Assembly (NCBI GenBank): GCA_963575745.1
Contig: CAUYUJ010018460.1
Location: 41,001-105,000 of the forward strand
Source: Prorocentrum cordatum
Taxonomy: Eukaryota > Sar > Dinophyceae > Prorocentrales > Prorocentraceae
Length of the DNA stretch: 64,000 bases
Direction of reading: 5' to 3'
The position numbers and the translations under genes are program-made. Positions within the stretch are counted from its first letter, which is position 1. Each line of letters begins with the position of its first letter. Shown in pieces: positions 1-64,000 of the stretch. A model generated the notes under the pieces. It had not been told where the DNA came from, ran no database searches, and worked only from the letters and a program-made list of their open reading frames with translations.

Positions 1-1325
1 GCGCCTGAAACACGCCTGTTGAGTGTGGTAAGTCTGCCTGATGAAGTCTGGCACTCCCCTACTGCCTGATGATATCGAATGGGCAGTAGGTTGGACGGCC
101 ACCTCTGGCGTTGTCGGTGCGGGCATGAAGGCCATGTGCGGATACGTGGACTGATCACTGCAGCGCACATTCGTGAGGCTATGAAACTGATCCAACGTCT
201 CGCGAACAAACCTGTTTGGGACTCTAGACCCATCTGGGTACAGTGGCGGATCCATTGGCGCTGGCGCTGGCCTCTGGCCCTGGGCCATGCTCGGATGAGC
301 ATTGAAGGCTGGGACGAAGGCTCGTTGCCGAGCAGGGCCCCGTGGGTTCGGACCTTCTGGCTCCCAGGACCAGGCCGGCCTCCACCTCTGACCACTCGGG
401 TGGGGCAGGTTATGACTCTGCACCTGTTGCACCGCAGCTGCCACCCTTGCGCGGTAGTCATCAGGCACTCCAGCAACAGTAGTTTGGCCAGCAAAAGGTC
501 GGTGGTGTATTGGAGTGCCGGGCAGGTTTCCCTGCAGACTCGTTGGCGTGCCAGGTGGCATCATGTTCAGGAGAGCTGTGCCATGCTCAGCTCTGGCCGC
601 GGCGATCCTCTCCATGAGAGTGCCATTCGTGGCAGAGCGACCAGGAGTCCCAAACGGAGACTGCGCTGGTGGCGTCGCCACTGGGGTCATGCCCCTCGGT
701 GTGTGCATGCTATGCGAGGGGCTCCCTGGCATCTGCTCAAATCGAGCAGGCTCTCCGAAGATACGGCCGAACGTCTGCGGGTCCCCCTGCGGTTCGGGCA
801 TATCATTTCTGAGTCCATTGACGGGCAGTTTCCCTGCATGGCCTGACGGTTACGCGTCACCATGGCGGACATGGCTCCCTGGCCAGCGGCCCAAGGGTCT
901 TGCTGGTACAGTCTGTCCGCCAGCTGTTCCACCTGCTCAGGATTTAGAGCGGCCGCGATCTGGTCCAGATCTGAGGTGCTAAGGACCTGCCAAGATATGG
1001 CAGTAGGCCCTTGGCTTGGAGCACGGCTTGGAGCCGCGCTTCCTGCCTCACTCTCATTGACCATAAGGATATGTTGGGTTTCGGGCTGGTTTCCCAGCAC
1101 GGTTGGGCTGTAATGGTCCCCAACTTCTCTGTGACCATGAACCGTATGAGGATCATTAACCTCTCGGTCACGAGACCACTGGTACTTGACACGAGCACTG
1201 CCCACATTAGTCCACCTGTCCGGGGCCGTCATTATGGCGGTGGAAACGCGTGCAAGGCGATTGCCCAGATATTCTGGGTTACGCCATTGTTTACCCGTGG
1301 AGAGGTCTTCCACGTGTGAAATATA
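1..1325 (-). CDS. Retroelement polyprotein, segment after KptA (broken, runs off window)
   Basis: Open frame continuing in phase with the KptA frame after an in-frame TAG at 1326-1328. From 1325 to about 838 it encodes a polar, helix-rich stretch (for example SDLDQIAAALNPEQVEQLAD). At the hairpin at 825-837 one base is missing and the coherent frame moves to a second frame, which stays open to position 1 and is rich in Pro, Gln and Met (for example TPRGMTPVATPPAQSP). No catalytic motif of protease, integrase or reverse transcriptase is visible. The encoded protein resembles a structural or linker part of a Gag-like polyprotein; this is inference. Four tetraloop hairpins lie inside. True product and end are unknown because the window stops here. 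Confidence 0.55.
320..333 (-). repeat. GNRA tetraloop hairpin 1
   Basis: Sense strand stem GCTCG/CGAGC, loop GCAA. Read in frame as Ala-Arg-Gln-Arg-Ala, not in the usual G-N phase. Confidence 0.85.
522..535 (-). repeat. GNRA tetraloop hairpin 2
   Basis: Stem GCAGG/CCTGC, loop GAAA; read as Gln-Gly-Asn-Leu-Pro. Confidence 0.85.
825..837 (-). repeat. Tetraloop hairpin 3 with one base lost
   Basis: GCAGG-GAAA followed by CTGC instead of CCTGC. The missing C coincides with the point where the coherent reading frame changes, so the lesion in the hairpin is the frameshift. Confidence 0.8.
1085..1098 (-). repeat. GNRA tetraloop hairpin 4
   Basis: Stem GCTGG/CCAGC, loop GAAA; read as Leu-Gly-Asn-Gln-Pro. 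Confidence 0.85.
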
Positions 1326-2720
1326 CTACGCCTCAATGATACCGTCTTTTCCTTCAGATAGGAGAACTCCATTGTCGGACCAGCAAAATTTGATTCCGTC
1401 CTTCAGGGCACGATGCCAGTCCACAAAGATGACGATCTCGGACTCGGGGTCCCATCCACTCTCCACGCCGCGACGACGAAGCGTCGGTACGAAGTGGATG
1501 TGTGATCGGCCTGACCCTCTCTTCTTAGTGTTGCGTTCTTGGCGACGAGAGAGGCCATGCCACATAATGCCTTCAAAGGCTGCCCATCGTGCGCCACGCA
1601 TGGCAACCTCGGGATATGGGGCCGGTCTCCCGGCAGGGTTGTCGTGTAGCACAATGTACTTGTACAACGACCAAGGGGCCTTGAGCGTCCACGAGTGCCC
1701 TTGCGAGGCACGGATGAATATGTCGGATTTGCCAGAATCCCGTGCCAAGACCTTGAACTGGAGACGTTGCTTCTCCTCGCCGTCCGGCTCGCGGACGTGA
1801 GCGATCGCCATCATGATGGCAGCCATCTGGTCAACCGTTCTGCCGTAGAAGGTCTCGGCGATGATCTTGGCCTCATCCAGCTTAGGGTTATACCCGTCCT
1901 GCCCCGTACGTCCGTTGTGCCGCGGAAACTCGCGTGCGAGCTCGTCGAGATTGATCCATCCATCATGATCATCGAATGTCTCAAGGCTCCACACGGCATT
2001 GTGTGGTTTGTCAGGTGCGTGTCTGCAAATCCTGCTGAGGCATTTACTAAGCTGCTTGAGTGTATGGTTATGTCTCGGGACAAAACCTCTCTGTCTGCAG
2101 TTCTCCATGAATGCTTCATCCACCGAACGTATCGGTGGAAGCCTCCGCAGGGCACATCTGTCATTGATCAAGGCCTGACTCCCACTAGTGAAAGACGTGC
2201 CCCCTGGGTGGTGCAGCTTATCCTCGGGCAGGTTCCCCTGCAAAGGAGCCTCTGTCACCGAAGAGGCTGCGGCTCCTGAGGAGGAGGAAGCTGCAGCTGC
2301 AGCTCCTGGCGGGTTTCCCCGCGGTGTTTCTCGGCTGCCTCGGCTGGCGCCGTCCCTGTTCTTAGGCACCCAGGTACCCCTAGACAGAGCACCTTCCTCG
2401 GACCTCTTGGAGCGTGCCGCCACAGGCGCGGCCGGCGCAGGGGTAAACCCTGCACGCTTGAAAGCCTTGGCCTTGCCGGCGATAGACCCGCTACGGCTAG
2501 GTGGGCGTCCACGAACCTCCACAGAGTCCTGAGGTTGTTGCCCAGGGTCGGGTCTCTGTGCCGGAGTTGCTCTCTGTGCCGGAGAAGGAGTGGGGGCTTC
2601 TTTGTCCCCTTCATATAGATCTTTTGGGGCTCCAGCAGCATTTGGCGAGTTGCCTCGCGGGTGCGTCCCCCTGCTATTCGTTTGCGCTCCGCATCTGCTG
2701 CGGCTCGCTGGGCCCTCTGT
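1326..2720 (-). CDS. RNA 2'-phosphotransferase (Tpt1/KptA) domain protein of a retroelement
   Basis: Known family members remove the 2'-phosphate left at a splice junction by tRNA-type ligation, transferring it to NAD. Counting residues from the codon at 2520-2522, the N-terminal 150 are low-complexity (Ala, Ser, Pro, Arg). The KptA fold follows: LSKCLSRICRHAP with the Arg-His pair at 167-168, IRASQGHS at 270-277, WHG at 321-323, GRSHIHF at 338-344, and a C-terminal SDNGVLLSEGKDGIIEA. The four catalytic Arg/His positions of the family appear kept. The frame is open from 2720 with no ATG. An ATG start at about 2734 (MMNDDEQRAQ) lies in another frame and would need a shift near 2610. A TAG ends the frame inside the usual C-terminal strand of the domain. 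Three tetraloop hairpins lie within, plus one overlapping its open 5' part. It is probably the downstream half of the element whose Gag is at 22770-25286. Confidence 0.85.
   Translation of the reverse strand, partial: TEGPASRSRCGAQTNSRGTHPRGNSPNAAGAPKDLYEGDKEAPTPSPAQRATPAQRPDPGQQPQDSVEVRGRPPSRSGSIAGKAKAFKRAGFTPAPAAPVAARSKRSEEGALSRGTWVPKNRDGASRGSRETPRGNPPGAAAAASSSSGAAASSVTEAPLQGNLPEDKLHHPGGTSFTSGSQALINDRCALRRLPPIRSVDEAFMENCRQRGFVPRHNHTLKQLSKCLSRICRHAPDKPHNAVWSLETFDDHDGWINLDELAREFPRHNGRTGQDGYNPKLDEAKIIAETFYGRTVDQMAAIMMAIAHVREPDGEEKQRLQFKVLARDSGKSDIFIRASQGHSWTLKAPWSLYKYIVLHDNPAGRPAPYPEVAMRGARWAAFEGIMWHGLSRRQERNTKKRGSGRSHIHFVPTLRRRGVESGWDPESEIVIFVDWHRALKDGIKFCWSDNGVLLSEGKDGIIEA
1621..1634 (-). 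repeat. GNRA tetraloop hairpin 5, inside the KptA domain
   Basis: Stem GCCGG/CCGGC, loop GAGA; read as Ala-Gly-Arg-Pro-Ala between two conserved KptA blocks, likely in a surface loop. Confidence 0.85.
2228..2241 (-). repeat. GNRA tetraloop hairpin 6
   Basis: Stem GCAGG/CCTGC, loop GGAA; read as Gln-Gly-Asn-Leu-Pro. Confidence 0.85.
2309..2322 (-). repeat. GNRA tetraloop hairpin 7
   Basis: Stem GCGGG/CCCGC, loop GAAA; read as Arg-Gly-Asn-Pro-Pro. Confidence 0.85.
2645..2658 (-). repeat. GNRA tetraloop hairpin 8
   Basis: Stem GCGAG/CTCGC, loop GCAA. In the KptA frame it reads Arg-Gly-Asn-Ser-Pro, the same peptide as hairpin 9; in the overlapping ATG-started frame it reads Arg-Glu-Ala-Thr-Arg. 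Confidence 0.85.
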
Positions 2721-2761
2721 TCATCGTCATTCATCATTTCTGGCTGTTGAGCCTGACCCAC

Positions 2762-2791
2762 AGGTCCGGTGTGACAGCTTTTCTGTCACGA
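2762..2791 (+). repeat. Left terminal inverted repeat of the 18.69-kb unit
   Basis: Thirty bases starting AGGTCCGGTGTGACAGC, matching the right end in opposite orientation with two differences. Confidence 0.75.
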
Positions 2792-2875
2792 AATTTTTCG
2801 TGACAGTATTTGGTCACGCGCAGTAGATGCTAGCAGGCAGTGACAACATTTTGTCACGCCATTTTCTGTGATCGC
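2769..2875. promoter_or_regulatory. Subterminal hairpin cluster, left end
   Basis: Three imperfect dyads of the form GTGACA-N6-TGTCAC near 2771-2789, 2800-2816 and 2841-2858. Repeated dyads next to inverted-repeat termini are typical transposase binding sites; function here is inferred. Confidence 0.5.
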
Positions 2876-3177
2876 TGTTTTCTGTGCGCGACGCACAAAA
2901 AGTTTTATTTTCTATGTTTTGTTGCATCTTAAATGTAACATATGAATGTTGCGCGCGATGCCATCGCATGTTGATCGTTGCAGCAGTTCGATTCGCATGG
3001 CTGTCAATCGTTATGATTTTCTTGCGTTAATTGCGGATAAGAGTGAGGTTATGACATGGCTGCGGTAACGCAGGTGCAAATCACATGCGAGCCGCGGGCC
3101 ACGGTACGCGTCGCGAGCGAGACGCGGGCAGGTCGCGAGCGACTCGAAATACAAATTACGAAATTGTCCAACATAAC

Positions 3178-3430
3178 GCGGAGGAGGGAGAGGAGGGAGA
3201 GGAGGGGGAGGAAGAGGAGGAGGAGGAGGAGGAGGGCGAGGACAAGGAGGATTAGGAAGAGGAGGATAAGGATTGAAATGGAGATAAGGATGGAACGGGG
3301 GAGGAGGAGGAGGAGGAAGAAAAGGATGAGGAGACGGAGATGGAGGAGGAAGAGGCGGAAGAAGAGGCAAGGAGAAAGAGAAGGAGGAGGAGGAGGAGGA
3401 GGAGGAGGAGGAAGAGGAGGCGGCGGCGAC
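3178..3430. repeat. Purine-rich (GAG/GGA) tract
   Basis: About 250 bases of near-pure purine on the plus strand, mostly GAGGA units. Open frames across it (poly-Arg, poly-Ser or poly-Pro) are artefacts of the repeat. Confidence 0.85.
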
Positions 3431-3543
3431 GGCGGGCGCCCTCGAGGCGGCGCGCCCCTGGGGCCAGAACGCGCCCACAACTAACGAGCGACGAAGCGCC
3501 CGCCTCGCATCGAGGGCGCCAGGCCTGCAAGCCACATCACCGC

Positions 3544-3585
3544 CGCGTCACCGATGTCACCGATATCGGTGACATCGGTGACGCG
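3544..3585. repeat. Palindrome family K, copy 1 (42 bp, perfect)
   Basis: Perfect dyad built of two GTCACCGAT half-units on each side of a central GATATC, with CGC at both outer edges. Confidence 0.9.
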
Positions 3586-4150
3586 CCAGATGCGACCTGG
3601 CTGGTGTCCTTCAGCGGGGCGGTGCGTTTCGGTGATCGTTGTCGGATGGTTGCGCGCAGGGCGCACACTATCAAAGCGACGGTGGGCAGGCGGACGAACG
3701 TGCAACAATATCGGCGATGCGATCGGGGACCCAAAACTTAAGAACCTGAGGCATCATGCATCGATTCGACGCCACAAATATTGATACGGACACATGTTAT
3801 TCAAACGTCGGGTTCCCCCATCTTCGTCGTTGCCCCTTCGTTCATCCGTCTCCCCCTCATCTGCCTCATCGTCCCCCTTCATCCCCTCCTCCTCCTCATT
3901 GTCCTTCTTTTCCTCCTCCTCCTCCTCCTCGTCATCATCCCCTCTTCGTGAGGTTGGTCGTCCACCTCATCCGACCTGTTGAGTTGCGTTGGTCATCCTC
4001 CAGCTGCCCGTCATTTCCTTCTCCCCTCTCATCCCCTGCGTCTGCGTCATCAAGATCTCCCCGCCCCCCCGAGTTAAGCGAAACCGTTTTCTGCCAGTTC
4101 CAGCGCCTGGAGATACCGCGTCGGTGCGATCGTTTAGCCGATTGTGGCCT
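3586..4150. other. No supported gene; pyrimidine-rich stretch
   Basis: Non-repetitive DNA to about 3800, then CCTCCTCAT-type low complexity to 4060, resembling an intron of a minus-strand gene. No convincing exon was seen. Confidence 0.5.
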
Positions 4151-4157
4151 TTAAATC

Positions 4158-4160
<3 letters not shown>

Positions 4161-4208
<48 letters not shown>
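4161..4208. repeat. (AG)24 microsatellite
   Basis: Uninterrupted AG dinucleotides, 48 bases. Confidence 0.95.
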
Positions 4209-4211
<3 letters not shown>

Positions 4212-4621
4212 TCGCGCTCGTGGCTGGGTTCTTCGGCCTGTCTCGCGCGCCGCGGCGATGGCGCAGATGCAGGGGGGGAGAGGGGGAGGGAACGGACTGG
4301 CAGTTGGAGGAGGAACACCGAAACTCAACTGGTCGGACGTGGTGGAAGCCCAAACGGACGAAGAGGGGGAAAGGCGGGGGATGGGGAGGAGGAAGAGGAG
4401 GAGGAGGAAACGGAGGACAAGGAGGAGGAGGAGGATGAGGATGAGGATGGGGGGAAGGGGGATGGTGAGGCAGAGGAGGGGGGGACGGATGAGGGACGGG
4501 GCACCGACGAAGATTGGGGAACCCGACTGTCAAATCAAATGGTTCGGCATCAGTTGACACGCATGCGTGGCGTCGATTCGATGCATGCCGCCTCAAGTTC
4601 TTAAGTTGTGGGCTCCCGATC

Positions 4622-5075
4622 TCATCGACGATGCTCCCCTTTCGGTCCCCCTGCTGATGCCGCGTGCGTTGTCTTGTGATCGGGGTTATCCGAAGATTTG
4701 CGTTTGCTGTCTCGCGCATCGGGTTCGGTTGCTTTATGATTATTCGGATCGTTTGTATGCATGTTGCGTTGCTCATCGTGCGTTGGCTGCAATTTCTCGG
4801 CATCGGTTGGCTGCTTCGGGGTCACAAACAGTATGGGTGGTGTGTCGAAGCACATGTGCACCGCTGGCAACGTGCTGTCGAATGCATGGTGTTCAAGATT
4901 GTCGATGCCAACTGGCGTGTTCAATGTGATCCCGCCCCAGCCTCATCGAGAGAATTGCCGCGAGCTGGTCGACCATGTCACGCGGCATGCCGATCGGATT
5001 TGTAAACCCCATGTCGCCATCCGTGATGGCCCCAACGTTATCAGTCCAGCGTGCGAACCTTCAAACCACTCGGCA
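4622..5075 (-). CDS. Coding-like exon(s), function unknown
   Basis: Two overlapping coherent minus-strand stretches. The first (about 5070 to 4893) contains FARWTDNVGAITDGDMGF and then MPRDMVDQLAAILSMRLG and ends with a stop. The second (4924 to 4622, starting at a non-ATG codon) is polar and Lys/Asp-rich and ends with a stop. They need a splice or frameshift to join. No domain recognised. They lie between the microsatellite at 4161 and the palindrome at 5534, inside the 18.69-kb unit, and could be 3' exons of the neighbouring minus-strand gene or a separate broken gene. Confidence 0.35.
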
Positions 5076-5249
5076 AAACCTTCGAGCTGGGACGGTGGGG
5101 CGGGATCGAGTAATTGTGACCCATAACAAAGTTGACGCGTTGCCCCAGTGGGGCATGAGAGGGACGAGGCTGACGGAGAAGGGATTTGGGAGGGAGGGGC
5201 GATGAGGGCGAACAGGAACGAGCGCATGAGGAAAACTGAGGATGGGTTC

Positions 5250-5431
5250 ACCACGATCCAGACGCGAGGCAGACTAAGATTTCTGACGCCGCGTGGTCTG
5301 CGTTGCCCCAGCTGGTCATTCAGATACCCCCCATTGAGATCACGAGGCGCGTCGCGTATCCAGGGGCCCTGGACGCTATATATGCAAACAGTGACACCTA
5401 CGCGAACGCCCGCGCAAAACTGTCGTGTCAT
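5250..5431 (-). CDS. Possible exon, function unknown
   Basis: Minus-strand open stretch with APRDLNGGYLNDQLG and a hydrophobic end. Composition looks coding rather than repeat, but no family was recognised and splice sites cannot be fixed. Confidence 0.25.
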
Positions 5432-5533
5432 CTAAATTGCGATGCCATGGTGCCCAAACACACGATGCCGCGCACCGAAACGCACCTCACCCCCACTCGA
5501 AAGACACGGACTAGGAGGGGCCATCACCGCACA

Positions 5534-5569
5534 GTCACCGATGTCACCGATATCGGTGACATCGGTGAC
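5534..5569. repeat. Palindrome family K, copy 2 (36 bp, perfect)
   Basis: Same core as copy 1; the outer flanks differ, so the shared unit is the 36-bp dyad. Confidence 0.9.
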
Positions 5570-5637
5570 GTGCCGCGCGTCGCTTGGTTGGCAATCGTCG
5601 GTGGATGTGGGGCGGAGGTGGTGTTGGGTGGTGTAGA

Positions 5638-5670
<33 letters not shown>
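5638..5670. repeat. (TG)n microsatellite
   Basis: About 16 TG units. Confidence 0.9.
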
Positions 5671-5676
<6 letters not shown>

Positions 5677-6176
5677 ACATGCGTCGTTCGTCGTTCGATG
5701 CCAGATTGCCGTGCCAGGTGACGTGCGTGAAATGTCGCGGGATCGGATCTTGGGCGGGTGGGCCCCCGAATGTGATGGGGCGTCAGTGGGCGGGGGAGGG
5801 TTCAGCGGACCCATCATTGATATTGCATTGCTAGTGTTTGCCATGCAAGTTCGGAACTCGTCCGCAGGTCATTCGAAACGTGCGCCCAAGGCTGGCGCTG
5901 CACGCACGCCGAGCAGCTCGTGCCCGGCATCCTCGTCGCAGGCGGGCCGCTCTGAGGGGGGCGCGTTTGTTTGTGCTGTTGTTGCGTTTCTCATGGTGTT
6001 CGTCTTAATCAGCTTACCACCGTTCCCCTCCCATCTCATCCGCATCCCTGTTTCCCTCCTGAAAGTCACACCATTCAACCCAGCGTTTCTTTACATCGGC
6101 ATTTCGTTCATGCGCCCCCCCCAAGACCAGCTCGCATTCGTCCGTGGCTCACGATCGCGAGCTACGCGCAAACATC

Positions 6177-8315
6177 TCACGGACCTGGCGGCCCGCCCGC
6201 CGACAGGATTGGCGAAAACGCTGACACGATGGCGCTGGCAAAAGCTGCGCAAAAACTATCTGGGTATTCTGCAGATAAAGTAATGAGTGGCTTGGCCCCA
6301 GACGTCCACCCTTTCTTGGACCAGCCCCCCTTGGAGTGCGTCCTGCGGGGCGTGCGGACAGTCAAAGCTTGCTTGCCGCCGTCCAGGCGATCGGTGGCTT
6401 GCTGCTTTGACCTGTACAGGGGCGTCAGAAGTGATTTCGGAAGAGTGCTCCAGATGGCCGTGGGCTTCATCGACAGGCCGCCCCATCCGCCCATCCAGAG
6501 AAACAGGTACTCGGACCTCGTGTTCGTCAGGGTTGCCCGTACGTTGCGATCAAAATAGAGCAGGCTCGCCAGCGGCTGTTCCACCGATGCGTAAATGCTC
6601 CTGGTCCCCGCCAGGAAGTAGAGGAAACACCTTCGTGGCTCCGATGGTCGACAACGCACCCCACGCATATTCGATGCCCCCTCGCCATTATCATCCTCCT
6701 CCTCCCCCGCATCATCCCCCTCCCATGTATCTTCTTCAGTATCCTTCTCTTCCTCCTCTTCATCGCGCCCTCCTGTGCTCATAGCACGCCGTCGCCGTAT
6801 ATAATCGTCATCCTCACCGTCGCCCTCGCCATCCTTATCCTCGCATGCGTCGTCCTTCTCCGCCTCCTCCTGCCTCCCTCTCGCCTGTTCCCCCCCCTCA
6901 TCCTTATCCCCCGTCCGCCCCCCCACCCCGTACCACACTTCCACCCCCGCCACCATCCATGCCTCCATGTGTCATGGCATCCCTCCAGGTCGGCGGGGTG
7001 ACATCGATATGCGCAAGGTTACACGTTCAGTTCTTACCACCAGGATCAGCATGGATCATCGCATGCCGTCACCGATGTCACCGATAACGGTGACATCGGT
7101 GACGTTGGTGCGCCGCCAGACACGCTATCACACCAGAGAGATTACGTTCGTCACATTCTACAGCCCACGGCGTTTTCGAGTTTGATCGAGGCCGATCCAG
7201 CCTGGTTGCGACGAGACCCCTGGAACGCAGCGCTGGGAGTGCGCACGTGCAGGGCCCTGGATAACCCCTTAGCGTTTAAGCGTCCCGACTGACATTGCCC
7301 TCGCCGTAAAGTTGGCGTGGAGAACGTCGGTCCGTGACGGTGTTCCTGTGGTATCGCCCCTCTTCCGTTTGGTGTGGCCTGTTGACAGTCCCAGCCACGT
7401 CTTGCACTCTGGCGCGAAGTGAACGGTGCCGAACGGGAGCACGGCGCACACCAGGTACATGGCGTACAGCAGCCCAGCCTGCGAGGGCTTGCGACAGTCA
7501 GTGTAGTAACATCCCCATGTCATCTTCGTTATCATTCCCCCACACCTCCTCATTATCCTCCATGTCGGGCCCCCCCATCCTCATTCCCGTACATGCTCCA
7601 CCTCCTCCTCGTCATCCGTCTCTTGTTCCCCCTCCCCCTCCCCCCCACCTCATCGTCCTCGTCTTTCCTCCACCCCCGCCTCATTCCTCATCCTCCACGT
7701 CCTCCACCTCATCGTCCTCCACGTCCTCCACCCCCGCCTCACTCCACGTCCTCCACCTCATCGTCCTCGTCTTTCCTCATTCCTCCCGAAACGGTAGCGA
7801 TGAGAGGGGTGGGGAAGTGTTTTGCCCGACGGGAGCCACGGTGCATATGTTCTGGGCGGCGCCGTCGTCGACTCGGTCGAAGGTGGCGCTCTTGTGGCCG
7901 AGCCTGGCGACGTGGAAAGAGATGCCAGCTTTCCCTGAAAACAGCTCTGCGAATACGAGCGAGCGGGGGATGGCGGCCATCGATCCCATCAAATAGTCGA
8001 CGGCCGCGGAGAAGGCAATCTCACTGCCGCCATCCTCGGAAAACATGATCTCTCGAATTCCATTCTTGGCAAGCTCTGCTGACCCAGCTGCTGCCCACTG
8101 CAGGCCATCAACCAGCGGTGGCTGCACCCCGTGCGCCGTCACCGCAATACATTGCACGATGATCGTTGTCAGCATCCGCCAGCAAGGAGACAGATGCTCT
8201 CCCCGAGCGGAAAGAACGGGCAGATATTGAGCAGGTGCTGCAAATGAAATAAACTGAACACCCTGTGCTCGAACCGAGACCGATGGGCAAATATACACAC
8301 TGACCGTAAAGCGCT
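6177..8315 (-). CDS. ELFSG-motif protein, SAM methyltransferase-like, multi-exon
   Basis: Three minus-strand exons can be followed. About 8310-7805 contains SLVFAELFSGKAGISFHV, which resembles motif I of cytosine-5-methyltransferase-like folds. About 7530-7262 contains HFAPECKTWLGLSTGHTKR, a Pro/Cys-type block. About 6660-6177 contains SIYASVEQPLASLLYF (an EQP block) and MGGWGGLSMKPTAIW, then a TGA stop. From memory, the order ELFSG, PxCxxW, EQP, GGxSxKP is a common dinoflagellate multicopy protein; I know no proven activity. Introns are pyrimidine-rich on the plus strand, and one holds palindrome K copy 3. The start lies upstream; exon edges are approximate. Could be a decayed copy, but no stop was seen in the conserved blocks. 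Confidence 0.55.
7068..7103. repeat. Palindrome family K, copy 3 (one central mismatch)
   Basis: GATAAC replaces the central GATATC; both arms are otherwise intact. Lies in an apparent intron of the ELFSG-motif gene. Confidence 0.85.
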
Positions 8316-8529
8316 GTTCAGAGTCTCGTCAATGAAGCAATTGTACATCTTGGGAGAACCGTGCTCGGGAATCCTCACGAGGTTTCGCATTCGACAGGCT
8401 GGGCGAGGGGGAGTGGGGTGGGCGGGGAGGGAAGGCGGGGGCTGTGGCGAGGCGGGAGGGGCGAGGGAATGTCAGTGATGCGAGGAAGAGTTGAGGTAAG
8501 GAAGGCGAGGACGAGCAGAGGAGTGACAG

Positions 8530-8660
8530 CACGGTGGGCGAATGGCTCGGCGACCCGATCGGCCCCCGCAAAAACCGGCTCACGCCAGGCGGCTGGACCA
8601 CCTCGAAATCTCGGACCTCGCCTACGAGACGGCCCCCAGCCACCCCCACAGTGTAGCAGC
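8530..8660 (-). CDS. Possible exon, function unknown
   Basis: Open minus-strand block GRLVGEVRDFEVVQPPG between two low-complexity stretches. It could belong to the ELFSG-motif gene downstream. Weak support. Confidence 0.25.
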
Positions 8661-8874
8661 TGCCCCCCCTCGCTGGCCAGGGCCTCTCCTCCTCGCGACC
8701 ACCCCCGTGCCCCCGTCAGTCCTCCTTCCCGCCCAATTCCTAATCATCCGCGTCACTCCTTTCATCCGTATCTTCATTATCATTATCCTCCTTCTCATTC
8801 TCCTCCCCCCTCATAATCCTCGTATGCAGTATATAACGTATCGTCATCCACTCCATCATCTTACCTCCTCCCCC

Positions 8875-9183
8875 TCACTCGAGTGGCCCAAACTTAAGTT
8901 TATATACGCATGTCCTGTCGACGAGGTGCGATGTCTGGTGGTGCTTCGGCGTGAGCGTGATGCGTGCCAGCGTACATGATCTCATGTGAATGATGATGGC
9001 GTTGGTCATGATGGCAATACTGCTGGTCGGCACCACGCATGTGTGCGACCTCATCTCGCTCAGGAAAGTCTCCAGGGACGCGCCAGCGTGGATGAGCGGA
9101 GAACCGAACCTCGCCGAGCCCCCGTGTCGGCCGAGCATGTCTAGGGCGAAAGGCAACATGTAGCCGACTTCAGCTGCTTTCAA
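8875..9183 (-). CDS. Probable 5' exon, function unknown
   Basis: Open minus-strand frame with MLPFALDMLGRHGGSARFG and SEMRSHTCVVPTSSIAIMTN, coding-like composition, ending at a stop in the frame shown. It precedes the ELFSG-motif exons on the same strand and may be spliced to them. No domain recognised. Confidence 0.4.
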   Translation of the reverse strand: MKAAEVGYMLPFALDMLGRHGGSARFGSPLIHAGASLETFLSEMRSHTCVVPTSSIAIMTNAIIIHMRSCTLARITLTPKHHQTSHLVDRTCVYKLKFGPLE

Positions 9184-9334
9184 CGACAGTGGAGCTCCTC
9201 CATGGCGAGGCTCCTGGCGGCAAGCAGGTTTTTCGAACGTACATGGAGAATGACATGTTCGTTCGGGCTATTGTTCTATGGTATTACGTGGCTGGGCTAT
9301 TTAATGTTACAAGTTTGTTAAAGGTTACGTGTTT

Positions 9335-10951
9335 TTACGTGTGACACGTGTCCTCCAATGTGTGGTCCAGCCTCTTACCTAACATCTTGAGGGTCAGCTT
9401 GCCGAGCCTGAGAGCATGAGGTACATTGCGCTCGTGTTGCCAGAGAAGCATGTCAGCCTGGAGTCGTCGAGCACCGACCTCCAATATCTGGTCCAAGTTG
9501 CCTCGCACAGCATATACGTTGTACAACAGCAGTCGCCATAACGATGCGCTCACCCAGCGCATGATCGGACCGTAGTACAGACAATGTAAAGAGTCGATGG
9601 CAAGGCTCCAAGCTGGGCTAGTGCCAAGACGTAACGAAAATAAAGGACAACGGTGGTTCACTGGGTCCACAATTTTGCGGTTGCCACCTGTGTTATCGTA
9701 CGTTGATCGCCAGAATATTATTGTCACGGGCAGCTCGGACGTCTCCAGCGAGAACGTGTCTTGCAAGGACGGTGACGGCTCTAGCCGATCCCCACATAGG
9801 AGAGGCACGTCATTTATAGTTATATCCCGAGAAAGGACCCTACCGTTGATGCCTTTCTTGCCTTTGGCGGTGATCAAGTCTCGTAGCAGCTGCTCTCGCT
9901 CGCCCTGCGTTCGCACCGTGACGCGTTTCTCACGCCTCGCGCAGGCTGTTTCGTAGTCATGGTGCCCCCGTAACAACCACGTCATGTCTGGGCCGAGATG
10001 GTCGTAGGATTGGTGCAGTTCGCCCAGCGACGTCTCGCAGAACTGGCATGGATTGTAAGCTGACGCCCAACTGGACAATCCAAGTGATTTGCTATGTTCT
10101 GCCCAGTCGCCTTTCACCCAGATCAGGGCGGCGCGGTACGACAGGGGGCCAGACGGCATGTCGTCTGACCACACCGTCCCGCCGTACTGCACCGCAGGGC
10201 GGCAGCCGTCGGACATGGCAGCCACCTGCCAAGCGGTAGCCTCTAGATGTGGGTAGATTGTGCACCAGCCTTTGCAGCCGCACATGCAGCTGTCGGAGCT
10301 TCTCGTGACCGACACGAGGTGTCGTGTACTCGTTAATAAATTAATAAGCCATATACCCAGAGTACTATCGGTTCGCCCTGACGCAGCACTGATGTAATTC
10401 ACACCGTCCAGGTAGACCGCGACAGGTACGGGCTGGCGTTCACCTTTTGCCAAGGCGTCCAGCACAATGGGGTGGCGTTGGTAGCACGGTAAATCGAGAA
10501 CACATTCCTGTCTGGAATCTGGACTCGATGTAAGCATGTCCACGGTGTCCGTGCATGATGTTATCTCTTCCTCGATTGCCTGGAACGCGCACCTCATCGG
10601 AGTGCTCCGCACAGTGCGTCTGAAACTACGGTTGAGGTTCACAGGAGTGGCGATGTATATCATACCGGATGGTTCAGGTAACATCTGCGATAACAGCTGT
10701 TGGTACTTTCCTGATTGTTTGCCAGGGGGCATCGAATACTGCGCGAAGTTCGCGCCTGGCACCCCAGCCGTGTCGGCGTAGTGGCAGAGGTTGCAAAACT
10801 CCATCGCCGTGATTTTGCACGATGCGTACAATTGCAAGGCCAGCTTTAATAACGACTCGCCCGCTATGCGGGATTCAGCGCTAGTGGGCGTCCATCGTCT
10901 ATGACGAGAGTGTATAGTGCGTGAAGTTCTGCGCCTTTTCTTGGGCGCCAT
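9335..10951 (-). CDS. Transposase-like protein, DDE/KDZ-Plavaka-type (tentative)
   Basis: Uninterrupted single-exon frame of 538 codons from ATG (10949-10951) to TAA (9335-9337). The N-terminus is basic (PKKRRRTSRT), consistent with nuclear entry or DNA binding. Three acidic blocks are spaced as in RNase H-fold transposases: VAVYLDGVNY near residue 183, IWVKGDWAEHSKSLG near 286, and LAIDSLHCLYYGPIMRW near 459. A Cys cluster (CMCGCKGWC) and CQFC lie between. From memory, this layout matches a transposase-like family common in dinoflagellates and distantly like KDZ/Plavaka elements; the exact superfamily needs a profile search. It is the only intact long gene in the 18.69-kb unit and the natural candidate for its mobiliser. 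Confidence 0.6.
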   Translation of the reverse strand: MAPKKRRRTSRTIHSRHRRWTPTSAESRIAGESLLKLALQLYASCKITAMEFCNLCHYADTAGVPGANFAQYSMPPGKQSGKYQQLLSQMLPEPSGMIYIATPVNLNRSFRRTVRSTPMRCAFQAIEEEITSCTDTVDMLTSSPDSRQECVLDLPCYQRHPIVLDALAKGERQPVPVAVYLDGVNYISAASGRTDSTLGIWLINLLTSTRHLVSVTRSSDSCMCGCKGWCTIYPHLEATAWQVAAMSDGCRPAVQYGGTVWSDDMPSGPLSYRAALIWVKGDWAEHSKSLGLSSWASAYNPCQFCETSLGELHQSYDHLGPDMTWLLRGHHDYETACARREKRVTVRTQGEREQLLRDLITAKGKKGINGRVLSRDITINDVPLLCGDRLEPSPSLQDTFSLETSELPVTIIFWRSTYDNTGGNRKIVDPVNHRCPLFSLRLGTSPAWSLAIDSLHCLYYGPIMRWVSASLWRLLLYNVYAVRGNLDQILEVGARRLQADMLLWQHERNVPHALRLGKLTLKMLGKRLDHTLEDTCHT

Positions 10952-11520
10952 GTTCGACTGTCCGACGCCCGAGTTCTTGAGAGAAAAAAAAAGCTACATC
11001 GATCATGATAAATAACGATGCGTTTGACATATGATAGTGCGTATTGATATGGTCGTGCAGTGCGTGCGATTGTGTCTTGGCGTGATTAATGGGTGCACAG
11101 ACGCATGAGTGGAAGGGTATCGACAGGGATCGACGCTATAAGATGACTACTATGCCGATTATGCTGGTAATGACGATGGTGGTGATGCTGATGATGATGC
11201 TAGTGGCCACGTGTCACAGGTGGTAGGTGTTGTAAGGAGCTGGGGCTCACCCTTAGCTCCCCGCTGTGCATTCCCCAAACAGGCCTTGCACTGAACGTAC
11301 ACGAGAAACGAGGCCGACGATGGCATTGCAGAATCGCAATTATCAACGCACCCCGCGGTGCCCACTTTGGCTAGGGGTCCACGTCTCGCGCCTCCCCCTG
11401 ATGAGTCACATTTTGAACGCAGTGGGAAAAGTGCAACCTGCTGCGCGAGAGAGACACGCGCTCGCCACTACACCGCGAAGCATCGCGGTCGCAGTCTGCA
11501 TGGTGAGCCACCCGCAAAAT
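10952..11520. other. Upstream region of the transposase-like gene; no firm gene
   Basis: AT-richer than its neighbours around 10980-11060, with an A-run at 10984-10992 just upstream of the ATG. A short minus-strand frame (11159-11365) has CKACLG but is too short to call. Confidence 0.3.
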
Positions 11521-11524
11521 GATA

Positions 11525-11701
11525 TTCCAGATTTCGTAATAAAAGTGAGGGGGTCTGGACCCTCCAAGAGAAGCCATTTCAGACATCCCCCGCGGGGGAA
11601 CCCTCCAAAACATCGTCCCCCGACCCCCCAGGCCCTCCAAGATAGCCTGGAAGAGACCCCCCCGAAATCAGACCCCCCTCACTTTATTACGAAATCTGGG
11701 G
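11525..11701 (+). mobile_element. Inverted-repeat element family J, copy 1
   Basis: About 177 bp with near-perfect 30-bp ends, CCAGATTTCGTAAT at the left and its complement at the right, no coding capacity. Matches copy 2 at 18993 over its full length. MITE-like. Confidence 0.85.
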
Positions 11702-12015
11702 TATCCGTGGGCAGGCAAGGCAGACGGCGAGTGACCAGAGTGCGAGGACGTCCAAACTCGCTCAGCGCGTGCCCTGGCTCGAACGATCGAGCCACTCTCC
11801 CAGCACGCGCCTTAAAGTACTCGCTAAACTGCCTTCCACGCCAGCTCGCAAATCAACGAAGTTCTTAAATAGCAGCTGTGTCAAGCAGCCCCACTTGTCG
11901 CAACTGCCTGCTGACCTGTCACATTCGCTGCGAATGCACACGACAAACCACGTGTGCCCAAGAACCTAGCATCCGCTACCCAAACTCACCTGATTTCACT
12001 GTTTTCCGATGTCGT

Positions 12016-12201
12016 CGGAGAGTCACCGGAGAGTCACCGGTGAGTCACCGGTCACCGCGATGTCACCGGTGAGATGACGTGTGGTGTGTCACCGCTACAA
12101 TCCCTGTAAAAACACAATGAAAACGTAGATGTCATCGATAGGTCACCGGTGCGGTGACATCGGTGACGTCACCGGGTGGTCACCGGTGCGGTGACTCAGG
12201 T
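12016..12201. repeat. Degenerate palindrome family K cluster
   Basis: Two groups of GTCACCGG/CCGGTGAC half-units (12016-12080 and 12130-12200), rearranged relative to the intact 36-bp copies. Lies 3' of the gene ending at 12389. Confidence 0.7.
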
Positions 12202-12388
12202 GATCTTGGGTAGCAGCAGGAAAACGTAAGGTTTCGCCCCTATTTGTTGTTTTTTCTATGTGTTATTGCATTTTCATGTTTGTTGGTAGGCAGGCAGGCA
12301 CATTCTGCCGAACAAACACTGCTGCATGGGCGCGTGCTGGCGCCCTCGGGGGGTACGGGTCGCGATGCTGGCGTGCCGCCTAACACGA

Positions 12389-13273
12389 TTACTGACCGTC
12401 AGCTGCTGACTGGGCCTTCAGGCGCTGCATCTTGATTTTGTGCACATCGTAGGCGGCCGTGCACTCCTGCTCGATCTCGTCCAACGTAGTGTTCAGCTCA
12501 TTGAGCTTGGTCAAGGCCGTCACGTAGGCGCCGTCGCCGATGTCCCTCCGCAACTTCGGGAGCGGCTCGATCAGCGCCCTGTTCATGTCCACCGTCTTCT
12601 GCGCTTGGATCGAGTGGTACAAGGACACGAGGCGCTGCGCTCCCTCATCGGTCTTGGCCCACGACCACAGGGGATCGTTCTCGAAGCCCGTCACCACCGT
12701 GAGCGCGTGCGAAATGATCTGGTTGTACCTCGCAATGCCCTTCTTGACATCTGAAGTCAAGCTCTTGATGAAGTCATCACTGTGCCCTGAAGCACCCTTG
12801 CCGCCAGCCTTGCCGCCAGCCTTGCCGCCGCCAGACTTCGACTTCTTGGCTGGGTGATCCGCCGCCGCCGCTGGCGCACCTGCCGCCGCGGCGCCGTCCT
12901 CCGTGGTCTTCGTCTTCTTCCGCTTCTTGCAGTTGCCCTCGCTCTGGTCAGCACCGTCAGCGGCGGCGGCGTGCTGTGGAGGTACTGCTGGTGGCTGTGG
13001 AGGTACGGCTGCTGGCTGTTGTGGTACGGCTGCTGGCTGTGGAGGTACATCTGCTGGCTGTGGAGGTACATCTGCTGGCTGTGGAGGTACAGCTGCTGGC
13101 TGCGGAGGTGCATCTGCTGGATGCGGAAGCGCCGCAGCAGGCGTCACGCCGTTCAGGCTGGGCGCTGCGGGGCCGCCGTTCATCTCCTGCGGGAGGTCTG
13201 CGCCACTCTCCTTCTCCTCCCCTCCTCCTTCTCCTCTTCCTCCTCCTCCTCGTCCCACCCCGTCCCTCCTCAT
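12389..13273 (-). CDS. Last exon of a multi-exon gene of unknown function
   Basis: Coding from about 13215 to TAA at 12389-12391; the frame before 13215 is purine-rich intron. It starts with a Pro/Gln-rich run of PPQPADV-type 7-residue repeats (encoded by a 21-bp repeat, 12970-13130), then a Lys-rich basic patch (KKRKKTKTTEDG, AKKSKSGGGKAGG) that could be a nuclear signal. A predicted helical C-terminal region follows (KGIARYNQIISHALTVVTG, LVSLYHSIQAQKTVDMNRAL, LTKLNELNTTLDEIEQE). From memory, such C-terminal regions occur in uncharacterised multicopy dinoflagellate proteins. Probably shares a transcript with the exons at 13655-14740 and 15381-16541. Confidence 0.65.
   Translation of the reverse strand: MRRDGVGRGGGGRGEGGGEEKESGADLPQEMNGGPAAPSLNGVTPAAALPHPADAPPQPAAVPPQPADVPPQPADVPPQPAAVPQQPAAVPPQPPAVPPQHAAAADGADQSEGNCKKRKKTKTTEDGAAAAGAPAAAADHPAKKSKSGGGKAGGKAGGKGASGHSDDFIKSLTSDVKKGIARYNQIISHALTVVTGFENDPLWSWAKTDEGAQRLVSLYHSIQAQKTVDMNRALIEPLPKLRRDIGDGAYVTALTKLNELNTTLDEIEQECTAAYDVHKIKMQRLKAQSAADGQ
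12970..13130 (-). repeat. 21-bp coding minisatellite (PPQPA repeats)
   Basis: About eight degenerate 21-bp units inside the last exon, each coding for a Pro-Pro-Gln-Pro-Ala heptad; a source of length variation. Confidence 0.8.
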
Positions 13274-13586
13274 TATCCTCTCATGTTCCCCCGCTTCCTC
13301 CTCCTCATCAGATCCGTTTCCTTCTCCCCCCCCTCTTCCTCATCCTTCTCTCCCCCCTCATCGCCACCCCCATCCCCCCCTCATTGCCCGCCCCCATCTC
13401 CTCCACCTATTCTTCCTCCTCATCGTATTAATCCTCTTCATCCTCCTCCCCCGTCTCACTCATCTCCTCGCCATCTTCTCCCCCCCTGATATTCCTCATC
13501 CTCCTCCTTCCTCCCCCCGAGTCGATCATTGCGAATCGCCTCTGCCCACTGCGCCACCTGGGGCAACAAACCTACCGACATGGACG

Positions 13587-13659
13587 CGATGCGAGTCGCC
13601 AGCGCGCGTCGGTCGAGTCGCGCACGACGCTCGACCGACGCGCGCCACGACTCGCATCG
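13587..13659. repeat. 73-bp inverted repeat at an exon edge
   Basis: Arms of about 31 bases, starting CGATGCGAGTCG and ending CGACTCGCATCG, with a spacer of about 10 bases. It sits just downstream of the coherent part of the 13.7-kb exon. Confidence 0.8.
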
Positions 13660-14740
13660 AGACTTGGAAGTCGGCTGCTTGTTGTAGACCGCACACCTCC
13701 TGCTCGCGCTTCTTCGCGGCCCCCTCGCTCTCGACAGCGTCGCTGGACCACTGCTCGAAGATGCTCCACGCCTCGTTGAACGCCACGTTGATGCCCTCCG
13801 TCACGTAGAGCAGCCGCAGGCTCTGCGTGACCACGTCGTAGACGATCCACGGCGGCCCCAGCATCATGGCCCTGAGGAACAGCCTGCATGCCTGAGGAGA
13901 GGTGATCCCCCTCCTCCTCCTTATACCCATCCTCCTCCTCCCCATCCTCTCTCCATTTCCTCATACTCCTTCTCCCCCTCCTCGCCCTCTCTCCTCCCTC
14001 GCTCCCTCCCTCCCCCATCCCTCTCCTCCTCCTCCTCCTCCTCCTCCTCCTCCTCCTCCTCCATCCGCCTCCGCCTCCTCATCCTCCTCCTCATCCTGCT
14101 TCGCATCCCTCATCGCTCCTGCTTTGAGGGCATTGATCCCCAATGCCTGCATCCAGCCGAGCTTGCCGCCGCCCTCCTTGTGGGCCACCCTGCCCAGCGG
14201 CATGTACTGCCCTTTGCGGTACTTCGTGCTGGAGATCGTCGTCACCTTGCGCTTCGTGCTCACGTAGTTCGTGAACACCTTCTGCGCCCAATCCGCCCTG
14301 AAGGCCGACTGGTCGCTCTGGCTGCCCGAGAGCTTCTTGTAGGCGTCATCGAGCTGCTTGTCCTTGGCCTTCGCGCGGTTGAACCGGCTGGCGATGGGGT
14401 TCCCCGCCCTCCCGCGGGCCAGGAACTTGAAGTCGCTGCCCTCGAGCTCGCGCATCATGGCCAACTCCGACAGCTGGTCCTCGCTGAAGCCTGTCGTGTC
14501 GATCTGGTCGAGCTCGGACTCCCTGGCCGCAACCTGCGGCGCGCTCTGTGAGTTGGGAGCTGGCATCTCGAAGACCGAGTCCAGCGAGGAATCGAGGTGC
14601 GTCGACATCATCATCTTGGCGTCGGTGCCGCGGAGCTTCTGTATCTCGTTGACGTCCTGGCTCTTGAAGGCGTCGAGCAGCAGCTGATTGATGGCGAGCT
14701 CGTCGATCGAGTCGCTCGATCGCAGGCAGTCCTCGGCGGG
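13655..14740 (-). CDS. Middle exons of the multi-exon gene ending at 12389
   Basis: Exon one (about 14740-14106) has ESELDQIDTTGFSEDQLSEL, ALARGRAGNP-like basic text and FRADWAQKVFTNYVSTKRK, then GQYMPLGRVAHKEGGGKLGW. Exon two (about 13895-13660) has GPPWIVYDVVTQSLRLLYV and VAFNEAWSIFEQW. Between them is a (CTC/GAG) intron of about 200 bases. The order of an FRxxWA block, an EGG block and a PPWI...FxEAWSxFExW block matches, as I remember it, one recurring dinoflagellate protein type without known function. No enzyme motif is visible. Confidence 0.55.
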
Positions 14741-14845
14741 TCTGAAAAACGATTTTCAGACAAAGTAGCCGACTGACATAGATCAGCTGACAAAGGGAAT
14801 TGTGGGGCTCATCGGAGCTGGTCACGCCAAGCTCCCCCCACGCAC

Positions 14846-14975
14846 CGACGTCACCGCCGCGTCACCGCGATGTCACCGATGTCACCGCGATGTCACCGAT
14901 GTCACCGATATCGGTGACATCGGTGACGTTGCGGTGACGCAGCGGTGACATCGCGGTGATATAGCGGTGACGCGC
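14846..14975. repeat. Palindrome family K, copy 4, with extra half-units
   Basis: The intact 36-bp dyad is 14892-14927; several GTCACCGCGAT half-units on the left are mirrored by ATCGCGGTGAC units on the right, so the whole 130 bp is one imperfect dyad. Confidence 0.85.
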
Positions 14976-15094
14976 GCAAAATGCGCTGTGCATGACTGAA
15001 TGAGAATATGAGGCGAGGGGGTGGTGGTGGTATTCTTGTGATTTGCGTTGCATGGGGAATGGGTTAAGGAGAGTAGTACACACATATTCAATAC

Positions 15095-15185
15095 CAATCC
15101 TCGAATGCAGTGACCCTGCTCTCCACGCGCGCGACGCGCTGCCTGGCGGTCTTGGGCGGCGTCTGCACCACGGCCTGAGAGGATA
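15095..15185 (-). CDS. Possible short exon
   Basis: Coherent minus-strand text TPPKTARQRVARVESRVTAF ending in a TGA near 15094. It may be an alternative end of the gene whose first large exon is 15381-16541. Confidence 0.3.
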
Positions 15186-15249
15186 GTGGATAGCAAGAGA
15201 CAGGGAGGATGGTCGAGGAAGAGGGTGACGACGTGCATCCACGACTAAG

Positions 15250-15345
15250 GTTGGGACGAGTACGAGGACGACGACGACGACGACGGCGACGACACCTGCG
15301 ACTACGACGACGACCTGTTACAACGACGACGGACGAGAACGACGA
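15250..15345. repeat. Degenerate (GAC/CGA)n tract
   Basis: About 100 bases dominated by ACGACG units. Confidence 0.75.
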
Positions 15346-15380
15346 CTACGGCGATCGAGGAGCAAGCGAGCTAAAACTGC

Positions 15381-16541
15381 TTATGGTCTCCAGGGGGCCT
15401 CGTCGTCCTTCTCGCCCCCGAAGCTGCCGCTGCCGCCGACGAAGGAACCACTCGTCGCTGCGCCTCCTGCGCTGGGCACCGCCGCTGCGCTGGCTGCCGC
15501 TCCTGCGTCGGCGACCTCGCTCCTGCGCTGGGGCCGAGCCGCGCGCCACTCCGCCAAGTCTACGATGTCGGGCTGACGATCGTGCGGCCACGGCGTCGAA
15601 ACCGAGCTGCCGCTGTCGACCCCCCCAGGCGCCTCCCAGCTGTGCCGAGCCGTGGGGTTCGGGCTCTCCGTCGCCTCGATGCCCTTCTCCTCGGCGTCGC
15701 GCTTGCTCGCGGCCAAGGCTGCCGCGAGAACCTCCTCCTCCTGGCGCGCGAGCTCCTGCTCGGTGAGGGCCAGCTTCTGCGACTCCGCGACGGCCTGCGC
15801 CATGAGCTCCATCTCCTCCGCTGTCTTCGGCGAGTCGACCTGCTCGGGAGACACCAGAGGCGCTGAAGGGGAAGATGCCAGAAAAGAGGGCGGGTGGGCC
15901 TCTGGCGACGGGCTCGCTGCAGGCGGGACCGCCGCTGGCGTTGGCGTCGAGGCCGCCATTGCTGGCGACGGCGTCGGGGCCGCCGCCGCCGCTGGCGATG
16001 GCGTCTGGGGCGCCGCCGCCACTGGCGACGCTTCAACCAGCTGCGCTGCGGGCGATGCGGGCACGGGCCCCGCTGGCAAGCTAGCCGCTGGCTCTGCAGG
16101 CGATCGCGGCGCGCGGCTGCGCGCGGGCGATGCAGCAGGGTCGACAGGGGTCTCCAGGGCGCTGAGGCGGCTCGTTGCATGCTGGATCCATGCCCGCTGG
16201 TTCTTGACGAGCAGCTCCAGTGCAGCTGCTTTCTTCCTCGCCTCCTCGCCCAGCCTCAGAGCCTCCTCGAGCGACATGCCTTCTGCTGCCCTGGCCTGCG
16301 TGTCGGGAACTGTCATCGTGGTCGCTGCCGACCCTGAGGCTTGCGACGCTGCGTCGCTGAGGCTCGGCACATCTGCCACCGCCATCTCCATCATCGTGCA
16401 CGTGCCATGCTCGACATCGCTGCCACCTCCAGTCAACATTCTGCCGATCCTTGTGGTGTGCGAGGCGCCGCGCGGTGGGAACTCCCACGCGATGTCAGAC
16501 TCTGGGGAGGTCGCAGGGCGCTTGCGGGCACTCTTGCCCAT
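15381..16541 (-). CDS. First large exon of a multi-exon gene of unknown function
   Basis: Opens with ATG at 16539-16541 (MGKSARKRPATSPESDIAW), a basic N-terminus. Then comes a helical segment with EEALRLGEEARKKAAALELL, a long Ala/Pro/Ser-rich stretch (residues about 115-215), a coiled-coil-like Glu/Ala region with LTEQELARQEEEVLAAALAA, and a Gly/Ser-rich end. The minus strand is chosen because the plus-strand frames over the same DNA lack such structure. Probably spliced to exons at 14740 and below. Function unknown. Confidence 0.55.
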   Translation of the reverse strand: MGKSARKRPATSPESDIAWEFPPRGASHTTRIGRMLTGGGSDVEHGTCTMMEMAVADVPSLSDAASQASGSAATTMTVPDTQARAAEGMSLEEALRLGEEARKKAAALELLVKNQRAWIQHATSRLSALETPVDPAASPARSRAPRSPAEPAASLPAGPVPASPAAQLVEASPVAAAPQTPSPAAAAAPTPSPAMAASTPTPAAVPPAASPSPEAHPPSFLASSPSAPLVSPEQVDSPKTAEEMELMAQAVAESQKLALTEQELARQEEEVLAAALAASKRDAEEKGIEATESPNPTARHSWEAPGGVDSGSSVSTPWPHDRQPDIVDLAEWRAARPQRRSEVADAGAAASAAAVPSAGGAATSGSFVGGSGSFGGEKDDEAPWRP

Positions 16542-17306
16542 GTGAACGCCCGAGAAGGCACTCGAGCAGCCAAAACGGCTATTGCGATGGCAACGGAGGG
16601 GGTGAGGACCAGGAGCAGGAGCAGGATCAGGAGTAGGAGTAGTAGAAGGACCATGGTTATACTAATTGTGAATCGGATGACCAGGACCAATCTCGTCGGC
16701 ACCCTGAGTGGAGAGGACTGACAGGCCGCAGGTGGGTGGCGCGAAACGAGCGAGGGTGACTATCCGAGAGCCCCGCGTGCCGACTGATCTGATAATGGGC
16801 GAAATAAGTTTTGGATGGGGGGAGGGGGGGGGGGTCGGAGAGGAGGCATTAGCTTTACGGGCCTTGGCGGTTGGTAGTTTACTAAACTTCCCCTCATCAT
16901 TATTCTTATTCTCAGACCCCTTGCTCATCCTATATCGCCATCCTCTCCTCCCGCCCCTCGCGGTATCCTCGACTGGCCACCGCCCATCCTCCACCAATCC
17001 GCCATCATTTACCGTGCTCATTCTCCTCGTTATCATCAGCGCTGAGGCGCATTCGAGCTGTCACACTGCACGCGACCGCAAGTTATCGAGCCGAGTGGAG
17101 CGTGCACGCACGACGCTAGCTGCGCGTCTTCACGCGAGCCAGCCAAACTGCTGCCAATGCTCGTCACCGCTTTCAGATGTAGCATCAGAATGATGTGGGC
17201 TTAACGCGTGAAGTCCTGGAAGCTTCAAGGGACACCAGGGGTCGGGTCATCCAATCTGCCAGCGGTGATCCGAAGTTCTGGCGGCGACGGGAGCACAGCA
17301 GGAAAA

Positions 17307-18104
17307 TCAAAAGCAAAAGCCCCCCATGCCCATCGGGATGGGAGGGCACTCTGGCGCCTGGGGCCTCGGCGCTGGCGCGGCCGACGCCTGAGTTCCAGGC
17401 GTGCTCATCGGCTCGGCGGGCGGCGACTGCTTCGGCGCGGTGCCCGATGCCGCCGCCGCCTGCGACGACGACGCGGCGCCTGGCTGCTGCGAGGGGGACT
17501 TCTCCTTGGTCGCCGAGGCCGCGGACGCCGTCGCCTTCGGCCTCGGCTTGACCAGCACCCCTGCCAGCACCTGAGCACTCTCGTCCGCGCTAGCGGCGGC
17601 CTCCTCTGGCTCCTCCTCGGGCGCACTCTGGTCGCCCTCCTCTGCCTCCTCGGCGTGGTCATCCTCAGCTTCACCGTCATCATTATCATCATCTTCGCCA
17701 TGAGGTGCGGCGATGTCCTCGTCCGCAATCTTCGTCTTCTTCACCTCATGGCTCACGGCGCAGTCGACGCCCTTGCTGGCAGGCCGCTTGCCGACCTCGC
17801 CCTTCTTTTTCCTGGGGAAGTGCTTCGCCTTGTCCGCCTCCATCTCCGCCTTGGTGATGCTGCCGTTGGCCCACTTCTCCGCCGCATGCACGATCCAGGT
17901 CTTGCCCGCGGCCATCTGCTCGGGCTCCACGATGAGCTGAAGGACCTGCGTCTTCGGCTGGTGCCACACCTGCAACCAGATGGCGTCCTTCTTCTTGACG
18001 GTTCTCGCCAGCACGGCGTTCCCGTCCTTGACGCCGCGCCAGAGGATGGCGTCGCTGTCCTTGCCCTTGCTGGCCTGCGGGCTATCCACGAGGTCGCCAG
18101 GCAC
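17307..18104 (-). CDS. Last exon of a second multi-exon gene of unknown function
   Basis: Stop TGA at 17307-17309. A structured block comes first (DAILWRGVKDGNAVLARTVK, WLQVWHQPKTQVLQLIVEPE, GSITKAEMEADKAKHF), then a basic patch KRPASKGVDC, an acidic run (EDDDNDDGEAEDDHAEEAEE) and a low-complexity Ala/Pro/Ser tail. From memory, similar text closes a multicopy dinoflagellate protein that also has a GWDxE block, seen here in an upstream exon (18775-18940). No known activity. Confidence 0.6.
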   Translation of the reverse strand: MPGDLVDSPQASKGKDSDAILWRGVKDGNAVLARTVKKKDAIWLQVWHQPKTQVLQLIVEPEQMAAGKTWIVHAAEKWANGSITKAEMEADKAKHFPRKKKGEVGKRPASKGVDCAVSHEVKKTKIADEDIAAPHGEDDDNDDGEAEDDHAEEAEEGDQSAPEEEPEEAAASADESAQVLAGVLVKPRPKATASAASATKEKSPSQQPGAASSSQAAAASGTAPKQSPPAEPMSTPGTQASAAPAPRPQAPECPPIPMGMGGFCF

Positions 18105-18424
18105 CTGGCCGAGAAAAAAAAAAACTCCATCCTCCTCCGCCTACGTCCCTCATCCCTCATCCAGTGATATTCTCTCTCATCCCCATCCTTATCCTCACCC
18201 CCCTTCGCTCTGCATCGTCGTTTCGTCCTCCGCCAGCGCCATCCTCGCAACCCTCTTGGTGCCAAGAATCCTCCTCCTCCTCCTCATCCTCCTCCGCCTT
18301 CTCCTCCTCCATCCACCCTTCCACCACCACCTCCCCATCATAATCCTCCCATTGCTTGTCGTGTTCTCGATCCTCGCGTCCTCCTCATCGATGCTAGGGG
18401 CAGGGACGGGGTGGGCGACTTAGC

Positions 18425-20853
18425 CCCCGATTGACCTCCCACGTCACAGCGCCGCCCCACGCCGCCGTCCAGCGGCCGTCGATGAGCTTCGGCGTCGTGT
18501 AGTCGTTCGCCGTCGTGCCGTCGACCTTCCTGCGCCACGCAGCCTTGGGGTAAGCTGGAATCGTCGGCGTGCTATGCTACTCGCACCATCGTCCCCCTCA
18601 TCTTCCCCTTCCCCCCCTCCTCATCCACCCACCCCTCTTACTCCCGCATCGCCCTCCTCCTCGTCCTCGTCCTCATCGAGTTCCCCCCCCCCGTCCCATC
18701 ACCATCCCACTCCTCATCCCGTTCTCACCGTCATCTTCTCCTCCTCCATCCTCCGCGTAGTTTAGCTTAGGTTACCATCTCCCCCCTTATCACCCTCGCT
18801 GCCTGCAGCTCATTGTCCCAGCCGAACTCCCAGATGCCGACGGTCGTCGTCGCCTCGCCAGCGCGCGCAGCTGCGACGCGAGGGGCAGCTGCTGGCCTGC
18901 GCATGCGCGTGCCAGTCTCCTGGGGGGGGGGGGTGACCGATTCCTCCGCCATCTCTCCGTTCCATGTCGTCGCTCACGAATCGCACCCCTTTACTCCAGA
19001 TTTCGGAATAAAGTGAGGGGGGGTCTCATTTCGGGGGGGGTCTCGTCCAGGCTATCTTGGAGGGCCCAGGGGGTCGGGGGATGATGTTTTGGAGGGTTCT
19101 CCCACGGGGGATGTCTGAAATGACTTGTCTTGGAGGGTCCAGGCCCCCTCCCTTTTATTACGAAATCTGGAGTGTCCATTATCCTCGTTATCCTTTTTCT
19201 TCCTCCTTCTCTCCTCCTCCATCTCATCATCATCCACTCCCATCCTTCTACCTCCCTATACCTCTCTCTCTCTCTCTCTCCACTTCCTGTTCTCCATCCT
19301 TTCCGACGACCCCCCCATTCCTTCTATCCACCCCTTCCTCCATCCATCCGCCTCACCCTTCCCAACTGTTTCTAAACGTCCCGTCCTCGGCCGAGTCGAC
19401 CCTGGATGCTGTGCCAGCGCCGTCGATGAACTCCTGCGCCCACTTCGGCACGTCAGTCCTGTCGGCTGATCGGCCCCCCTCTTTCTCCTTTTCCTCATCT
19501 TTCTCCTCATCTTCCTCCGCCACCCCCCTTGCCCGCCTCATCCTCATCCCCTCATCTTCTTCCACCTCCTCATCTTCACCGTGCGTCCGCCAGCATCGCC
19601 CTCATCCCCCTCATCATCTTTCACCATCCGCCTCCGCTCATTCCTCCCGATCCTACTCCGACTGCTACTCCTATCCCTCCGTGGCCTGTCCGCCCCGTTC
19701 TCGTCCTCCTGCTCTACGCTCCTCCGCCATCCTCACTTTCTCCACCTGCATTGGCCACCTCCTCAGTCTTCCGCATTATTTCCTCCTCCTCCTCCTCCCC
19801 CCCCTCCTCCTCCTCCTCCTCCTCCTCCTCCTCCTGTGACTTACCCCTCACTCCAGAACGTGTCAAATCGGTCCTTCCGACCGCTCTCCCGACGTGGCGA
19901 ACCATGACGCGGATGGACCTGGCCATGTCGCCCGCCCACGGCTTGGCCTCGTTCGCCAAGCGCCATGTGTCGCGGTTGCGGAACGCGAGCTGCAGCAGCA
20001 CAGCCTGGCCGAGCAAGGCAAACGATGCGCGCGCACCGGCGCGAGCCTGATCACGCTGCACACCTGACCCGCATCGCAGCTGCGTCACCGATGTCACCGA
20101 TATCGGTGACGTCGGTGACGCCGCGGTGAGTCGAGTCAGGTGCGCAGCGGCATCAGCTTCGCGCGCATGCGTGCGCTCGTCGTTTGCCGTGCGTAGCCTC
20201 GCCGCGCTTCTGGCTGATCGAGCCCAGCTTGCGGGTCGCCATGATCAGGTCCTTGTGCCGCTTCAGCTCGAGCTCGTCGCGCGAGTCGTCCATCACCGTC
20301 GTGCACTTGATCCTTAATCGTCATCGCCCCCCATACCCTCTCGCCATCATCCAGCTCCCCTCCCTTCACCCGCGACCCGCCTCAGCCTCCTCCACCCTGC
20401 TCTCTCTCTCTCTCTGTTTCTTTATCTGTGTGTATATATATGTATATCTTTCTCCCTCTCTTCTTCCTTCCCTCCCTCCCTCCCTCGTTCCCTCGCCTCT
20501 CTCCTCTCCTCGTTCCGTCCATCCGCCTTCCCCTCTCTCTTTCCCTCCCTCCTTCCGCCCCCCCCTCCGTGCCCTACCTCCTTCCCCTTCGACCCTGCCC
20601 CCCCCCTCTCCTCCCCCCCTCGCCCTCCCCCCCTCCTTCCCCGATCGGTCGACCAGCAGCCGACCGATAGATCAGGGCCCCGAACGATCGACTGCGCGCC
20701 GCGCGCCGAGCGCGGCGCGCAATCGGGCTCGTGACGTGCTGCTCCCACAGCGCGAGCAGCGGGTCGTCGTCGCACGCGGCGTCGCCATCGTCGGTCCCTG
20801 CGTCCGCCGCCCGCGCGACTGGCGTGGACACGATTCCCTTCCTGGGAGCCATG
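18425..20853 (-). CDS. Upstream exons of the second multi-exon gene
   Basis: Five or six short exons separated by pyrimidine-rich (plus strand) introns: about 20853-20640 (starts MAPRKGIVSTPVARAAD), 20330-20130 (RDELELKRHKDLIMATRKLG), 20055-19860 (NRDTWRLANEAKPWAGDMAR), 19468-19370 (DVPKWAQEFIDGAGTASRV), 18940-18775 (TTTVGIWEFGWDNELQAARV) and 18560-18425 (IPAYPKAAWRRKV, then LIDGRWTAAWGGAVTWE). Palindrome K copy 5 lies between the second and third. A family J element lies in the intron between 19370 and 18940. Borders are approximate; splice sites were not resolved. Confidence 0.5.
18993..19173 (-). mobile_element. Inverted-repeat element family J, copy 2
   Basis: Same element as 11525-11701 in opposite orientation, ends ACTCCAGATTTCG and its complement, inserted in an intron of the gene ending at 17307. 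Confidence 0.85.
20084..20119. repeat. Palindrome family K, copy 5 (one mismatch)
   Basis: Same core dyad; one T to C change in the right arm. Confidence 0.85.
20400..20660. repeat. Pyrimidine-rich intron-like tract
   Basis: CT microsatellite followed by CCCTCCCTC-type text; on the coding minus strand it is a purine-rich intron. Confidence 0.7.
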
Positions 20854-21129
20854 CCTCGAGCCTCGAAGCTCCCGCGGGGGGGGGCAGGGAGGACGGGGGC
20901 TGAATCATCAGCCCAGGACCCCCCCCGCGCACGGTTGGCAACCGGAGATGTCGGAGGGCGGAGGAGGGCGGGGTCGGAGGAGGACAAGGAGGAGAAGGGG
21001 GAGAAGAACGAGGGAGAGGGAGAAGGAGGAGGAGGAGGAGGAGGACGGAAACGGACGATGAAGGGAGGAGGATGAGGAGGAGGAGGAGGAGGAGGAGGAT
21101 CAATACAATATTACAACAACTCGAATAGG

Positions 21130-21320
21130 CGCGCAAACGCGTTTAGGTTGCTGCGCTCGCGCGGCATCTGGCAACCAACCCCTCCCGCCACGCGGCAGAG
21201 CGCCTTATATACACACGTATGTTGATATGGTATTGTATTCACCCAAGAGCTCAACACCGCTAGCTTTGTTTACTCACGTGCCAAAATAATACATTTGACT
21301 GTGATTATCATGTTGTTGAT
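21130..21320. other. AT-richer inner edge of the right end; no gene
   Basis: Non-repetitive DNA between the last intron-like tract and the right hairpin cluster, locally AT-rich. Nothing supported. Confidence 0.4.
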
Positions 21321-21335
21321 TTTCGCGCGCAGTCG

Positions 21336-21440
21336 TCGTGACAACATGTTGTCACGACAGTGGTTCGCGACAAAATCTTGTCACAGAGACGTCTCGTGAC
21401 AATATGTTGTCACGAGAAACATCGTGACAGGAAAGCTGTC
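21336..21440. promoter_or_regulatory. Subterminal hairpin cluster, right end
   Basis: Four dyads of the GTGACA-N6-TGTCAC type near 21337-21354, 21367-21382, 21395-21412 and 21424-21442; two are near-perfect palindromes (GTGACAACATGTTGTCAC). Confidence 0.55.
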
Positions 21441-21451
21441 ACACAGGACCT
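21422..21451 (-). repeat. Right terminal inverted repeat of the 18.69-kb unit
   Basis: On the minus strand begins AGGTCCTGTGTGACAGC; differs from the left end at two positions. Confidence 0.75.
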
Positions 21452-21471
21452 CAGGGGACTGGAGACGCCTG

Positions 21472-21485
21472 GCGAGTTTCCTCGC
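21472..21485 (-). repeat. GNRA tetraloop hairpin 9
   Basis: Stem GCGAG/CTCGC, loop GAAA; read as Arg-Gly-Asn-Ser-Pro. Confidence 0.85.
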
Positions 21486-22158
21486 ATTCCAGGAAGGCGA
21501 TAGAGCGCGTCTTTTTCTTCCTGGGTCATAGGCACCAGTCCTCTCGGAGGCTGAAGCTCCTCGGCCACAGGTCTCCTATGGGCAGTGGTTCCGAGACGTC
21601 GGTTGATCTCGTCGATCTCTGCTTGAGTCATCGGAACCAACGGTGGATGACCCTCCTTGGCAGGAGTGCGGCCTCTATTCGGGCTCAAGCTCACATTGAG
21701 CCCCACAGGGCGCCCAGGCCTATGCTCCTGAAATGGCTCTGAGCACGGCCCACAAACTGCGTTGGGTCTGTATAGTTTGCGTGCTGCAATGACATCTCGC
21801 AGCTGCGTCCGTACTTCCTCTATTTCAGGACGACGAATATTCGTCGCGAGCTGGTAGCCACCTCGCATGGACTTGCCTTGGGCATCTCTGTAGGCTGGGT
21901 TGCCTTAGCAGAATGTTCACCCTTCTGACGCCTAGGGTCATTGTAGGCGAGCAATTGACCCCCCCCGCCGAGCGGCGTGCTCCTTTGGGCCTGCTTGCCT
22001 CCATTCGCGGGGGAGCCGTGCTTGCGGATGAGGTTCTCCCCTGAAGCGTGGATGAGAGCGAGACCTCCTGGCGTGCTCATCAGATGAAGCCGCCGACGCA
22101 GCCTGAGCAGGAATCGGCAGAGGTTCCGGCTGGGCCGCAGGCGGTGCATCTTGAGCGG

Positions 22159-22172
22159 GCAGGTCTCCCTGC
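22159..22172 (-). repeat. GNRA tetraloop hairpin 10
   Basis: Stem GCAGG/CCTGC, loop GAGA; read as Gln-Gly-Asp-Leu-Pro. Confidence 0.85.
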
Positions 22173-22371
22173 TGACTGAAGCCCGGCACAATTGGCTCTT
22201 GTGCCGGTGGTGGTGCATCAGGCATGTCGAGACTGAAATCCACCTCCTCTTCACCATTGACCTCCATCATGAGGATTGTGGTCTCGTCCTCGCACATCCC
22301 ACATCCATCATCCTCTTCATCCTCTAACATAGGACTGCCGATGACAACGGTCATCGGTCCAGCCGGGGCGG

Positions 22372-22385
22372 GCAGGTTTCCCTGC
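22372..22385 (-). repeat. GNRA tetraloop hairpin 11
   Basis: Stem GCAGG/CCTGC, loop GAAA; read as Gln-Gly-Asn-Leu-Pro. Confidence 0.85.
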
Positions 22386-22446
22386 GGTGCCAGCGTCTGA
22401 GCATCGCTTGGCTGTCCCGGCGTAGGCGGTACGGTAGTCGGCTCAG

Positions 22447-22460
22447 GCTCGTTACCGAGC
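22447..22460 (-). repeat. GNRA tetraloop hairpin 12
   Basis: Stem GCTCG/CGAGC, loop GTAA; read as Leu-Gly-Asn-Glu-Pro. Confidence 0.85.
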
Positions 22461-22769
22461 GCAGGCTGCCCGACAATATTCCGCATGGCCATATGGTTAC
22501 GCTGTAATCCCGCCGCCTGGAGACCCCATCCTGGCGGAGGAAGAGCCTGACCACGCATGGAGATGGCCCTATCAGAGCTTGGCGCCACCTCCCTCTGGAA
22601 TACCACACATGCCGCTGCACGTCCTCAGGGTGCACGCTATCAATAAGACTGAGGGCCGCCAGCGCTAACTCCGAGTCGTCACAGGCATCAGTGTCTTGTA
22701 GCATCATGTGGCCAGCTTCGGCACTCTCTTGACTCTCGGGATATGCTACGACCAATACAGCGTGCATCT

Positions 22770-25286
22770 TCATGGAGTCTGCAGTGGCGTGTGCGGTCCG
22801 TACTCGCCTGGGGCAAGCGAGCCAGGTGGTATAAATGGGTCCCCTGGCACGCCCGTCACGGACGCTTGAGACTCTAGCTCCATCAGATCAGCATAGTTTG
22901 GAGGATATACAGAAGTAGGCCTGTTTCCAGGCATAAGGTCGGGTTGAGGTTGAAGGTTGCGATCAACCTCCGAAGGCGAGGCTTGAACAATATCATCTTC
23001 GTCACTGCTCTCGTAGGCCATGATGTTGCCTGGGTTACCGAACATCCAGTCAAAGAAGGAAACAGGCTGGTTTCCCAGCGTTCCATGTTCCACAGGCGTA
23101 AGCTCGTTATTACCGACAACGAACCTGCGGAGGTACTCGAGGTAGTACGCGTACAGTCCGTGGCCGTGCGCCTCGAGCTCATCCAAGTTGTCCATGCAGC
23201 TGACCCAAGTGTAAAATATCTGTTCCATGGCCTCAAAATCTTGGAGGCTCAGATATTCAATAACTGGTTCACTTGAGCCGAAATGGACTTCGGTCGATCT
23301 GCCCTTTCCATTTCCCTTCGCTGGACAATCTTTTACAAGATGATCGGTACTGTCACATTCATGGCACTTTAGGATCTGGCCGTCTCTACCTCGCGGGTTT
23401 CCCCGCCTACCTTTGCCTTTGCCTGCGGTATCTCTACGGCCTTTACCGCGGCCTTTTCCCCCGAAGAATATCTCATCATACTGGTCATCTGAGAGCCTCT
23501 GGAGGAAGGCCGCGATGCCTCGTCCATTCAACCTACGGCGACCCCGTTTGCCTTTACCTTTTCCTTTGCAAATCCTCCGTATCCTCCTCCTAACACGACG
23601 CGCCGGTTTTCGTGTGAACCTCCTCCACCTCCGCTTTGCCTGTTGTAATAACCAGAACAGGTGTTCGGCACGCTGATTGTCACCTTCCATATGCATGATA
23701 TCTGACCAGTCTAAAGGTTCAACACCGTCTGATGATATGGTATCGGTGTCGGTGCCGGAGTCGAAATCGTCGTCTCCCAGGTAGGTGGATACACCGTCGT
23801 TTAGGGGGTTTGCTTCACCCCATAAAGAACGGTGTGGTTGAGGTTCTCCAGGAGGGGGGCTGATTGCCCAGCTCGGTTGTGACCGATCCCCTGTTAGTAG
23901 GGCAGTAGACTCACCAGGACCGTCGGCCCATATGCTTGAGGGCCCATTGCCAGGCTGAGCTTCGGTGGTTAAGGTAGTGTAAAAGTTTCCACTACCAGTT
24001 CCTCTTCCTCTTCCAAACACTGACCCTATGTTACCTGGGGACCGTTCTGACAAATGGCCTACCGAGCGCATCCTCTCGAGCAACTCCTCATACTGTTGTT
24101 GTGTTCGGGGCATTTGGTGGTTGAGTGGCTGCAAAAGTTGCATAGCCCTCTGGCTGCCGACGCCTAGGGCGCGGAATCGGATAGTAGTAAGCAGTTGGAA
24201 GTTGGGAAGGTCAAATCCCACAGACTGTGCCTCGAGACGGGCCATTTCGAACCGAGTGAGAGTTACATCGATTCGGTCTCCGCGAGGCACATGCAAGTCG
24301 ATGAGTTGTGTGCCTGAAGCGAGCTGGCGCTCATCTTCCAAACGTTCGAACTTCATGCTTAAGAGGAACATAATGTACGTTACTGGGTCGGAGTGGACAC
24401 CATCGATGTCCGCACCATAATTTATAATGTCAGGTGGTACCCTCATGGCGAGTGTCCTCGCTAAGCCACCCAGGCCGCGTTGTATGGCGGCTGCTTGGGC
24501 CTGCGGCGTCATGCGTCCGCTTGTGACGTTGAGCCACGCGTTGACCTCATAAACGTACTCGCGGAAAGGTACGTTGCCTTGAGGGTCCCAGTATGGGCCA
24601 TGTGTTTGCCCATCTGTGCTATTATCTCCTCGGCGCATGTATCCGATTGCCGCCCCCAGCGCAAACCATATGATGGCGAAGATAACCAGCCCAAGGCTGT
24701 GAAGATGTGGGTGGTTATCCGGCGCGTTGCCGCGCTGGGGTAGCGCCTTGTCAAGTCTTCGAGGCGCTTTATCTTGCGGGTCTCCCCGCCTCTGCTTCAA
24801 GTACTGCGCTTTTGGCTCGTTGCCGAGCGGTTGGTAGTAGCGCAGTGATGAAGCGTATATGGTACCAATGTTGTTGTCTAGACGTCGTACCTCTCGTGTT
24901 GCTTCTTGCTCTTGAATTGATCCTCGTAAATGTAGTTGGAGTGGTGGCGCAGGGTGGTAGTTGGTCACGAAGATCGTGTCGGATAGCGTGAGGATAAGAA
25001 GAGCAAGAGCTGACCACACGAGAGTGCGGCCAGCTCCGCTACCAAGTCTGAAGTGACTATGGTAAGCCAAATAGCATCCGATTCCATGGGAAGCGGATGG
25101 CAAATAGCGTCCGGTATCGTACTGAGGTGGTTCAGTAAGAGAAATGGACGGATAAGATAGGATAAGATCGATGTAATGATCATTCCAGCACATAGCGAAC
25201 ACGAGCAGTGTCCGGGCAAATAGGGCGCGCGTGCCTTGAGCCAAAGGCAACGGCGCGCGAGCTATACTCCCGATCCTATATAACAT
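22770..25286 (-). CDS. Gag-like protein of a dinoflagellate Ty1/copia-type element
   Basis: Structural nucleocapsid-type protein expected to bind element RNA. ATG choices are 25286 and 25193; the second is preferred because a spliced-leader relic lies at 25235-25253. Near the N-terminus are two hydrophobic segments (TLVWSALALLILTL and LGLVIFAIIWFALGAAIGYM). The Gag region follows: YWDPQGNVPFREYVYEVNAW, QAAAIQRGLGGLARTLAMRV, DPVTYIMFLLSMKFERL, then a block ending LLERMRSVGHL. A basic Gly/Lys/Arg part leads to one CCHC knuckle, CHECDSTDHLVKDC (near 23330-23370). The C-terminus is acidic and Pro-rich, ending at a TGA that overlaps the next ATG. No interruptions in about 840 codons. Eight tetraloop hairpins lie inside, one of them held by wobble pairs. 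Confidence 0.85.
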   Translation of the reverse strand: MLYRIGSIARAPLPLAQGTRALFARTLLVFAMCWNDHYIDLILSYPSISLTEPPQYDTGRYLPSASHGIGCYLAYHSHFRLGSGAGRTLVWSALALLILTLSDTIFVTNYHPAPPLQLHLRGSIQEQEATREVRRLDNNIGTIYASSLRYYQPLGNEPKAQYLKQRRGDPQDKAPRRLDKALPQRGNAPDNHPHLHSLGLVIFAIIWFALGAAIGYMRRGDNSTDGQTHGPYWDPQGNVPFREYVYEVNAWLNVTSGRMTPQAQAAAIQRGLGGLARTLAMRVPPDIINYGADIDGVHSDPVTYIMFLLSMKFERLEDERQLASGTQLIDLHVPRGDRIDVTLTRFEMARLEAQSVGFDLPNFQLLTTIRFRALGVGSQRAMQLLQPLNHQMPRTQQQYEELLERMRSVGHLSERSPGNIGSVFGRGRGTGSGNFYTTLTTEAQPGNGPSSIWADGPGESTALLTGDRSQPSWAISPPPGEPQPHRSLWGEANPLNDGVSTYLGDDDFDSGTDTDTISSDGVEPLDWSDIMHMEGDNQRAEHLFWLLQQAKRRWRRFTRKPARRVRRRIRRICKGKGKGKRGRRRLNGRGIAAFLQRLSDDQYDEIFFGGKGRGKGRRDTAGKGKGRRGNPRGRDGQILKCHECDSTDHLVKDCPAKGNGKGRSTEVHFGSSEPVIEYLSLQDFEAMEQIFYTWVSCMDNLDELEAHGHGLYAYYLEYLRRFVVGNNELTPVEHGTLGNQPVSFFDWMFGNPGNIMAYESSDEDDIVQASPSEVDRNLQPQPDLMPGNRPTSVYPPNYADLMELESQASVTGVPGDPFIPPGSLAPGEYGPHTPLQTP
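22919..22932 (-). repeat. GNRA tetraloop hairpin 13
   Basis: Stem GCCTG/CAGGC, loop GAAA; read as Pro-Gly-Asn-Arg-Pro. Confidence 0.85.
23066..23079 (-). repeat. GNRA tetraloop hairpin 14
   Basis: Stem GCTGG/CCAGC, loop GAAA; read as Leu-Gly-Asn-Gln-Pro. Confidence 0.85.
23272..23293 (-). other. Spliced-leader-like sequence inside gag
   Basis: On the minus strand CCGAAGTCCATTTCGGCTCA and AG follow; compared with the dinoflagellate leader it differs by two substitutions and one inserted T. It lies just after the zinc knuckle in an open frame. May be a relic or chance. Confidence 0.35.
23393..23406 (-). repeat. GNRA tetraloop hairpin 15
   Basis: Stem GCGGG/CCCGC, loop GAAA; read as Arg-Gly-Asn-Pro-Arg next to the zinc knuckle. 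Confidence 0.85.
23942..23955 (-). repeat. GNRA tetraloop hairpin 16, wobble-paired
   Basis: Stem GCCTG/TGGGC, loop GCAA. Two changed positions keep pairing in RNA as U-G and G-U; read as Pro-Gly-Asn-Gly-Pro. Confidence 0.7.
24722..24735 (-). repeat. GNRA tetraloop hairpin 17
   Basis: Stem GCGCG/CGCGC, loop GCAA; read as Arg-Gly-Asn-Ala-Pro. Confidence 0.85.
24776..24789 (-). repeat. GNRA tetraloop hairpin 18
   Basis: Stem GCGGG/CCCGC, loop GAGA; read as Arg-Gly-Asp-Pro-Gln. Confidence 0.85.
24815..24828 (-). repeat. GNRA tetraloop hairpin 19
   Basis: Stem GCTCG/CGAGC, loop GCAA; read as Leu-Gly-Asn-Glu-Pro, 26 bases from hairpin 18. Confidence 0.85.
25235..25253 (-). other. Degenerate dinoflagellate spliced-leader relic 5' of gag
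   Basis: Minus strand CCGTTGCCTTTGGCTCAAG. Relative to the leader it has one substitution and a two-base deletion; the last 11 bases are exact. It lies 42 bases upstream of the ATG at 25193, where a trans-spliced leader would sit in a retroposed mRNA. Confidence 0.55.
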
Positions 25287-25313
25287 CTCCCAAAGAGCTA
25301 CCCTTAAAGTCAA

Positions 25314-26510
25314 AAACGGATGTTTCGCATAATCACGAAGATGGCCCAAGATGGCCTGCAAATCCGCCCAAGATGGTCCAAGACGGCCTCCAAGACAGCC
25401 AAAGAGAGTCCAAGACGGCCCAAGAGGCCCCCCAGAGGCCTCCAAGACGGCCCAAGAGGCCTCCAAGAGGTCATCCGGGAGGGCCCGAAGAGGCCAACAT
25501 CATTGATTTTCTTTAGGTTTTTGAAGGATTTTGGCATTTGCTTCTTCTCAGCATTCCGACGACTCAAGACGGCACAAGAGGCCCCCAAGATCGCCCAAGA
25601 GGCCCCCAAGAGGGCCGCATGACGGCCCAAGTAGCCTCCAAGACGGCCCCAAGAGGGCCCCAAGACGGCCCAAGTGGCCTCCAAGACGCCCAAGGTGGCC
25701 TCCAAGACGGCCCCGAAGCGCCACAAGAGGGCCCCCAGTCGGCCCAGAAAGGCCCCCAAGACGGCTCCCGACGGCGTCAGACGTGCCAGGAACCCACCAA
25801 GATGGCCGAAGTTGGCTCGAAGCTGGCCCAAGAGGCCCCCAAGCGGGCCTCCAAGAAGGCCAGAAGAGGCCAAAAACATTGTTTCCCTTAGGTTTTTGAA
25901 GATTTTGACACTGCCTTCTTGTCGGTCGGCCCTCCGACGGCCCGAGACGGCCCAAGAGCCCCCAAAGATCGCCGAAAGAGGCCTCCAAGATGGCCCCAGA
26001 ACGGCCCAAGAGGGCCCCAAGACGGCCCAAAGAGGCCCCCAAGACGGCACAGGAGGCCGTTAAGACGCCCAAGATGGCCTCCAAGACGGCCCTGGAGCAT
26101 TCCAAGAGGGCCCCAAGTCGGCCCATAGAGGCCCCCCAAACGGCTTCCGACGGCGTCAGACGGACCAGGAACCCACCAAGACGGCCGAACATGGCCCTAA
26201 GATGGCCCAAGACGGCCCAAGAGGCCTCCAAGAGGGCCTCCAGGAAGGCCCGAAAAGACGAAAATCATTGATTCACCATGGGTTTTTGAAGGATTGTGGC
26301 ATTTGTTTTTTGTCTGCCTTCCGACGGCCCGAGACGGCCCAAGCGCCCCCAAGACACGGCCCCAAGAGGCCCCCAAGACGGCCCCAAAGGTCTCCAAGAC
26401 GCTCAAGATGGCCTCCAAGACGGTCTAAGAGCTCTCCAAGACGTCCTCCAAGAAGGCCCGAGAGGGTCAAACTGGCCTCCAGACGGCCTAGATGACCTTC
26501 CAAGATGCCC
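25314..26510. repeat. CCAAGACGGCC minisatellite with a longer period
   Basis: Degenerate CCAAGACGGCCCAAGAGGCC units over 1.2 kb. A unique-looking spacer with TTTGAAGGATTTTGGCATTTG-type text recurs near 25510, 25890 and 26280, giving a higher-order period of about 380 bp. Long frames in it (Leu/Gly/Arg/Ser-rich) are repeat artefacts. It abuts the 5' end of the gag region. Confidence 0.85.
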
Positions 26511-26633
26511 ACGTGTTCCCCGAAGGCTTTCCAAACCGATTCGGGGAACACATGGTCCGATAGCTTGGCAGGTCTGGCCTCAACGTTCGGCCACATAGGC
26601 GCTTCCAAAAAGGCAGGGGGCGGCGGTGATTCG

Positions 26634-26693
26634 TCCTCCTCCTCCTTCTCCTCCTCCTCCTCCTCCTCCTTCTCCTCCTCCTCCTCCCCCCTC
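26634..26693. repeat. (CTC/GAG)n tract cutting the EPSP synthase gene
   Basis: About 60 bases of GAG on the minus strand directly after the NAGT motif; could be the start of another intron. Confidence 0.8.
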
Positions 26694-27330
26694 GGTGCCT
26701 GCGTTGGCGACGAAGAGCTCCAGGGGCTGCTCCTCGGTGCCGCCGGCGGGGACCTTGCCCCCGCAGCCGTGGACCGTGATGGTGCGGTTCGCCTCGACGT
26801 CGGGGTCCGGGGCAACTTCCACCTTGATTGTAAGTCGGGCCCGTCCCTCTACAGCAGGAGTGCGCAAACATAGTCAAGAAACAGTATGGGGACTACTTTT
26901 TGAGTATATATTTGAACCCTTTGGGATTTTTTCTGAGTGTATTCTTTGTTCGTCGAAAATCCCCCTGTATGGGGTCACGCCCGCTTAAGCCTTGATGCCC
27001 AGCTTGTGCATGCACTCCGTCATGGCCTCGGTGTCCTCGCTCCACAAGGACCCCTTCAGCGTCACCACCCCGTCGCCGAGGGCGGCCAGGACGATCGCGC
27101 GGTTCGTGATGCTCTTCGACCCTGGGATGACGATCTCGGCCTTCTCGGCACCGAGCGAGGGGGGAAGTGGGCAAGAGAAGGCCCTCTCAGAAGGCAGGGT
27201 AACTTCTCGGAAGGCCGGGTAACTCCCGAGCCTTCTGAGGAGGCCCGCCCTTCATCACTTCCCCCCGGGGCTCGCAGCCGGCCTTCGCCTTCTTGAAGCC
27301 GTCCAGCTGGTGAACGTGTTCTTATTCGGC
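26694..27330 (-). CDS. aroA: EPSP synthase (3-phosphoshikimate 1-carboxyvinyltransferase), partial
   Basis: The shikimate-pathway enzyme joining shikimate 3-phosphate and PEP. Three minus-strand exons: about 27330-27273 ([12 protein letters not shown]), 27143-26989 ([40 protein letters not shown]), and 26826-26694 ([29 protein letters not shown]). PGSKSxTNR is the phosphate-binding signature with catalytic Lys and Arg; NAGT is the PEP-site loop. The text looks closer to bacterial-type enzymes than to the fungal AROM version. The first intron is a family B element, the second a family A element; the second splices GC-AG with frame kept (Gly-Ile-Lys/Val-Glu-Val). The gene stops at a GAG tract after NAGT; the remaining two-thirds of the enzyme were not found, so this is a fragment or the rest is far away. 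Confidence 0.8.
26830..26988 (-). mobile_element. Introner family A, copy 1 (intron of EPSP synthase)
   Basis: Inverted-repeat ends CTTAAGCGGGC and GCCCGACTTA. Target duplication ATCAAGG on both sides. Splicing at ATCAAG/GC...AG/GT removes element plus one duplicate and restores the reading frame. Confidence 0.8.
27149..27276 (-). mobile_element. Introner family B, copy 1 (intron of EPSP synthase)
   Basis: Ends GCGAGC...GGGGGGAAGTG and CACTTCCCCCCTCGCTCG; inner part with CTTCTGAGAAGG-type dyads. Either GA-AG or CC-AG splicing would join the exons in frame; the duplicated flank (TGCGAG/TGCCGAG) makes the exact site ambiguous. Confidence 0.65.
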
Positions 27331-27399
27331 GTTTCGACATTGGGCGGAAGGTAGGGGGCGAGGGGGGGGTATCTGGCTCCGGACCTCTTCTTCGTGCGA

Positions 27400-27735
27400 C
27401 TGTCTGCTGCAACAGTGCGTCCTAGGGGGGAGACTCCGCCTGCTCGAAACAGGCGCCAAAACAGCCCAGATCTACTCTACGTGGGGGGGGGAGGGGGGTG
27501 TGCGAGGACCCGCGACGATCGGCAAGACAATGAATCAGAAAACGATCGCTTTGTTATCATGAGTCGTTTTCTGACGGTCCCGTGGCCCGGAAGGGCGCCC
27601 CGGAGGCCGAGAGTAGCGAAAAACCTCCCGTCGCGATTGTTTCACAACTCGAGAAGGGCGAGGGCGGGGGGGGGGGTGCGAGGGCCCGCGCCGATCGGCC
27701 AGACACTGAATAAGAAAACGCCTTCCTGCTCCTCC
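27400..27735. repeat. Dispersed repeat family P, copies 1 and 2
   Basis: CTGCTCGAAACAGGCGCC, a G-run, then CGATCGGC and AAAACGATCGCTTTG. Matches 35525-35690; a shorter second piece is at 27650-27730. Between them is part of a family S repeat (27555-27640). Confidence 0.6.
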
Positions 27736-28069
27736 GAGAAGGGCACCACCTCGACGAGCCGCGGCAGGGGCATGCCGGCGCGGGAGGGGGGGTCCGGGAC
27801 CCCCCCGCCCCGCCCGGGGTGTCTTCGGGCGCAGCACGCCCCGGGGCCGGAGCCGAAAAACAGGCTGCGGGTGGAGCAGCAGGCGGAGGCGGACCCGAAG
27901 ACAGGATCGCGTCGTAGAACGAGCACGCGCAGGGCGGCGTCGGCGCCTCGGGCGGCCAGCAGGAGGCAGAGATCCTCGGACATCGACTCCGACGCCGCCC
28001 CGTGGTCGAGCGAGTCCGAGCGCCCGCCCACTGCGTCGAGGCGCAGGAGTCGCAGCAGGATCGGGTCGG

Positions 28070-28270
28070 GCGAAAGGGGGGGATAGCAAAGGGGGGGTTT
28101 GAGAATCAGCTCACGTAGCTGATCTTCCGGGCGCCTCCGGGCGCCGGTAGGCGCCCGTGCATCGAGGAATGGGCCCGGCGGCGGGGCCGAAACCAGCTGC
28201 ATGCAGCAAATTTCGTACCCCCCTTTCCCAATCCCCCGTTTCGTCTGGCCCGACAGGAGCCGCGGTACGG
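28070..28270 (+). repeat. Dispersed repeat family C, copy 1
   Basis: GGGGGGATAGCAAA, GAGAATCAGCTCACGTAG and GGGGCCGAAACCAGCTGC; close match to 57735-57965 and related to parts of the 42.5-46 kb tandem units. Confidence 0.75.
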
Positions 28271-28334
28271 CCAGCGACGCACCTGCGACGGCACGGTCGC
28301 CTCTCGGCGACGGCGACGGCAGGACGGGAGGTAT

Positions 28335-28471
28335 CTTTTCGTTGGCCAGCTTCGGCCTCGGGGTGTGCCCTCGCTGGGCCTCGGGACCGTCAAAGAACGA
28401 CTCGGGAGGAAAGGCCCGTCCCAGGGAAGGGTCGGGACTTCTACTACTACGACTAATACTAATACTAATAC

Positions 28472-28510
<39 letters not shown>

Positions 28511-28620
28511 CAATACTAAGAATACTAATACGGATACGAATAATAATAATCATCATCATCACAATGGCCAGGGACCCCGAAATCATAGAAAACATCAGGG
28601 CGTCGCATGCCTGGGGATGA
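28335..28620 (+). repeat. Family S repeat interrupted by a (TAA)n tract
   Basis: Left part GGCCTCGGGGTGTGCCCTCG and ACGACTCGGGAGGAAAGG, right part AAACATCAGGGCGTCGCATG. About 110 bases of TAA/ACTAAT units (28440-28562) are inserted between, compared with the copy at 32376. Confidence 0.7.
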
Positions 28621-29070
28621 TGGCCGTCTGCCTGCTGTTCATCCCTCTCGTGGTCTCCGAGGCGTGATGAGGACTGGGGAGTGGGCGCTGCTCTCCCTAT
28701 CGCCCATCCAGGCGCTTGTATCTTGCCTTCCCGTGCATGGCCGGTGCGCGGGCGCCCTGACGCTGCAGGCGACCATTCGCTCCCACAGCGTGCCAAAGAA
28801 GAGGTGGTGGAGGATGCGGGGGAGCGCGCGCAGCTGGTGAGGGCACGCGGCAGCTCAGCCGCTCGCTCCGATGGCCACATTGGTGGCGCGAGAGACCGCA
28901 GAGGGGTCGAGCAGGGGAGCTCCCCGTGCTCCGCCTTCGGCTTCTGGTGAACGTGAGATCCAGGGGCGTTCAATCGATGGGCTGCGACGCGGGACACCGA
29001 GGCGTCACGGCCCGAATTATCGCCGAGGCCGAGGCGGATGATGAGGAGGAGAATGAACATGGTAATGTTC

Positions 29071-29222
29071 AGTCGGGCGTGTCCGTCTACAGGAGGAATA
29101 TTCAAAAATAATCCAAAAATAGTCTGCGAACTATTTTTGAACCATCTATGACTCACGTTGGCTATTTTCACACTGATTGCATTTTTTCAAAATCCGCCTG
29201 TAGGAGGACAAGCCCGACCTAA
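29071..29222 (-). mobile_element. Introner family A, copy 2
   Basis: Ends AGTCGGGCGTGTCCGTC and GACAAGCCCGACCTAA; flanks GGTAATGTT and GGTTATGTC are a likely diverged target duplication. Host gene not identified. Confidence 0.75.
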
Positions 29223-29396
29223 CGGTTATGTCAGATCACCAAATGGGGACCGTGGGTTGAAAAAGGGGGGCGGGGATCAGCGGGGTGTCGTGCCTGCTGG
29301 CCCTCTCTCGGCCTTGCCCAACCCCTTGGCCACGATCCCCCGGCGGAGCCGACTGACACGTTCTTCCACAAGTCGCCATCGCTGTAAGGGGGCATC

Positions 29397-29528
29397 TGGG
29401 CATCGCTCGGACGTCCATTCCCTGTGTTTTTTGTTCGGTTTCGTGCATGGTTTTTTCGCCAAATGATCAAGGATGCTCCTCGATGGTCCTCGCCGAAAGA
29501 AAAATGCACACGTCCGAGCGATGCCAAG
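29397..29528 (+). mobile_element. Inverted-repeat family D, copy 1
   Basis: Ends GGCATCGCTCGGACGT and ACGTCCGAGCGATGCC, 132 bp, with a conserved inner part TCGCCAAATGATCAAGG. Confidence 0.75.
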
Positions 29529-29566
29529 GCATGGGGCCACGAGGTGTGCAGAAGAAGACAACACGC

Positions 29567-29740
29567 CATGAGCAGAAACTTTTGGCGCTTCGCGGGGATT
29601 TCTCGGATCTGCGTCGGACCTCCCTCCCTGGCGCGTGGAGCGCGCCAGTGGCGGCGCCGGAGGCGCCGCTGGGGGAGCCCAGCGCGGATCCAAGAAATCC
29701 GCGCGGAGCGCCAAAAGTTCATGTTTATGGCGTTGTTCCA
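29567..29740 (+). mobile_element. Inverted-repeat family N, copy 1
   Basis: Ends ACTTTTGGCGCTTCGCG and CGCGGAGCGCCAAAAGT, inner GGATTTCTCGGATC / GATCCAAGAAATCC. Centre GC-rich dyad GGCGCCGGAGGCGCC. Confidence 0.75.
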
Positions 29741-30514
29741 TCTTCGAGTGTGGGCCATGTGATCAGAGTAGGAGGAGGAGGGGACGGAGGGCATGAGAAG
29801 ACTGATGGGAAGCTCAAGGAGAAGCGACAGCATCAGCAGGGAGAACGATGCGAGGACGCCGGGCAGCATGAAGCAACATACGCTCACGGTCGGGAGCGTT
29901 TGCTTATCTCGTGTCGCGGCGGAAGCCCCAACAACACATTATGCCCCGCGAGCTTATGGCGCGCCACTCCGTTTCGCGGGGCAGAAGGCTGGGACAGGTT
30001 CGGGACGTTGCCGCTAGGAAAGGGGAAACGGGTAAGCGTGTCGCGCCGAAACGTGGTGGGCCAGAACGGTCGGTGCGACCCGCCAAGCCAAATATCCGGA
30101 TCATCACTAGAGAAGGGAAGCGACCCTCCTCCCATGGGTCTCAGGCCTGATCAGACAGCAACGGGAAGCGCTGAGTTTATCCAGTGGGCTCGCAGGGGGG
30201 TAAAAGAAGAAAATGATAATGGCGAGGGCAAGGCGGCGGATGACGAGGATGACAGCGTGGATGACAGGGGAGGGCGGCGAGGGGAGCAGGAGGACGACGA
30301 GCAGGACGACAAGCACGAGGACGAACACGAGGAGGAACGCAGCGGAAGAGAAGAAAGACGAGGACGACGACGAGAGAGACCGGTAAGGGGCCCGAAGAAC
30401 AAGACGTCGAAGACTCTTTGTTGAGGCTATCCGGGGAGGGCTGCTGGGGCCGTCTGGGGCTGTCGCCCCCCACATCGTCCCAGACAGGCGGCGTCCCGAT
30501 GCTGTTCCATACGG

Positions 30515-30640
30515 GGTCCCCGGGAGTCCCGCCCCCTCGCCCCGGGACGGATTTTTCCCTCCCGAGTCCTTCCTGGACGGCCCCGAGGCCCGGCGAGGGC
30601 CCCCCGAGGCCGACACGTGGGCCAAAAACCTCCCGCCCCG
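30515..30640 (-). repeat. Family S repeat
   Basis: Minus-strand copy with GGCCCTCGCCGGGCCTCGGG and GACTCGGGAGGGAAAAATCC. Confidence 0.7.
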
Positions 30641-30741
30641 CTTTCTTTTACGACGCGCTCATGCCTGGGATCGTCGCCTCCGAATCCAGGAGGCCTGGAT
30701 CTGTAGATGGCCCAGCCGCGCCCGGCGCGGTCGGACGAGGC

Positions 30742-30891
30742 TTAGGTCGGGCACGTCCCCCTACAGGCGGATTTTGGACGAAGAACCACAACTATTCAAA
30801 ACATAATCGAAAATAGTAAAAACATCTTCCCCAGACTATTTTTTCTACTATTTTTGAACATTCCTCCTGTAGAGGGACGTGCCCGACCCAA
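30742..30891 (+). mobile_element. Introner family A, copy 3
   Basis: Ends TTAGGTCGGGCACGTCC and GGACGTGCCCGACCCAA; flanks GACGAGGC and GACGGGGC are a one-mismatch target duplication. Confidence 0.75.
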
Positions 30892-31063
30892 GACGGGGCG
30901 CCAAGGGACCGTGCGCGCCGGCCGCGCAGGGGATCGCAGCGGGCCCTCTCCGCGCTGGCCGCGCGGGGGCGCGCCGCGCTCGGCGGGGCGCCGCGGCGCT
31001 CGGGGGCGGGGGATCCGTGGAGTCGGCCACCCAGGCATGATGAACTACAGTACTTAGGTGGGC

Positions 31064-31532
31064 CACCTCTTCCTCCTCCTCGTCCTCCTCCTCCTTCTCC
31101 TCCCCCTCCTCCTCCTCCTCCTCCTCCTCCTCCTCCTCCTCCTCCTCCTCCTCCTCTCCTCCTCCTCACTCTCCTTCTCCTCCTCCTCCACCTATTCCTC
31201 CTCCCCCTTTTCCTCCTCCTCCTCCTTCTCCTCCCCTCCTCCTCCTCCCTTCTCCTCCTCCTCCTCCCTCCTCCTCTCTCCTCCTCCTCCTCCTCCTCCT
31301 CCTCCCCCTCCCCCTCCTCCTCCTCCTCCTCCTCCTCCTCTCCTCCTCCTCCACCACTCCACCTCCTCCCTCCTCCTCCTCCTCCTCCTCCTCCCTCTCC
31401 TCCTCCTCCTCCTCCTCCTCCTCCTCCCTCTCCTCCTCCTCCTCCTCCTCTTCTTCTTCTTCTTCTTCTCCTCCTCCTCCTCCTCCTCCTCCTCCTCCTC
31501 CTCCTCCTCCTCCTCCTCCTCCTCCTCCTCAG
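31064..31532. repeat. (CTC)n microsatellite, about 470 bp
   Basis: CTC/CTT/CCT units throughout; poly-Arg, poly-Glu, poly-Gly, poly-Ser and poly-Leu frames here are not genes. Confidence 0.95.
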
Positions 31533-31565
31533 GTATGAACGAGAGTAGATGGGGATGGACGTAAC

Positions 31566-32530
31566 CCACTTTAGCAAACCGTGGTTTCGCGAAAACGACC
31601 TCGGGCCCAAACCTGGCGTGAGCAAGCCCGGAAAATGACGACCGCGGCGCCCTCTCGAGAACCGCAAACGATGCAAAGGCGACGTCGGCGATGCATCGGC
31701 GACGTCGGCGTGGCGAAATCGGGCCAGGCATCGAGCCGCATCGCCGATGCATCGCCGATGCGGCGAGATCCTCCGACACCTTCTGCTCCGACCCTATCCA
31801 AGGGCATACAATGATCGAGTCGATCTAAGATCAGGACGCGATTTGAGTTGGCCAATTTCGGCCTCGGGGGCCCTCGCCGGGCCTCGGGACCGTCAAAAAA
31901 CGACGCACGACGAGAAATCGGTCCCAGGGAACGGTTCGGGACTTCCAGGGACCCGTTCCTGAAAAAATCAAGACGTCGCACGTCTGGAAACAGAACCTCA
32001 TTTAGTAAACGTGGTTGAGTGAAAACGACCTGAGGCCCAAACCTGGAGGGCGCAAGCCTGGAAAATGACGGCCGCGGCGCCCTCTCGAGAACCGAAAACG
32101 GACAGTTCACTAATCGACGTGCTAGAATGGGGGTTCTGTCCACGGGGTCGGAGGATTGCTCGGGGTCGCCGAGGCATCGGCGATGCGTCGGCGATGCATC
32201 GACGATGCAAATGCGACGTCGGCGATGCATCGGCGAGGTCGGCGTGGCGAAATCGGGCTCTGCATCGAGCCGCATCGCCGATGCATCGGCGATGCGGCGA
32301 GATCGCCCCCCCCTGCTCCGACCCCATCTACGAGGCCTAAACTGATCGCGTCGTTAAAAACATCAGGACGGGAATTTGGTTGCCTAATTTCGGCCTCGGG
32401 GTGGCCCTCGCTGGGCCTCGGGACCCTCAAAAAACGACTCGGGAGGCAAAACCAGCCCCGGCTGCCAGTGACCGCGCGCTGGAAAAGTCAGGGCGTCGCA
32501 TGTCTGAGCAGACCCTGAGATCCTGGCGAT
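31566..32530 (+). repeat. Tandem duplication of a unit of about 430 bp (family F plus S)
   Basis: Both units start TTTAG(C/T)AAAC(C)GTGGTT and contain CGCGGCGCCCTCTCGAGAACC, a GATGCATCGGCGATG palindromic block and a family S repeat (31843-31990 and 32376-32515). Confidence 0.75.
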
Positions 32531-32610
32531 GCAGTTTTTGCACCCCGGGCGTTTCCGCCCACCTTCGGGCCCCGGAGCCCTCACAGATCGATGCGGCTCG
32601 AAAGCCGACC

Positions 32611-32741
32611 AGCCATAACTGGGAGAGCTGTGGTCCTTACCCCCCTGGGGGAACCCATCGCATCGACGATCTCTCGAGAGGGGTGTCGAAATCGATGGGT
32701 CCCCCAGGGGGGTAAGGACCACAGCTCCCCCAGTTGTGGCT
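32611..32741. repeat. Long inverted repeat, 49-bp arms
   Basis: Arms with GCTGTGGTCCTTACCCCCCT and its complement around a spacer of about 32 bases; a few mismatches. MITE- or introner-like ends, no duplication seen. Confidence 0.75.
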
Positions 32742-33476
32742 GGCCTGGAAAGTTGACGCAGAGACTCGGGGCCCACAGCTCTAATCGTGGCTTTTCACGG
32801 TGTTCCAGCTTGTTCGGGAACGCGCAAGAGTGACGCCCCGGGCAGGAGTGACCGTTGGTGCGCGGCGTTTGGGGGGCGGGGGGGGGGAGCAAACACAGGG
32901 GCGCAAGACGCTACAGTTGGGGCGTTGCCCCAAGGAACCCTGAAGAAGGAACGAGGTCCCTTTTTCCCATACAGTCGGGGCGTTGACCTAAGGAACCCTA
33001 AATAAGGAACGAGGCCCCTCTTTTCCATAAGTTAACCTTCGGTTTCCTGTCGAAAACAGAAGGAAAGCCTGAGGCAAGCTGTGAAACACTTAAGGAACGC
33101 GGAGCCCCTCCCCAACCAGGGAGGGCTCCGCGTTCTTCTCAGGAACACCCAACAAGGAGCACTGCAAAACAACTAAGGAACTCGGAGCCCCTCCCAAACG
33201 AAAAAGGCTCCTTCTTCAGCGCCCCGACTGTAGCACCGCATCGCGCTCGGCGGTCGGGGGTCCTCACTGGGCCCGCGCCACAGGCCACTCTTGCGCAGGG
33301 TTGCTCTTACGTGCAACCGATTTTTGCTCGCAGCGCCGGGTCCCCGGGGGCGGTCCCCGGGCCTTCGGGGGAGGAGGCACGCTGGCCACGACCAAGATGT
33401 CAAAGGGAGCTTGGCGGGCCCGGTCTCGGTCACGGTGCCCACGGGCCGTCGCCGATTCGCGAGGATGATATATAGG

Positions 33477-33541
33477 CTTAGGTCGGGCACGTCCTCCTAC
33501 AAGCGGATTCTGGACGGCAAATGGAACATAGTCCAAACATG

Positions 33542-33588
<47 letters not shown>

Positions 33589-33703
33589 ATATATATATAT
33601 ATGTACATATCTATGTATATCCAAACAGATTCAAGAAATCGTCCCGGGACTATTCTGTGGCTATGTTCGAATATTCCTCCTGCAGAGGGACAAGCCCGAT
33701 TTA
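33477..33703 (+). mobile_element. Introner family A, copy 4, with (AT)n inside
   Basis: Ends TTAGGTCGGGCACGTCC and GGGACAAGCCCGATTTAG; the middle has a TATATA tract of about 65 bases absent from other copies. Confidence 0.75.
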
Positions 33704-33790
33704 GATGTAGGGGTTGACGCTGCGAGGTGGACGTTGGCCAAGATGGGCATGACGTTTCCGCGCTCAGTCTTGGTCTTGCTCCCTGTTCTC

Positions 33791-33916
33791 GCCATCGCTC
33801 GGACGTCCATTTCCCGTGCATTTTTCGGTTTCGTGCGTGTTTTTTTTGCTCGATGGTCCAGGATCGTCCTCAATGGTTCTCGCCGAGAAAAAATGCACAC
33901 GTCGGAGCGATGCCAG
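33791..33916 (+). mobile_element. Inverted-repeat family D, copy 2
   Basis: Ends GCCATCGCTCGGACGTCC and ACGTCGGAGCGATGCC; inner GCTCGATGGTCCAGGATCG. Confidence 0.75.
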
Positions 33917-34324
33917 GTGATTTCTTCCCCGAAGTCCGTGCGCCCAGGCCTCAGACGATCTGGCCCGGCCTGGATCGGCAGCGCGACGTTCGCGTTTTTG
34001 TTCGGGCGCTCCCCTCGACTCCTCGACCTTCTCCTGCCTCGGAGCACTTCTTCCAGCAGCGGCGCATCGCAACGAGAGCGTCCTGCGGGTGCCTGGATCC
34101 TCCAGAACGGCCGCCGGAATCGGGGGTCTGCTGACCCGGGTCAAGCCAGGCCCGGATCAGTCATGCTCTGCAGGATCCTGCAAGATCCTGCCGGAGCCCA
34201 GAGGATCCTGCAGGATCCCTCACCCAGGCCCTGGTCATTGCAACCCTGGCTCTGCAAGATCCTGTGCAAGGTCTGGCGCTCTGACTGGCCCCCGTTTGCA
34301 TTGACCCCCGTCCATTGATTCAGA

Positions 34325-34515
34325 GGACCGAACTGGGTACGTAAAACAAGGTACAATGCCCAACAACAACTGTTGTCCCAAACCCACAGCGGCCGCTGTT
34401 GGGCAGGCCGCCTGTTGTCTGCAATGCACAACGTCCGCGGCGGCGCGGACAGCGAGTCCTGTTCAAGCTTTCGGTCTTTGTACCCATTCTTTCCGTACCC
34501 ATCTCGATTGTCCCG
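34325..34515 (+). mobile_element. Inverted-repeat family L, copy 1
   Basis: ACAATGCCCAACAACAAC...CAGCGGCCGCTGTTGGGCAG and a right end with TACCCATTCTTTCCGTACCC; shorter and more diverged than copy 2 at 48452. Confidence 0.65.
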
Positions 34516-34694
34516 ACTTGAGCCCCGATGGATGGCCGAGTCCGGCGCTCCAGCGGCACGATCTGCTCCATCGGCGCAATTTCCCCGACTTTTCGGCCCT
34601 CGCGGGCCGTTCTCGGGCCTGGGGCCATCCCCGATTTTTCGGCCCTCGGGGGCCGATCTCGGGCCTGGGGCCATCAAGTCTGGACACGGGACGA

Positions 34695-34867
34695 CAGGCT
34701 GCCGCGCAGGAGCGAAGGATTGCAAAAAAAGAATTGCAAAAAAACCCGAAGGATTGCAAAAAAACCCTTCGAAGGATTGCAAAAAAAAACCCTCGTTCAA
34801 GGGTTTTTTTGCAATCCTTCGTTCAAGGGTTTTTTTGCAATCCTTCGTTCAGGCTGCCGCGCAGGAG
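34695..34867. mobile_element. Palindromic insertion flanked by an 18-bp direct repeat
   Basis: The repeat CAGGCTGCCGCGCAGGAG occurs at 34695-34712 and 34850-34867. Between them 137 bp form an imperfect palindrome of CGAAGGATTGCAAAAAAA units. Confidence 0.75.
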
Positions 34868-35094
34868 TGGGTCGGGACCTTTGGGGCCGCGTCTTGGCAG
34901 AACTGCATCGTCGGGTGTCGAGGGGTGCAGTCCGGCCGACGATCGCGTGGACCTGTCTGGTGGTCCTGGAGCGCAGTGGCGCTGGGTCCCAGCGCTGCAG
35001 CGGATGAGCCAGGGGCGGGGGAGGAGGGTGGGAGAGCAGAGGATGGAGGAACATGATCCTTGCGTCTGATCCCGGACATCCAACGTATCGAACG

Positions 35095-35235
35095 TAGGAA
35101 CTTTTCACATGTCTCGTCCTCTGGGAGCCCTCGCCGGGCCCCAGGACCGTTAGAAAACAACTCGCGACGGAACACTGGCCCTGGGAAAAGAAAGGGTCGA
35201 GATTTCCGAGAGCCCCGCATCGAACACAATCAAGG
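35095..35235 (+). repeat. Family S repeat, diverged
   Basis: GAGCCCTCGCCGGGCCCCAG and GAAAACAACTCGCGACGGAA. Confidence 0.6.
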
Positions 35236-35239
35236 CAGC

Positions 35240-36255
35240 GGATCCCTGGGGGGATGAAGGAGCAACGGGATGAGCGAAGAGGAGGGAGTGGCAAGCAGGC
35301 GTGTGCGGGGTGGAGAGCAGGAAGCAGGGCGAGGGGTAGCGGGAAGCAGGGTGGGGAGGGGTGGGGAAGGGAGGGAAGGGAACTCCATGGGCGGCCATCG
35401 TGACCTCTGGGAGAGGAGCAGACGCCAGTCTTCAGGGGCGGGGCAGGACCCACCAAGCAGCCCCTCCAGATGCCCAGACGAACGCCAAGCGGCAGCTGAT
35501 TTTCGACTGCCTGGCTCCGGACTTTCTGCTTGCAGTAGTGCGTCCTTTGGGGTATACTCTACCTGCTCGAAACAGGCGCCCCAAATGGCCAAGACCTGCT
35601 CCATGGGGGGGGGGAGGGGGGGGGAGTGCGAAGGCCCACGCCGATCGGCTACATAACGAAAAAGAAAATGCTCGCTTTGGCCGCTGGAGGGCTCTGTTGG
35701 GCTGCTCCTGAATCCCCTGGCCCTCCGGGCCATCAACGGACCGCGCCCCCAGATCTCCGGGCGCGCCGCGGCAGTACCCCCCTCAGCTGCTGGAGCTCGA
35801 TCTTCTGCGCCGCCGCCTTGGCGGGGAGCGGCCTTGCCTTCCCTTCCCCGTCTGCTACTCCCTCCCCTGTCAAGAGGAGGGCACCATCTGCTTGGTATCC
35901 GTCGCCGTGGCGACGGCTCTGCGTGTGGTATCGCTTTCAAAGCGGGCCGGGTCATTTTCAAAGCGAACATCTCGCCTACATGACAGGCCCACGGGGCGTT
36001 CATCTCTCTAGCCCTCCTCCTTCCCCCCCCTCGCCACCCATACACCGAACCTCTGGGGGGGGTTCTTTGATCATCCTTTTGCTGCTTGAAGGAGAAGGAT
36101 GATGATGATGAGAAAGAAGAGGAGGAGGACGAGGAAGAGGAACATTGGTGCTGCTGGGAGCAGGCTCCCGTGCGGACGCCGAGGCGCGCGCTGACGGGGC
36201 CAACAATCAACTTGGGTGATTTAGGGCAACATATTGAAGCCCGAATCGGCAACGT
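35240..36255. other. No supported gene; contains family P repeat copy 3 (35525-35690)
   Basis: Apart from the P repeat, no exon or element end was recognised. A purine-rich GATGATGAGAAAGAAGAG stretch lies at 36098-36150. Confidence 0.5.
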
Positions 36256-36259
36256 CGAA

Positions 36260-38700
36260 GTTGGAGACGTGGTCGTCTGAACTCTGGATATGGTTGGGCC
36301 AGCTGCCCTGGCAAATCATGGAGCTCACGCTGAGGAAAGTAACCTCATGGAACACGGAGACCGATACGCCTTCGTTCTCGTGGTAGTCAACGGGCAGGTT
36401 GCGCTCATGTTGGGGACACTGACGCTCACGTGGGGCAAGCCACGGTGCCACGAACGTCGCCCAGCTGTGACTTCACGCCGATGGGGCGGACGCAACTCAT
36501 AGGGTCACCAAGGCGATCCAATGCAGCACCCCATCGTGCCAAGGTGGCGCTGGTAATCGCACTGGTTCTTGTGGCCGCTCTTGACCCCAAGCCGATCATT
36601 CAGCCGAGGCACAGACGACGGACAATCATCCGCTACGAATTCTCTCCCTCGCGCGGGCGGCCCCCGCCAGGGCCCAGGGAGGACGCGCCATGCGTGGCAA
36701 GTGCGAGCGCCCAAAGCAAGGGGTGCCGCCGCGAGGTCCCCAGGCGCAGCCCATGACGCAATGGGAGCGACCAGGATGCACGTGCGCACGGGTGAGGGGG
36801 TGTGCCAGCCACTCCGAACGCACTCGGCGAAGTCCTCGTAGTCGGGCCTGGCGCAAGGAGGCCCAGCGCTCAAGGCTATAGGCAAACGCGCCTTCCTCGC
36901 CGCGCCAGCTCGCCCGCCCCTTCCGCGCCGTGGCATAGAACGTGTCATGCATCCACTGCTAGGTCAAAACCTCGATGTAGCAGCGCTGTGCGCTGGGCTT
37001 CGTGCTGTCGGCAGTCGCGCCGCGGACCAGGTCTTTCGCGAGTGCCCCGCCCCCCGCCCAGTCACGATGCCGTGCTGGCGGCGCCACTTCGTTTTCCCAG
37101 TGGGCACCCCCGTGCACGCGCTGAACAATCGCCGCGGGCGCGCGCCAGAAGGGTGGGAGAGCAAGCTTTCGCCGCCAATTAAGCAAGACCGCGCGCATGG
37201 ACTGCGACGTCCAGGGACGCCTGGCACATCACCTTCCACTTGGTCAGCGCGCAGCTAACCGCGCGCCGCATGGCGCCAATGCCGTTGGCGATGGGCGGCT
37301 TAAGGAACGGGCTCGGCACCCGCGTAGGTACTGCGCAAATTTCGAAAAGCCTGCGCGTACTCGGAGGCATCCAAAAAGCTTCGTGTAGTGCAAGGATTTC
37401 TCTGCTGTTTAGGACAAGCAGGGACATGAGTCAAGCGCCCGAAGACAGTGATCACCGACGTTGGATAGAGGCGCGCGTTCGCGTCGATGGGCGCCGTTGT
37501 CTGCCCTGGGGGCAACGACCCGTTGCCGCCGTGTTGCCGCTGCCGCGCGCCATGGGAGATCGGCGGAAGTTTCTGCCCCACGCCCGCGCCAAAGTGAAGG
37601 TCGTCGCACGCAAGTTTGCAGAGCGCCCCGTCGGGCACATGACGGTGCGGAAAGGTCCTCGGCCGCCCGAGCTCGCTGCGAAAAACGGATCGCCCACCTT
37701 CTCCCCCAAGCGGAATGACAACGCATGTCTTGACGTTGACCGCAGGTTGCCGTGGATCCCGGCATGGTGGAAAATGTCATGTAGTGGCCGCAACAAGCGC
37801 AGGCAGTGCAAGTGCAGTCCATGGGAATCAACGCAGGCTCCAACAAACCACTTCTCGGTCGTTTGGGAGAACCTCGGCGATCGCGCGAATGATGGCGTCT
37901 ATGGCAATGGCCCATATGGCGCCAGACAAAGGGCGCCCTGTCCCGCGCCCGAGTCGAAGGGGGAGATCACGATGCACTTGCCGTTTGGAATGGTGGCCCC
38001 GCTCGCTTCGTCGCAGCGGAATCGGCGCAGGGTCTCCAACGGCCAATGTCGCCCCAGCGATGGCGAGGCCGCAACGAGTCCGAAGGGAGCCTGGGTCGGT
38101 GCTTCAGGATCACCTCGGGGAAGCCACCCAGAATTCGTCTCATGGTGCCGACCATAACTATATTGCGGCAGAAATTGCGCATGCGAATGAATGCTTCGCG
38201 CGGGGGCCTCCACCTGCGTCAGCAGCTGCAATTTCGAAGCCGCTGCGAAGACCCCGCGGCCGATGCCGGCCTCGAAATAGGGCGCTACCTTCTCGCCTCG
38301 CGCGCGCAAGATCCGTTGTCCGCCCCATTGGCCCCGTTGACCATGAAAGAGAATGTGGGGTCGCTAAACGGCAACTGGCGCACGCCCACGCTAAAGAAGG
38401 CCAGGCGAGCTCCTCCAAGATGCCTAGACAACCCAACGGTCTCCCAAGCCCAGCGCAGAGGTCGGTCAGGCCCAGGCGCCGACGAGCGCGCGCGAAAAAG
38501 CGACGGCCATCATGGTGACAAGAGGGCGCGGACGATGGTGTCGACATGCGGAGGCGCATGGTGGTCAACGAACTTCTTTGACCCCCGCGTTGGCGACCTG
38601 CTTGCTGGCGAATATCGGCAGCCGGTGGGCTTGAAGCGCCCAGGACTGTTCTTCAGGGCTCTGAGCGATGACCATGGAGTCATGGGCGCGGATGTGATCT
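36260..38700 (-). pseudogene. Decayed LINE-type reverse transcriptase
   Basis: Minus-strand fragments in three frames in the right order: GFPEVILKH (about 38130), GRPLSGAIWAIAIDAIIRAI with EVLPNDREVV (about 37960-37850, resembling the QGCPLSG...D...IIRAI block before the FADD motif), VNVKTCVVIPLGGEG (about 37710), LYPTSVITVFG (about 37470) and FLDASEYAQAFRNL (about 37370). This order matches, from memory, non-LTR-type reverse transcriptases abundant in dinoflagellates. The FADD motif itself is lost at a frame break near 37830. Multiple stops and shifts mean it is not functional. Limits are approximate. Confidence 0.5.
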
Positions 38701-40340
38701 GCCGCAGTGGCCGTCTCCTGGCGCCGTCGTGCGCTGGCGCGGTGCTTTTGGAAAGCGTCCTCCGCGAAGGCACCCTCGCCGGGGAGGGCAGGGTGGGGTG
38801 CGATGCTGCCGCCCTCCGCAAAATGGAGAGCTGCCTGTCCGAGAGCAGCGGTCGCGCGCGGCGCGCGCGCCAATTCGCTGTCCTGCCCCCGGACGGCGCG
38901 CGAGACAGAACGCCGCGTTAGCGGGCGATCTCCGCGCGAAGATTGCGCGTGTCGGCCGCGAAAAAGGCGCATCAGGCGGTCGCGGGTGGGCCGCGCGGCC
39001 TCCGCATGGTTGCGCTTCGCATTGCACCGTTGGTTTTCCGCGGTGACATCTCGCGCGCGCGTGATCCGTGAGTTGGTGGAAGAATTTCTGATTAGGAAGT
39101 GGCCTTGAAAACGACGTCGTGCATTGGCTACGTGTCCTTCTCCGTGGGAATGGCTGGCGTAGCGCGGGGCGCCGACGCGGCGCGGTCGCTAAGTCGCTGG
39201 TCGCTGAGCTCTGCGGGGCGCCGGGAGAATTGAGAACGCGCGATCGGCCCTAGTCAGCCTGGGCGAGTGCACAGCGAGCGCGGCAGCCCCCCCACTGCTC
39301 AACTCCATTAACTGCGAAATGAGCCTTCGCCGAACAAATTGTCGCAATTGGGCGTCTCCCGCCCGAGCGGGCGAGGGCGGTTGATGCGCGGCCGATGCGC
39401 GGCCGCGGGCGCCGAAGATTCGTCGGGCATGTCGATGTCGGCAAGCGCCGAGGAGATCCGATGCATAGGCGCAAGCTTAGACTGGCCAACGCACTTCGCC
39501 CAGTGCCCCTTCGGAATCTGCCTGCGCGACGGCCGAGGTCGCAGTCGCGAGCGTTGAGGGCGGCCGCGTCGCAAGCCGCGCCGGCGCAGTGTTCAACGGC
39601 CTGCGTTCGGCAAGGCACAAGCGGGCGGCGGGGGACAAGACGGCGCCCGCCCTCTCGAGTAACGCAGCAGCGCGACGGGGCGGGTATGGGGCCCAGGACG
39701 CAGGCATCAGCGGAGAGGGCGGCCCATGCGTCAGGGGGCGAGGAGTCAGAACCTCCCGCGGCCCCCCAGTCGAGGTCGTCGGCAGGCTTAGCGCCGAACT
39801 TCTCGCAAGAGGAAGAATGATCAACAGTGGCGCCAGTCTCGCGAGTGCATCGTCATCTCGCGAAGGAGTGCCGCGGGGGGCGCGAGAGAGTCCGCCGCGG
39901 GCAAACGGAGGTCGTGATCATCAGGATGTGCACTTGAAGAAGAAGAGCTTGAGGTCGATCTTGGGGCGGCCGAGCCTGGGGATCTTGTAGGTCGAACTTG
40001 TAGACGTCGAAATTGAAGGAATATTGGCTTCCGAGCGGGGCCCACGGCTGCGCCGGGGGCGCGCAGCCGACCCGCTGCTGGCCATCTTCGACATCGAAAA
40101 CATCTCGGTCCAGAAGATCTGTGAGAAGAACAGCGGCTCCTCCAACTTTGGACTCGCTAGATCCACGCTGGAACAAGAACAGTAGCACGCGGGGCCCGGC
40201 AAAAAAAAACATGGCAGGCGAAATAGCTTGCCGTGGAGTGATCGCGGCAGGATGCTGCGGCACCGCCGCGTCAGCGGGCGAAAGACCGCCAATTTTTCCC
40301 AGCGCCGTCGAGGATTGACAGCGAGCGGCCCTCCCCCACC
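38701..40340. other. GC-rich region, no supported gene
   Basis: Long overlapping Arg/Ala-rich frames on both strands reflect high GC. The part up to about 39000 may be the 5' end of the decayed reverse transcriptase. Confidence 0.4.
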
Positions 40341-40341
40341 C

Positions 40342-40899
40342 TCAGATTTCATAAGGCGATGCGCGGCTGAATGGCGCGGCCAAGCGGCTGCTGAATGCGC
40401 CCCCATTGTCTGCCGCGGAACTCCTCGAAGAAGTCGTGGAAGGCGCGGGCGATGCTCTCTGCGTCGATGTCGCGCACGGTGGCCCGAGCTCGATTTCATC
40501 CCAATTCGGTCTCGACTTGAGCAGCGCTGCTCGCGTCAGCCCGTGCCGGAGCGCGCCCCGTGAACCCCCGCGGCCTTTCAAGATGTGCATATTCACCTCC
40601 GGGAAGACGCTGTAGCCGCCAAGTTTGAATCTCTCCCCGAAGCAGTCGAAGACTGCAGTCGGTGCTGGCGCGCAGGTTGGCGGGTTCATCCGTGGCCGCA
40701 GTGGCAGAGAAAAGACGACATCCACCTCCTTGATGTCTAAGTCCTCTGTCCAGTGCCGTGGCCCTTGGCGTGGCGACGTGTGGTCCTCCGAAAATTCGAG
40801 CGGCAAGCCCCTGTGCTGGCGCCAAGTCCGCGCTAGAATCCTGACGCCACCGATGGAGCCATTGCTGCACCTTTCGGAGGTGCCATTAGGTCCGCGCAT
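40342..40899 (-). CDS. Open frame of unknown function, possibly a LINE remnant
   Basis: Minus-strand frame with TEDLDIKEVDVVFSLPLRPR and DCFGERFKLGGYSVFPEVNM; less repetitive than its surroundings. It lies upstream, on the same strand, of the decayed reverse transcriptase and could be a remnant of the same element, but no endonuclease motif was identified. Confidence 0.25.
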   Translation of the reverse strand: MRGPNGTSERCSNGSIGGVRILARTWRQHRGLPLEFSEDHTSPRQGPRHWTEDLDIKEVDVVFSLPLRPRMNPPTCAPAPTAVFDCFGERFKLGGYSVFPEVNMHILKGRGGSRGALRHGLTRAALLKSRPNWDEIELGPPCATSTQRASPAPSTTSSRSSAADNGGAFSSRLAAPFSRASPYEI

Positions 40900-42500
40900 C
40901 CAATCGAGAACGCTGCAGGGCCGGGTCGGCCGTCAAGATCGGCTTCAATAGCAAGCTATTGGGTTGAAATGTGGGCCTCAACGAACGACAAGACTCGATC
41001 GATCTCCGCAGTAGCTTGGTGATGTTCAATGTGCTGCCGCTCTGTGTCTGATATGCGACGGCGCAAATCGGCAATCTCGCCGTCAGCCGAATGAGTTTTC
41101 TCAAAGCGGCCTGCTGAAATTTGTGGACCACTCATGCGATGGAGCCTGTGTGTGCCCTGTTGTGCGTACTCTCGGGGGTCTGGCCGCTGCGCGAATGTGG
41201 GGGCTGCAATCCCATCGCTACACCACCAGTCTTTTGCACTTTACATCGTGCGACGCTTGGCGCTGCTGTTCTTTCGGCCAAGGCCGTCTGAGATCAGCAC
41301 TTAAATTTGCTGCCCGCGCCTGAAGTTATTCTGCGCCGTCGACTCAAAAGTGTGTGCGTGCGACTTGAACTCTGCTATAGTAGTGGCCACGAGCGCCGCG
41401 AGCAACTGGCGCACGTTGCTAAAAAACTTCCAGTGGCCCAGGTATTGGCGGAGGTTGATGGGGGGGGCTTGCAGCATTTTCAGAACAGGCTGGGCGGCAC
41501 GGGTTGCCGATGCCGAGGCGGCGGAAGCAGCAGTCTGCTAAGGCTCAGCCTGGTGCAGGGGATCAGCTGGCCGCGCTTCTCGTGAGGGGAACGTGACGGC
41601 TGCATCCATAGTTTCCAAGGCTTCGCGGTGATGTGATCCCTCAAGCATGGGAGCAGACGCTCCACCTGCGCGCGGCATCGAAGATCCACCAACACGACCA
41701 TAGTTACGATTGTCACGTCCACGTGGTTACTGTATTGGCGGTTTCGGTCCCGTTGTCGGCGGTCGCTTGTTCACAAAATTGCCGATGGGGCTGATCGTCA
41801 TGCCAAAGTCGGATAGACCAGCGCTCTTCTCCCAATCTTGAAACATTGCGCACGGCCTCACAACAACAACTGTCGATGTCCTCGCCGCTGTTTGGCATGT
41901 CGGAAAAAAAGGAGCCGGTGTGGAAGAAGAGACACATGGAATTCGGAGCTGGAGGACGCCGAAAAGCATTTGTAGCACAATGAACCCCCACTTCGAAGCA
42001 ACGGAACATGAGTTGCGGCAGCTCTCTGGTGACTGTGGTTGCACAGGGAACATCAGCACAACACTGTTGTGTGGAAGGGGGCCTGCCCCGCTGAGGCGAT
42101 GGAGGGTGAAACATATTGGCCTTGAGCACGTAAGCGTACGGTGGAGGAACAGGAGGAGGGGAACGAGGAACAGGTGGAGGGGGAATGACGAAAAAGGAAG
42201 GCGGAGAACGAAGAGGGTGTGCTGGTCCTTGCTCCATTCTTGGTCCAATGCGACCGTCGTGCTACCAGAATGGACTACAAAAACAGTACTCATGTTTCCT
42301 GGCCAAGACCCGCTTGGGCCACGAGTGGGTTTCCCGACCCTTCTCTAACAAAAGCCCCGGTAGCCCCCTTGAACCCGAAGTGATCCTCGCTTCAGCATCT
42401 GGACAATTTCGCTGATGAAAATGCATGCGGCCAGGCGCCCAGCGTCACCAAACTATGAGCGGAATCCGTGCGAGCCGAAACGTGGTGGAAACTGGGATGG
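40900..42500. other. No supported gene
   Basis: Non-repetitive DNA. A minus-strand stretch at 41720-42290 has long frames, but neither gives a recognisable protein. Confidence 0.4.
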
Positions 42501-45500
42501 CGCCTTCGCCCCAAACCCAGGGTTACCACGCCACTTTCTGGCCCAAGGTGTCTGTCGGGTTTTTCCCCGCATGTTCGGGCCCCGGAGGCCACGACAAGGG
42601 TGCTTTGGAGGACATTAGGGTGTCCTCGGAAATCCTGTGGGCAACTTTCTGGTCAGACGACAAACGGGGATAACAAATGGTTGCGCGAATCAACTCACGA
42701 AACACCTGGCGTTTCCCCCCCCCCCCGAAACCAGAAAAGCAAATATTACCGGGGAGCGCGCCCGGCGACGGAGCCGAAACCAGCTGCGCGCAAAAGATAT
42801 TGTACCTCCCCCCTTTTCGTCCGACCCAGACATCCGACGAAATGGGCCCGTGCCCGGACATCCGGTGAGTTTTTTCGGCAGCCCCTCCCAAGATATATGT
42901 TTTTTCCGTCACACGTTGGCTATTGATGGCCATCGGGCCCGATAGCGATAGCGGGCCCTGAAGCCGAAATCGACGAACAATGCCCGGCGTTCGAAAGATC
43001 ATCTCGTCGAAGATCTGGGGGGGGGGCATTTTTTCTGCAGCGGCCCACAAGCTGGGCTCGTGGCCAGACGCGCCCGGCCACCTGAGCAGGCTTGGCCAAG
43101 GCCCTGGCAAGCGCAGGCCCCCGACGTCATGATTTTTTCGTGGCCCGACGGGCCATGGGCCTGCAAGCCCGCAGGCCAAGCGCGCAGCAACGCCCAGCCG
43201 ACTGCCGCACATCGGTTCCTGCGCGAGCACCCTGCGCTTCGGCAGCGGCCGGAACACGAGCGGCAGCCGTGCGGCGTTCGATGTGGCTTTGACAAGTAAT
43301 ATGAACATGGTCCACATTCATTATTGTTGGTAATGCTACCGCATGCTGCGTCAGGCTCAGAAATTTCCGTGATGGGGCTATGTGAACGCCTACCGCAATC
43401 GCGGCGCCATCGGATCTGTCATCGACGCCAAGGGCCACGGAGTCGCCTTCCGCCGGCTTCCGCCAACGGGGCCGCCCCCTTTTTGCTTGCGGTGGCCTTC
43501 CCTCGCCTTCCGTCGAAGACTAAATGCCGCATGTCTATGTTTAGCCGTGTTTGGGGTCGTCGGATTACCGTTTCTGGCCAGGGATCGCTGAAACGTCGGC
43601 GCCAATGATGTGATGACGGCGACACCAAATTATGCGATTGATTATCACGTTCTCTTCTTTTCGCCACCTGGGGGCTACTCAACTGGGCGCGCACACTGCA
43701 CCGGTTGCGCGTGAGCCTGCGTGCTGGGGTCGCGGCTACCTACAGCCGAAAAGATGTTCAATCAACTGTCCAGTAAGAAAGCTGAGCCAACTTCCCTGGA
43801 GCTTCTGAACAGAAGCCTGGGGCCCGAAGGCCACGACAGGAGTGCGTTGGAGGACAACTGGGTGCCCCGGGACGTGGGGACACCCTTTTGGTCGGATGAC
43901 AAAATAACAAAAGGAGGGTTCGCAAAAGATGGTGTTGCTCGCCCCGCGTAGGTTTTTGATGGGCCCGAAACCCGATAACGATAGCGGGCCCCGAAGCCGA
44001 AATCGAGGAACAATGCCCGGCGTTCGAAAGATCGTGTCGTCGAGTATCAGGGGAGGCCACAACTTTGGCAGCAACCCACATGCCGGGCTCGTGGCCAGAC
44101 GCGCTCAACCACCTGAACAGGCTTGGCCACGGCCCTGGCAGGCGCACAACCTCGACGTCATGTTTGCCCGAGGGGTTCACAGCCTGCAGGCCCACAGGCC
44201 GAGCGCGCAGCAACGCCCGGCCGACTGCCGCGCGTCGGCTCCTGCGGCAACCGTGCGGCGCGCGATGGGTTTTGACAGGTCATAGGTCAGCATGAAAACA
44301 GCATTCGGCTCGGGACGTTGGTTGCACGACCCCGTGTTGCGCCAGGCTCTGGGATTTTCGTGAGGGGCGATCTGAAAGCCTACCGCACCCGCGGCGCCAT
44401 CGGATCTGTCATCGACGCGAAAGACCACGGAGTCGCCTTCCGCCGGCAACCACAAGCGGAGCCGCAGCCGTTTTGCTTCTGCTAGTCTTGTGGCGCTTTC
44501 TGTCGGCGACTAGATGCCGCCTTCACTTTTTAACGGTGTCGGGGGTCGTCGGGCCAACGTTGGCCAGGGATCGCTGAAACGTCGGCACCAATGATGTGAT
44601 GACGGCGACACCAAACTGCGCGATTTCTTATGACGTTCTCTTCGGCTCGCTGTCTGGGGGCTACTCAACTGGGCGCGCACTGCGCGTGATTGGTGGTGGT
44701 GCGGTTACCCCCAACCGAAAACATGTGCAATAAAGAGTCGTGTAAAAAACCAGGGCAAACCTCCCTGGCATTTCTGAAAACAAACCTGGGCCCCGAAGGC
44801 CACGACTGGAGTGCGTTGGAGGACAGCTGGGTGTCTCGGAGAATCCTGGGTGCGCCCTTCTGGTCGGATGAAAGCAGAGCGTAACAAAAGGAGGGTCCGC
44901 GAACCAGCTCATGCATGACCTGGCGCGCCCAGCCCCTCCCGAAACCAGGGGCGCAACTTGTCAGCGCAAGCGCCCGGCGGCGGAGCCGAAACCAGCTGCG
45001 CGCAAAAGATGTTTTGCTACCTTTTCCACCCAACGTTTCGTCCAACCCCTACATCTGGCAAGATTGGGTCGCGCCCGTGCCCGGACATCCGACGATGATT
45101 TTTCGTGCGGCATCTTTCCTGGGAGATGAGTTCTTTCGCCCCGCATCAGTTCTTGATGGCCCCAGGGCCCAATGGCGATAGCGGGCCCCGGAGCCGAAAT
45201 CGAGGAAAAATCTGATAAGCTCGAAAGATCATGTCATCGAACTGGGCTCGTGACCCGACGCGCCTGGCCACCTGGGCAGGTTCGGCCATGGCCGTGGCTG
45301 GCGCGGGCCCCCGACGTCATGTTTTTTTCTTGGCCCGGGGGCTCCGAGCCTGCAGGCCCGCAGGCCGAGCGCGCAGCAGCGCTCAGCCGATTGCTGCGCC
45401 TCGGCTCCAGCGCGAGCACCCTGCGCCTCGGCAGCGGCCGGAGCACGAGCGGCAGCCGTGCTGCGAGAGACGTTGCTCTGACAAAGACATAACCCACCTC

Positions 45501-45955
45501 TGCCCCAAACTCTTCCGGGACGTGGACGCAAACTGCCCTGTGTGTTGGTCGCACGACCCCTGGACTATCTCGTATCGTAAAAGGCTACATCAAAGCTTAC
45601 ACCTCTGCCGCGGCGCCATCGGATCTGTCACCGACGCGAGAGACCACGTAGACGCCTTCCGCCCGCTTCCGCCGGCAGAGCCGCCCCCGTTTTGCTTCCG
45701 CTGGCCTTCCGTCGCCTTCCGTCGAAGAATATATGCCGCCTTCATCTTTCTAACGGTTTTGGTGGTTATCGAGCTAACAGCTTTGGCCAGGGATTGCCGA
45801 AACATCGACGCCAGCCTGCGCCAGCGATGTGATGACAGTGGCACCAAAACGTGCGATTGGTTATCACGCTCTACTCGGCTCGCCGACTGGGGGCTACTCC
45901 AGTGGGCGCGAAGACCGCTGTGGCTACGCCCGTGACTGCTGGGGCGCGGGTTACC
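42500..45955 (+). repeat. Three diverged tandem units of about 1-1.25 kb
   Basis: Unit starts near 42500, 43740 and 44700; a fourth begins at 45955. Shared landmarks are GGCCACGAC(A/T)GGAGTGCGTTGG, GGGCCCCGAAGCCGAAATCG, GCGCCATCGGATCTGTCA and GGGGGCTACTCAACTGGGCG. Units also hold the GCCGAAACCAGCTGCGCGC block of family C. No open frame is shared, so this is not a gene array. Confidence 0.75.
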
Positions 45956-46154
45956 TAGAGCCAGAAATCTGTTCCATAAAATGTCGTGTAAGAAAACTGA
46001 GCAAATTCCCTGTGAAATGGCCGAGAAAGTAACACGGACCCATATCTGTCGTGGACGCGGACGTGGCGAACGCACTGAACGCAGGCGCGCCAGGTTTCTG
46101 GCACGCTTGTTCAGGGACGCTGGCCCAGCTTGTCGGGAGGAGGTTTCTTTACCC

Positions 46155-46300
46155 AGACATGTGACGTTTTGATGTTTTCAATGCGGGGTCCCGGGAAGTC
46201 CCGAGCCTTTCCCCAGGACAGTTTTTTTATCCTGAGTCGTCTTTTGACGACCGCGAATCCCGGCGAGGGCCTCCCGGGGCCGAGAATTGCCCCCCCCCCC
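46155..46300 (-). repeat. Family S repeat
   Basis: Minus-strand copy ending in a run of 18 C (46291-46308) next to element E. Confidence 0.6.
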
Positions 46301-46454
46301 CCCCCCTTCCAAGTTTGAAGTATCCCGGCAAAGCAGCCTAACAACGATGTGTATAAGCATATGTCTGGAAGCATTCCCCTCAACATTCAGGTGAGAATCC
46401 AGTTGTAGAATTCTGCTGTTCTCGCAGTCGCAGTCGCATTCGCAATGACAGTCG

Positions 46455-46737
46455 CAGCGGCAACGGCCTTAGGATCCAATGGAATCCTAAGGATTCCTAG
46501 AAAGTCCTAAGGCATCCTTAAGCATCCTTAGGAATCCATCGGAATCCTTAGGAAACCTTAGGGGTCCTGATTCCTGTGGATTCCTAGGGATTCCGAAGGA
46601 TTCCTGAGGAATCCTAAGGATTCCTCAGGAATCCTGAGGATGCTTGACTATGCCTACGGATTCCTAAGGGTGCCTACCGATTCCTACTGAGGATTCCTCT
46701 GGATTCCTAAGGATTCCTATGGATTCCTACGGATGCC
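46455..46737. repeat. GGATTCCTAAGG array in both orientations
   Basis: Units appear as TCCTAAGGATTCC and as GGAATCCTTAGG, so the array can fold back on itself. Confidence 0.85.
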
Positions 46738-47690
46738 TCAGCCTGCCTCGGTTTCAGCCTCAGCCTCAGCCTGCCTCGGCCTGCCTCGGCCTGCCTCGGC
46801 CTGCCTCAGCCTGCCTCGGCCTCAGCCTCAGCCTGCATCAGCCTCAGCCTCAGCCTCAGCCTCAGCCTGCCTCGGCCTCAGCCTGCGTCAGCCTCAGCCT
46901 CAGCCTGCCTCAGCCTCAGCCTGCCTCGGCCTCAGCCTGTCTCGGCCTCAGCCTGCCTCAACCTCCCCTCCTCCCCCCCTTCCCCACCCCCCCCATTCAG
47001 CCTCACCTTGTCTCAGCTTCGGCCTGCCTCGGCCTCATCCTCAGCCTCAGCCTCAGCCTCAGTCTCAGCCTCAGCCTGCCTCGGCCTGAGCCGCCTCGGC
47101 CTCAGCCTCAGCCTGCCTCCGCCTCAGCCTGCCTCAGCCTCAGCCTCAGCCTGTCTCAGCCTCAGCCTGCCTCAGCATCAGCCTCAGCCTCAGCCTCAGC
47201 CTGCCTCGGCTTGCCTCGGCCTCGGCCTCAGCCTGCCTCGGCCTCAGCCTCAGCCTCAGCCTGCCTCAGCCTCAGCCTCAGCCTGCCTCAGCCTCAGCCT
47301 TCATCAGCCTCAGCCTCAGCCTGCCTCGGCCGCAGCCTGCCTCAGCCTCAGCCACAGCCTCAGCCTCAGCCTCAGCCTCAGCCTCAGCCTGCCTCAGCCT
47401 CAGCCTCAGCCTCAGCCTGCCTCAGCCTCAGCCTCTCAGCCTCTCAGCCTCAGCCTGCATCAGCCTCAGCCTCAGCCTCAGCCTCAGCCTGCCTCAGCCT
47501 CAGACTCAGCCTGCCTCAGCCTCAGCCTGCCTCAGCCTCAGCCTCAGCCTGCCTCAGCCTTAGCCTGCGTCAGCCTCAGCCTCAGCCTGCCTCAGCCTCA
47601 GCCTGCCTCGGCGTGCCTCAGCCTCAGCCTCAGCCTGCCTCTGCCTCAGCCTGCCTCGGCCTCAGCCTGCCTCAGCTCGGGCATTCAGAA
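46737..47690. repeat. (CAGCCT)n array, about 950 bp
   Basis: Hexamer CAGCCT with CGGCCTGC variants; the Pro-Gln-Pro-Ala-Ser frames are artefacts. Broken by a C-rich segment at 46964-47000. Confidence 0.9.
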
Positions 47691-48095
47691 TATGGTACAG
47701 GACTTGTGTTGCGGGAGCACGAAAATCACGAAGTGGCGCACAGTTGGCTCCGGGCAATCAAAATATTGTACAACAATGGTGTTTTGGGAACACGAAGAGC
47801 ACGAAGTGGCCCACAGTTGGCTCCGGGCATTCAAAGTGTGGCCTGCGAATGGCGTTCTGGGAGCACGAAGAACACGAAGTGGCCTACAGTTGGCCCCGGG
47901 CATTCAAAATGTGGCCTGGGAATGGTGTTCTGGGAGCACGAAGAACACGAAGTGGCCTACAGCTGGCTCCGGGCATTCAAAATGTGGCCTGGGAATGGTG
48001 TTCTGGGAACACGAAGAACACGAAGTGGCTTACAATTGGCTCTGGGCATTCAAAATGTGGCCTGGGAATGGTGTTCTGTTGGCTCCGGGCAGTCA
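47690..48095. repeat. Minisatellite of about 73 bp in element E
   Basis: About five units with GGCATTCAAAATGTGGCC, GTGTTCTGGGAGCACGAAG and CACGAAGTGGCCTACAG; the complement is found in copy 2 of E at 58570-58865. Confidence 0.85.
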
Positions 48096-48451
48096 ACATG
48101 TGGCCTGGCATAAAGTTCTGGGCAGTCCCCGGTTTTCCCCGGCATCCCCCGGATTCTGCCCAGACCCCCCTGGGGAATCAGGATGCTCTCTGTTGACCCC
48201 ACTAGAAACCTATCAGTCTTCGCTGTTAGGTAAAAAAGACGCAATCATGTCTGGGTAGTCAGCTGCTCGACTGTACTGAAGGGGCCCTGGGACACACAAG
48301 TAAATAGACACAAGTAACAGGATTCCCCTATATTTTCCTGGGGCATCGACGAAGAGTTGTGTCTGTGTGTGTATGTGTTTTCCCCTCCTTCTGTACACTG
48401 GCCAGGGATCGCTCAAACATCAGCCACAGGGCCCCTCAGAGACACCATTTT

Positions 48452-48661
48452 GGACACCCGAAATGGGTACCGAAAGAATGGGGACAATGCCCAACAACAA
48501 ATGTTGTCCCAAACCAACAGCGGCCGCTGTTGGGCAGGTGGCCTTCTGTCTCAAGTGGACACAGACCGCGGCGGCGCAGAGAGCGAGTCCTGTTCAAAAT
48601 GAACAGGAACTGCTGTTGGGCATTGTACCCATTCTGTCCGTACCCATTTCGGGCGTCCAGA
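48452..48661 (+). mobile_element. Inverted-repeat family L, copy 2
   Basis: About 45-bp ends: GGACACCCGAAATGGGTACC and its near-complement, then ACAATGCCCAACAAC / GCTGTTGGGCATTGT. Centre has CAGCGGCCGCTG. Confidence 0.8.
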
Positions 48662-48794
48662 ACCATGCCAATTGCCTCTTCAACCCACGCCCGGTCGCGC
48701 GGCCATGGCAGAGCCCCCCCCAAGAGGGCTCTAGCAACCGACGCGCGCGCCCGGGCCGAGGATAGTTTCGGCGGCGCCACGCTCTCCCTTCGGC

Positions 48795-49004
48795 CTCCCC
48801 CTCCTTCTCCTCTTCCTCCTCCTCCTCCTCCTCCTCCTCCTCCTCCTCCTACTCCCCCTCCTCCTCCTCCTCCTCCTCCTCCTCTTCTTCCCTCCTCCTC
48901 CTCCTCCTCCTCCTCCTCTTCTTCCCTCCTCCTCCTCCTCCTCCTCCTCCTCCTCCTCCTCCTCCTCCTCCTCCTCCTCCTCCTCCTCCTCCTCCTCCTC
49001 CTCC

Positions 49005-49044
<40 letters not shown>

Positions 49045-49045
49045 T
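48795..49045. repeat. (CTC)n then (ATC)n microsatellite
   Basis: CTC to 49006, then about 13 ATC units. Confidence 0.95.
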
Positions 49046-49845
49046 CTACTCCTCCTCCCCTGGCCCCTGGCCCCGCCCTGGGAACAGCGGATGTCCGCGA
49101 ACGACCCGCGTCCGCACCGGGAGCAGCGGGGGAAACCTCACGTGCTCGCGCGGCGGGGGCGCACAGCCAAAAGTGCTCCAATGCTCCAAAAACAAAAGCA
49201 ATGCCCTTTGAGCATCAGCCCGATGCGCCAAGCCAAGCCAGTCTCGGCCAGACACGTTCTGAGAACATCTCGTGCAGACCACGCAAGGATCTCAGCACGT
49301 TCTTTGGTGGGCCTATATCGGGGGCGCGCAAACATGGATTGGCGATCCATGGATTTGGCGCGCGGTCGCCTAGTCCATGGATCGGGGGAGGTGCCCTCCC
49401 CCAAATGCGGCTGCTGCTGCCTCGCCCGGCGGCGGAAATCCGCGATTCACCCTGGAAACGGCTCCCGTCGTTAATCCACGCTCCCTTCATCCATGTTTGC
49501 GATCGCCTGAACGCGGCGGTTTCCAGCAACCCTGGACCCCCCGAAAACTGCCATCCCTGGGGGCGCAGCTTGTACTTCCATTCAAACCAACGCAACACTC
49601 TAGAAGAGTCGATCGGATGTTTGGCGTCGGGCCCGTCAAAACACCTGGCGTGAACACGGCGCAACCCCGAGAAAGCACAGAGCAGCGAGGCAGAGGGCCA
49701 GAGGAGCGAGCACGCACGCGGAACCTGTGGCCCCGCGCTCGAGCACCCCCTCCCCGAAGACTGCCACCCCCTGGGGGCGAGGCCTTGTACTTCCGCGGGC
49801 TTCCGCCGGCGGAGCCCGCCCCCGACCTGCTTCCGCCGCCCTCCG
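49046..49845. other. No supported gene
   Basis: GC-rich DNA; 49160-49270 shares GGCCAGACACGTTCTGAGAA-type text with 52440-52530 (unnamed dispersed repeat). Confidence 0.4.
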
Positions 49846-49849
49846 CCGA

Positions 49850-49975
49850 GGAGGAGGAGGAGGAGGAGGAGGAGGAGGAGGAGGAGGAGGAGGAGGAGGA
49901 GGGGGAGGAGGAGGAGGAGGAGGAGGAGGAGGAGGAGGAGGAGGAGGAGGAGGAGGAGGAGGAGGAGGAGGAGGG
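49850..49975. repeat. (GAG)n microsatellite
   Basis: About 40 GAG units on the plus strand. Confidence 0.95.
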
Positions 49976-50189
49976 GCGCGAGGGGCCGTGGAACTGCCGA
50001 CGGGCCCGCCCCCTCCTCCTCCGCCCGCCCTCCGCCAACTCCCTCGGGGGGGCATCGGCGGCGAGGCCCCCCGCCGGAGCGCCCCGCGCAGCAGCGAGCG
50101 GGCGAGCCCGCGGGCGCAGCGGGCGCGACGGGCCGTGGGCCGCGCGGGCGTGCCGCGCGATCCCCCCCCCCCCCGCCGCCCGATCTCCT

Positions 50190-50275
50190 CCTCCTTCTCC
50201 TCTCCTCCTCCTCCTCCTCCTCCTCCTCCTCCTCCTCCTCCTCCCTCCTCCCTCTCCTCCCTCCTCCCCCTCCCC
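50190..50275. repeat. (CTC)n microsatellite
   Basis: Pyrimidine-only tract, opposite in strand to the GAG tracts on both sides. Confidence 0.9.
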
Positions 50276-50377
50276 CGTGCCGAATTTCCGCCGCCAAGGA
50301 CAGCGATCACGCAAAGGCCGCGAACGCCAGCCGCTCCTGCTTCTCTGCGCGGGCCCTCCAACTTCGGGGGGGGGCTT

Positions 50378-50595
50378 CTGGAGGAGGAAGAGGAGGAGGA
50401 GGACGAGGAGGAGGAGGAAGAGGAAAGGGAGGATGAGGAAGAGGAGGAGGAGGAGGAGCAGAAGGAGCGAGGAGGAGGAGGAGGAGGACGAGTGGGGAGG
50501 AGGAGGAGGAGGAGGAGGAGGAGGAGGAGAGGAGGAGGAGGAGGAGGAAGATGAGGATGAGGGAAAAGGAGGAGGAGGAGGATGAGGAGGGAGGA
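50378..50595. repeat. (GAG)n microsatellite
   Basis: Purine-only tract; long acidic or poly-Gly frames here are artefacts. Confidence 0.95.
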
Positions 50596-50784
50596 GGGAG
50601 TCCCCGAAAGCTTGCGGCGGCCATTCTGGTGGGGGGCCGAGGCTGGAAGCAACCACAGCGTCAAGATCAGCTTGCCAGGACGCCCCGACATCGCCGCCAC
50701 GTGCATGCAAGGACCGATGACGACTAGCTGTCCAAGCAGACACCAGAGCTTGAGGAACACACAATTGCATAAGCATGACTCCTG

Positions 50785-50890
50785 GAAGGTCCGCGCTGAT
50801 TTCTTGCATCGGCGCGACCGCGGTAGCGCCGGAGGCGCCGCCAGGGGCGCCTGGCGCCGATCCAAGAAATCCGCGCGGAACTCCGAGAAA
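50785..50890 (+). mobile_element. Inverted-repeat family N, copy 2
   Basis: GTCCGCGCTGATTTCTTGCA and GATCCAAGAAATCCGCGCGG around a GGCGCC-rich centre. Confidence 0.65.
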
Positions 50891-51004
50891 TGATTGTTTT
50901 CTTGCGCTTCGAATGCCGGCCAGCTTTTCAAGACGCTGCCCATCCTCGGACAAACTGGACCCGGGCCCCACCAACTCGGCAAGGTCTGGCGCGATCGGTG
51001 CAAG

Positions 51005-51290
51005 CCCACCAAGATGGCCTAGGGGGCCCCACGAGGGGCCCAGGATAGCCCGAAGACGGCCCCAAGAGCGCTTCAAGACCCACGAGGCCCCCAGCAGGCC
51101 CCCAAGATGCCACTTTCAGGCCCAGGCGGGGGGGGCCTACTTGAGTACCACCCCCCTTCTTTGACCTATGGCTTCCAAGACGGCCCCAATAGGCCCCCAA
51201 AGCCCCCAAGAGAGCTCCAAATCGGCCCCAAGAGGGCCCTAAGTAACCCCCGAGAGGGCCCACTAGGCCTCCGAGGCGCTTCCAAAGCGA
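51005..51290. repeat. CCAAGACGGCC-type minisatellite, second site
   Basis: Short, diverged relative of the 25.3-26.5 kb array. Confidence 0.7.
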
Positions 51291-51299
51291 CGCGGGCAC

Positions 51300-51815
51300 G
51301 GTGAGCAACGGCAGGCAGCCACTCTACCAAGGCGACCCTGGGCACGCACGACGTCATACAGGCACCGCAGGCGACGACAGGCAACCACTCAACCAAGACA
51401 GCCACGAGGAGCCGCGAAGCACATGCAACGACGCGGACGCGGTTCACTGCTGGGTCGCACGGTGCTGCACATCCCTGACCACGGCAACTCGCCCGGCGGC
51501 TCCAAGGACGATTCCAGAGAGCGGGTCGAGCAAGCTTGGGGCGGCGCAAGTGGGGATACGCGAATCGTCAAGAATTTCTGCCTGCGTTGCGCTCCACGCT
51601 GCATGCATGCATGCAAACAACAACAAACTGACGCATGCAAGCAGACAAAAACGGAAACGCTCGATCGATACTGCACGCAAGCAGGCGTGCGCGCACGCAT
51701 ATGCAATCCAACTAGCACGCGGTCAAAAACGCAACACGCAGACATGCAAACACAAAAGGGCACGCACGTAGGCAACCGTGCAAACTAGCAGTCCGTGGCG
51801 CCGCCAGATTACATA
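51300..51815. other. No supported gene
   Basis: Unique DNA with a GCATGCATGCA-rich part at 51600-51730. No exon recognised. Confidence 0.4.
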
Positions 51816-51820
51816 TTATA

Positions 51821-51981
51821 CTCAGGTCGTGCATGTCCTCCCACAGGCGGATTTTGAAGAAAATGACACTAGCAAAAATATACTCCCCCAAATGAATCAA
51901 TATTCGATGAACCGTCCCCCGACTATTGTTTGACTATTACTTTTTGAACATTCCTCCTGTAATGAGACATGCCCGACTTAA
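51821..51981 (+). mobile_element. Introner family A, copy 5
   Basis: CAGGTCGTGCATGTCCTCCC and GAGACATGCCCGACTTAA; ends slightly diverged. Confidence 0.7.
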
Positions 51982-52185
51982 TAGTGTATGGATCGCCGAA
52001 CAAAATACAATAATCGCTACAATCAGTGCCAAGCAAGGTCCAGTAAACCAAGCCGTTGACCGCCATGGCCGCTGCCGCCAGTCTCAATCGCGGCGTCATG
52101 TGGCATGGGTCGAGCGCGCGCAGGCAGCCGCACGACGTTCGTGTGGATTCCGAATCGGTGCGCGGACGCGGCAAATTATTCGGCG

Positions 52186-52380
52186 GCGAGCGAAGGGGGG
52201 GGGGAAATGAGAACGCCAAGGCCCTTTCAGAAGGCGGCGAGGCTTCTCAGAAATCATCGCGCCTTCTGAGAAGTTGTTTGCGTTCTCGGGGAAGGCTTAG
52301 AAAACCTCTCAGAAGGCCGGGGGACTTCCGAGCCTTCGGGAAAAAAGGCCCGGCCCTTCTCACTTCCCCCCTCGCTCGCG
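52186..52380 (+). mobile_element. Introner family B, copy 2
   Basis: Ends GCGAGCGAAGGGGGGGGG and CACTTCCCCCCTCGCTCGC; inner CTTTCAGAAGGCGGCGAGGC and related dyads as in the EPSP synthase intron. Confidence 0.7.
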
Positions 52381-53389
52381 GCCCGTCCCGGCATTCCTAT
52401 AGCCCTACCACGACATGTTCTTAGAACCCAGAACTGTTCAGAAAACAAAAAACAATTCTCTTCGAACATGAACCCAATGTGATAGAACAAGACAGCCCCA
52501 GCCAAACATGTTCTGAGAACCTTTCGTGAAGGCGGCTGCCTCGTCCGCCGATGCTCGCAGGCCCTCCGCCCGCGGAGCTGCCCTCGTGTGCTGCCGCCGG
52601 CCGCCGCCCCGGCCTTCCGCCGAGGAGGCGATGTCAACTTCTCGGGTCCTGGCCGGCGAGGCCCTTTAAGGAACGCCCCGTAGCAGCGCTCGGCTACCTG
52701 TAGAGTGGCACTCGCCAGGCGACCACGGCAGCCGTCCGACGCGCGACTACGAATACGCTTGCGACGGATGCCTTCATCGGCTCCAGCGGTGCTCGTTGCA
52801 TTGGCACAGCGACCGTGGCCACGGCAACCGTGACACGCACGACTGAACACTGGCAGCGCACTTTTTTTGTCGCGGCGCTGGCGATCGCGCAGCGCGAGGG
52901 GGCCTAGAGGTCGGGGCGACAGCTCGATGGATTCGGACGCTGTTGGGGCATGGGTAGGAGGGCCACGCTTGCGGATGTGGGGGGGGCCTGGGGAGGAGAG
53001 CGATCGGGACGGGAACCTCCTCGGGGCGCCCCGCGGCTAAAGGCCGCTCGAGATCGGCCCCAAAAGCGGCGTGGACGCACACGGGGTGGGTGCGACCATC
53101 GTCTTCTGGGGGAAAGCTGTTACCCACGAGTGTTTCGCGCCCGCGAGTGGGCTCCCCAAACACGGCGCCTGCACCAAGAGCTTCTTAGTTCGTTTCTGAA
53201 TATTTGCACGGGTTTCCCGCCCGTTGCAGACGCGTGTGCTGACTGGGCCTTGTGGGTTTTCGCTCAGTCGCCGCCTCCTGGGCCGCCTTGTGTGCTTGCT
53301 CGGTTTTCCAAATGTTCGCCAACTCGCCGCCCCTTGCCGCTCACGACTGCTAGAACAACAGCGACAAAAAGAACTGCAACAACAATAAC

Positions 53390-53425
53390 ATCAACTAAGT
53401 ACTACAACTACAACTACAACGACGC

Positions 53426-53516
<91 letters not shown>

Positions 53517-53517
53517 G

Positions 53518-53549
<32 letters not shown>

Positions 53550-53550
53550 G

Positions 53551-53645
<95 letters not shown>

Positions 53646-53674
53646 GCCTACTACTACTACTACTACCACTACTG

Positions 53675-53719
<45 letters not shown>

Positions 53720-53720
53720 G

Positions 53721-53770
<50 letters not shown>

Positions 53771-54551
53771 GTAATAGTAGTACTACTACTACTACTACTA
53801 CGACTACGGCTACGACTACGACTACAACTACTACGACGACGACGACGACGACTACTACTACGACGACTACTACTGCTACTACTACTACTACTACTACTAC
53901 GACGACTACCACTATTACGACGACCGCTACGACTACAACTATTGCTACTACCACCACTGCGCTTACTACTACGCCTACTACCGCTGCGACGACACCGACT
54001 ACTACGACTGCTGAGACTTGTAATGCAACTACGACTGCGACAACGATTATAACTGCGACTATTGCTACTACCACTACTGCTGCTGCTTCTGTTACTATAT
54101 ACAACTAAGGTACTTGTACGACAACGATGACGACTACTACTGCTAATGCTAGAACTCGCGACGCCAAATATATTGGCAGCATTGCGTGTACTACGCCTGC
54201 TGCTACTACTGCTGCAACTTCTGTTGATACTGCCACTACTAATGCTACTACTAGTGGTATTGCGACTGGTGCTACTACTACGAATGATACGGCCGCCACT
54301 ACTACTACCAACACCACTACCACTACTGCGACAATTGAGCCTGCTACTATGCCTATGACTCCGGTTACTACCACTACTACTGCAACGGCACCTACAACAC
54401 CACCAACAACTACTACTACTGCTACGAATAGTACTAAACACTTCTACTGCGATGTCGGTTACGACTACTATTATTGCGACTATAAACTACTCATACTACG
54501 ACTAGTACGACTGCCACTACTACTTCTACTAGCACTACTCCTACGACGACG

Positions 54552-54585
<34 letters not shown>

Positions 54586-54870
54586 ACATTACTACTACCA
54601 CTACCACTACCACTTGCACTCACACAACTACTGTACTATTACCTACTACTACAACGACGACCACGACCACTGTCACTACTACTAATACTGATCCTGCTAT
54701 TACTTCTACTACTACTACTACTACTACTTGCTCTACTTCTACTTGACCTTCAACTTCTACCAATACCTCTACTGCAACAACAACTACTAGTCCTACTTCT
54801 ACTCCGTCCTCGTCGATTAATACTACTATTACTACTACCACTTCTACTACGACTACTGCTACCGCTACGG

Positions 54871-54905
<35 letters not shown>

Positions 54906-55145
54906 GCTACTACTGCTACTACGATTACTACTAATACGGCGACGACGACGCCAACGACTACTACTACTTCTACTATTTTGACTACTACCACTTGTTGTAC
55001 TTCTACATCTACTATTACTACCACTACTCCTGTTACTACTACGACTACTACGACTACTACTACGTTTACTACTACTACTACTACTGCTACTACCATTACT
55101 ACCAGTACTTATTCTTCTTCTACTACAAAAGACGACTGCTATTAT

Positions 55146-55199
<54 letters not shown>

Positions 55200-55330
55200 A
55201 ACAACAACTACTACGACAACTACTACCACTACTTCTTCTACTTCTACTACTACTACTACAACAACAACTACTACTACTACCGCGATTACTACCATTAATC
55301 TGATTACTACTACGATTGAGGCTGCTACTA
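53390..55330. repeat. (TAC/CTA)n array, about 1.9 kb
   Basis: Almost pure TAC from 53430 to 53780, then increasingly degenerate ACN/TAC text, becoming pure again near 54885 and 55140-55195. Poly-Tyr, poly-Thr, poly-Ser and poly-Val frames are artefacts. Confidence 0.95.
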
Positions 55331-56080
55331 CTTACGCGACTACGACTAGTACCACTGCGACAGGTTCTGCCATTACCATTCCACTACCACTACCACAACT
55401 ATGCCCACCAATACTACTACACTTACTATGGCCACTTGTGCTAAGCATGCGGCCAGTGGTGCTACATCCACGACAGCAACAATTCATACGGCCACTGGTG
55501 CTACCCAACACTGCCCTCAACCAAGGTCGGAATTATCCGCTCCCCAGTTGGTGTTGTCTCATTCTGTGCTTATTCGGCGTGCCCGTTCAGCGTGAAAATC
55601 ATAACACACCATGCCAAAGGATCCTGTACTGCCCCGGTTCATCCCTGACAAATGGTACAATGTGGTGTGCACGCGATGATATCACAAAGGCGACCATCGC
55701 AATCCTTATGCAACAATGCAAGGTGAACCACATGCGCGTGACCATGTCAAACTCTTTCCAAAACCATGTGCTTCCACTGAATGTTGATGTCCTTGTTAAA
55801 ACAACATGTCAGCATTAGGTGCGCATGCGTTCGAAGAAGTGACGCCAGTGTAGAATTTCATGGTGGACATTTTGAAGCCATATAAACAATTCTGGCTGCA
55901 CGCGCGCGCGTGCTGAAATCGGCCAACAATCACCGCGCACCCGCCAACTATTTCGAATGACGCCATGCGGGCCACACGCTCACGTTTCCCTGCTGGCCTC
56001 ACGTATCCCTGCCCAAATCATTGGCTCTCTAAACTCAACACATGACTACTCAACACAACCAGTGTTCAGGATATGGAATT
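55331..56080. other. No supported gene
   Basis: Unique DNA with moderate GC; short frames only. Confidence 0.4.
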
Positions 56081-56084
56081 CGGG

Positions 56085-56160
56085 ACTTTTGCACCCGCGG
56101 GCAGACCCCAGCGCGGATCCAAGAAATCCGCGCGGAACGCCAAAACTTCATGTGTAGGGC
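56085..56160 (+). mobile_element. Inverted-repeat family N, copy 3 (right half only)
   Basis: GGATCCAAGAAATCCGCGCG and GAACGCCAAAACTTCATG; the left arm is missing. Confidence 0.6.
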
Positions 56161-56230
56161 ATGTCTTCTCTTCTTCGAACATGGGCTGCTTCGACCACAT
56201 GGCGCCGGAGCGCCGGAGGAGGGGCCTGGG

Positions 56231-56392
56231 CTTAGGTCGGGCGTGTCCTCCTACAGGCGGATTTTGGACGAAGAATAAATCATTACCAACAAATGCTCCA
56301 AACAAATAAGAAATATCAGAACAATCGTCCCGAAACAATTTTTTATACTATTTTTGGATATTCCTCCAGTAGAGGGACATGCCCTGCTTAAG
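56231..56392 (+). mobile_element. Introner family A, copy 6, with perfect 8-bp target duplication
   Basis: Ends CTTAGGTCGGGCGTGTCC and GGGACATGCCCTGCTTAAG; GCCTGGGC at 56224-56231 and 56392-56399. On the minus strand the duplicate contains CAG/GC, allowing the same GC-AG splicing as copy 1. Confidence 0.8.
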
Positions 56393-56399
56393 CCTGGGC

Positions 56400-56738
56400 C
56401 CGCAGGACGCTCTGCGCAGTGCCGCCCAGGCTGACCGACGGCCCGCCGCGGCGGAAAGGAGGCGGATCGAGGACTCCTCGCCTGGCTCGCGGTGCTCCGG
56501 CGGGAGGCCCCTGGATCTCAGGTGCGGCCGGCGTGAGGCCGCCGAGGAGTACACCCAGACGTGGCCGCGTTGTAAAGGAATCCTCGAACTCACTCTCTCC
56601 ACTGCTGGGGAGGGGGCGCCGTGGAGGTGCGGAGGCTGCGATAAGCACGTGGTCCTCCAGAAGCCCGACGGGGTGTCGCACGAGAAGTGGCTCCATTTGG
56701 CCAAGGATGCGTGGCGCACGGTACGATCGCGTCGTTAA
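56400..56738 (+). CDS. Possible exon with Cys-rich end, function unknown
   Basis: Plus-strand frame with LRCGRREAAEEYTQTWPRC, APWRCGGCDKHVVLQKPDG and EKWLHLAKDAWRTV, ending in TAA. Four Cys in two pairs suggest a zinc ribbon. A start ATG at 56200 would join in frame if introner copy 6 is removed. The minus strand is also open, so the strand is not certain. Confidence 0.3.
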   Translation, partial: PQDALRSAAQADRRPAAAERRRIEDSSPGSRCSGGRPLDLRCGRREAAEEYTQTWPRCKGILELTLSTAGEGAPWRCGGCDKHVVLQKPDGVSHEKWLHLAKDAWRTVRSRR

Positions 56739-56739
56739 A

Positions 56740-56905
56740 AATCATGGCGGGAGGTTTTTGGCAATTTTCGGCCTCGGCGGGCCCTCGCCGGGCCTCGGGA
56801 CCGTCCAAAGACGACTTCGGATGAAAAACGGGTCCTCGGGAAAGGTCGGGACCTCCAAGGACCCCATACTGAAAAAATCAGGACGGCGCATATCTGGGCA
56901 GTCAA
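56740..56905 (+). repeat. Family S repeat
   Basis: GGGCCCTCGCCGGGCCTCGG, AAGACGACTTCGGATGAAAA and AAAAAATCAGGACGGCGC. Confidence 0.7.
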
Positions 56906-57730
56906 CCCGTATTGGAAGGATGCGCCATAAGGATGCAAGGGCCTTGGAAGCCCATCTCGAAGCTGTTCGAGCGGGGCGCGGCCAACAAAAGTGGCCAGGG
57001 ATGGACCGAGGAGGCAAGGATGAAAGGGTATCCTCGGGAGGAATGCCCATCCTTACACACAATGCGGGTTGACTGTCGCAGCCGAGTTCCCTTCGTTGGG
57101 TCTTTCCTTTTCTTCTCCCTGGCTTTCGCCCAGGAGGCCGGCGTCCGTTTCGACATGATCAGGCGTTTCTTCCCCATCATTGGGTTGTTTTACTTCTTCT
57201 TCTTCTTCTTCTTCTTCTGGGCTTTCGCACTTTGGGCCGGCGTCAGCTTCGCATATGCAGGCGCTTCTTCATATCCATCGTGACGTTGTTCTTCTTCGTG
57301 GATTCGTCCACAAGGTCTGCGTCAATTTCAACGTGGACAGGCGCTTCGTCATCATTACATGTTTCTTCCTTTCTGGCGTACGTCCTGAGGGCCTTGGTCA
57401 ATTTCAGGTTCTCTCCCCCCCCAAAGGCCGCCGTCATGGAAACGTCTGCTATAACCAGAAGCCCACGGGAAAGGAGGAACATGGGAGGCGAGGAATAGGG
57501 GGGAACACGTCAGCGAGGCCAAGTCGTGCGTTCCTTCTGTACGCCTCCGCTTTTGAGGCGGAGGAGGACTTGGAGGAGGAGGAGGAGGAGGAGGAGCAGG
57601 AGGAGGTGACCCTTGGTGCGCGGCTCTGGAGGGCCGCGAGGGGGCCAGACCCGAGCACGCAGGCCGCTGCCGCGGCTCCGCGCTCGGCGATCGGGGAGCC
57701 CCGATGAACGAAAGGTCCCTCTTACTTTGG
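56906..57730. other. No supported gene; (TTC)n at 57193-57218
   Basis: Unique DNA with a TTC tract and a short GAG tract at 57560-57600. Confidence 0.4.
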
Positions 57731-57734
57731 GTGA

Positions 57735-57965
57735 CCCAAGATCGGGCCGGGCGAAAGGGGGGGATAGCAAAAGGTGGGGTTGAGAATCAGCTCACGTAGC
57801 TGATTTTCCCGGTGCCTCCTGGCGCTGGAGGCGGCTATGTATCGAGGAATGGGCCCCTCGGTGGGGCCGAAACCAGCTGCATGCAGCAGATTTCGTAAAC
57901 CCCCCTTTCCCAGTCCCCCCCTTTCGTCCAGCCCGACAAAAGGGGGTCCAGCTGAAATGGGGTGG
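57735..57965 (+). repeat. Dispersed repeat family C, copy 2
   Basis: Close match to 28070-28270: GGGGGGATAGCAAAAG, GAGAATCAGCTCACGTAG, GGGGCCGAAACCAGCTGC. Confidence 0.75.
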
Positions 57966-58396
57966 TGTTGTGCAATAGGTTTGGGGCAACTGCATTGCAA
58001 GTGTACTGCGCCAGAGAACTGTATTCCAGTGTATATATCAGGTAATGCATTGCGCGCGAAAGTACAGCAATACCTTTGCGCCCCGAAGTGTATTGCACGG
58101 CCCAGATGTATTGCAACCCCACAAATCTATTGCACCAGATCTATTGCACCACCCCCTTCTCGCCGGACCCCCTCTTGGGCCGACCCGACTTACGCCCCGT
58201 CGATTCCAGAGTGGCTTCCCGAACGGAGGGTGACACCCCGGTGCTGGTATTAAGTCGGGCGTGTCCCCCTACAGGGGGATCTTTGACGAAAAATAAAAAA
58301 ACCCAATCAATACAAACGTACAGAAATGCTAAAAAATAGTAAACAAAAATAATCCCCAGACTATTTGTTCACTATTTTTGAAGATCCCCTCTGTAG

Positions 58397-59204
58397 CTGG
58401 CCATCGCTCGGACGTCAATTCCCTCTGCTTTTTTCGGTTTCGTGCGTGGTTTTTACCTAACAGCGAAGACTGATAGGGTTCTAGTAGGGTCAAAAGAGAG
58501 CATCATGACTCTACAGGGGGGTCCGGGCGGCATCCGGGGAGCTGGGTCCGAACTCGTTTTTCGCAAACAGTCACACACTTCGTGCTCTTCGACCTCCCAG
58601 AACTCCATTCCCGGGCCACATTCTGAATGCCCATTCCCGGGCCACATTTTGAATGCCCGGAGCCAACTGTAGGCCACTTCGTGCTCTTCGACTTCCCAGA
58701 ACTCTATTCCCGGGCCACATTTTGAATGCCCGGAGCCAACTGTAGGCCACTTCGTGCTCTTCGACCTCCCAGAACTCCATTCCCGGGCCACACTCTGAAT
58801 GCCCGGAGCCAACTGTAGGCCACTTCGTGCTCTTCCACTTCCCAGAACTCCACTCCCGGGCCACTCAACTACTACTTCACTGTTACCACTACTACCATCA
58901 CAATTACTTCTGCTGCTGCTGTTGCTGCTGCTAGTGTAGCTATTGCTACTGCAACTACTGGCAGTGCCACTGCGACTGCCGCTGATGTTGCCACTGCGAC
59001 TGCCACTGCGAATCCGAATGCGACTGCGAGAAAACCAGAATTCTACAACAGCACTCTTACATGAATACCACAGGCAATGTTTCCAGCTATGCTTCTATAC
59101 ATCGCTGTTAGGTTGCTTTGCCGGGATAATTTCGCCAAATGATCAAGGATGCTCCTCGATGGTCCTCGCCGGAAAAAAAAATCACATGTCCGAGCGATGC
59201 CAAG
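58397..59204 (+). mobile_element. Inverted-repeat family D, copy 3, inserted in introner copy 7
   Basis: Ends GGCCATCGCTCGGACGTC and TGTCCGAGCGATGCCAAG; 4-bp duplication GTAG at 58393-58396 and 59205-59208. Itself split by element E. Confidence 0.8.
58455..59128 (+). mobile_element. Element E, copy 2, inserted in family D copy 3
   Basis: ACCTAACAGCGAAGAC at the left and GTTAGGTTGCTTTGCCGGGA at the right. Carries four units of the element E minisatellite (58570-58865) and a (CTGCGACTGC) tract (58900-59035). Confidence 0.75.
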
Positions 59205-59419
59205 GTAGAGGGACAGGCCCGACCTAGTGCTGGCACTGAGGCTGCCTGGCCCGTCGTGCGGCCTCCGCGGGCCCCCGCGCTGCGGCGCTGCCGCGCCCCC
59301 CTCCGCTGCGGCCGGCCGGGCTCGGCCCCGCCCCTCCCGGGGCGGGCCCGCCCGGTGGTCGGGCAGGGGCCCGGCGGGCCAGGCCCCCCTGGGCAGGCGG
59401 CCCCGCTGTGAGGGCACGG

Positions 59420-59655
59420 CTCCTGGAGCACCCTTCGCCGTCCACCTCCTCCTCCGCCGTCCACCTCCTCCTCCTCCTCCTCCTCCTCCTCCGCCGTCCA
59501 CCTCCTCCTCCGCCGTCCACCTCCTCCTCCCCCTCCCCCTCCTCCTCCTCCTCCTCCTCCTCCTCCTCCTCCTCCGCCTCCTCCTCCTCCTCCTCCTCCT
59601 CCTCTTCCTCCTCCTCCTCCTCCTCCTCCTCCTCCTCCTCCTCCTCCTCCTCGTC
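59420..59655. repeat. (CTC)n microsatellite with CGCCGTCCAC interruptions
   Basis: CTC units broken at the left by repeated CCGCCGTCCAC. Confidence 0.95.
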
Positions 59656-60280
59656 CTTTTTGGCCAGTCATGCCCCACATACGGCTTGTTTTTCCTGCAG
59701 TGGCGGTCTTCTTGAGGAAGGAGATGGGGTGCGCTGCTGCGGGGCGCTTTTCTCCGTGTCGGAGGGCTCGTTGCATTGCGTCGTCGTCCTACGTTGCGGT
59801 GTTTTGCGCAGGGCACTACAATTCACGCGTCAAGAGTACGTGGCTTGGTGGGCTTCAGCAACCCTGTGATGGGAGAGTGCCGTTTGTGAATTGGAAGCCT
59901 CGTTCTGCGGTTGTTAGCTGTGCGGGAGAATGGACGCACGGGCGCCAACAGGGTGAGTATCACATTGAACGTTAACTGCGGGCGCATCCATACGCCTCTC
60001 CTATCTGTTGTCGTGGGCGGCACGGTTGGGCAACCTCACAGAGCCACTGCCTCCATGTCTTCTACGTCCAGGTGCTGTGGGGGCTCAACAAGTTGCATGT
60101 GATTGAGTTCGCGGCTCGGGGCTTCGGCCCCGCAGATGTATTCTGCCCCGGTAGTGGCAGGGAGGTGGAGGCCCGCCCTGTTTCTCGGGCTGGCTCGCGA
60201 CCTCATGAGCCTGCGCAGCGTGCGCGGGAGGGGGGGGCGCGGCGGCTGAGTCGACCGCGTTGCCCTTAGTTCTCGAGTCC
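59656..60280. other. No firm gene
   Basis: Unique DNA. A plus-strand stretch at 60072-60269 reads LNKLHVIEFAARGFGPADV but is short and unsupported. Confidence 0.35.
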
Positions 60281-60284
60281 TCGA

Positions 60285-60345
60285 GTCCTCCTCCTCCTCC
60301 TCCTCCTCCTCCTCCTCCTCCTCCTCCTCCTCCTCCTCCTCTCCT
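60285..60345. repeat. (CTC)n microsatellite
   Basis: About 20 CTC units. Confidence 0.95.
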
Positions 60346-60509
60346 CCCTCTGACTACGCAGTCCCCCTCCTCGAGCGCGGGGGAGGGGGGAGGATGTGCG
60401 GGTGGGGTGCGACGGCGGGAAGGGCGCAGTGCAAGGGGACGAGCGAGGCATTCGGGGGAGGCGTCCCCGCTCCTAGCTGCGGTTTTATGTAGTCACAGGG
60501 GCCCAGGGA

Positions 60510-60850
60510 CACACACACACACAGACACACACACACACAGACGCACAGACGCACAGACACAGACACAGACCCAGAGACAGACACAGACACAGACACAGAG
60601 ACAGACGCAGACACAGACACAGACACAGACACAGACACAGACACAGACACAGACACAGACACAGACACAGACACAGACACAGACACAGACACAGACACAG
60701 ACACAGACACACACACACACTCTCTCTCACACACAAACTCTCTCTCTCTCTCTCTCTCTCCCACACACAGACACACACCATACACACACATACACACAGA
60801 CACATACATACACACATACACACACATACACACATACACACATACGCAAC
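60510..60850. repeat. (ACAGAC)n with (CA)n and (CT)n
   Basis: CA at both ends, ACAGAC in the middle (60560-60705), TCTCTC near 60720-60760. Confidence 0.95.
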
Positions 60851-60999
60851 CACGCACGCAAGAACAGACACAAATCCAGGATCCCTGTATTCCCAAATAG
60901 GTCTTCCGGGTTTTCTCGTCCTCCGCCCCCCTCCCATTCCCAGAATCATTCGTCCCCCTCTGTTCCTGAAAATCCAAGGTGACTTGTGTCTGTGTGCTT

Positions 61000-61190
61000 T
61001 TCCCCCTTCCTGGCCACCCAGACCCCAGACCCCCGCACCACGTCGTGATTTTTGTTCACAATGTCGACCCCAGTGGTCTGGACCCTTTCCCGGGAACTGG
61101 CCCTTCACCCCGAGTCGTTTTCGGACGCTCCCGAGGCCCAGGAAGGGCCCTCGAAGGCCGAACATCGTGCGACTCTTTTTGTCGATGTGT
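61000..61190 (-). repeat. Family S repeat
   Basis: CCCGAGTCGTTTTCGGACGC, CCCGAGGCCCAGGAAGGGCC and a left end with GCACCACGTCGTGATTTTTG. Confidence 0.65.
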
Positions 61191-61339
61191 GTCGTGACTT
61201 CTCCGGCGCGAACAGAGCCGGAACGCCCCCCCCCCCCCCCCCCCCCCCCCCGAATGCAACCCCCCCCCGCTGGGATGCTTCTCGCCGCGCGAGGCGGGCT
61301 CTGGCCATGGTGCCCCGCCCGCCGCGCTGCCGCCCCCTC

Positions 61340-61525
61340 TCCCCGCCAGGGCCGGACCGGAACGCTGTGTGGTTCGTGCTGCTTTCGCTCCGTCTTTCGT
61401 TTCGCTCGACCTGCTTCCCTGCACCCCCCTGCCAGGGCTGGACATGAACGTCGTGTGTTTCGTGCTGTTTTCGCTCCGTCCTTCGTTTCGCTCGACCTGC
61501 TTCCCTGCACCCCCTGCCAGAACGG
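61340..61525 (+). repeat. Two tandem units of about 83 bp
   Basis: TTTCGCTCGACCTGCTTCCC occurs twice, 83 bases apart, within longer matching flanks. Confidence 0.8.
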
Positions 61526-61529
61526 CAAG

Positions 61530-62460
61530 CAGAACACGGCCCGAAGTCCCGCAAAACGGGCGCTCAGGTCCAGCCCTGCTCCCCGCAGCGGGGGGCGCCC
61601 CGCCTGGACCGGCTCCGCTTGCGCTCGCCCCGCTTCAGCATGGCCTCTCTCGGGGCGGGGGGGGGGGCGCTGGGCCCCCCCGAAGGCGCGCCGCGCCGCG
61701 CGGCCGCGGGCGCCGGCGGAGGCCCAGCGCAGCAGAGCGGGGAGGCCGCGGCTGAAAATCCCCCCCACCCTTGCCCCTCCCCCCACCCTTGGAGGCCTCC
61801 CCCCCTTGCCCCTCCCCCCCCCCTTGCTCTCCCCCCCCCCCCTCCCCCCACCCTTGGGTGCCTAGAGGTTGGCACCAGCACCAGCATCGGCGGTGGGCCT
61901 CCGCCGAGGAGGGAGGAATGCCCCGATCTCGGGGGTGGTGGCACCAATGCTGGCTTCCTGGGCGGCCGGAGGATTGCCACCAGCACCGTGATCTATAGGA
62001 TCCTCTTCCCCCGGGGGGAGCCTGTGCTCAGGCGAGGCTGCAGCACCGCTCAACGATGTGCTGTTTAACCGAACCTGCAGGGTGGGCCCTCTCCCGAATC
62101 CGTGCTTCGGTGCGGATCGTCTGCGCGCCTCGTCTCCGTCGTCGTCGTCGTCGTCGTTGTCGTCGGCGTCGTCGTTGTCGTGGTGCGTGTTGCTCTGCTC
62201 GGGACTTGTTTCCCTTATGCTGTGACCACCCACCCCCTCTTCTCCTTGTGGAGGCAACCCTTTCCATTTACAGCCTCCAGCCCGCCTGCGTAAATTCCCG
62301 TAGTGCGCACAGAGGCATGCCAGTGCCATAGATGTCCTCCTCGGAGGCGCGCGTCCGACCCGAACATCTAGTGTCACGGTCTTGTAGTCTATCGCCTCCC
62401 GAGCGGTGTGGCAAGAGAGCGCCCGCCAGAGAGCTTATGCTATAAGACTTCTCGGCGCGC
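61530..62460. other. No supported gene; C-rich and CGT-rich low complexity
   Basis: CCCCACCCTTGG-type runs at 61750-61860 and a (CGT)n tract at 62130-62175. Confidence 0.4.
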
Positions 62461-62484
62461 GCGTCGCCCCTGCAGGGGCGACGC
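62461..62484. repeat. 24-bp perfect palindrome
   Basis: GCGTCGCCCC, central TGCA, GGGGCGACGC. Confidence 0.9.
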
Positions 62485-63660
62485 ACCATCGTGTGAGTAT
62501 GTTGGGGAGACGCCGATCCTAAGCGAGTCGTGCTTTAGAGAAGCTGACATGCAGCAGGGTGCTCAAGGGCCCGGCGCGTGGCATTCTCAACAGGGCGAGC
62601 AACTTTCCTGCGTGCGTGAGCAGCTTGGGCTTCGGCGCGCCGGATTGTCGCGCGTGCTGGTCTGCTCTTAGCGCAGCCAACGCGAGCTTCAATCCGATTC
62701 GACTGCGGATTGCTGCGAGCGCCATCGCTTGAGCATGCATTGCGCGAGCTTCAGCACCTGGCGCTTTCCAGTTGTCGCTGTCATGATGCGTGCGCCCCGA
62801 CGCGGGCGCCTGCGTCTGCTCTGGCCGATCGCGTGGGCACTGCGCGATGTTGCAGGTTTAGGGGTCCCTCGTGCTCTTCGTCGGCGCGGTCTTGTTGCGA
62901 CCTTCGCGCTGTCGGGCGTCTAGCAGGATCGCCCGTAAGATGCTCAGGTGGCGCGCGCCCTTCCTCTGCCATCTTTTTCTTTGGGGGGGGGGGGCGCGAG
63001 GGTGCGGCCCGACCCATCCCAACGCGAGCAAGCACAAGAGACAAGGCTCAGATTCTTTCCCTCGCCCGCGCCTGCTGGCCCCCCTTCCCGTGGCACTCCC
63101 TGCCCCAGAAGACTGGTCCCACTGTGCCTCTGCATGGTGGGAGTCTTCTGTGAGATCCTGCTCTCTCGGGGGCTTTCGGGGCTCTCGTTGGTCGGCTCGG
63201 GAGGCCGTTGAGAACTGCGGCGCGATCGATGGGCTCCTCCGTCGTAGGCAGCCTGGTTGCTTTTTGAAGCTTTCTTGGGGTTCTCTCGGAGCGCGCCCGG
63301 TGGCTTTGGAGGTAGTGCCGGCGCTGATTTCTGGGCCCGTCGCGGATCTCTCTCGGGCCGTTTCGGGCCATGTTGATTCCTCATGCTCCAGTCATCCTGC
63401 CCCTCTTCTTCCTCCTCGCCCTCCGTTTCCTCATCGCCATCCATCTCCCTGAACGTACTTTTCCAATCGAGCCTTGGCTGCTTTGTCACTTCCGCGAGGA
63501 AGCCGGTGGATTGTCAGGGAAGCGTGCCCAAACCTCCAGCGGATGTGTGTTTCGATCCCGGCGTTTTGCTACAATTTCGGTCTCGGGGGGCCTCCTCCCT
63601 CCTGGTGTCTGCCTCCTCCGCGTGTTTGTCTGCTCAGGTCTGTTTCGTCCACGTAGCCCA
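62485..63660. other. No supported gene
   Basis: GC-rich unique DNA; no exon, element end or RNA gene recognised. Confidence 0.4.
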
Positions 63661-63669
63661 TCCTTTTCT

Positions 63670-63820
63670 TTTCGTTTTCCCTCCTCCCTCCTCCTTCCTT
63701 TTCCCTCCTTCCTTTTCCCTCCTCCCTTCTTCCTTTTCCCTCCTTCCTTTTCCCTCCCTGCTTCCCTTTCTTTTCGTTTTCCCTCCTTCCTTTTCCCTCC
63801 TCCCTCGTCCCTCCGTCTTC
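63670..63820. repeat. Degenerate (TTCCCTCC)n tract
   Basis: CCTTCCTTTTCCCTCC units, pyrimidine-only on the plus strand. After it, CTGTCCCG units recur to the window end. Confidence 0.85.
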
Positions 63821-64000
63821 GGCCCCTGATTTTGCCTCGACTTGGCTCCGGCTGTCCCGTGGCTGTCCCGCGACTGTCCCGCGGCGGTCCCGCGGTTGTC
63901 CCGTGGCTGTCCTGAGACTTTGCCGGGGCGTCCCGCGACTTTGCCACCCAACGGCCCGCTTTGCTTCGGCTGTCCCAAGGTTGTTCCGCGGCTGTCCCGC

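Follow-up and report, generated by a model that had tools for sequence, protein, structure and literature searches.

An LTR retrotransposon in the genome of Prorocentrum cordatum carries an array of short hairpins that are kept as RNA: the array is found on the sense strand only, its synonymous positions are constrained and its base pairs change in a compensating manner. The RNA of the element would carry about 35 copies of a single word, GCNNG-GNNA-CNNGC (a 5-bp stem with a G..A tetraloop), scattered through coding sequence. We infer, with a probability of about one half, that these are dispersed RNA recognition sites that the Gag protein of the element reads for packaging.

The element and its sense-strand array

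The window analysed here, a stretch of 64,000 nucleotides, lies on contig C17611 of the 4.13-Gb genome; the adjoining 10 kb are referred to as L009. The window contains the 5' part of an LTR retrotransposon of ~18.7 kb (without insert), interrupted by an 18.7-kb insert (2769..21444). Paired direct LTRs flank the coding region, with segments that are 87% and 97% identical and tandem repeats inside, the 5' LTR (25331..26633, minus strand) matching the 3' LTR, which lies beyond the window at contig 30300-31497. The region 25044-25311, immediately internal to the 5' LTR, is repeated with 98% identity at contig 31662-31929, close inside the 3' LTR. The Gag ORF (22770..25499, minus) includes a conserved core, over which relatives are 66-71% identical, an arginine-rich stretch and a CCHC-like knuckle recognised by eye, with Pfam scores below cut-off; an AlphaFold model of the core made from four sequences had a pLDDT of 37.7. 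Downstream of Gag there is an ORF with three hairpins (21938..22624, minus) and another with four (1326..2720, minus) that codes for a KptA/Tpt1 RNA 2'-phosphotransferase domain (PF01885, 81.5 bits against a cut-off of 26, E 1e-22; the NCBIfam models scored far below their cut-offs). Judging from the sequence, the presence of this domain in an LTR retrotransposon could possibly reflect RNA end repair before reverse transcription. One hairpin is found in the ORF downstream of KptA (687..1325, minus) and two in the ORF that leaves the window (1..849, minus), the element continuing in L009. There, an ORF coding for a RING-type zinc finger was found at L009:8955-9950 (minus; PF17123, E 4e-8). The RVT_2 reverse transcriptase, a marker of Ty1/copia-type elements, scored just below its cut-off of 31.6 (PF07727, 30.3 bits, E 4e-7), and no integrase or protease match was obtained in the ORFs scanned. 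The initial annotation had proposed a retroelement with Gag and a KptA-like domain, and the LTR pair, the PF01885 match and the Gag ORF bear this out. The copy in the window is broken, with several frame changes and a one-base deletion within a hairpin near 825.

The insert, probably a DNA transposon, is bounded by a 13-nt inverted repeat (2769-2781 and 21432-21444) and contains TCGTGACA-type repeats. Ten other ORFs of the window had no Pfam match. The window also contains two 73-bp tandem arrays in opposite orientation (47678-48078 and 58631-58864, 81-90% complementary) and a TAC trinucleotide array of 1.9 kb (53400-55280).

An exact pattern search recovered all 17 of the minus-strand 14-mers GCNNG-GNRA-CNNGC that had been reported, with the same positions, the same eight stems and the same loops (GAAA 8, GCAA 4, GAGA 3, GTAA 1 and GGAA 1), the minus strand being the sense strand of the element. 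With equal base use, arithmetic gives the paired pattern a chance of about 1 in 2 million per position, in agreement with the figure stated earlier, and the free pattern one of 1 in 131,072. The free pattern GCNNGGNRACNNGC, in which pairing of the NN positions is not required, had 20 matches in the window, against a mean of 2.72 and a maximum of 7 in 100 shuffles. Eighteen of the 20 were on the sense strand of the element, and in 17 of these the NN were complementary (chance 1 in 16); the exception was an imperfect hairpin with one A.C mismatch (777..790, minus), imperfect too in the two relatives compared. The remaining two matches, at 5713 and 60431 (plus strand), had non-complementary NN. 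The former is the single free-pattern match in the 18.7-kb insert, so that the earlier impression of an insert devoid of such hairpins holds for paired GC-start ones. Elsewhere in the window only one GC-start GNRA hairpin was found, at 59330 (minus), and its closing pair is C-G.

Markov models of order 1-3 predicted 0.02-0.04 GC-start hairpins on average in the 6.8 kb searched, against the 17 observed. Synonymous-codon shuffles of five ORFs gave means of 0.07-0.19 for observed counts of 6, 3, 4, 1 and 2 and failed to reproduce the counts in four of the five; the count of ORF 1-849 was matched by 1 of 1000 shuffles, whereas that of ORF 687-1325, with a single hairpin, was reached in 66 of 1000 and is not significant alone. 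A covariance model built from the 17 scored its members at 20-27 bits, the next sites at 16.8 and 15.5 and the rest of the window below 14. The stems have exactly five pairs, a sixth being possible in none of the 17. A C follows the hairpin in 15 of them and a G is found two bases later in 12, with no other similarity in the flanks. Fifteen hairpins share one reading phase, two of these being in uncertain frames. When folded with 120-nt flanks, the 17 had a mean pair probability of 0.85, compared with 0.59 for 12 other tetraloop hairpins, one of which (24448) turned out to belong to the family; two of the 17 (24722 and 2228) scored below 0.25 and several controls folded equally well. No Rfam match was obtained in the window at gathering thresholds, and no spliced-leader relic was found with up to 3 mismatches. 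Near-hairpins had no sense-strand excess in the window alone (4 versus 3 unmirrored on the other strand), and at three of the four on the sense strand hairpins were afterwards found in related copies. The relatives have hairpins at four more sense-strand positions in all: 24448 (loop GACA), 23942 (with G-U pairs), 23859 and about 825.

The array extends ~9.5 kb outside the window, where the sense strand of L009 has another 17 GC-start GNRA hairpins. Here the free pattern had 18 sense matches, 16 of them complementary, and one antisense match that was not; for the window and L009 together, 33 of 36 sense matches are complementary. Along the 16.2 kb of internal sequence the sense strand has 34 GNRA, 2 GNYA and 3 other GC-stem tetraloop hairpins, and the antisense strand has zero GNRA and zero GNYA GC-stem hairpins. 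Each of the 11 internal ORFs examined has at least one hairpin, and none were found in the LTRs. Control DNA taken from flanking sequence, the insert and the C1 flank (82.5 kb, both strands) was nearly devoid of them, with 1 GC-start GNRA and 3 GNYA hairpins.

Constraint and covariation among copies

We compared 30 Gag copies, the best-scoring of 150 scored matches (7451 candidates at first look). In each of them 5-9 GC-stem GNNA hairpins were found on the sense strand, and the opposite strand had none. Nine sites gave 1350 pairs, of which 1297 were Watson-Crick, 47 G-U and 6 broken, and 30 of the 47 G-U pairs correspond to a single wobble pair at 23942..23955, where both the window copy and its relatives have one or two such pairs (this and all the following sites are on the minus strand). 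The hairpin at 24815..24828 (GCTCG-GCAA-CGAGC) was the same in 30 of 30 copies, the one at 24448..24461 in the conserved Gag core (GCGAG-GACA-CTCGC, a GNCA loop) in 29, that at 22919..22932 (GCCTG-GAAA-CAGGC) in 28, and that at 23393..23406 in the basic/CCHC region of Gag (GCGGG-GAAA-CCCGC) in 24. The site at 23859..23872 was perfect in 29 of 30, with one wobble pair in the window copy only, and GCGCG-GCAA-CGCGC at 24722..24735 was the same in 20, the other 10 having the loop ACAA. At 24776..24789 (GCGGG-GAGA-CCCGC) the closing pair was G-C in 13 copies and A-T in 17 with no intermediate, and at 23066..23079 (GCTGG-GAAA-CCAGC) pair 4 was G-C in 20, U.G in 9 and G.U in 1. Within stems, 7 of 34 third codon positions varied, against 368 of 718 elsewhere (Fisher p 0.0006). 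Two further copies with 87-88% nucleotide identity in Gag, 2 of 79 matches listed, had all nine sites paired, wobbles included.

For the region downstream we used four of the 150 matches (L045-L048), chosen without viewing their downstream hairpins. Compared with the window copy they had 69-79% identity outside hairpins and 93-98% inside, and over a longer stretch L045 and L046 had 81% outside and 96-97% inside; the hairpin columns in these comparisons were those with at least one perfect copy, which introduces a mild bias. In an in-frame comparison with hairpins defined on the window copy alone, identical third codon positions were 52/57 (L045) and 54/57 (L046) inside hairpins against 797/1206 and 794/1208 outside, i.e. 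91-95% versus 66%. Between L045 and L046 there was no hairpin excess (96.9% inside and 98.2% outside; 98.0 and 98.4 in a second alignment), as expected if inserted copies drift and selection acts on the replicating lineage only. Between L047 and L048 the excess was small (99.0 vs 95.8; 96.4 vs 94.3).

Hairpins identical in four copies were found at 320..333 (GCTCG-GCAA-CGAGC), 522..535 (GCAGG-GAAA-CCTGC), 1085..1098 (GCTGG-GAAA-CCAGC) and 2309..2322 (GCGGG-GAAA-CCCGC), while GCCGG-GAGA-CCGGC at 1621..1634, within the KptA domain, was identical in three of four. Two copies could be compared at 2645..2658 (GCGAG-GCAA-CTCGC) and 21472..21485 (GCGAG-GAAA-CTCGC), both identical; a gap at 21472 in the four-copy alignment was an artefact of the short reference piece. 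Nearer to Gag, GCAGG-GAGA-CCTGC at 22159..22172 was identical in L048 with one mismatch in L047, GCAGG-GAAA-CCTGC at 22372..22385 was identical in both, and GCTCG-GTAA-CGAGC at 22447..22460 kept its stem with the loops GCGA (L047) and GCAA (L048). The decayed site at 823..839, with its one-base deletion in the window copy, was perfect in three of four relatives. At 2228..2241 the window copy has GCAGG-GGAA-CCTGC and three of four relatives have GCGGG/CCCGC, an A-T to G-C change, the closing pair being broken in the fourth. Alignment of related elements had been suggested as a check on the stems, and they do covary, with compensatory changes at the homologous sites 24776, 23066 and 2228, and at L009:3891 against position 18749 of a distant element on contig C1.

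The four copies compared downstream (C6882, C1657, C14735 and C2403) had 94-95% protein identity to the C17611 element in the Gag core but only 70-81% DNA identity downstream, which looks like mosaic recombination between subfamilies.

A distant family with another main loop

The C1 element was chosen for four complementary GNRA matches in a row on contig C1, so that its GNRA hairpins are ascertained, unlike the GNCA ones. Its Gag shares 40% identity with that of the window over the matched range and other ORFs are 27-71% identical; KptA is common to both element families examined, the C1 match being 27% identical, and so are the arginine-rich stretch and the CCHC-like knuckle of Gag. The C1 sense strand has 38 GC-stem GNNA hairpins in 16.1 kb, namely 31 GNCA, 2 GCTA and 5 GNRA, at least three of the 38 being within an alanine-proline-rich repeat, and a further 14 GC-stem hairpins with other loops. 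On its antisense strand there were no GNYA and 4 GNRA hairpins, none of the four with a G-C closing pair. The free GNNA pattern had 32 sense matches, 30 of them complementary, and 1 antisense, non-complementary. One stem is common to 25 of the 38 hairpins, and they are mostly in phase 0. The main loop class thus differs between the two families, GNRA in the window element and GNCA in C1.

Twenty hairpins of the window element could be aligned to C1, and only three were kept perfect and gapless (24776, L009:1811 and L009:3891), indicating that the positions turn over. L009:1811 has an A-T to T-A swap with respect to C1 20839, and L009:3891 an A-T to G-C swap with respect to C1 18749, involving two synonymous changes and the same peptide AGKPA. 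In addition, a hairpin is found in equivalent positions at L009:3222 and C1 19405 when a gap of one residue is allowed, and 23393 keeps four pairs in C1; the remaining alignable hairpins were lost or shifted. As many as 95 C1-family Gag cores, among 143 scored of 7900 candidates, had 100% identity and the top score, pointing to a very recent burst, and many of these identical copies are in open frames of about 3000 aa.

A pattern search of the whole genome had also been proposed and gave the complementary stem GCAGGGNRACCTGC in far larger numbers than the non-complementary control GCCTGGNRACCTGC (10,239 vs 655, for this one pattern pair). The free pattern had 225,229 matches genome-wide and its reversed control 149,592. 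Among the 100 matches listed for GCAGGGNRACCTGC many fall in same-strand runs. Runs consisting mostly of GCAGGGCAACCTGC were seen at C2:1599294-1609392 and C2:1732684-1742809, perhaps a further hairpin-bearing family.

Three Gag relatives from other sources (P0006, P0007 and P0008) were found, and an alignment search returned the same three. In this genome P0006 had 79 scored matches, with 60-67% identity. Hairpin-compatible peptides were seen at the protein level, AGQPA in P0007 and P0008 and several in P0006; AGQPA, which can be a hairpin in DNA (L009:8216), is found four times in P0007 against 0.0014 expected. Those of P0006 exceeded 400 of 400 residue shuffles and 400 of 400 dipeptide resamplings, the observed sum was reached by 3 of 400 residue shuffles for P0007 and by 1 of 400 dipeptide resamplings for P0008. 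The loop classes TNRG and CNRA outscored GNRA in the P0007 and P0008 proteins, so that loops cannot be read from protein and the peptides of the three relatives are only supportive. The whole KptA ORF used as protein query gave no scored match, and Gag, KptA and alignment scans of viral contigs and genome contigs gave no confirmed relative. In the open-access literature, at the level of titles and abstract openings, we found no dispersed GNRA hairpins in a retrotransposon and no KptA in one.

Possible readers of the hairpins

The reader of the hairpin word would be one of the element's own proteins, most probably Gag with its arginine-rich and CCHC region. With so many sites on one RNA, Gag would be gathered on it, and the genome would be condensed, packaged and told apart from host RNA. 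In phages lambda and P22, boxB is a hairpin of ~15 nt with a 5-bp stem starting GC and a GNRA-like loop, bound by the arginine-rich motif of the N protein. It has a pentaloop, is present in few copies and acts in antitermination, whereas here the loop is a tetraloop and there are about 35 copies.

As expected of dispersed packaging signals, many similar stem-loops are found along the element RNA under selection at the RNA level. Many short genomic stem-loops with proposed coat-protein contacts are outlined for MS2 (PMC4751978), enterovirus-E (PMC7793301) and satellite tobacco necrosis virus (PMC6475782). The signals of small RNA viruses, as outlined for the latter (PMC6475782), are degenerate, while in our case the stems have exactly 5 bp, perfect pairing and constant GC ends, selection can be seen in the sequence, and the array is carried by an LTR retrotransposon. 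Ty1 is a copia-type element, and its Gag binds its own RNA (PMC8396678); its signals are at the 5' terminus and include a pseudoknot (PMC5454406, PMC8396678), the abstracts making no mention of a dispersed hairpin array. According to the same summary, Ty1 Gag prefers packaging-signal RNA in competition and binds different RNAs with similar affinity, affinity explaining packaging only in part (PMC8396678). Packaging alone does not account for the strong phase bias within an element, which may stem from encoded peptides that are tolerated in flexible linkers.

More tentatively, the loop class, mainly GNRA or mainly GNCA, could be a mark of family identity read by each family's own Gag, whose own RNA would be packaged despite related families in the nucleus. 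The class is not strict (5 of 38 are GNRA in C1 and two are GACA in the window element) and, the basic region of Gag being alike in both families with different main loops, no covariation of loop and reader is seen.

It is rather unlikely that a host factor reads the hairpins, or that they have a role in export, stability or translation control of a very long transcript. The RNA-level data are compatible with any reader in trans, and the extent of the array, over all ~16 kb of the internal region, might suit a coating or export signal, yet a host reader would be expected to use one loop class across families of one genome and the main classes differ.

The initial annotation had also considered a self-spreading mini-hairpin that copies itself to new places within the element, which the comparison of copies makes improbable. 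The near-uniform phase within each element (15 of 17 in the window, mostly phase 0 in C1) and the single stem of 25 of the 38 C1 hairpins would fit such copying, but copies with 20-30% divergence have them at constant positions, where no indel of hairpin size is seen. No insertion polymorphism with a clean empty site was found at shared sites among the three to five copies compared, and at C1 16194 the hairpin-free counterpart in the window element is shorter by one codon only. Several sites align gaplessly with hairpin-free C1 sequence, indicating that hairpins can arise or go by substitution. Besides, the flanks have no similarity beyond the C (15/17) and the later G (12/17), the hairpins are on the sense strand only, and insertion of 14 nt alone would shift the frame. 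Rickettsia palindromic elements are palindromes inside coding sequence, longer and mobile. The hairpins described here are also in coding sequence, but no insertion footprint is seen and their stems covary.

Slightly less probable again is a role in reverse transcription or recombination, with the hairpins as pause or template-switch points in RNA or single-stranded cDNA. Their dispersion along the whole template and the mosaic appearance of the four copies mentioned above would agree with it, but as a pause site a stem of 5 bp is weak, and the combination of fixed GC ends and a GNNA loop resembles recognition rather than mere stability. Selection on the encoded peptides, e.g. as linkers or protease sites, is strongly disfavoured and the least probable of all in spite of the recurrence of xGNxP, AGQPA and AGPPA, the same hairpin format being obtained from different peptides in different phases, with synonymous positions that are constrained and can change in pairs.

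Reading of the dispersed hairpins by Gag for packaging would bear on how Gag chooses its own genome among cellular RNAs, a question for which this array is a natural test system. Each genome offers about 35 uniform, easily recognised and covarying sites, copies are numerous and the main loop differs between families, so that short RNAs and a fragment of the protein are enough for a test of specificity. The hairpin word can also serve as a simple signature when other genomes are searched for such elements.
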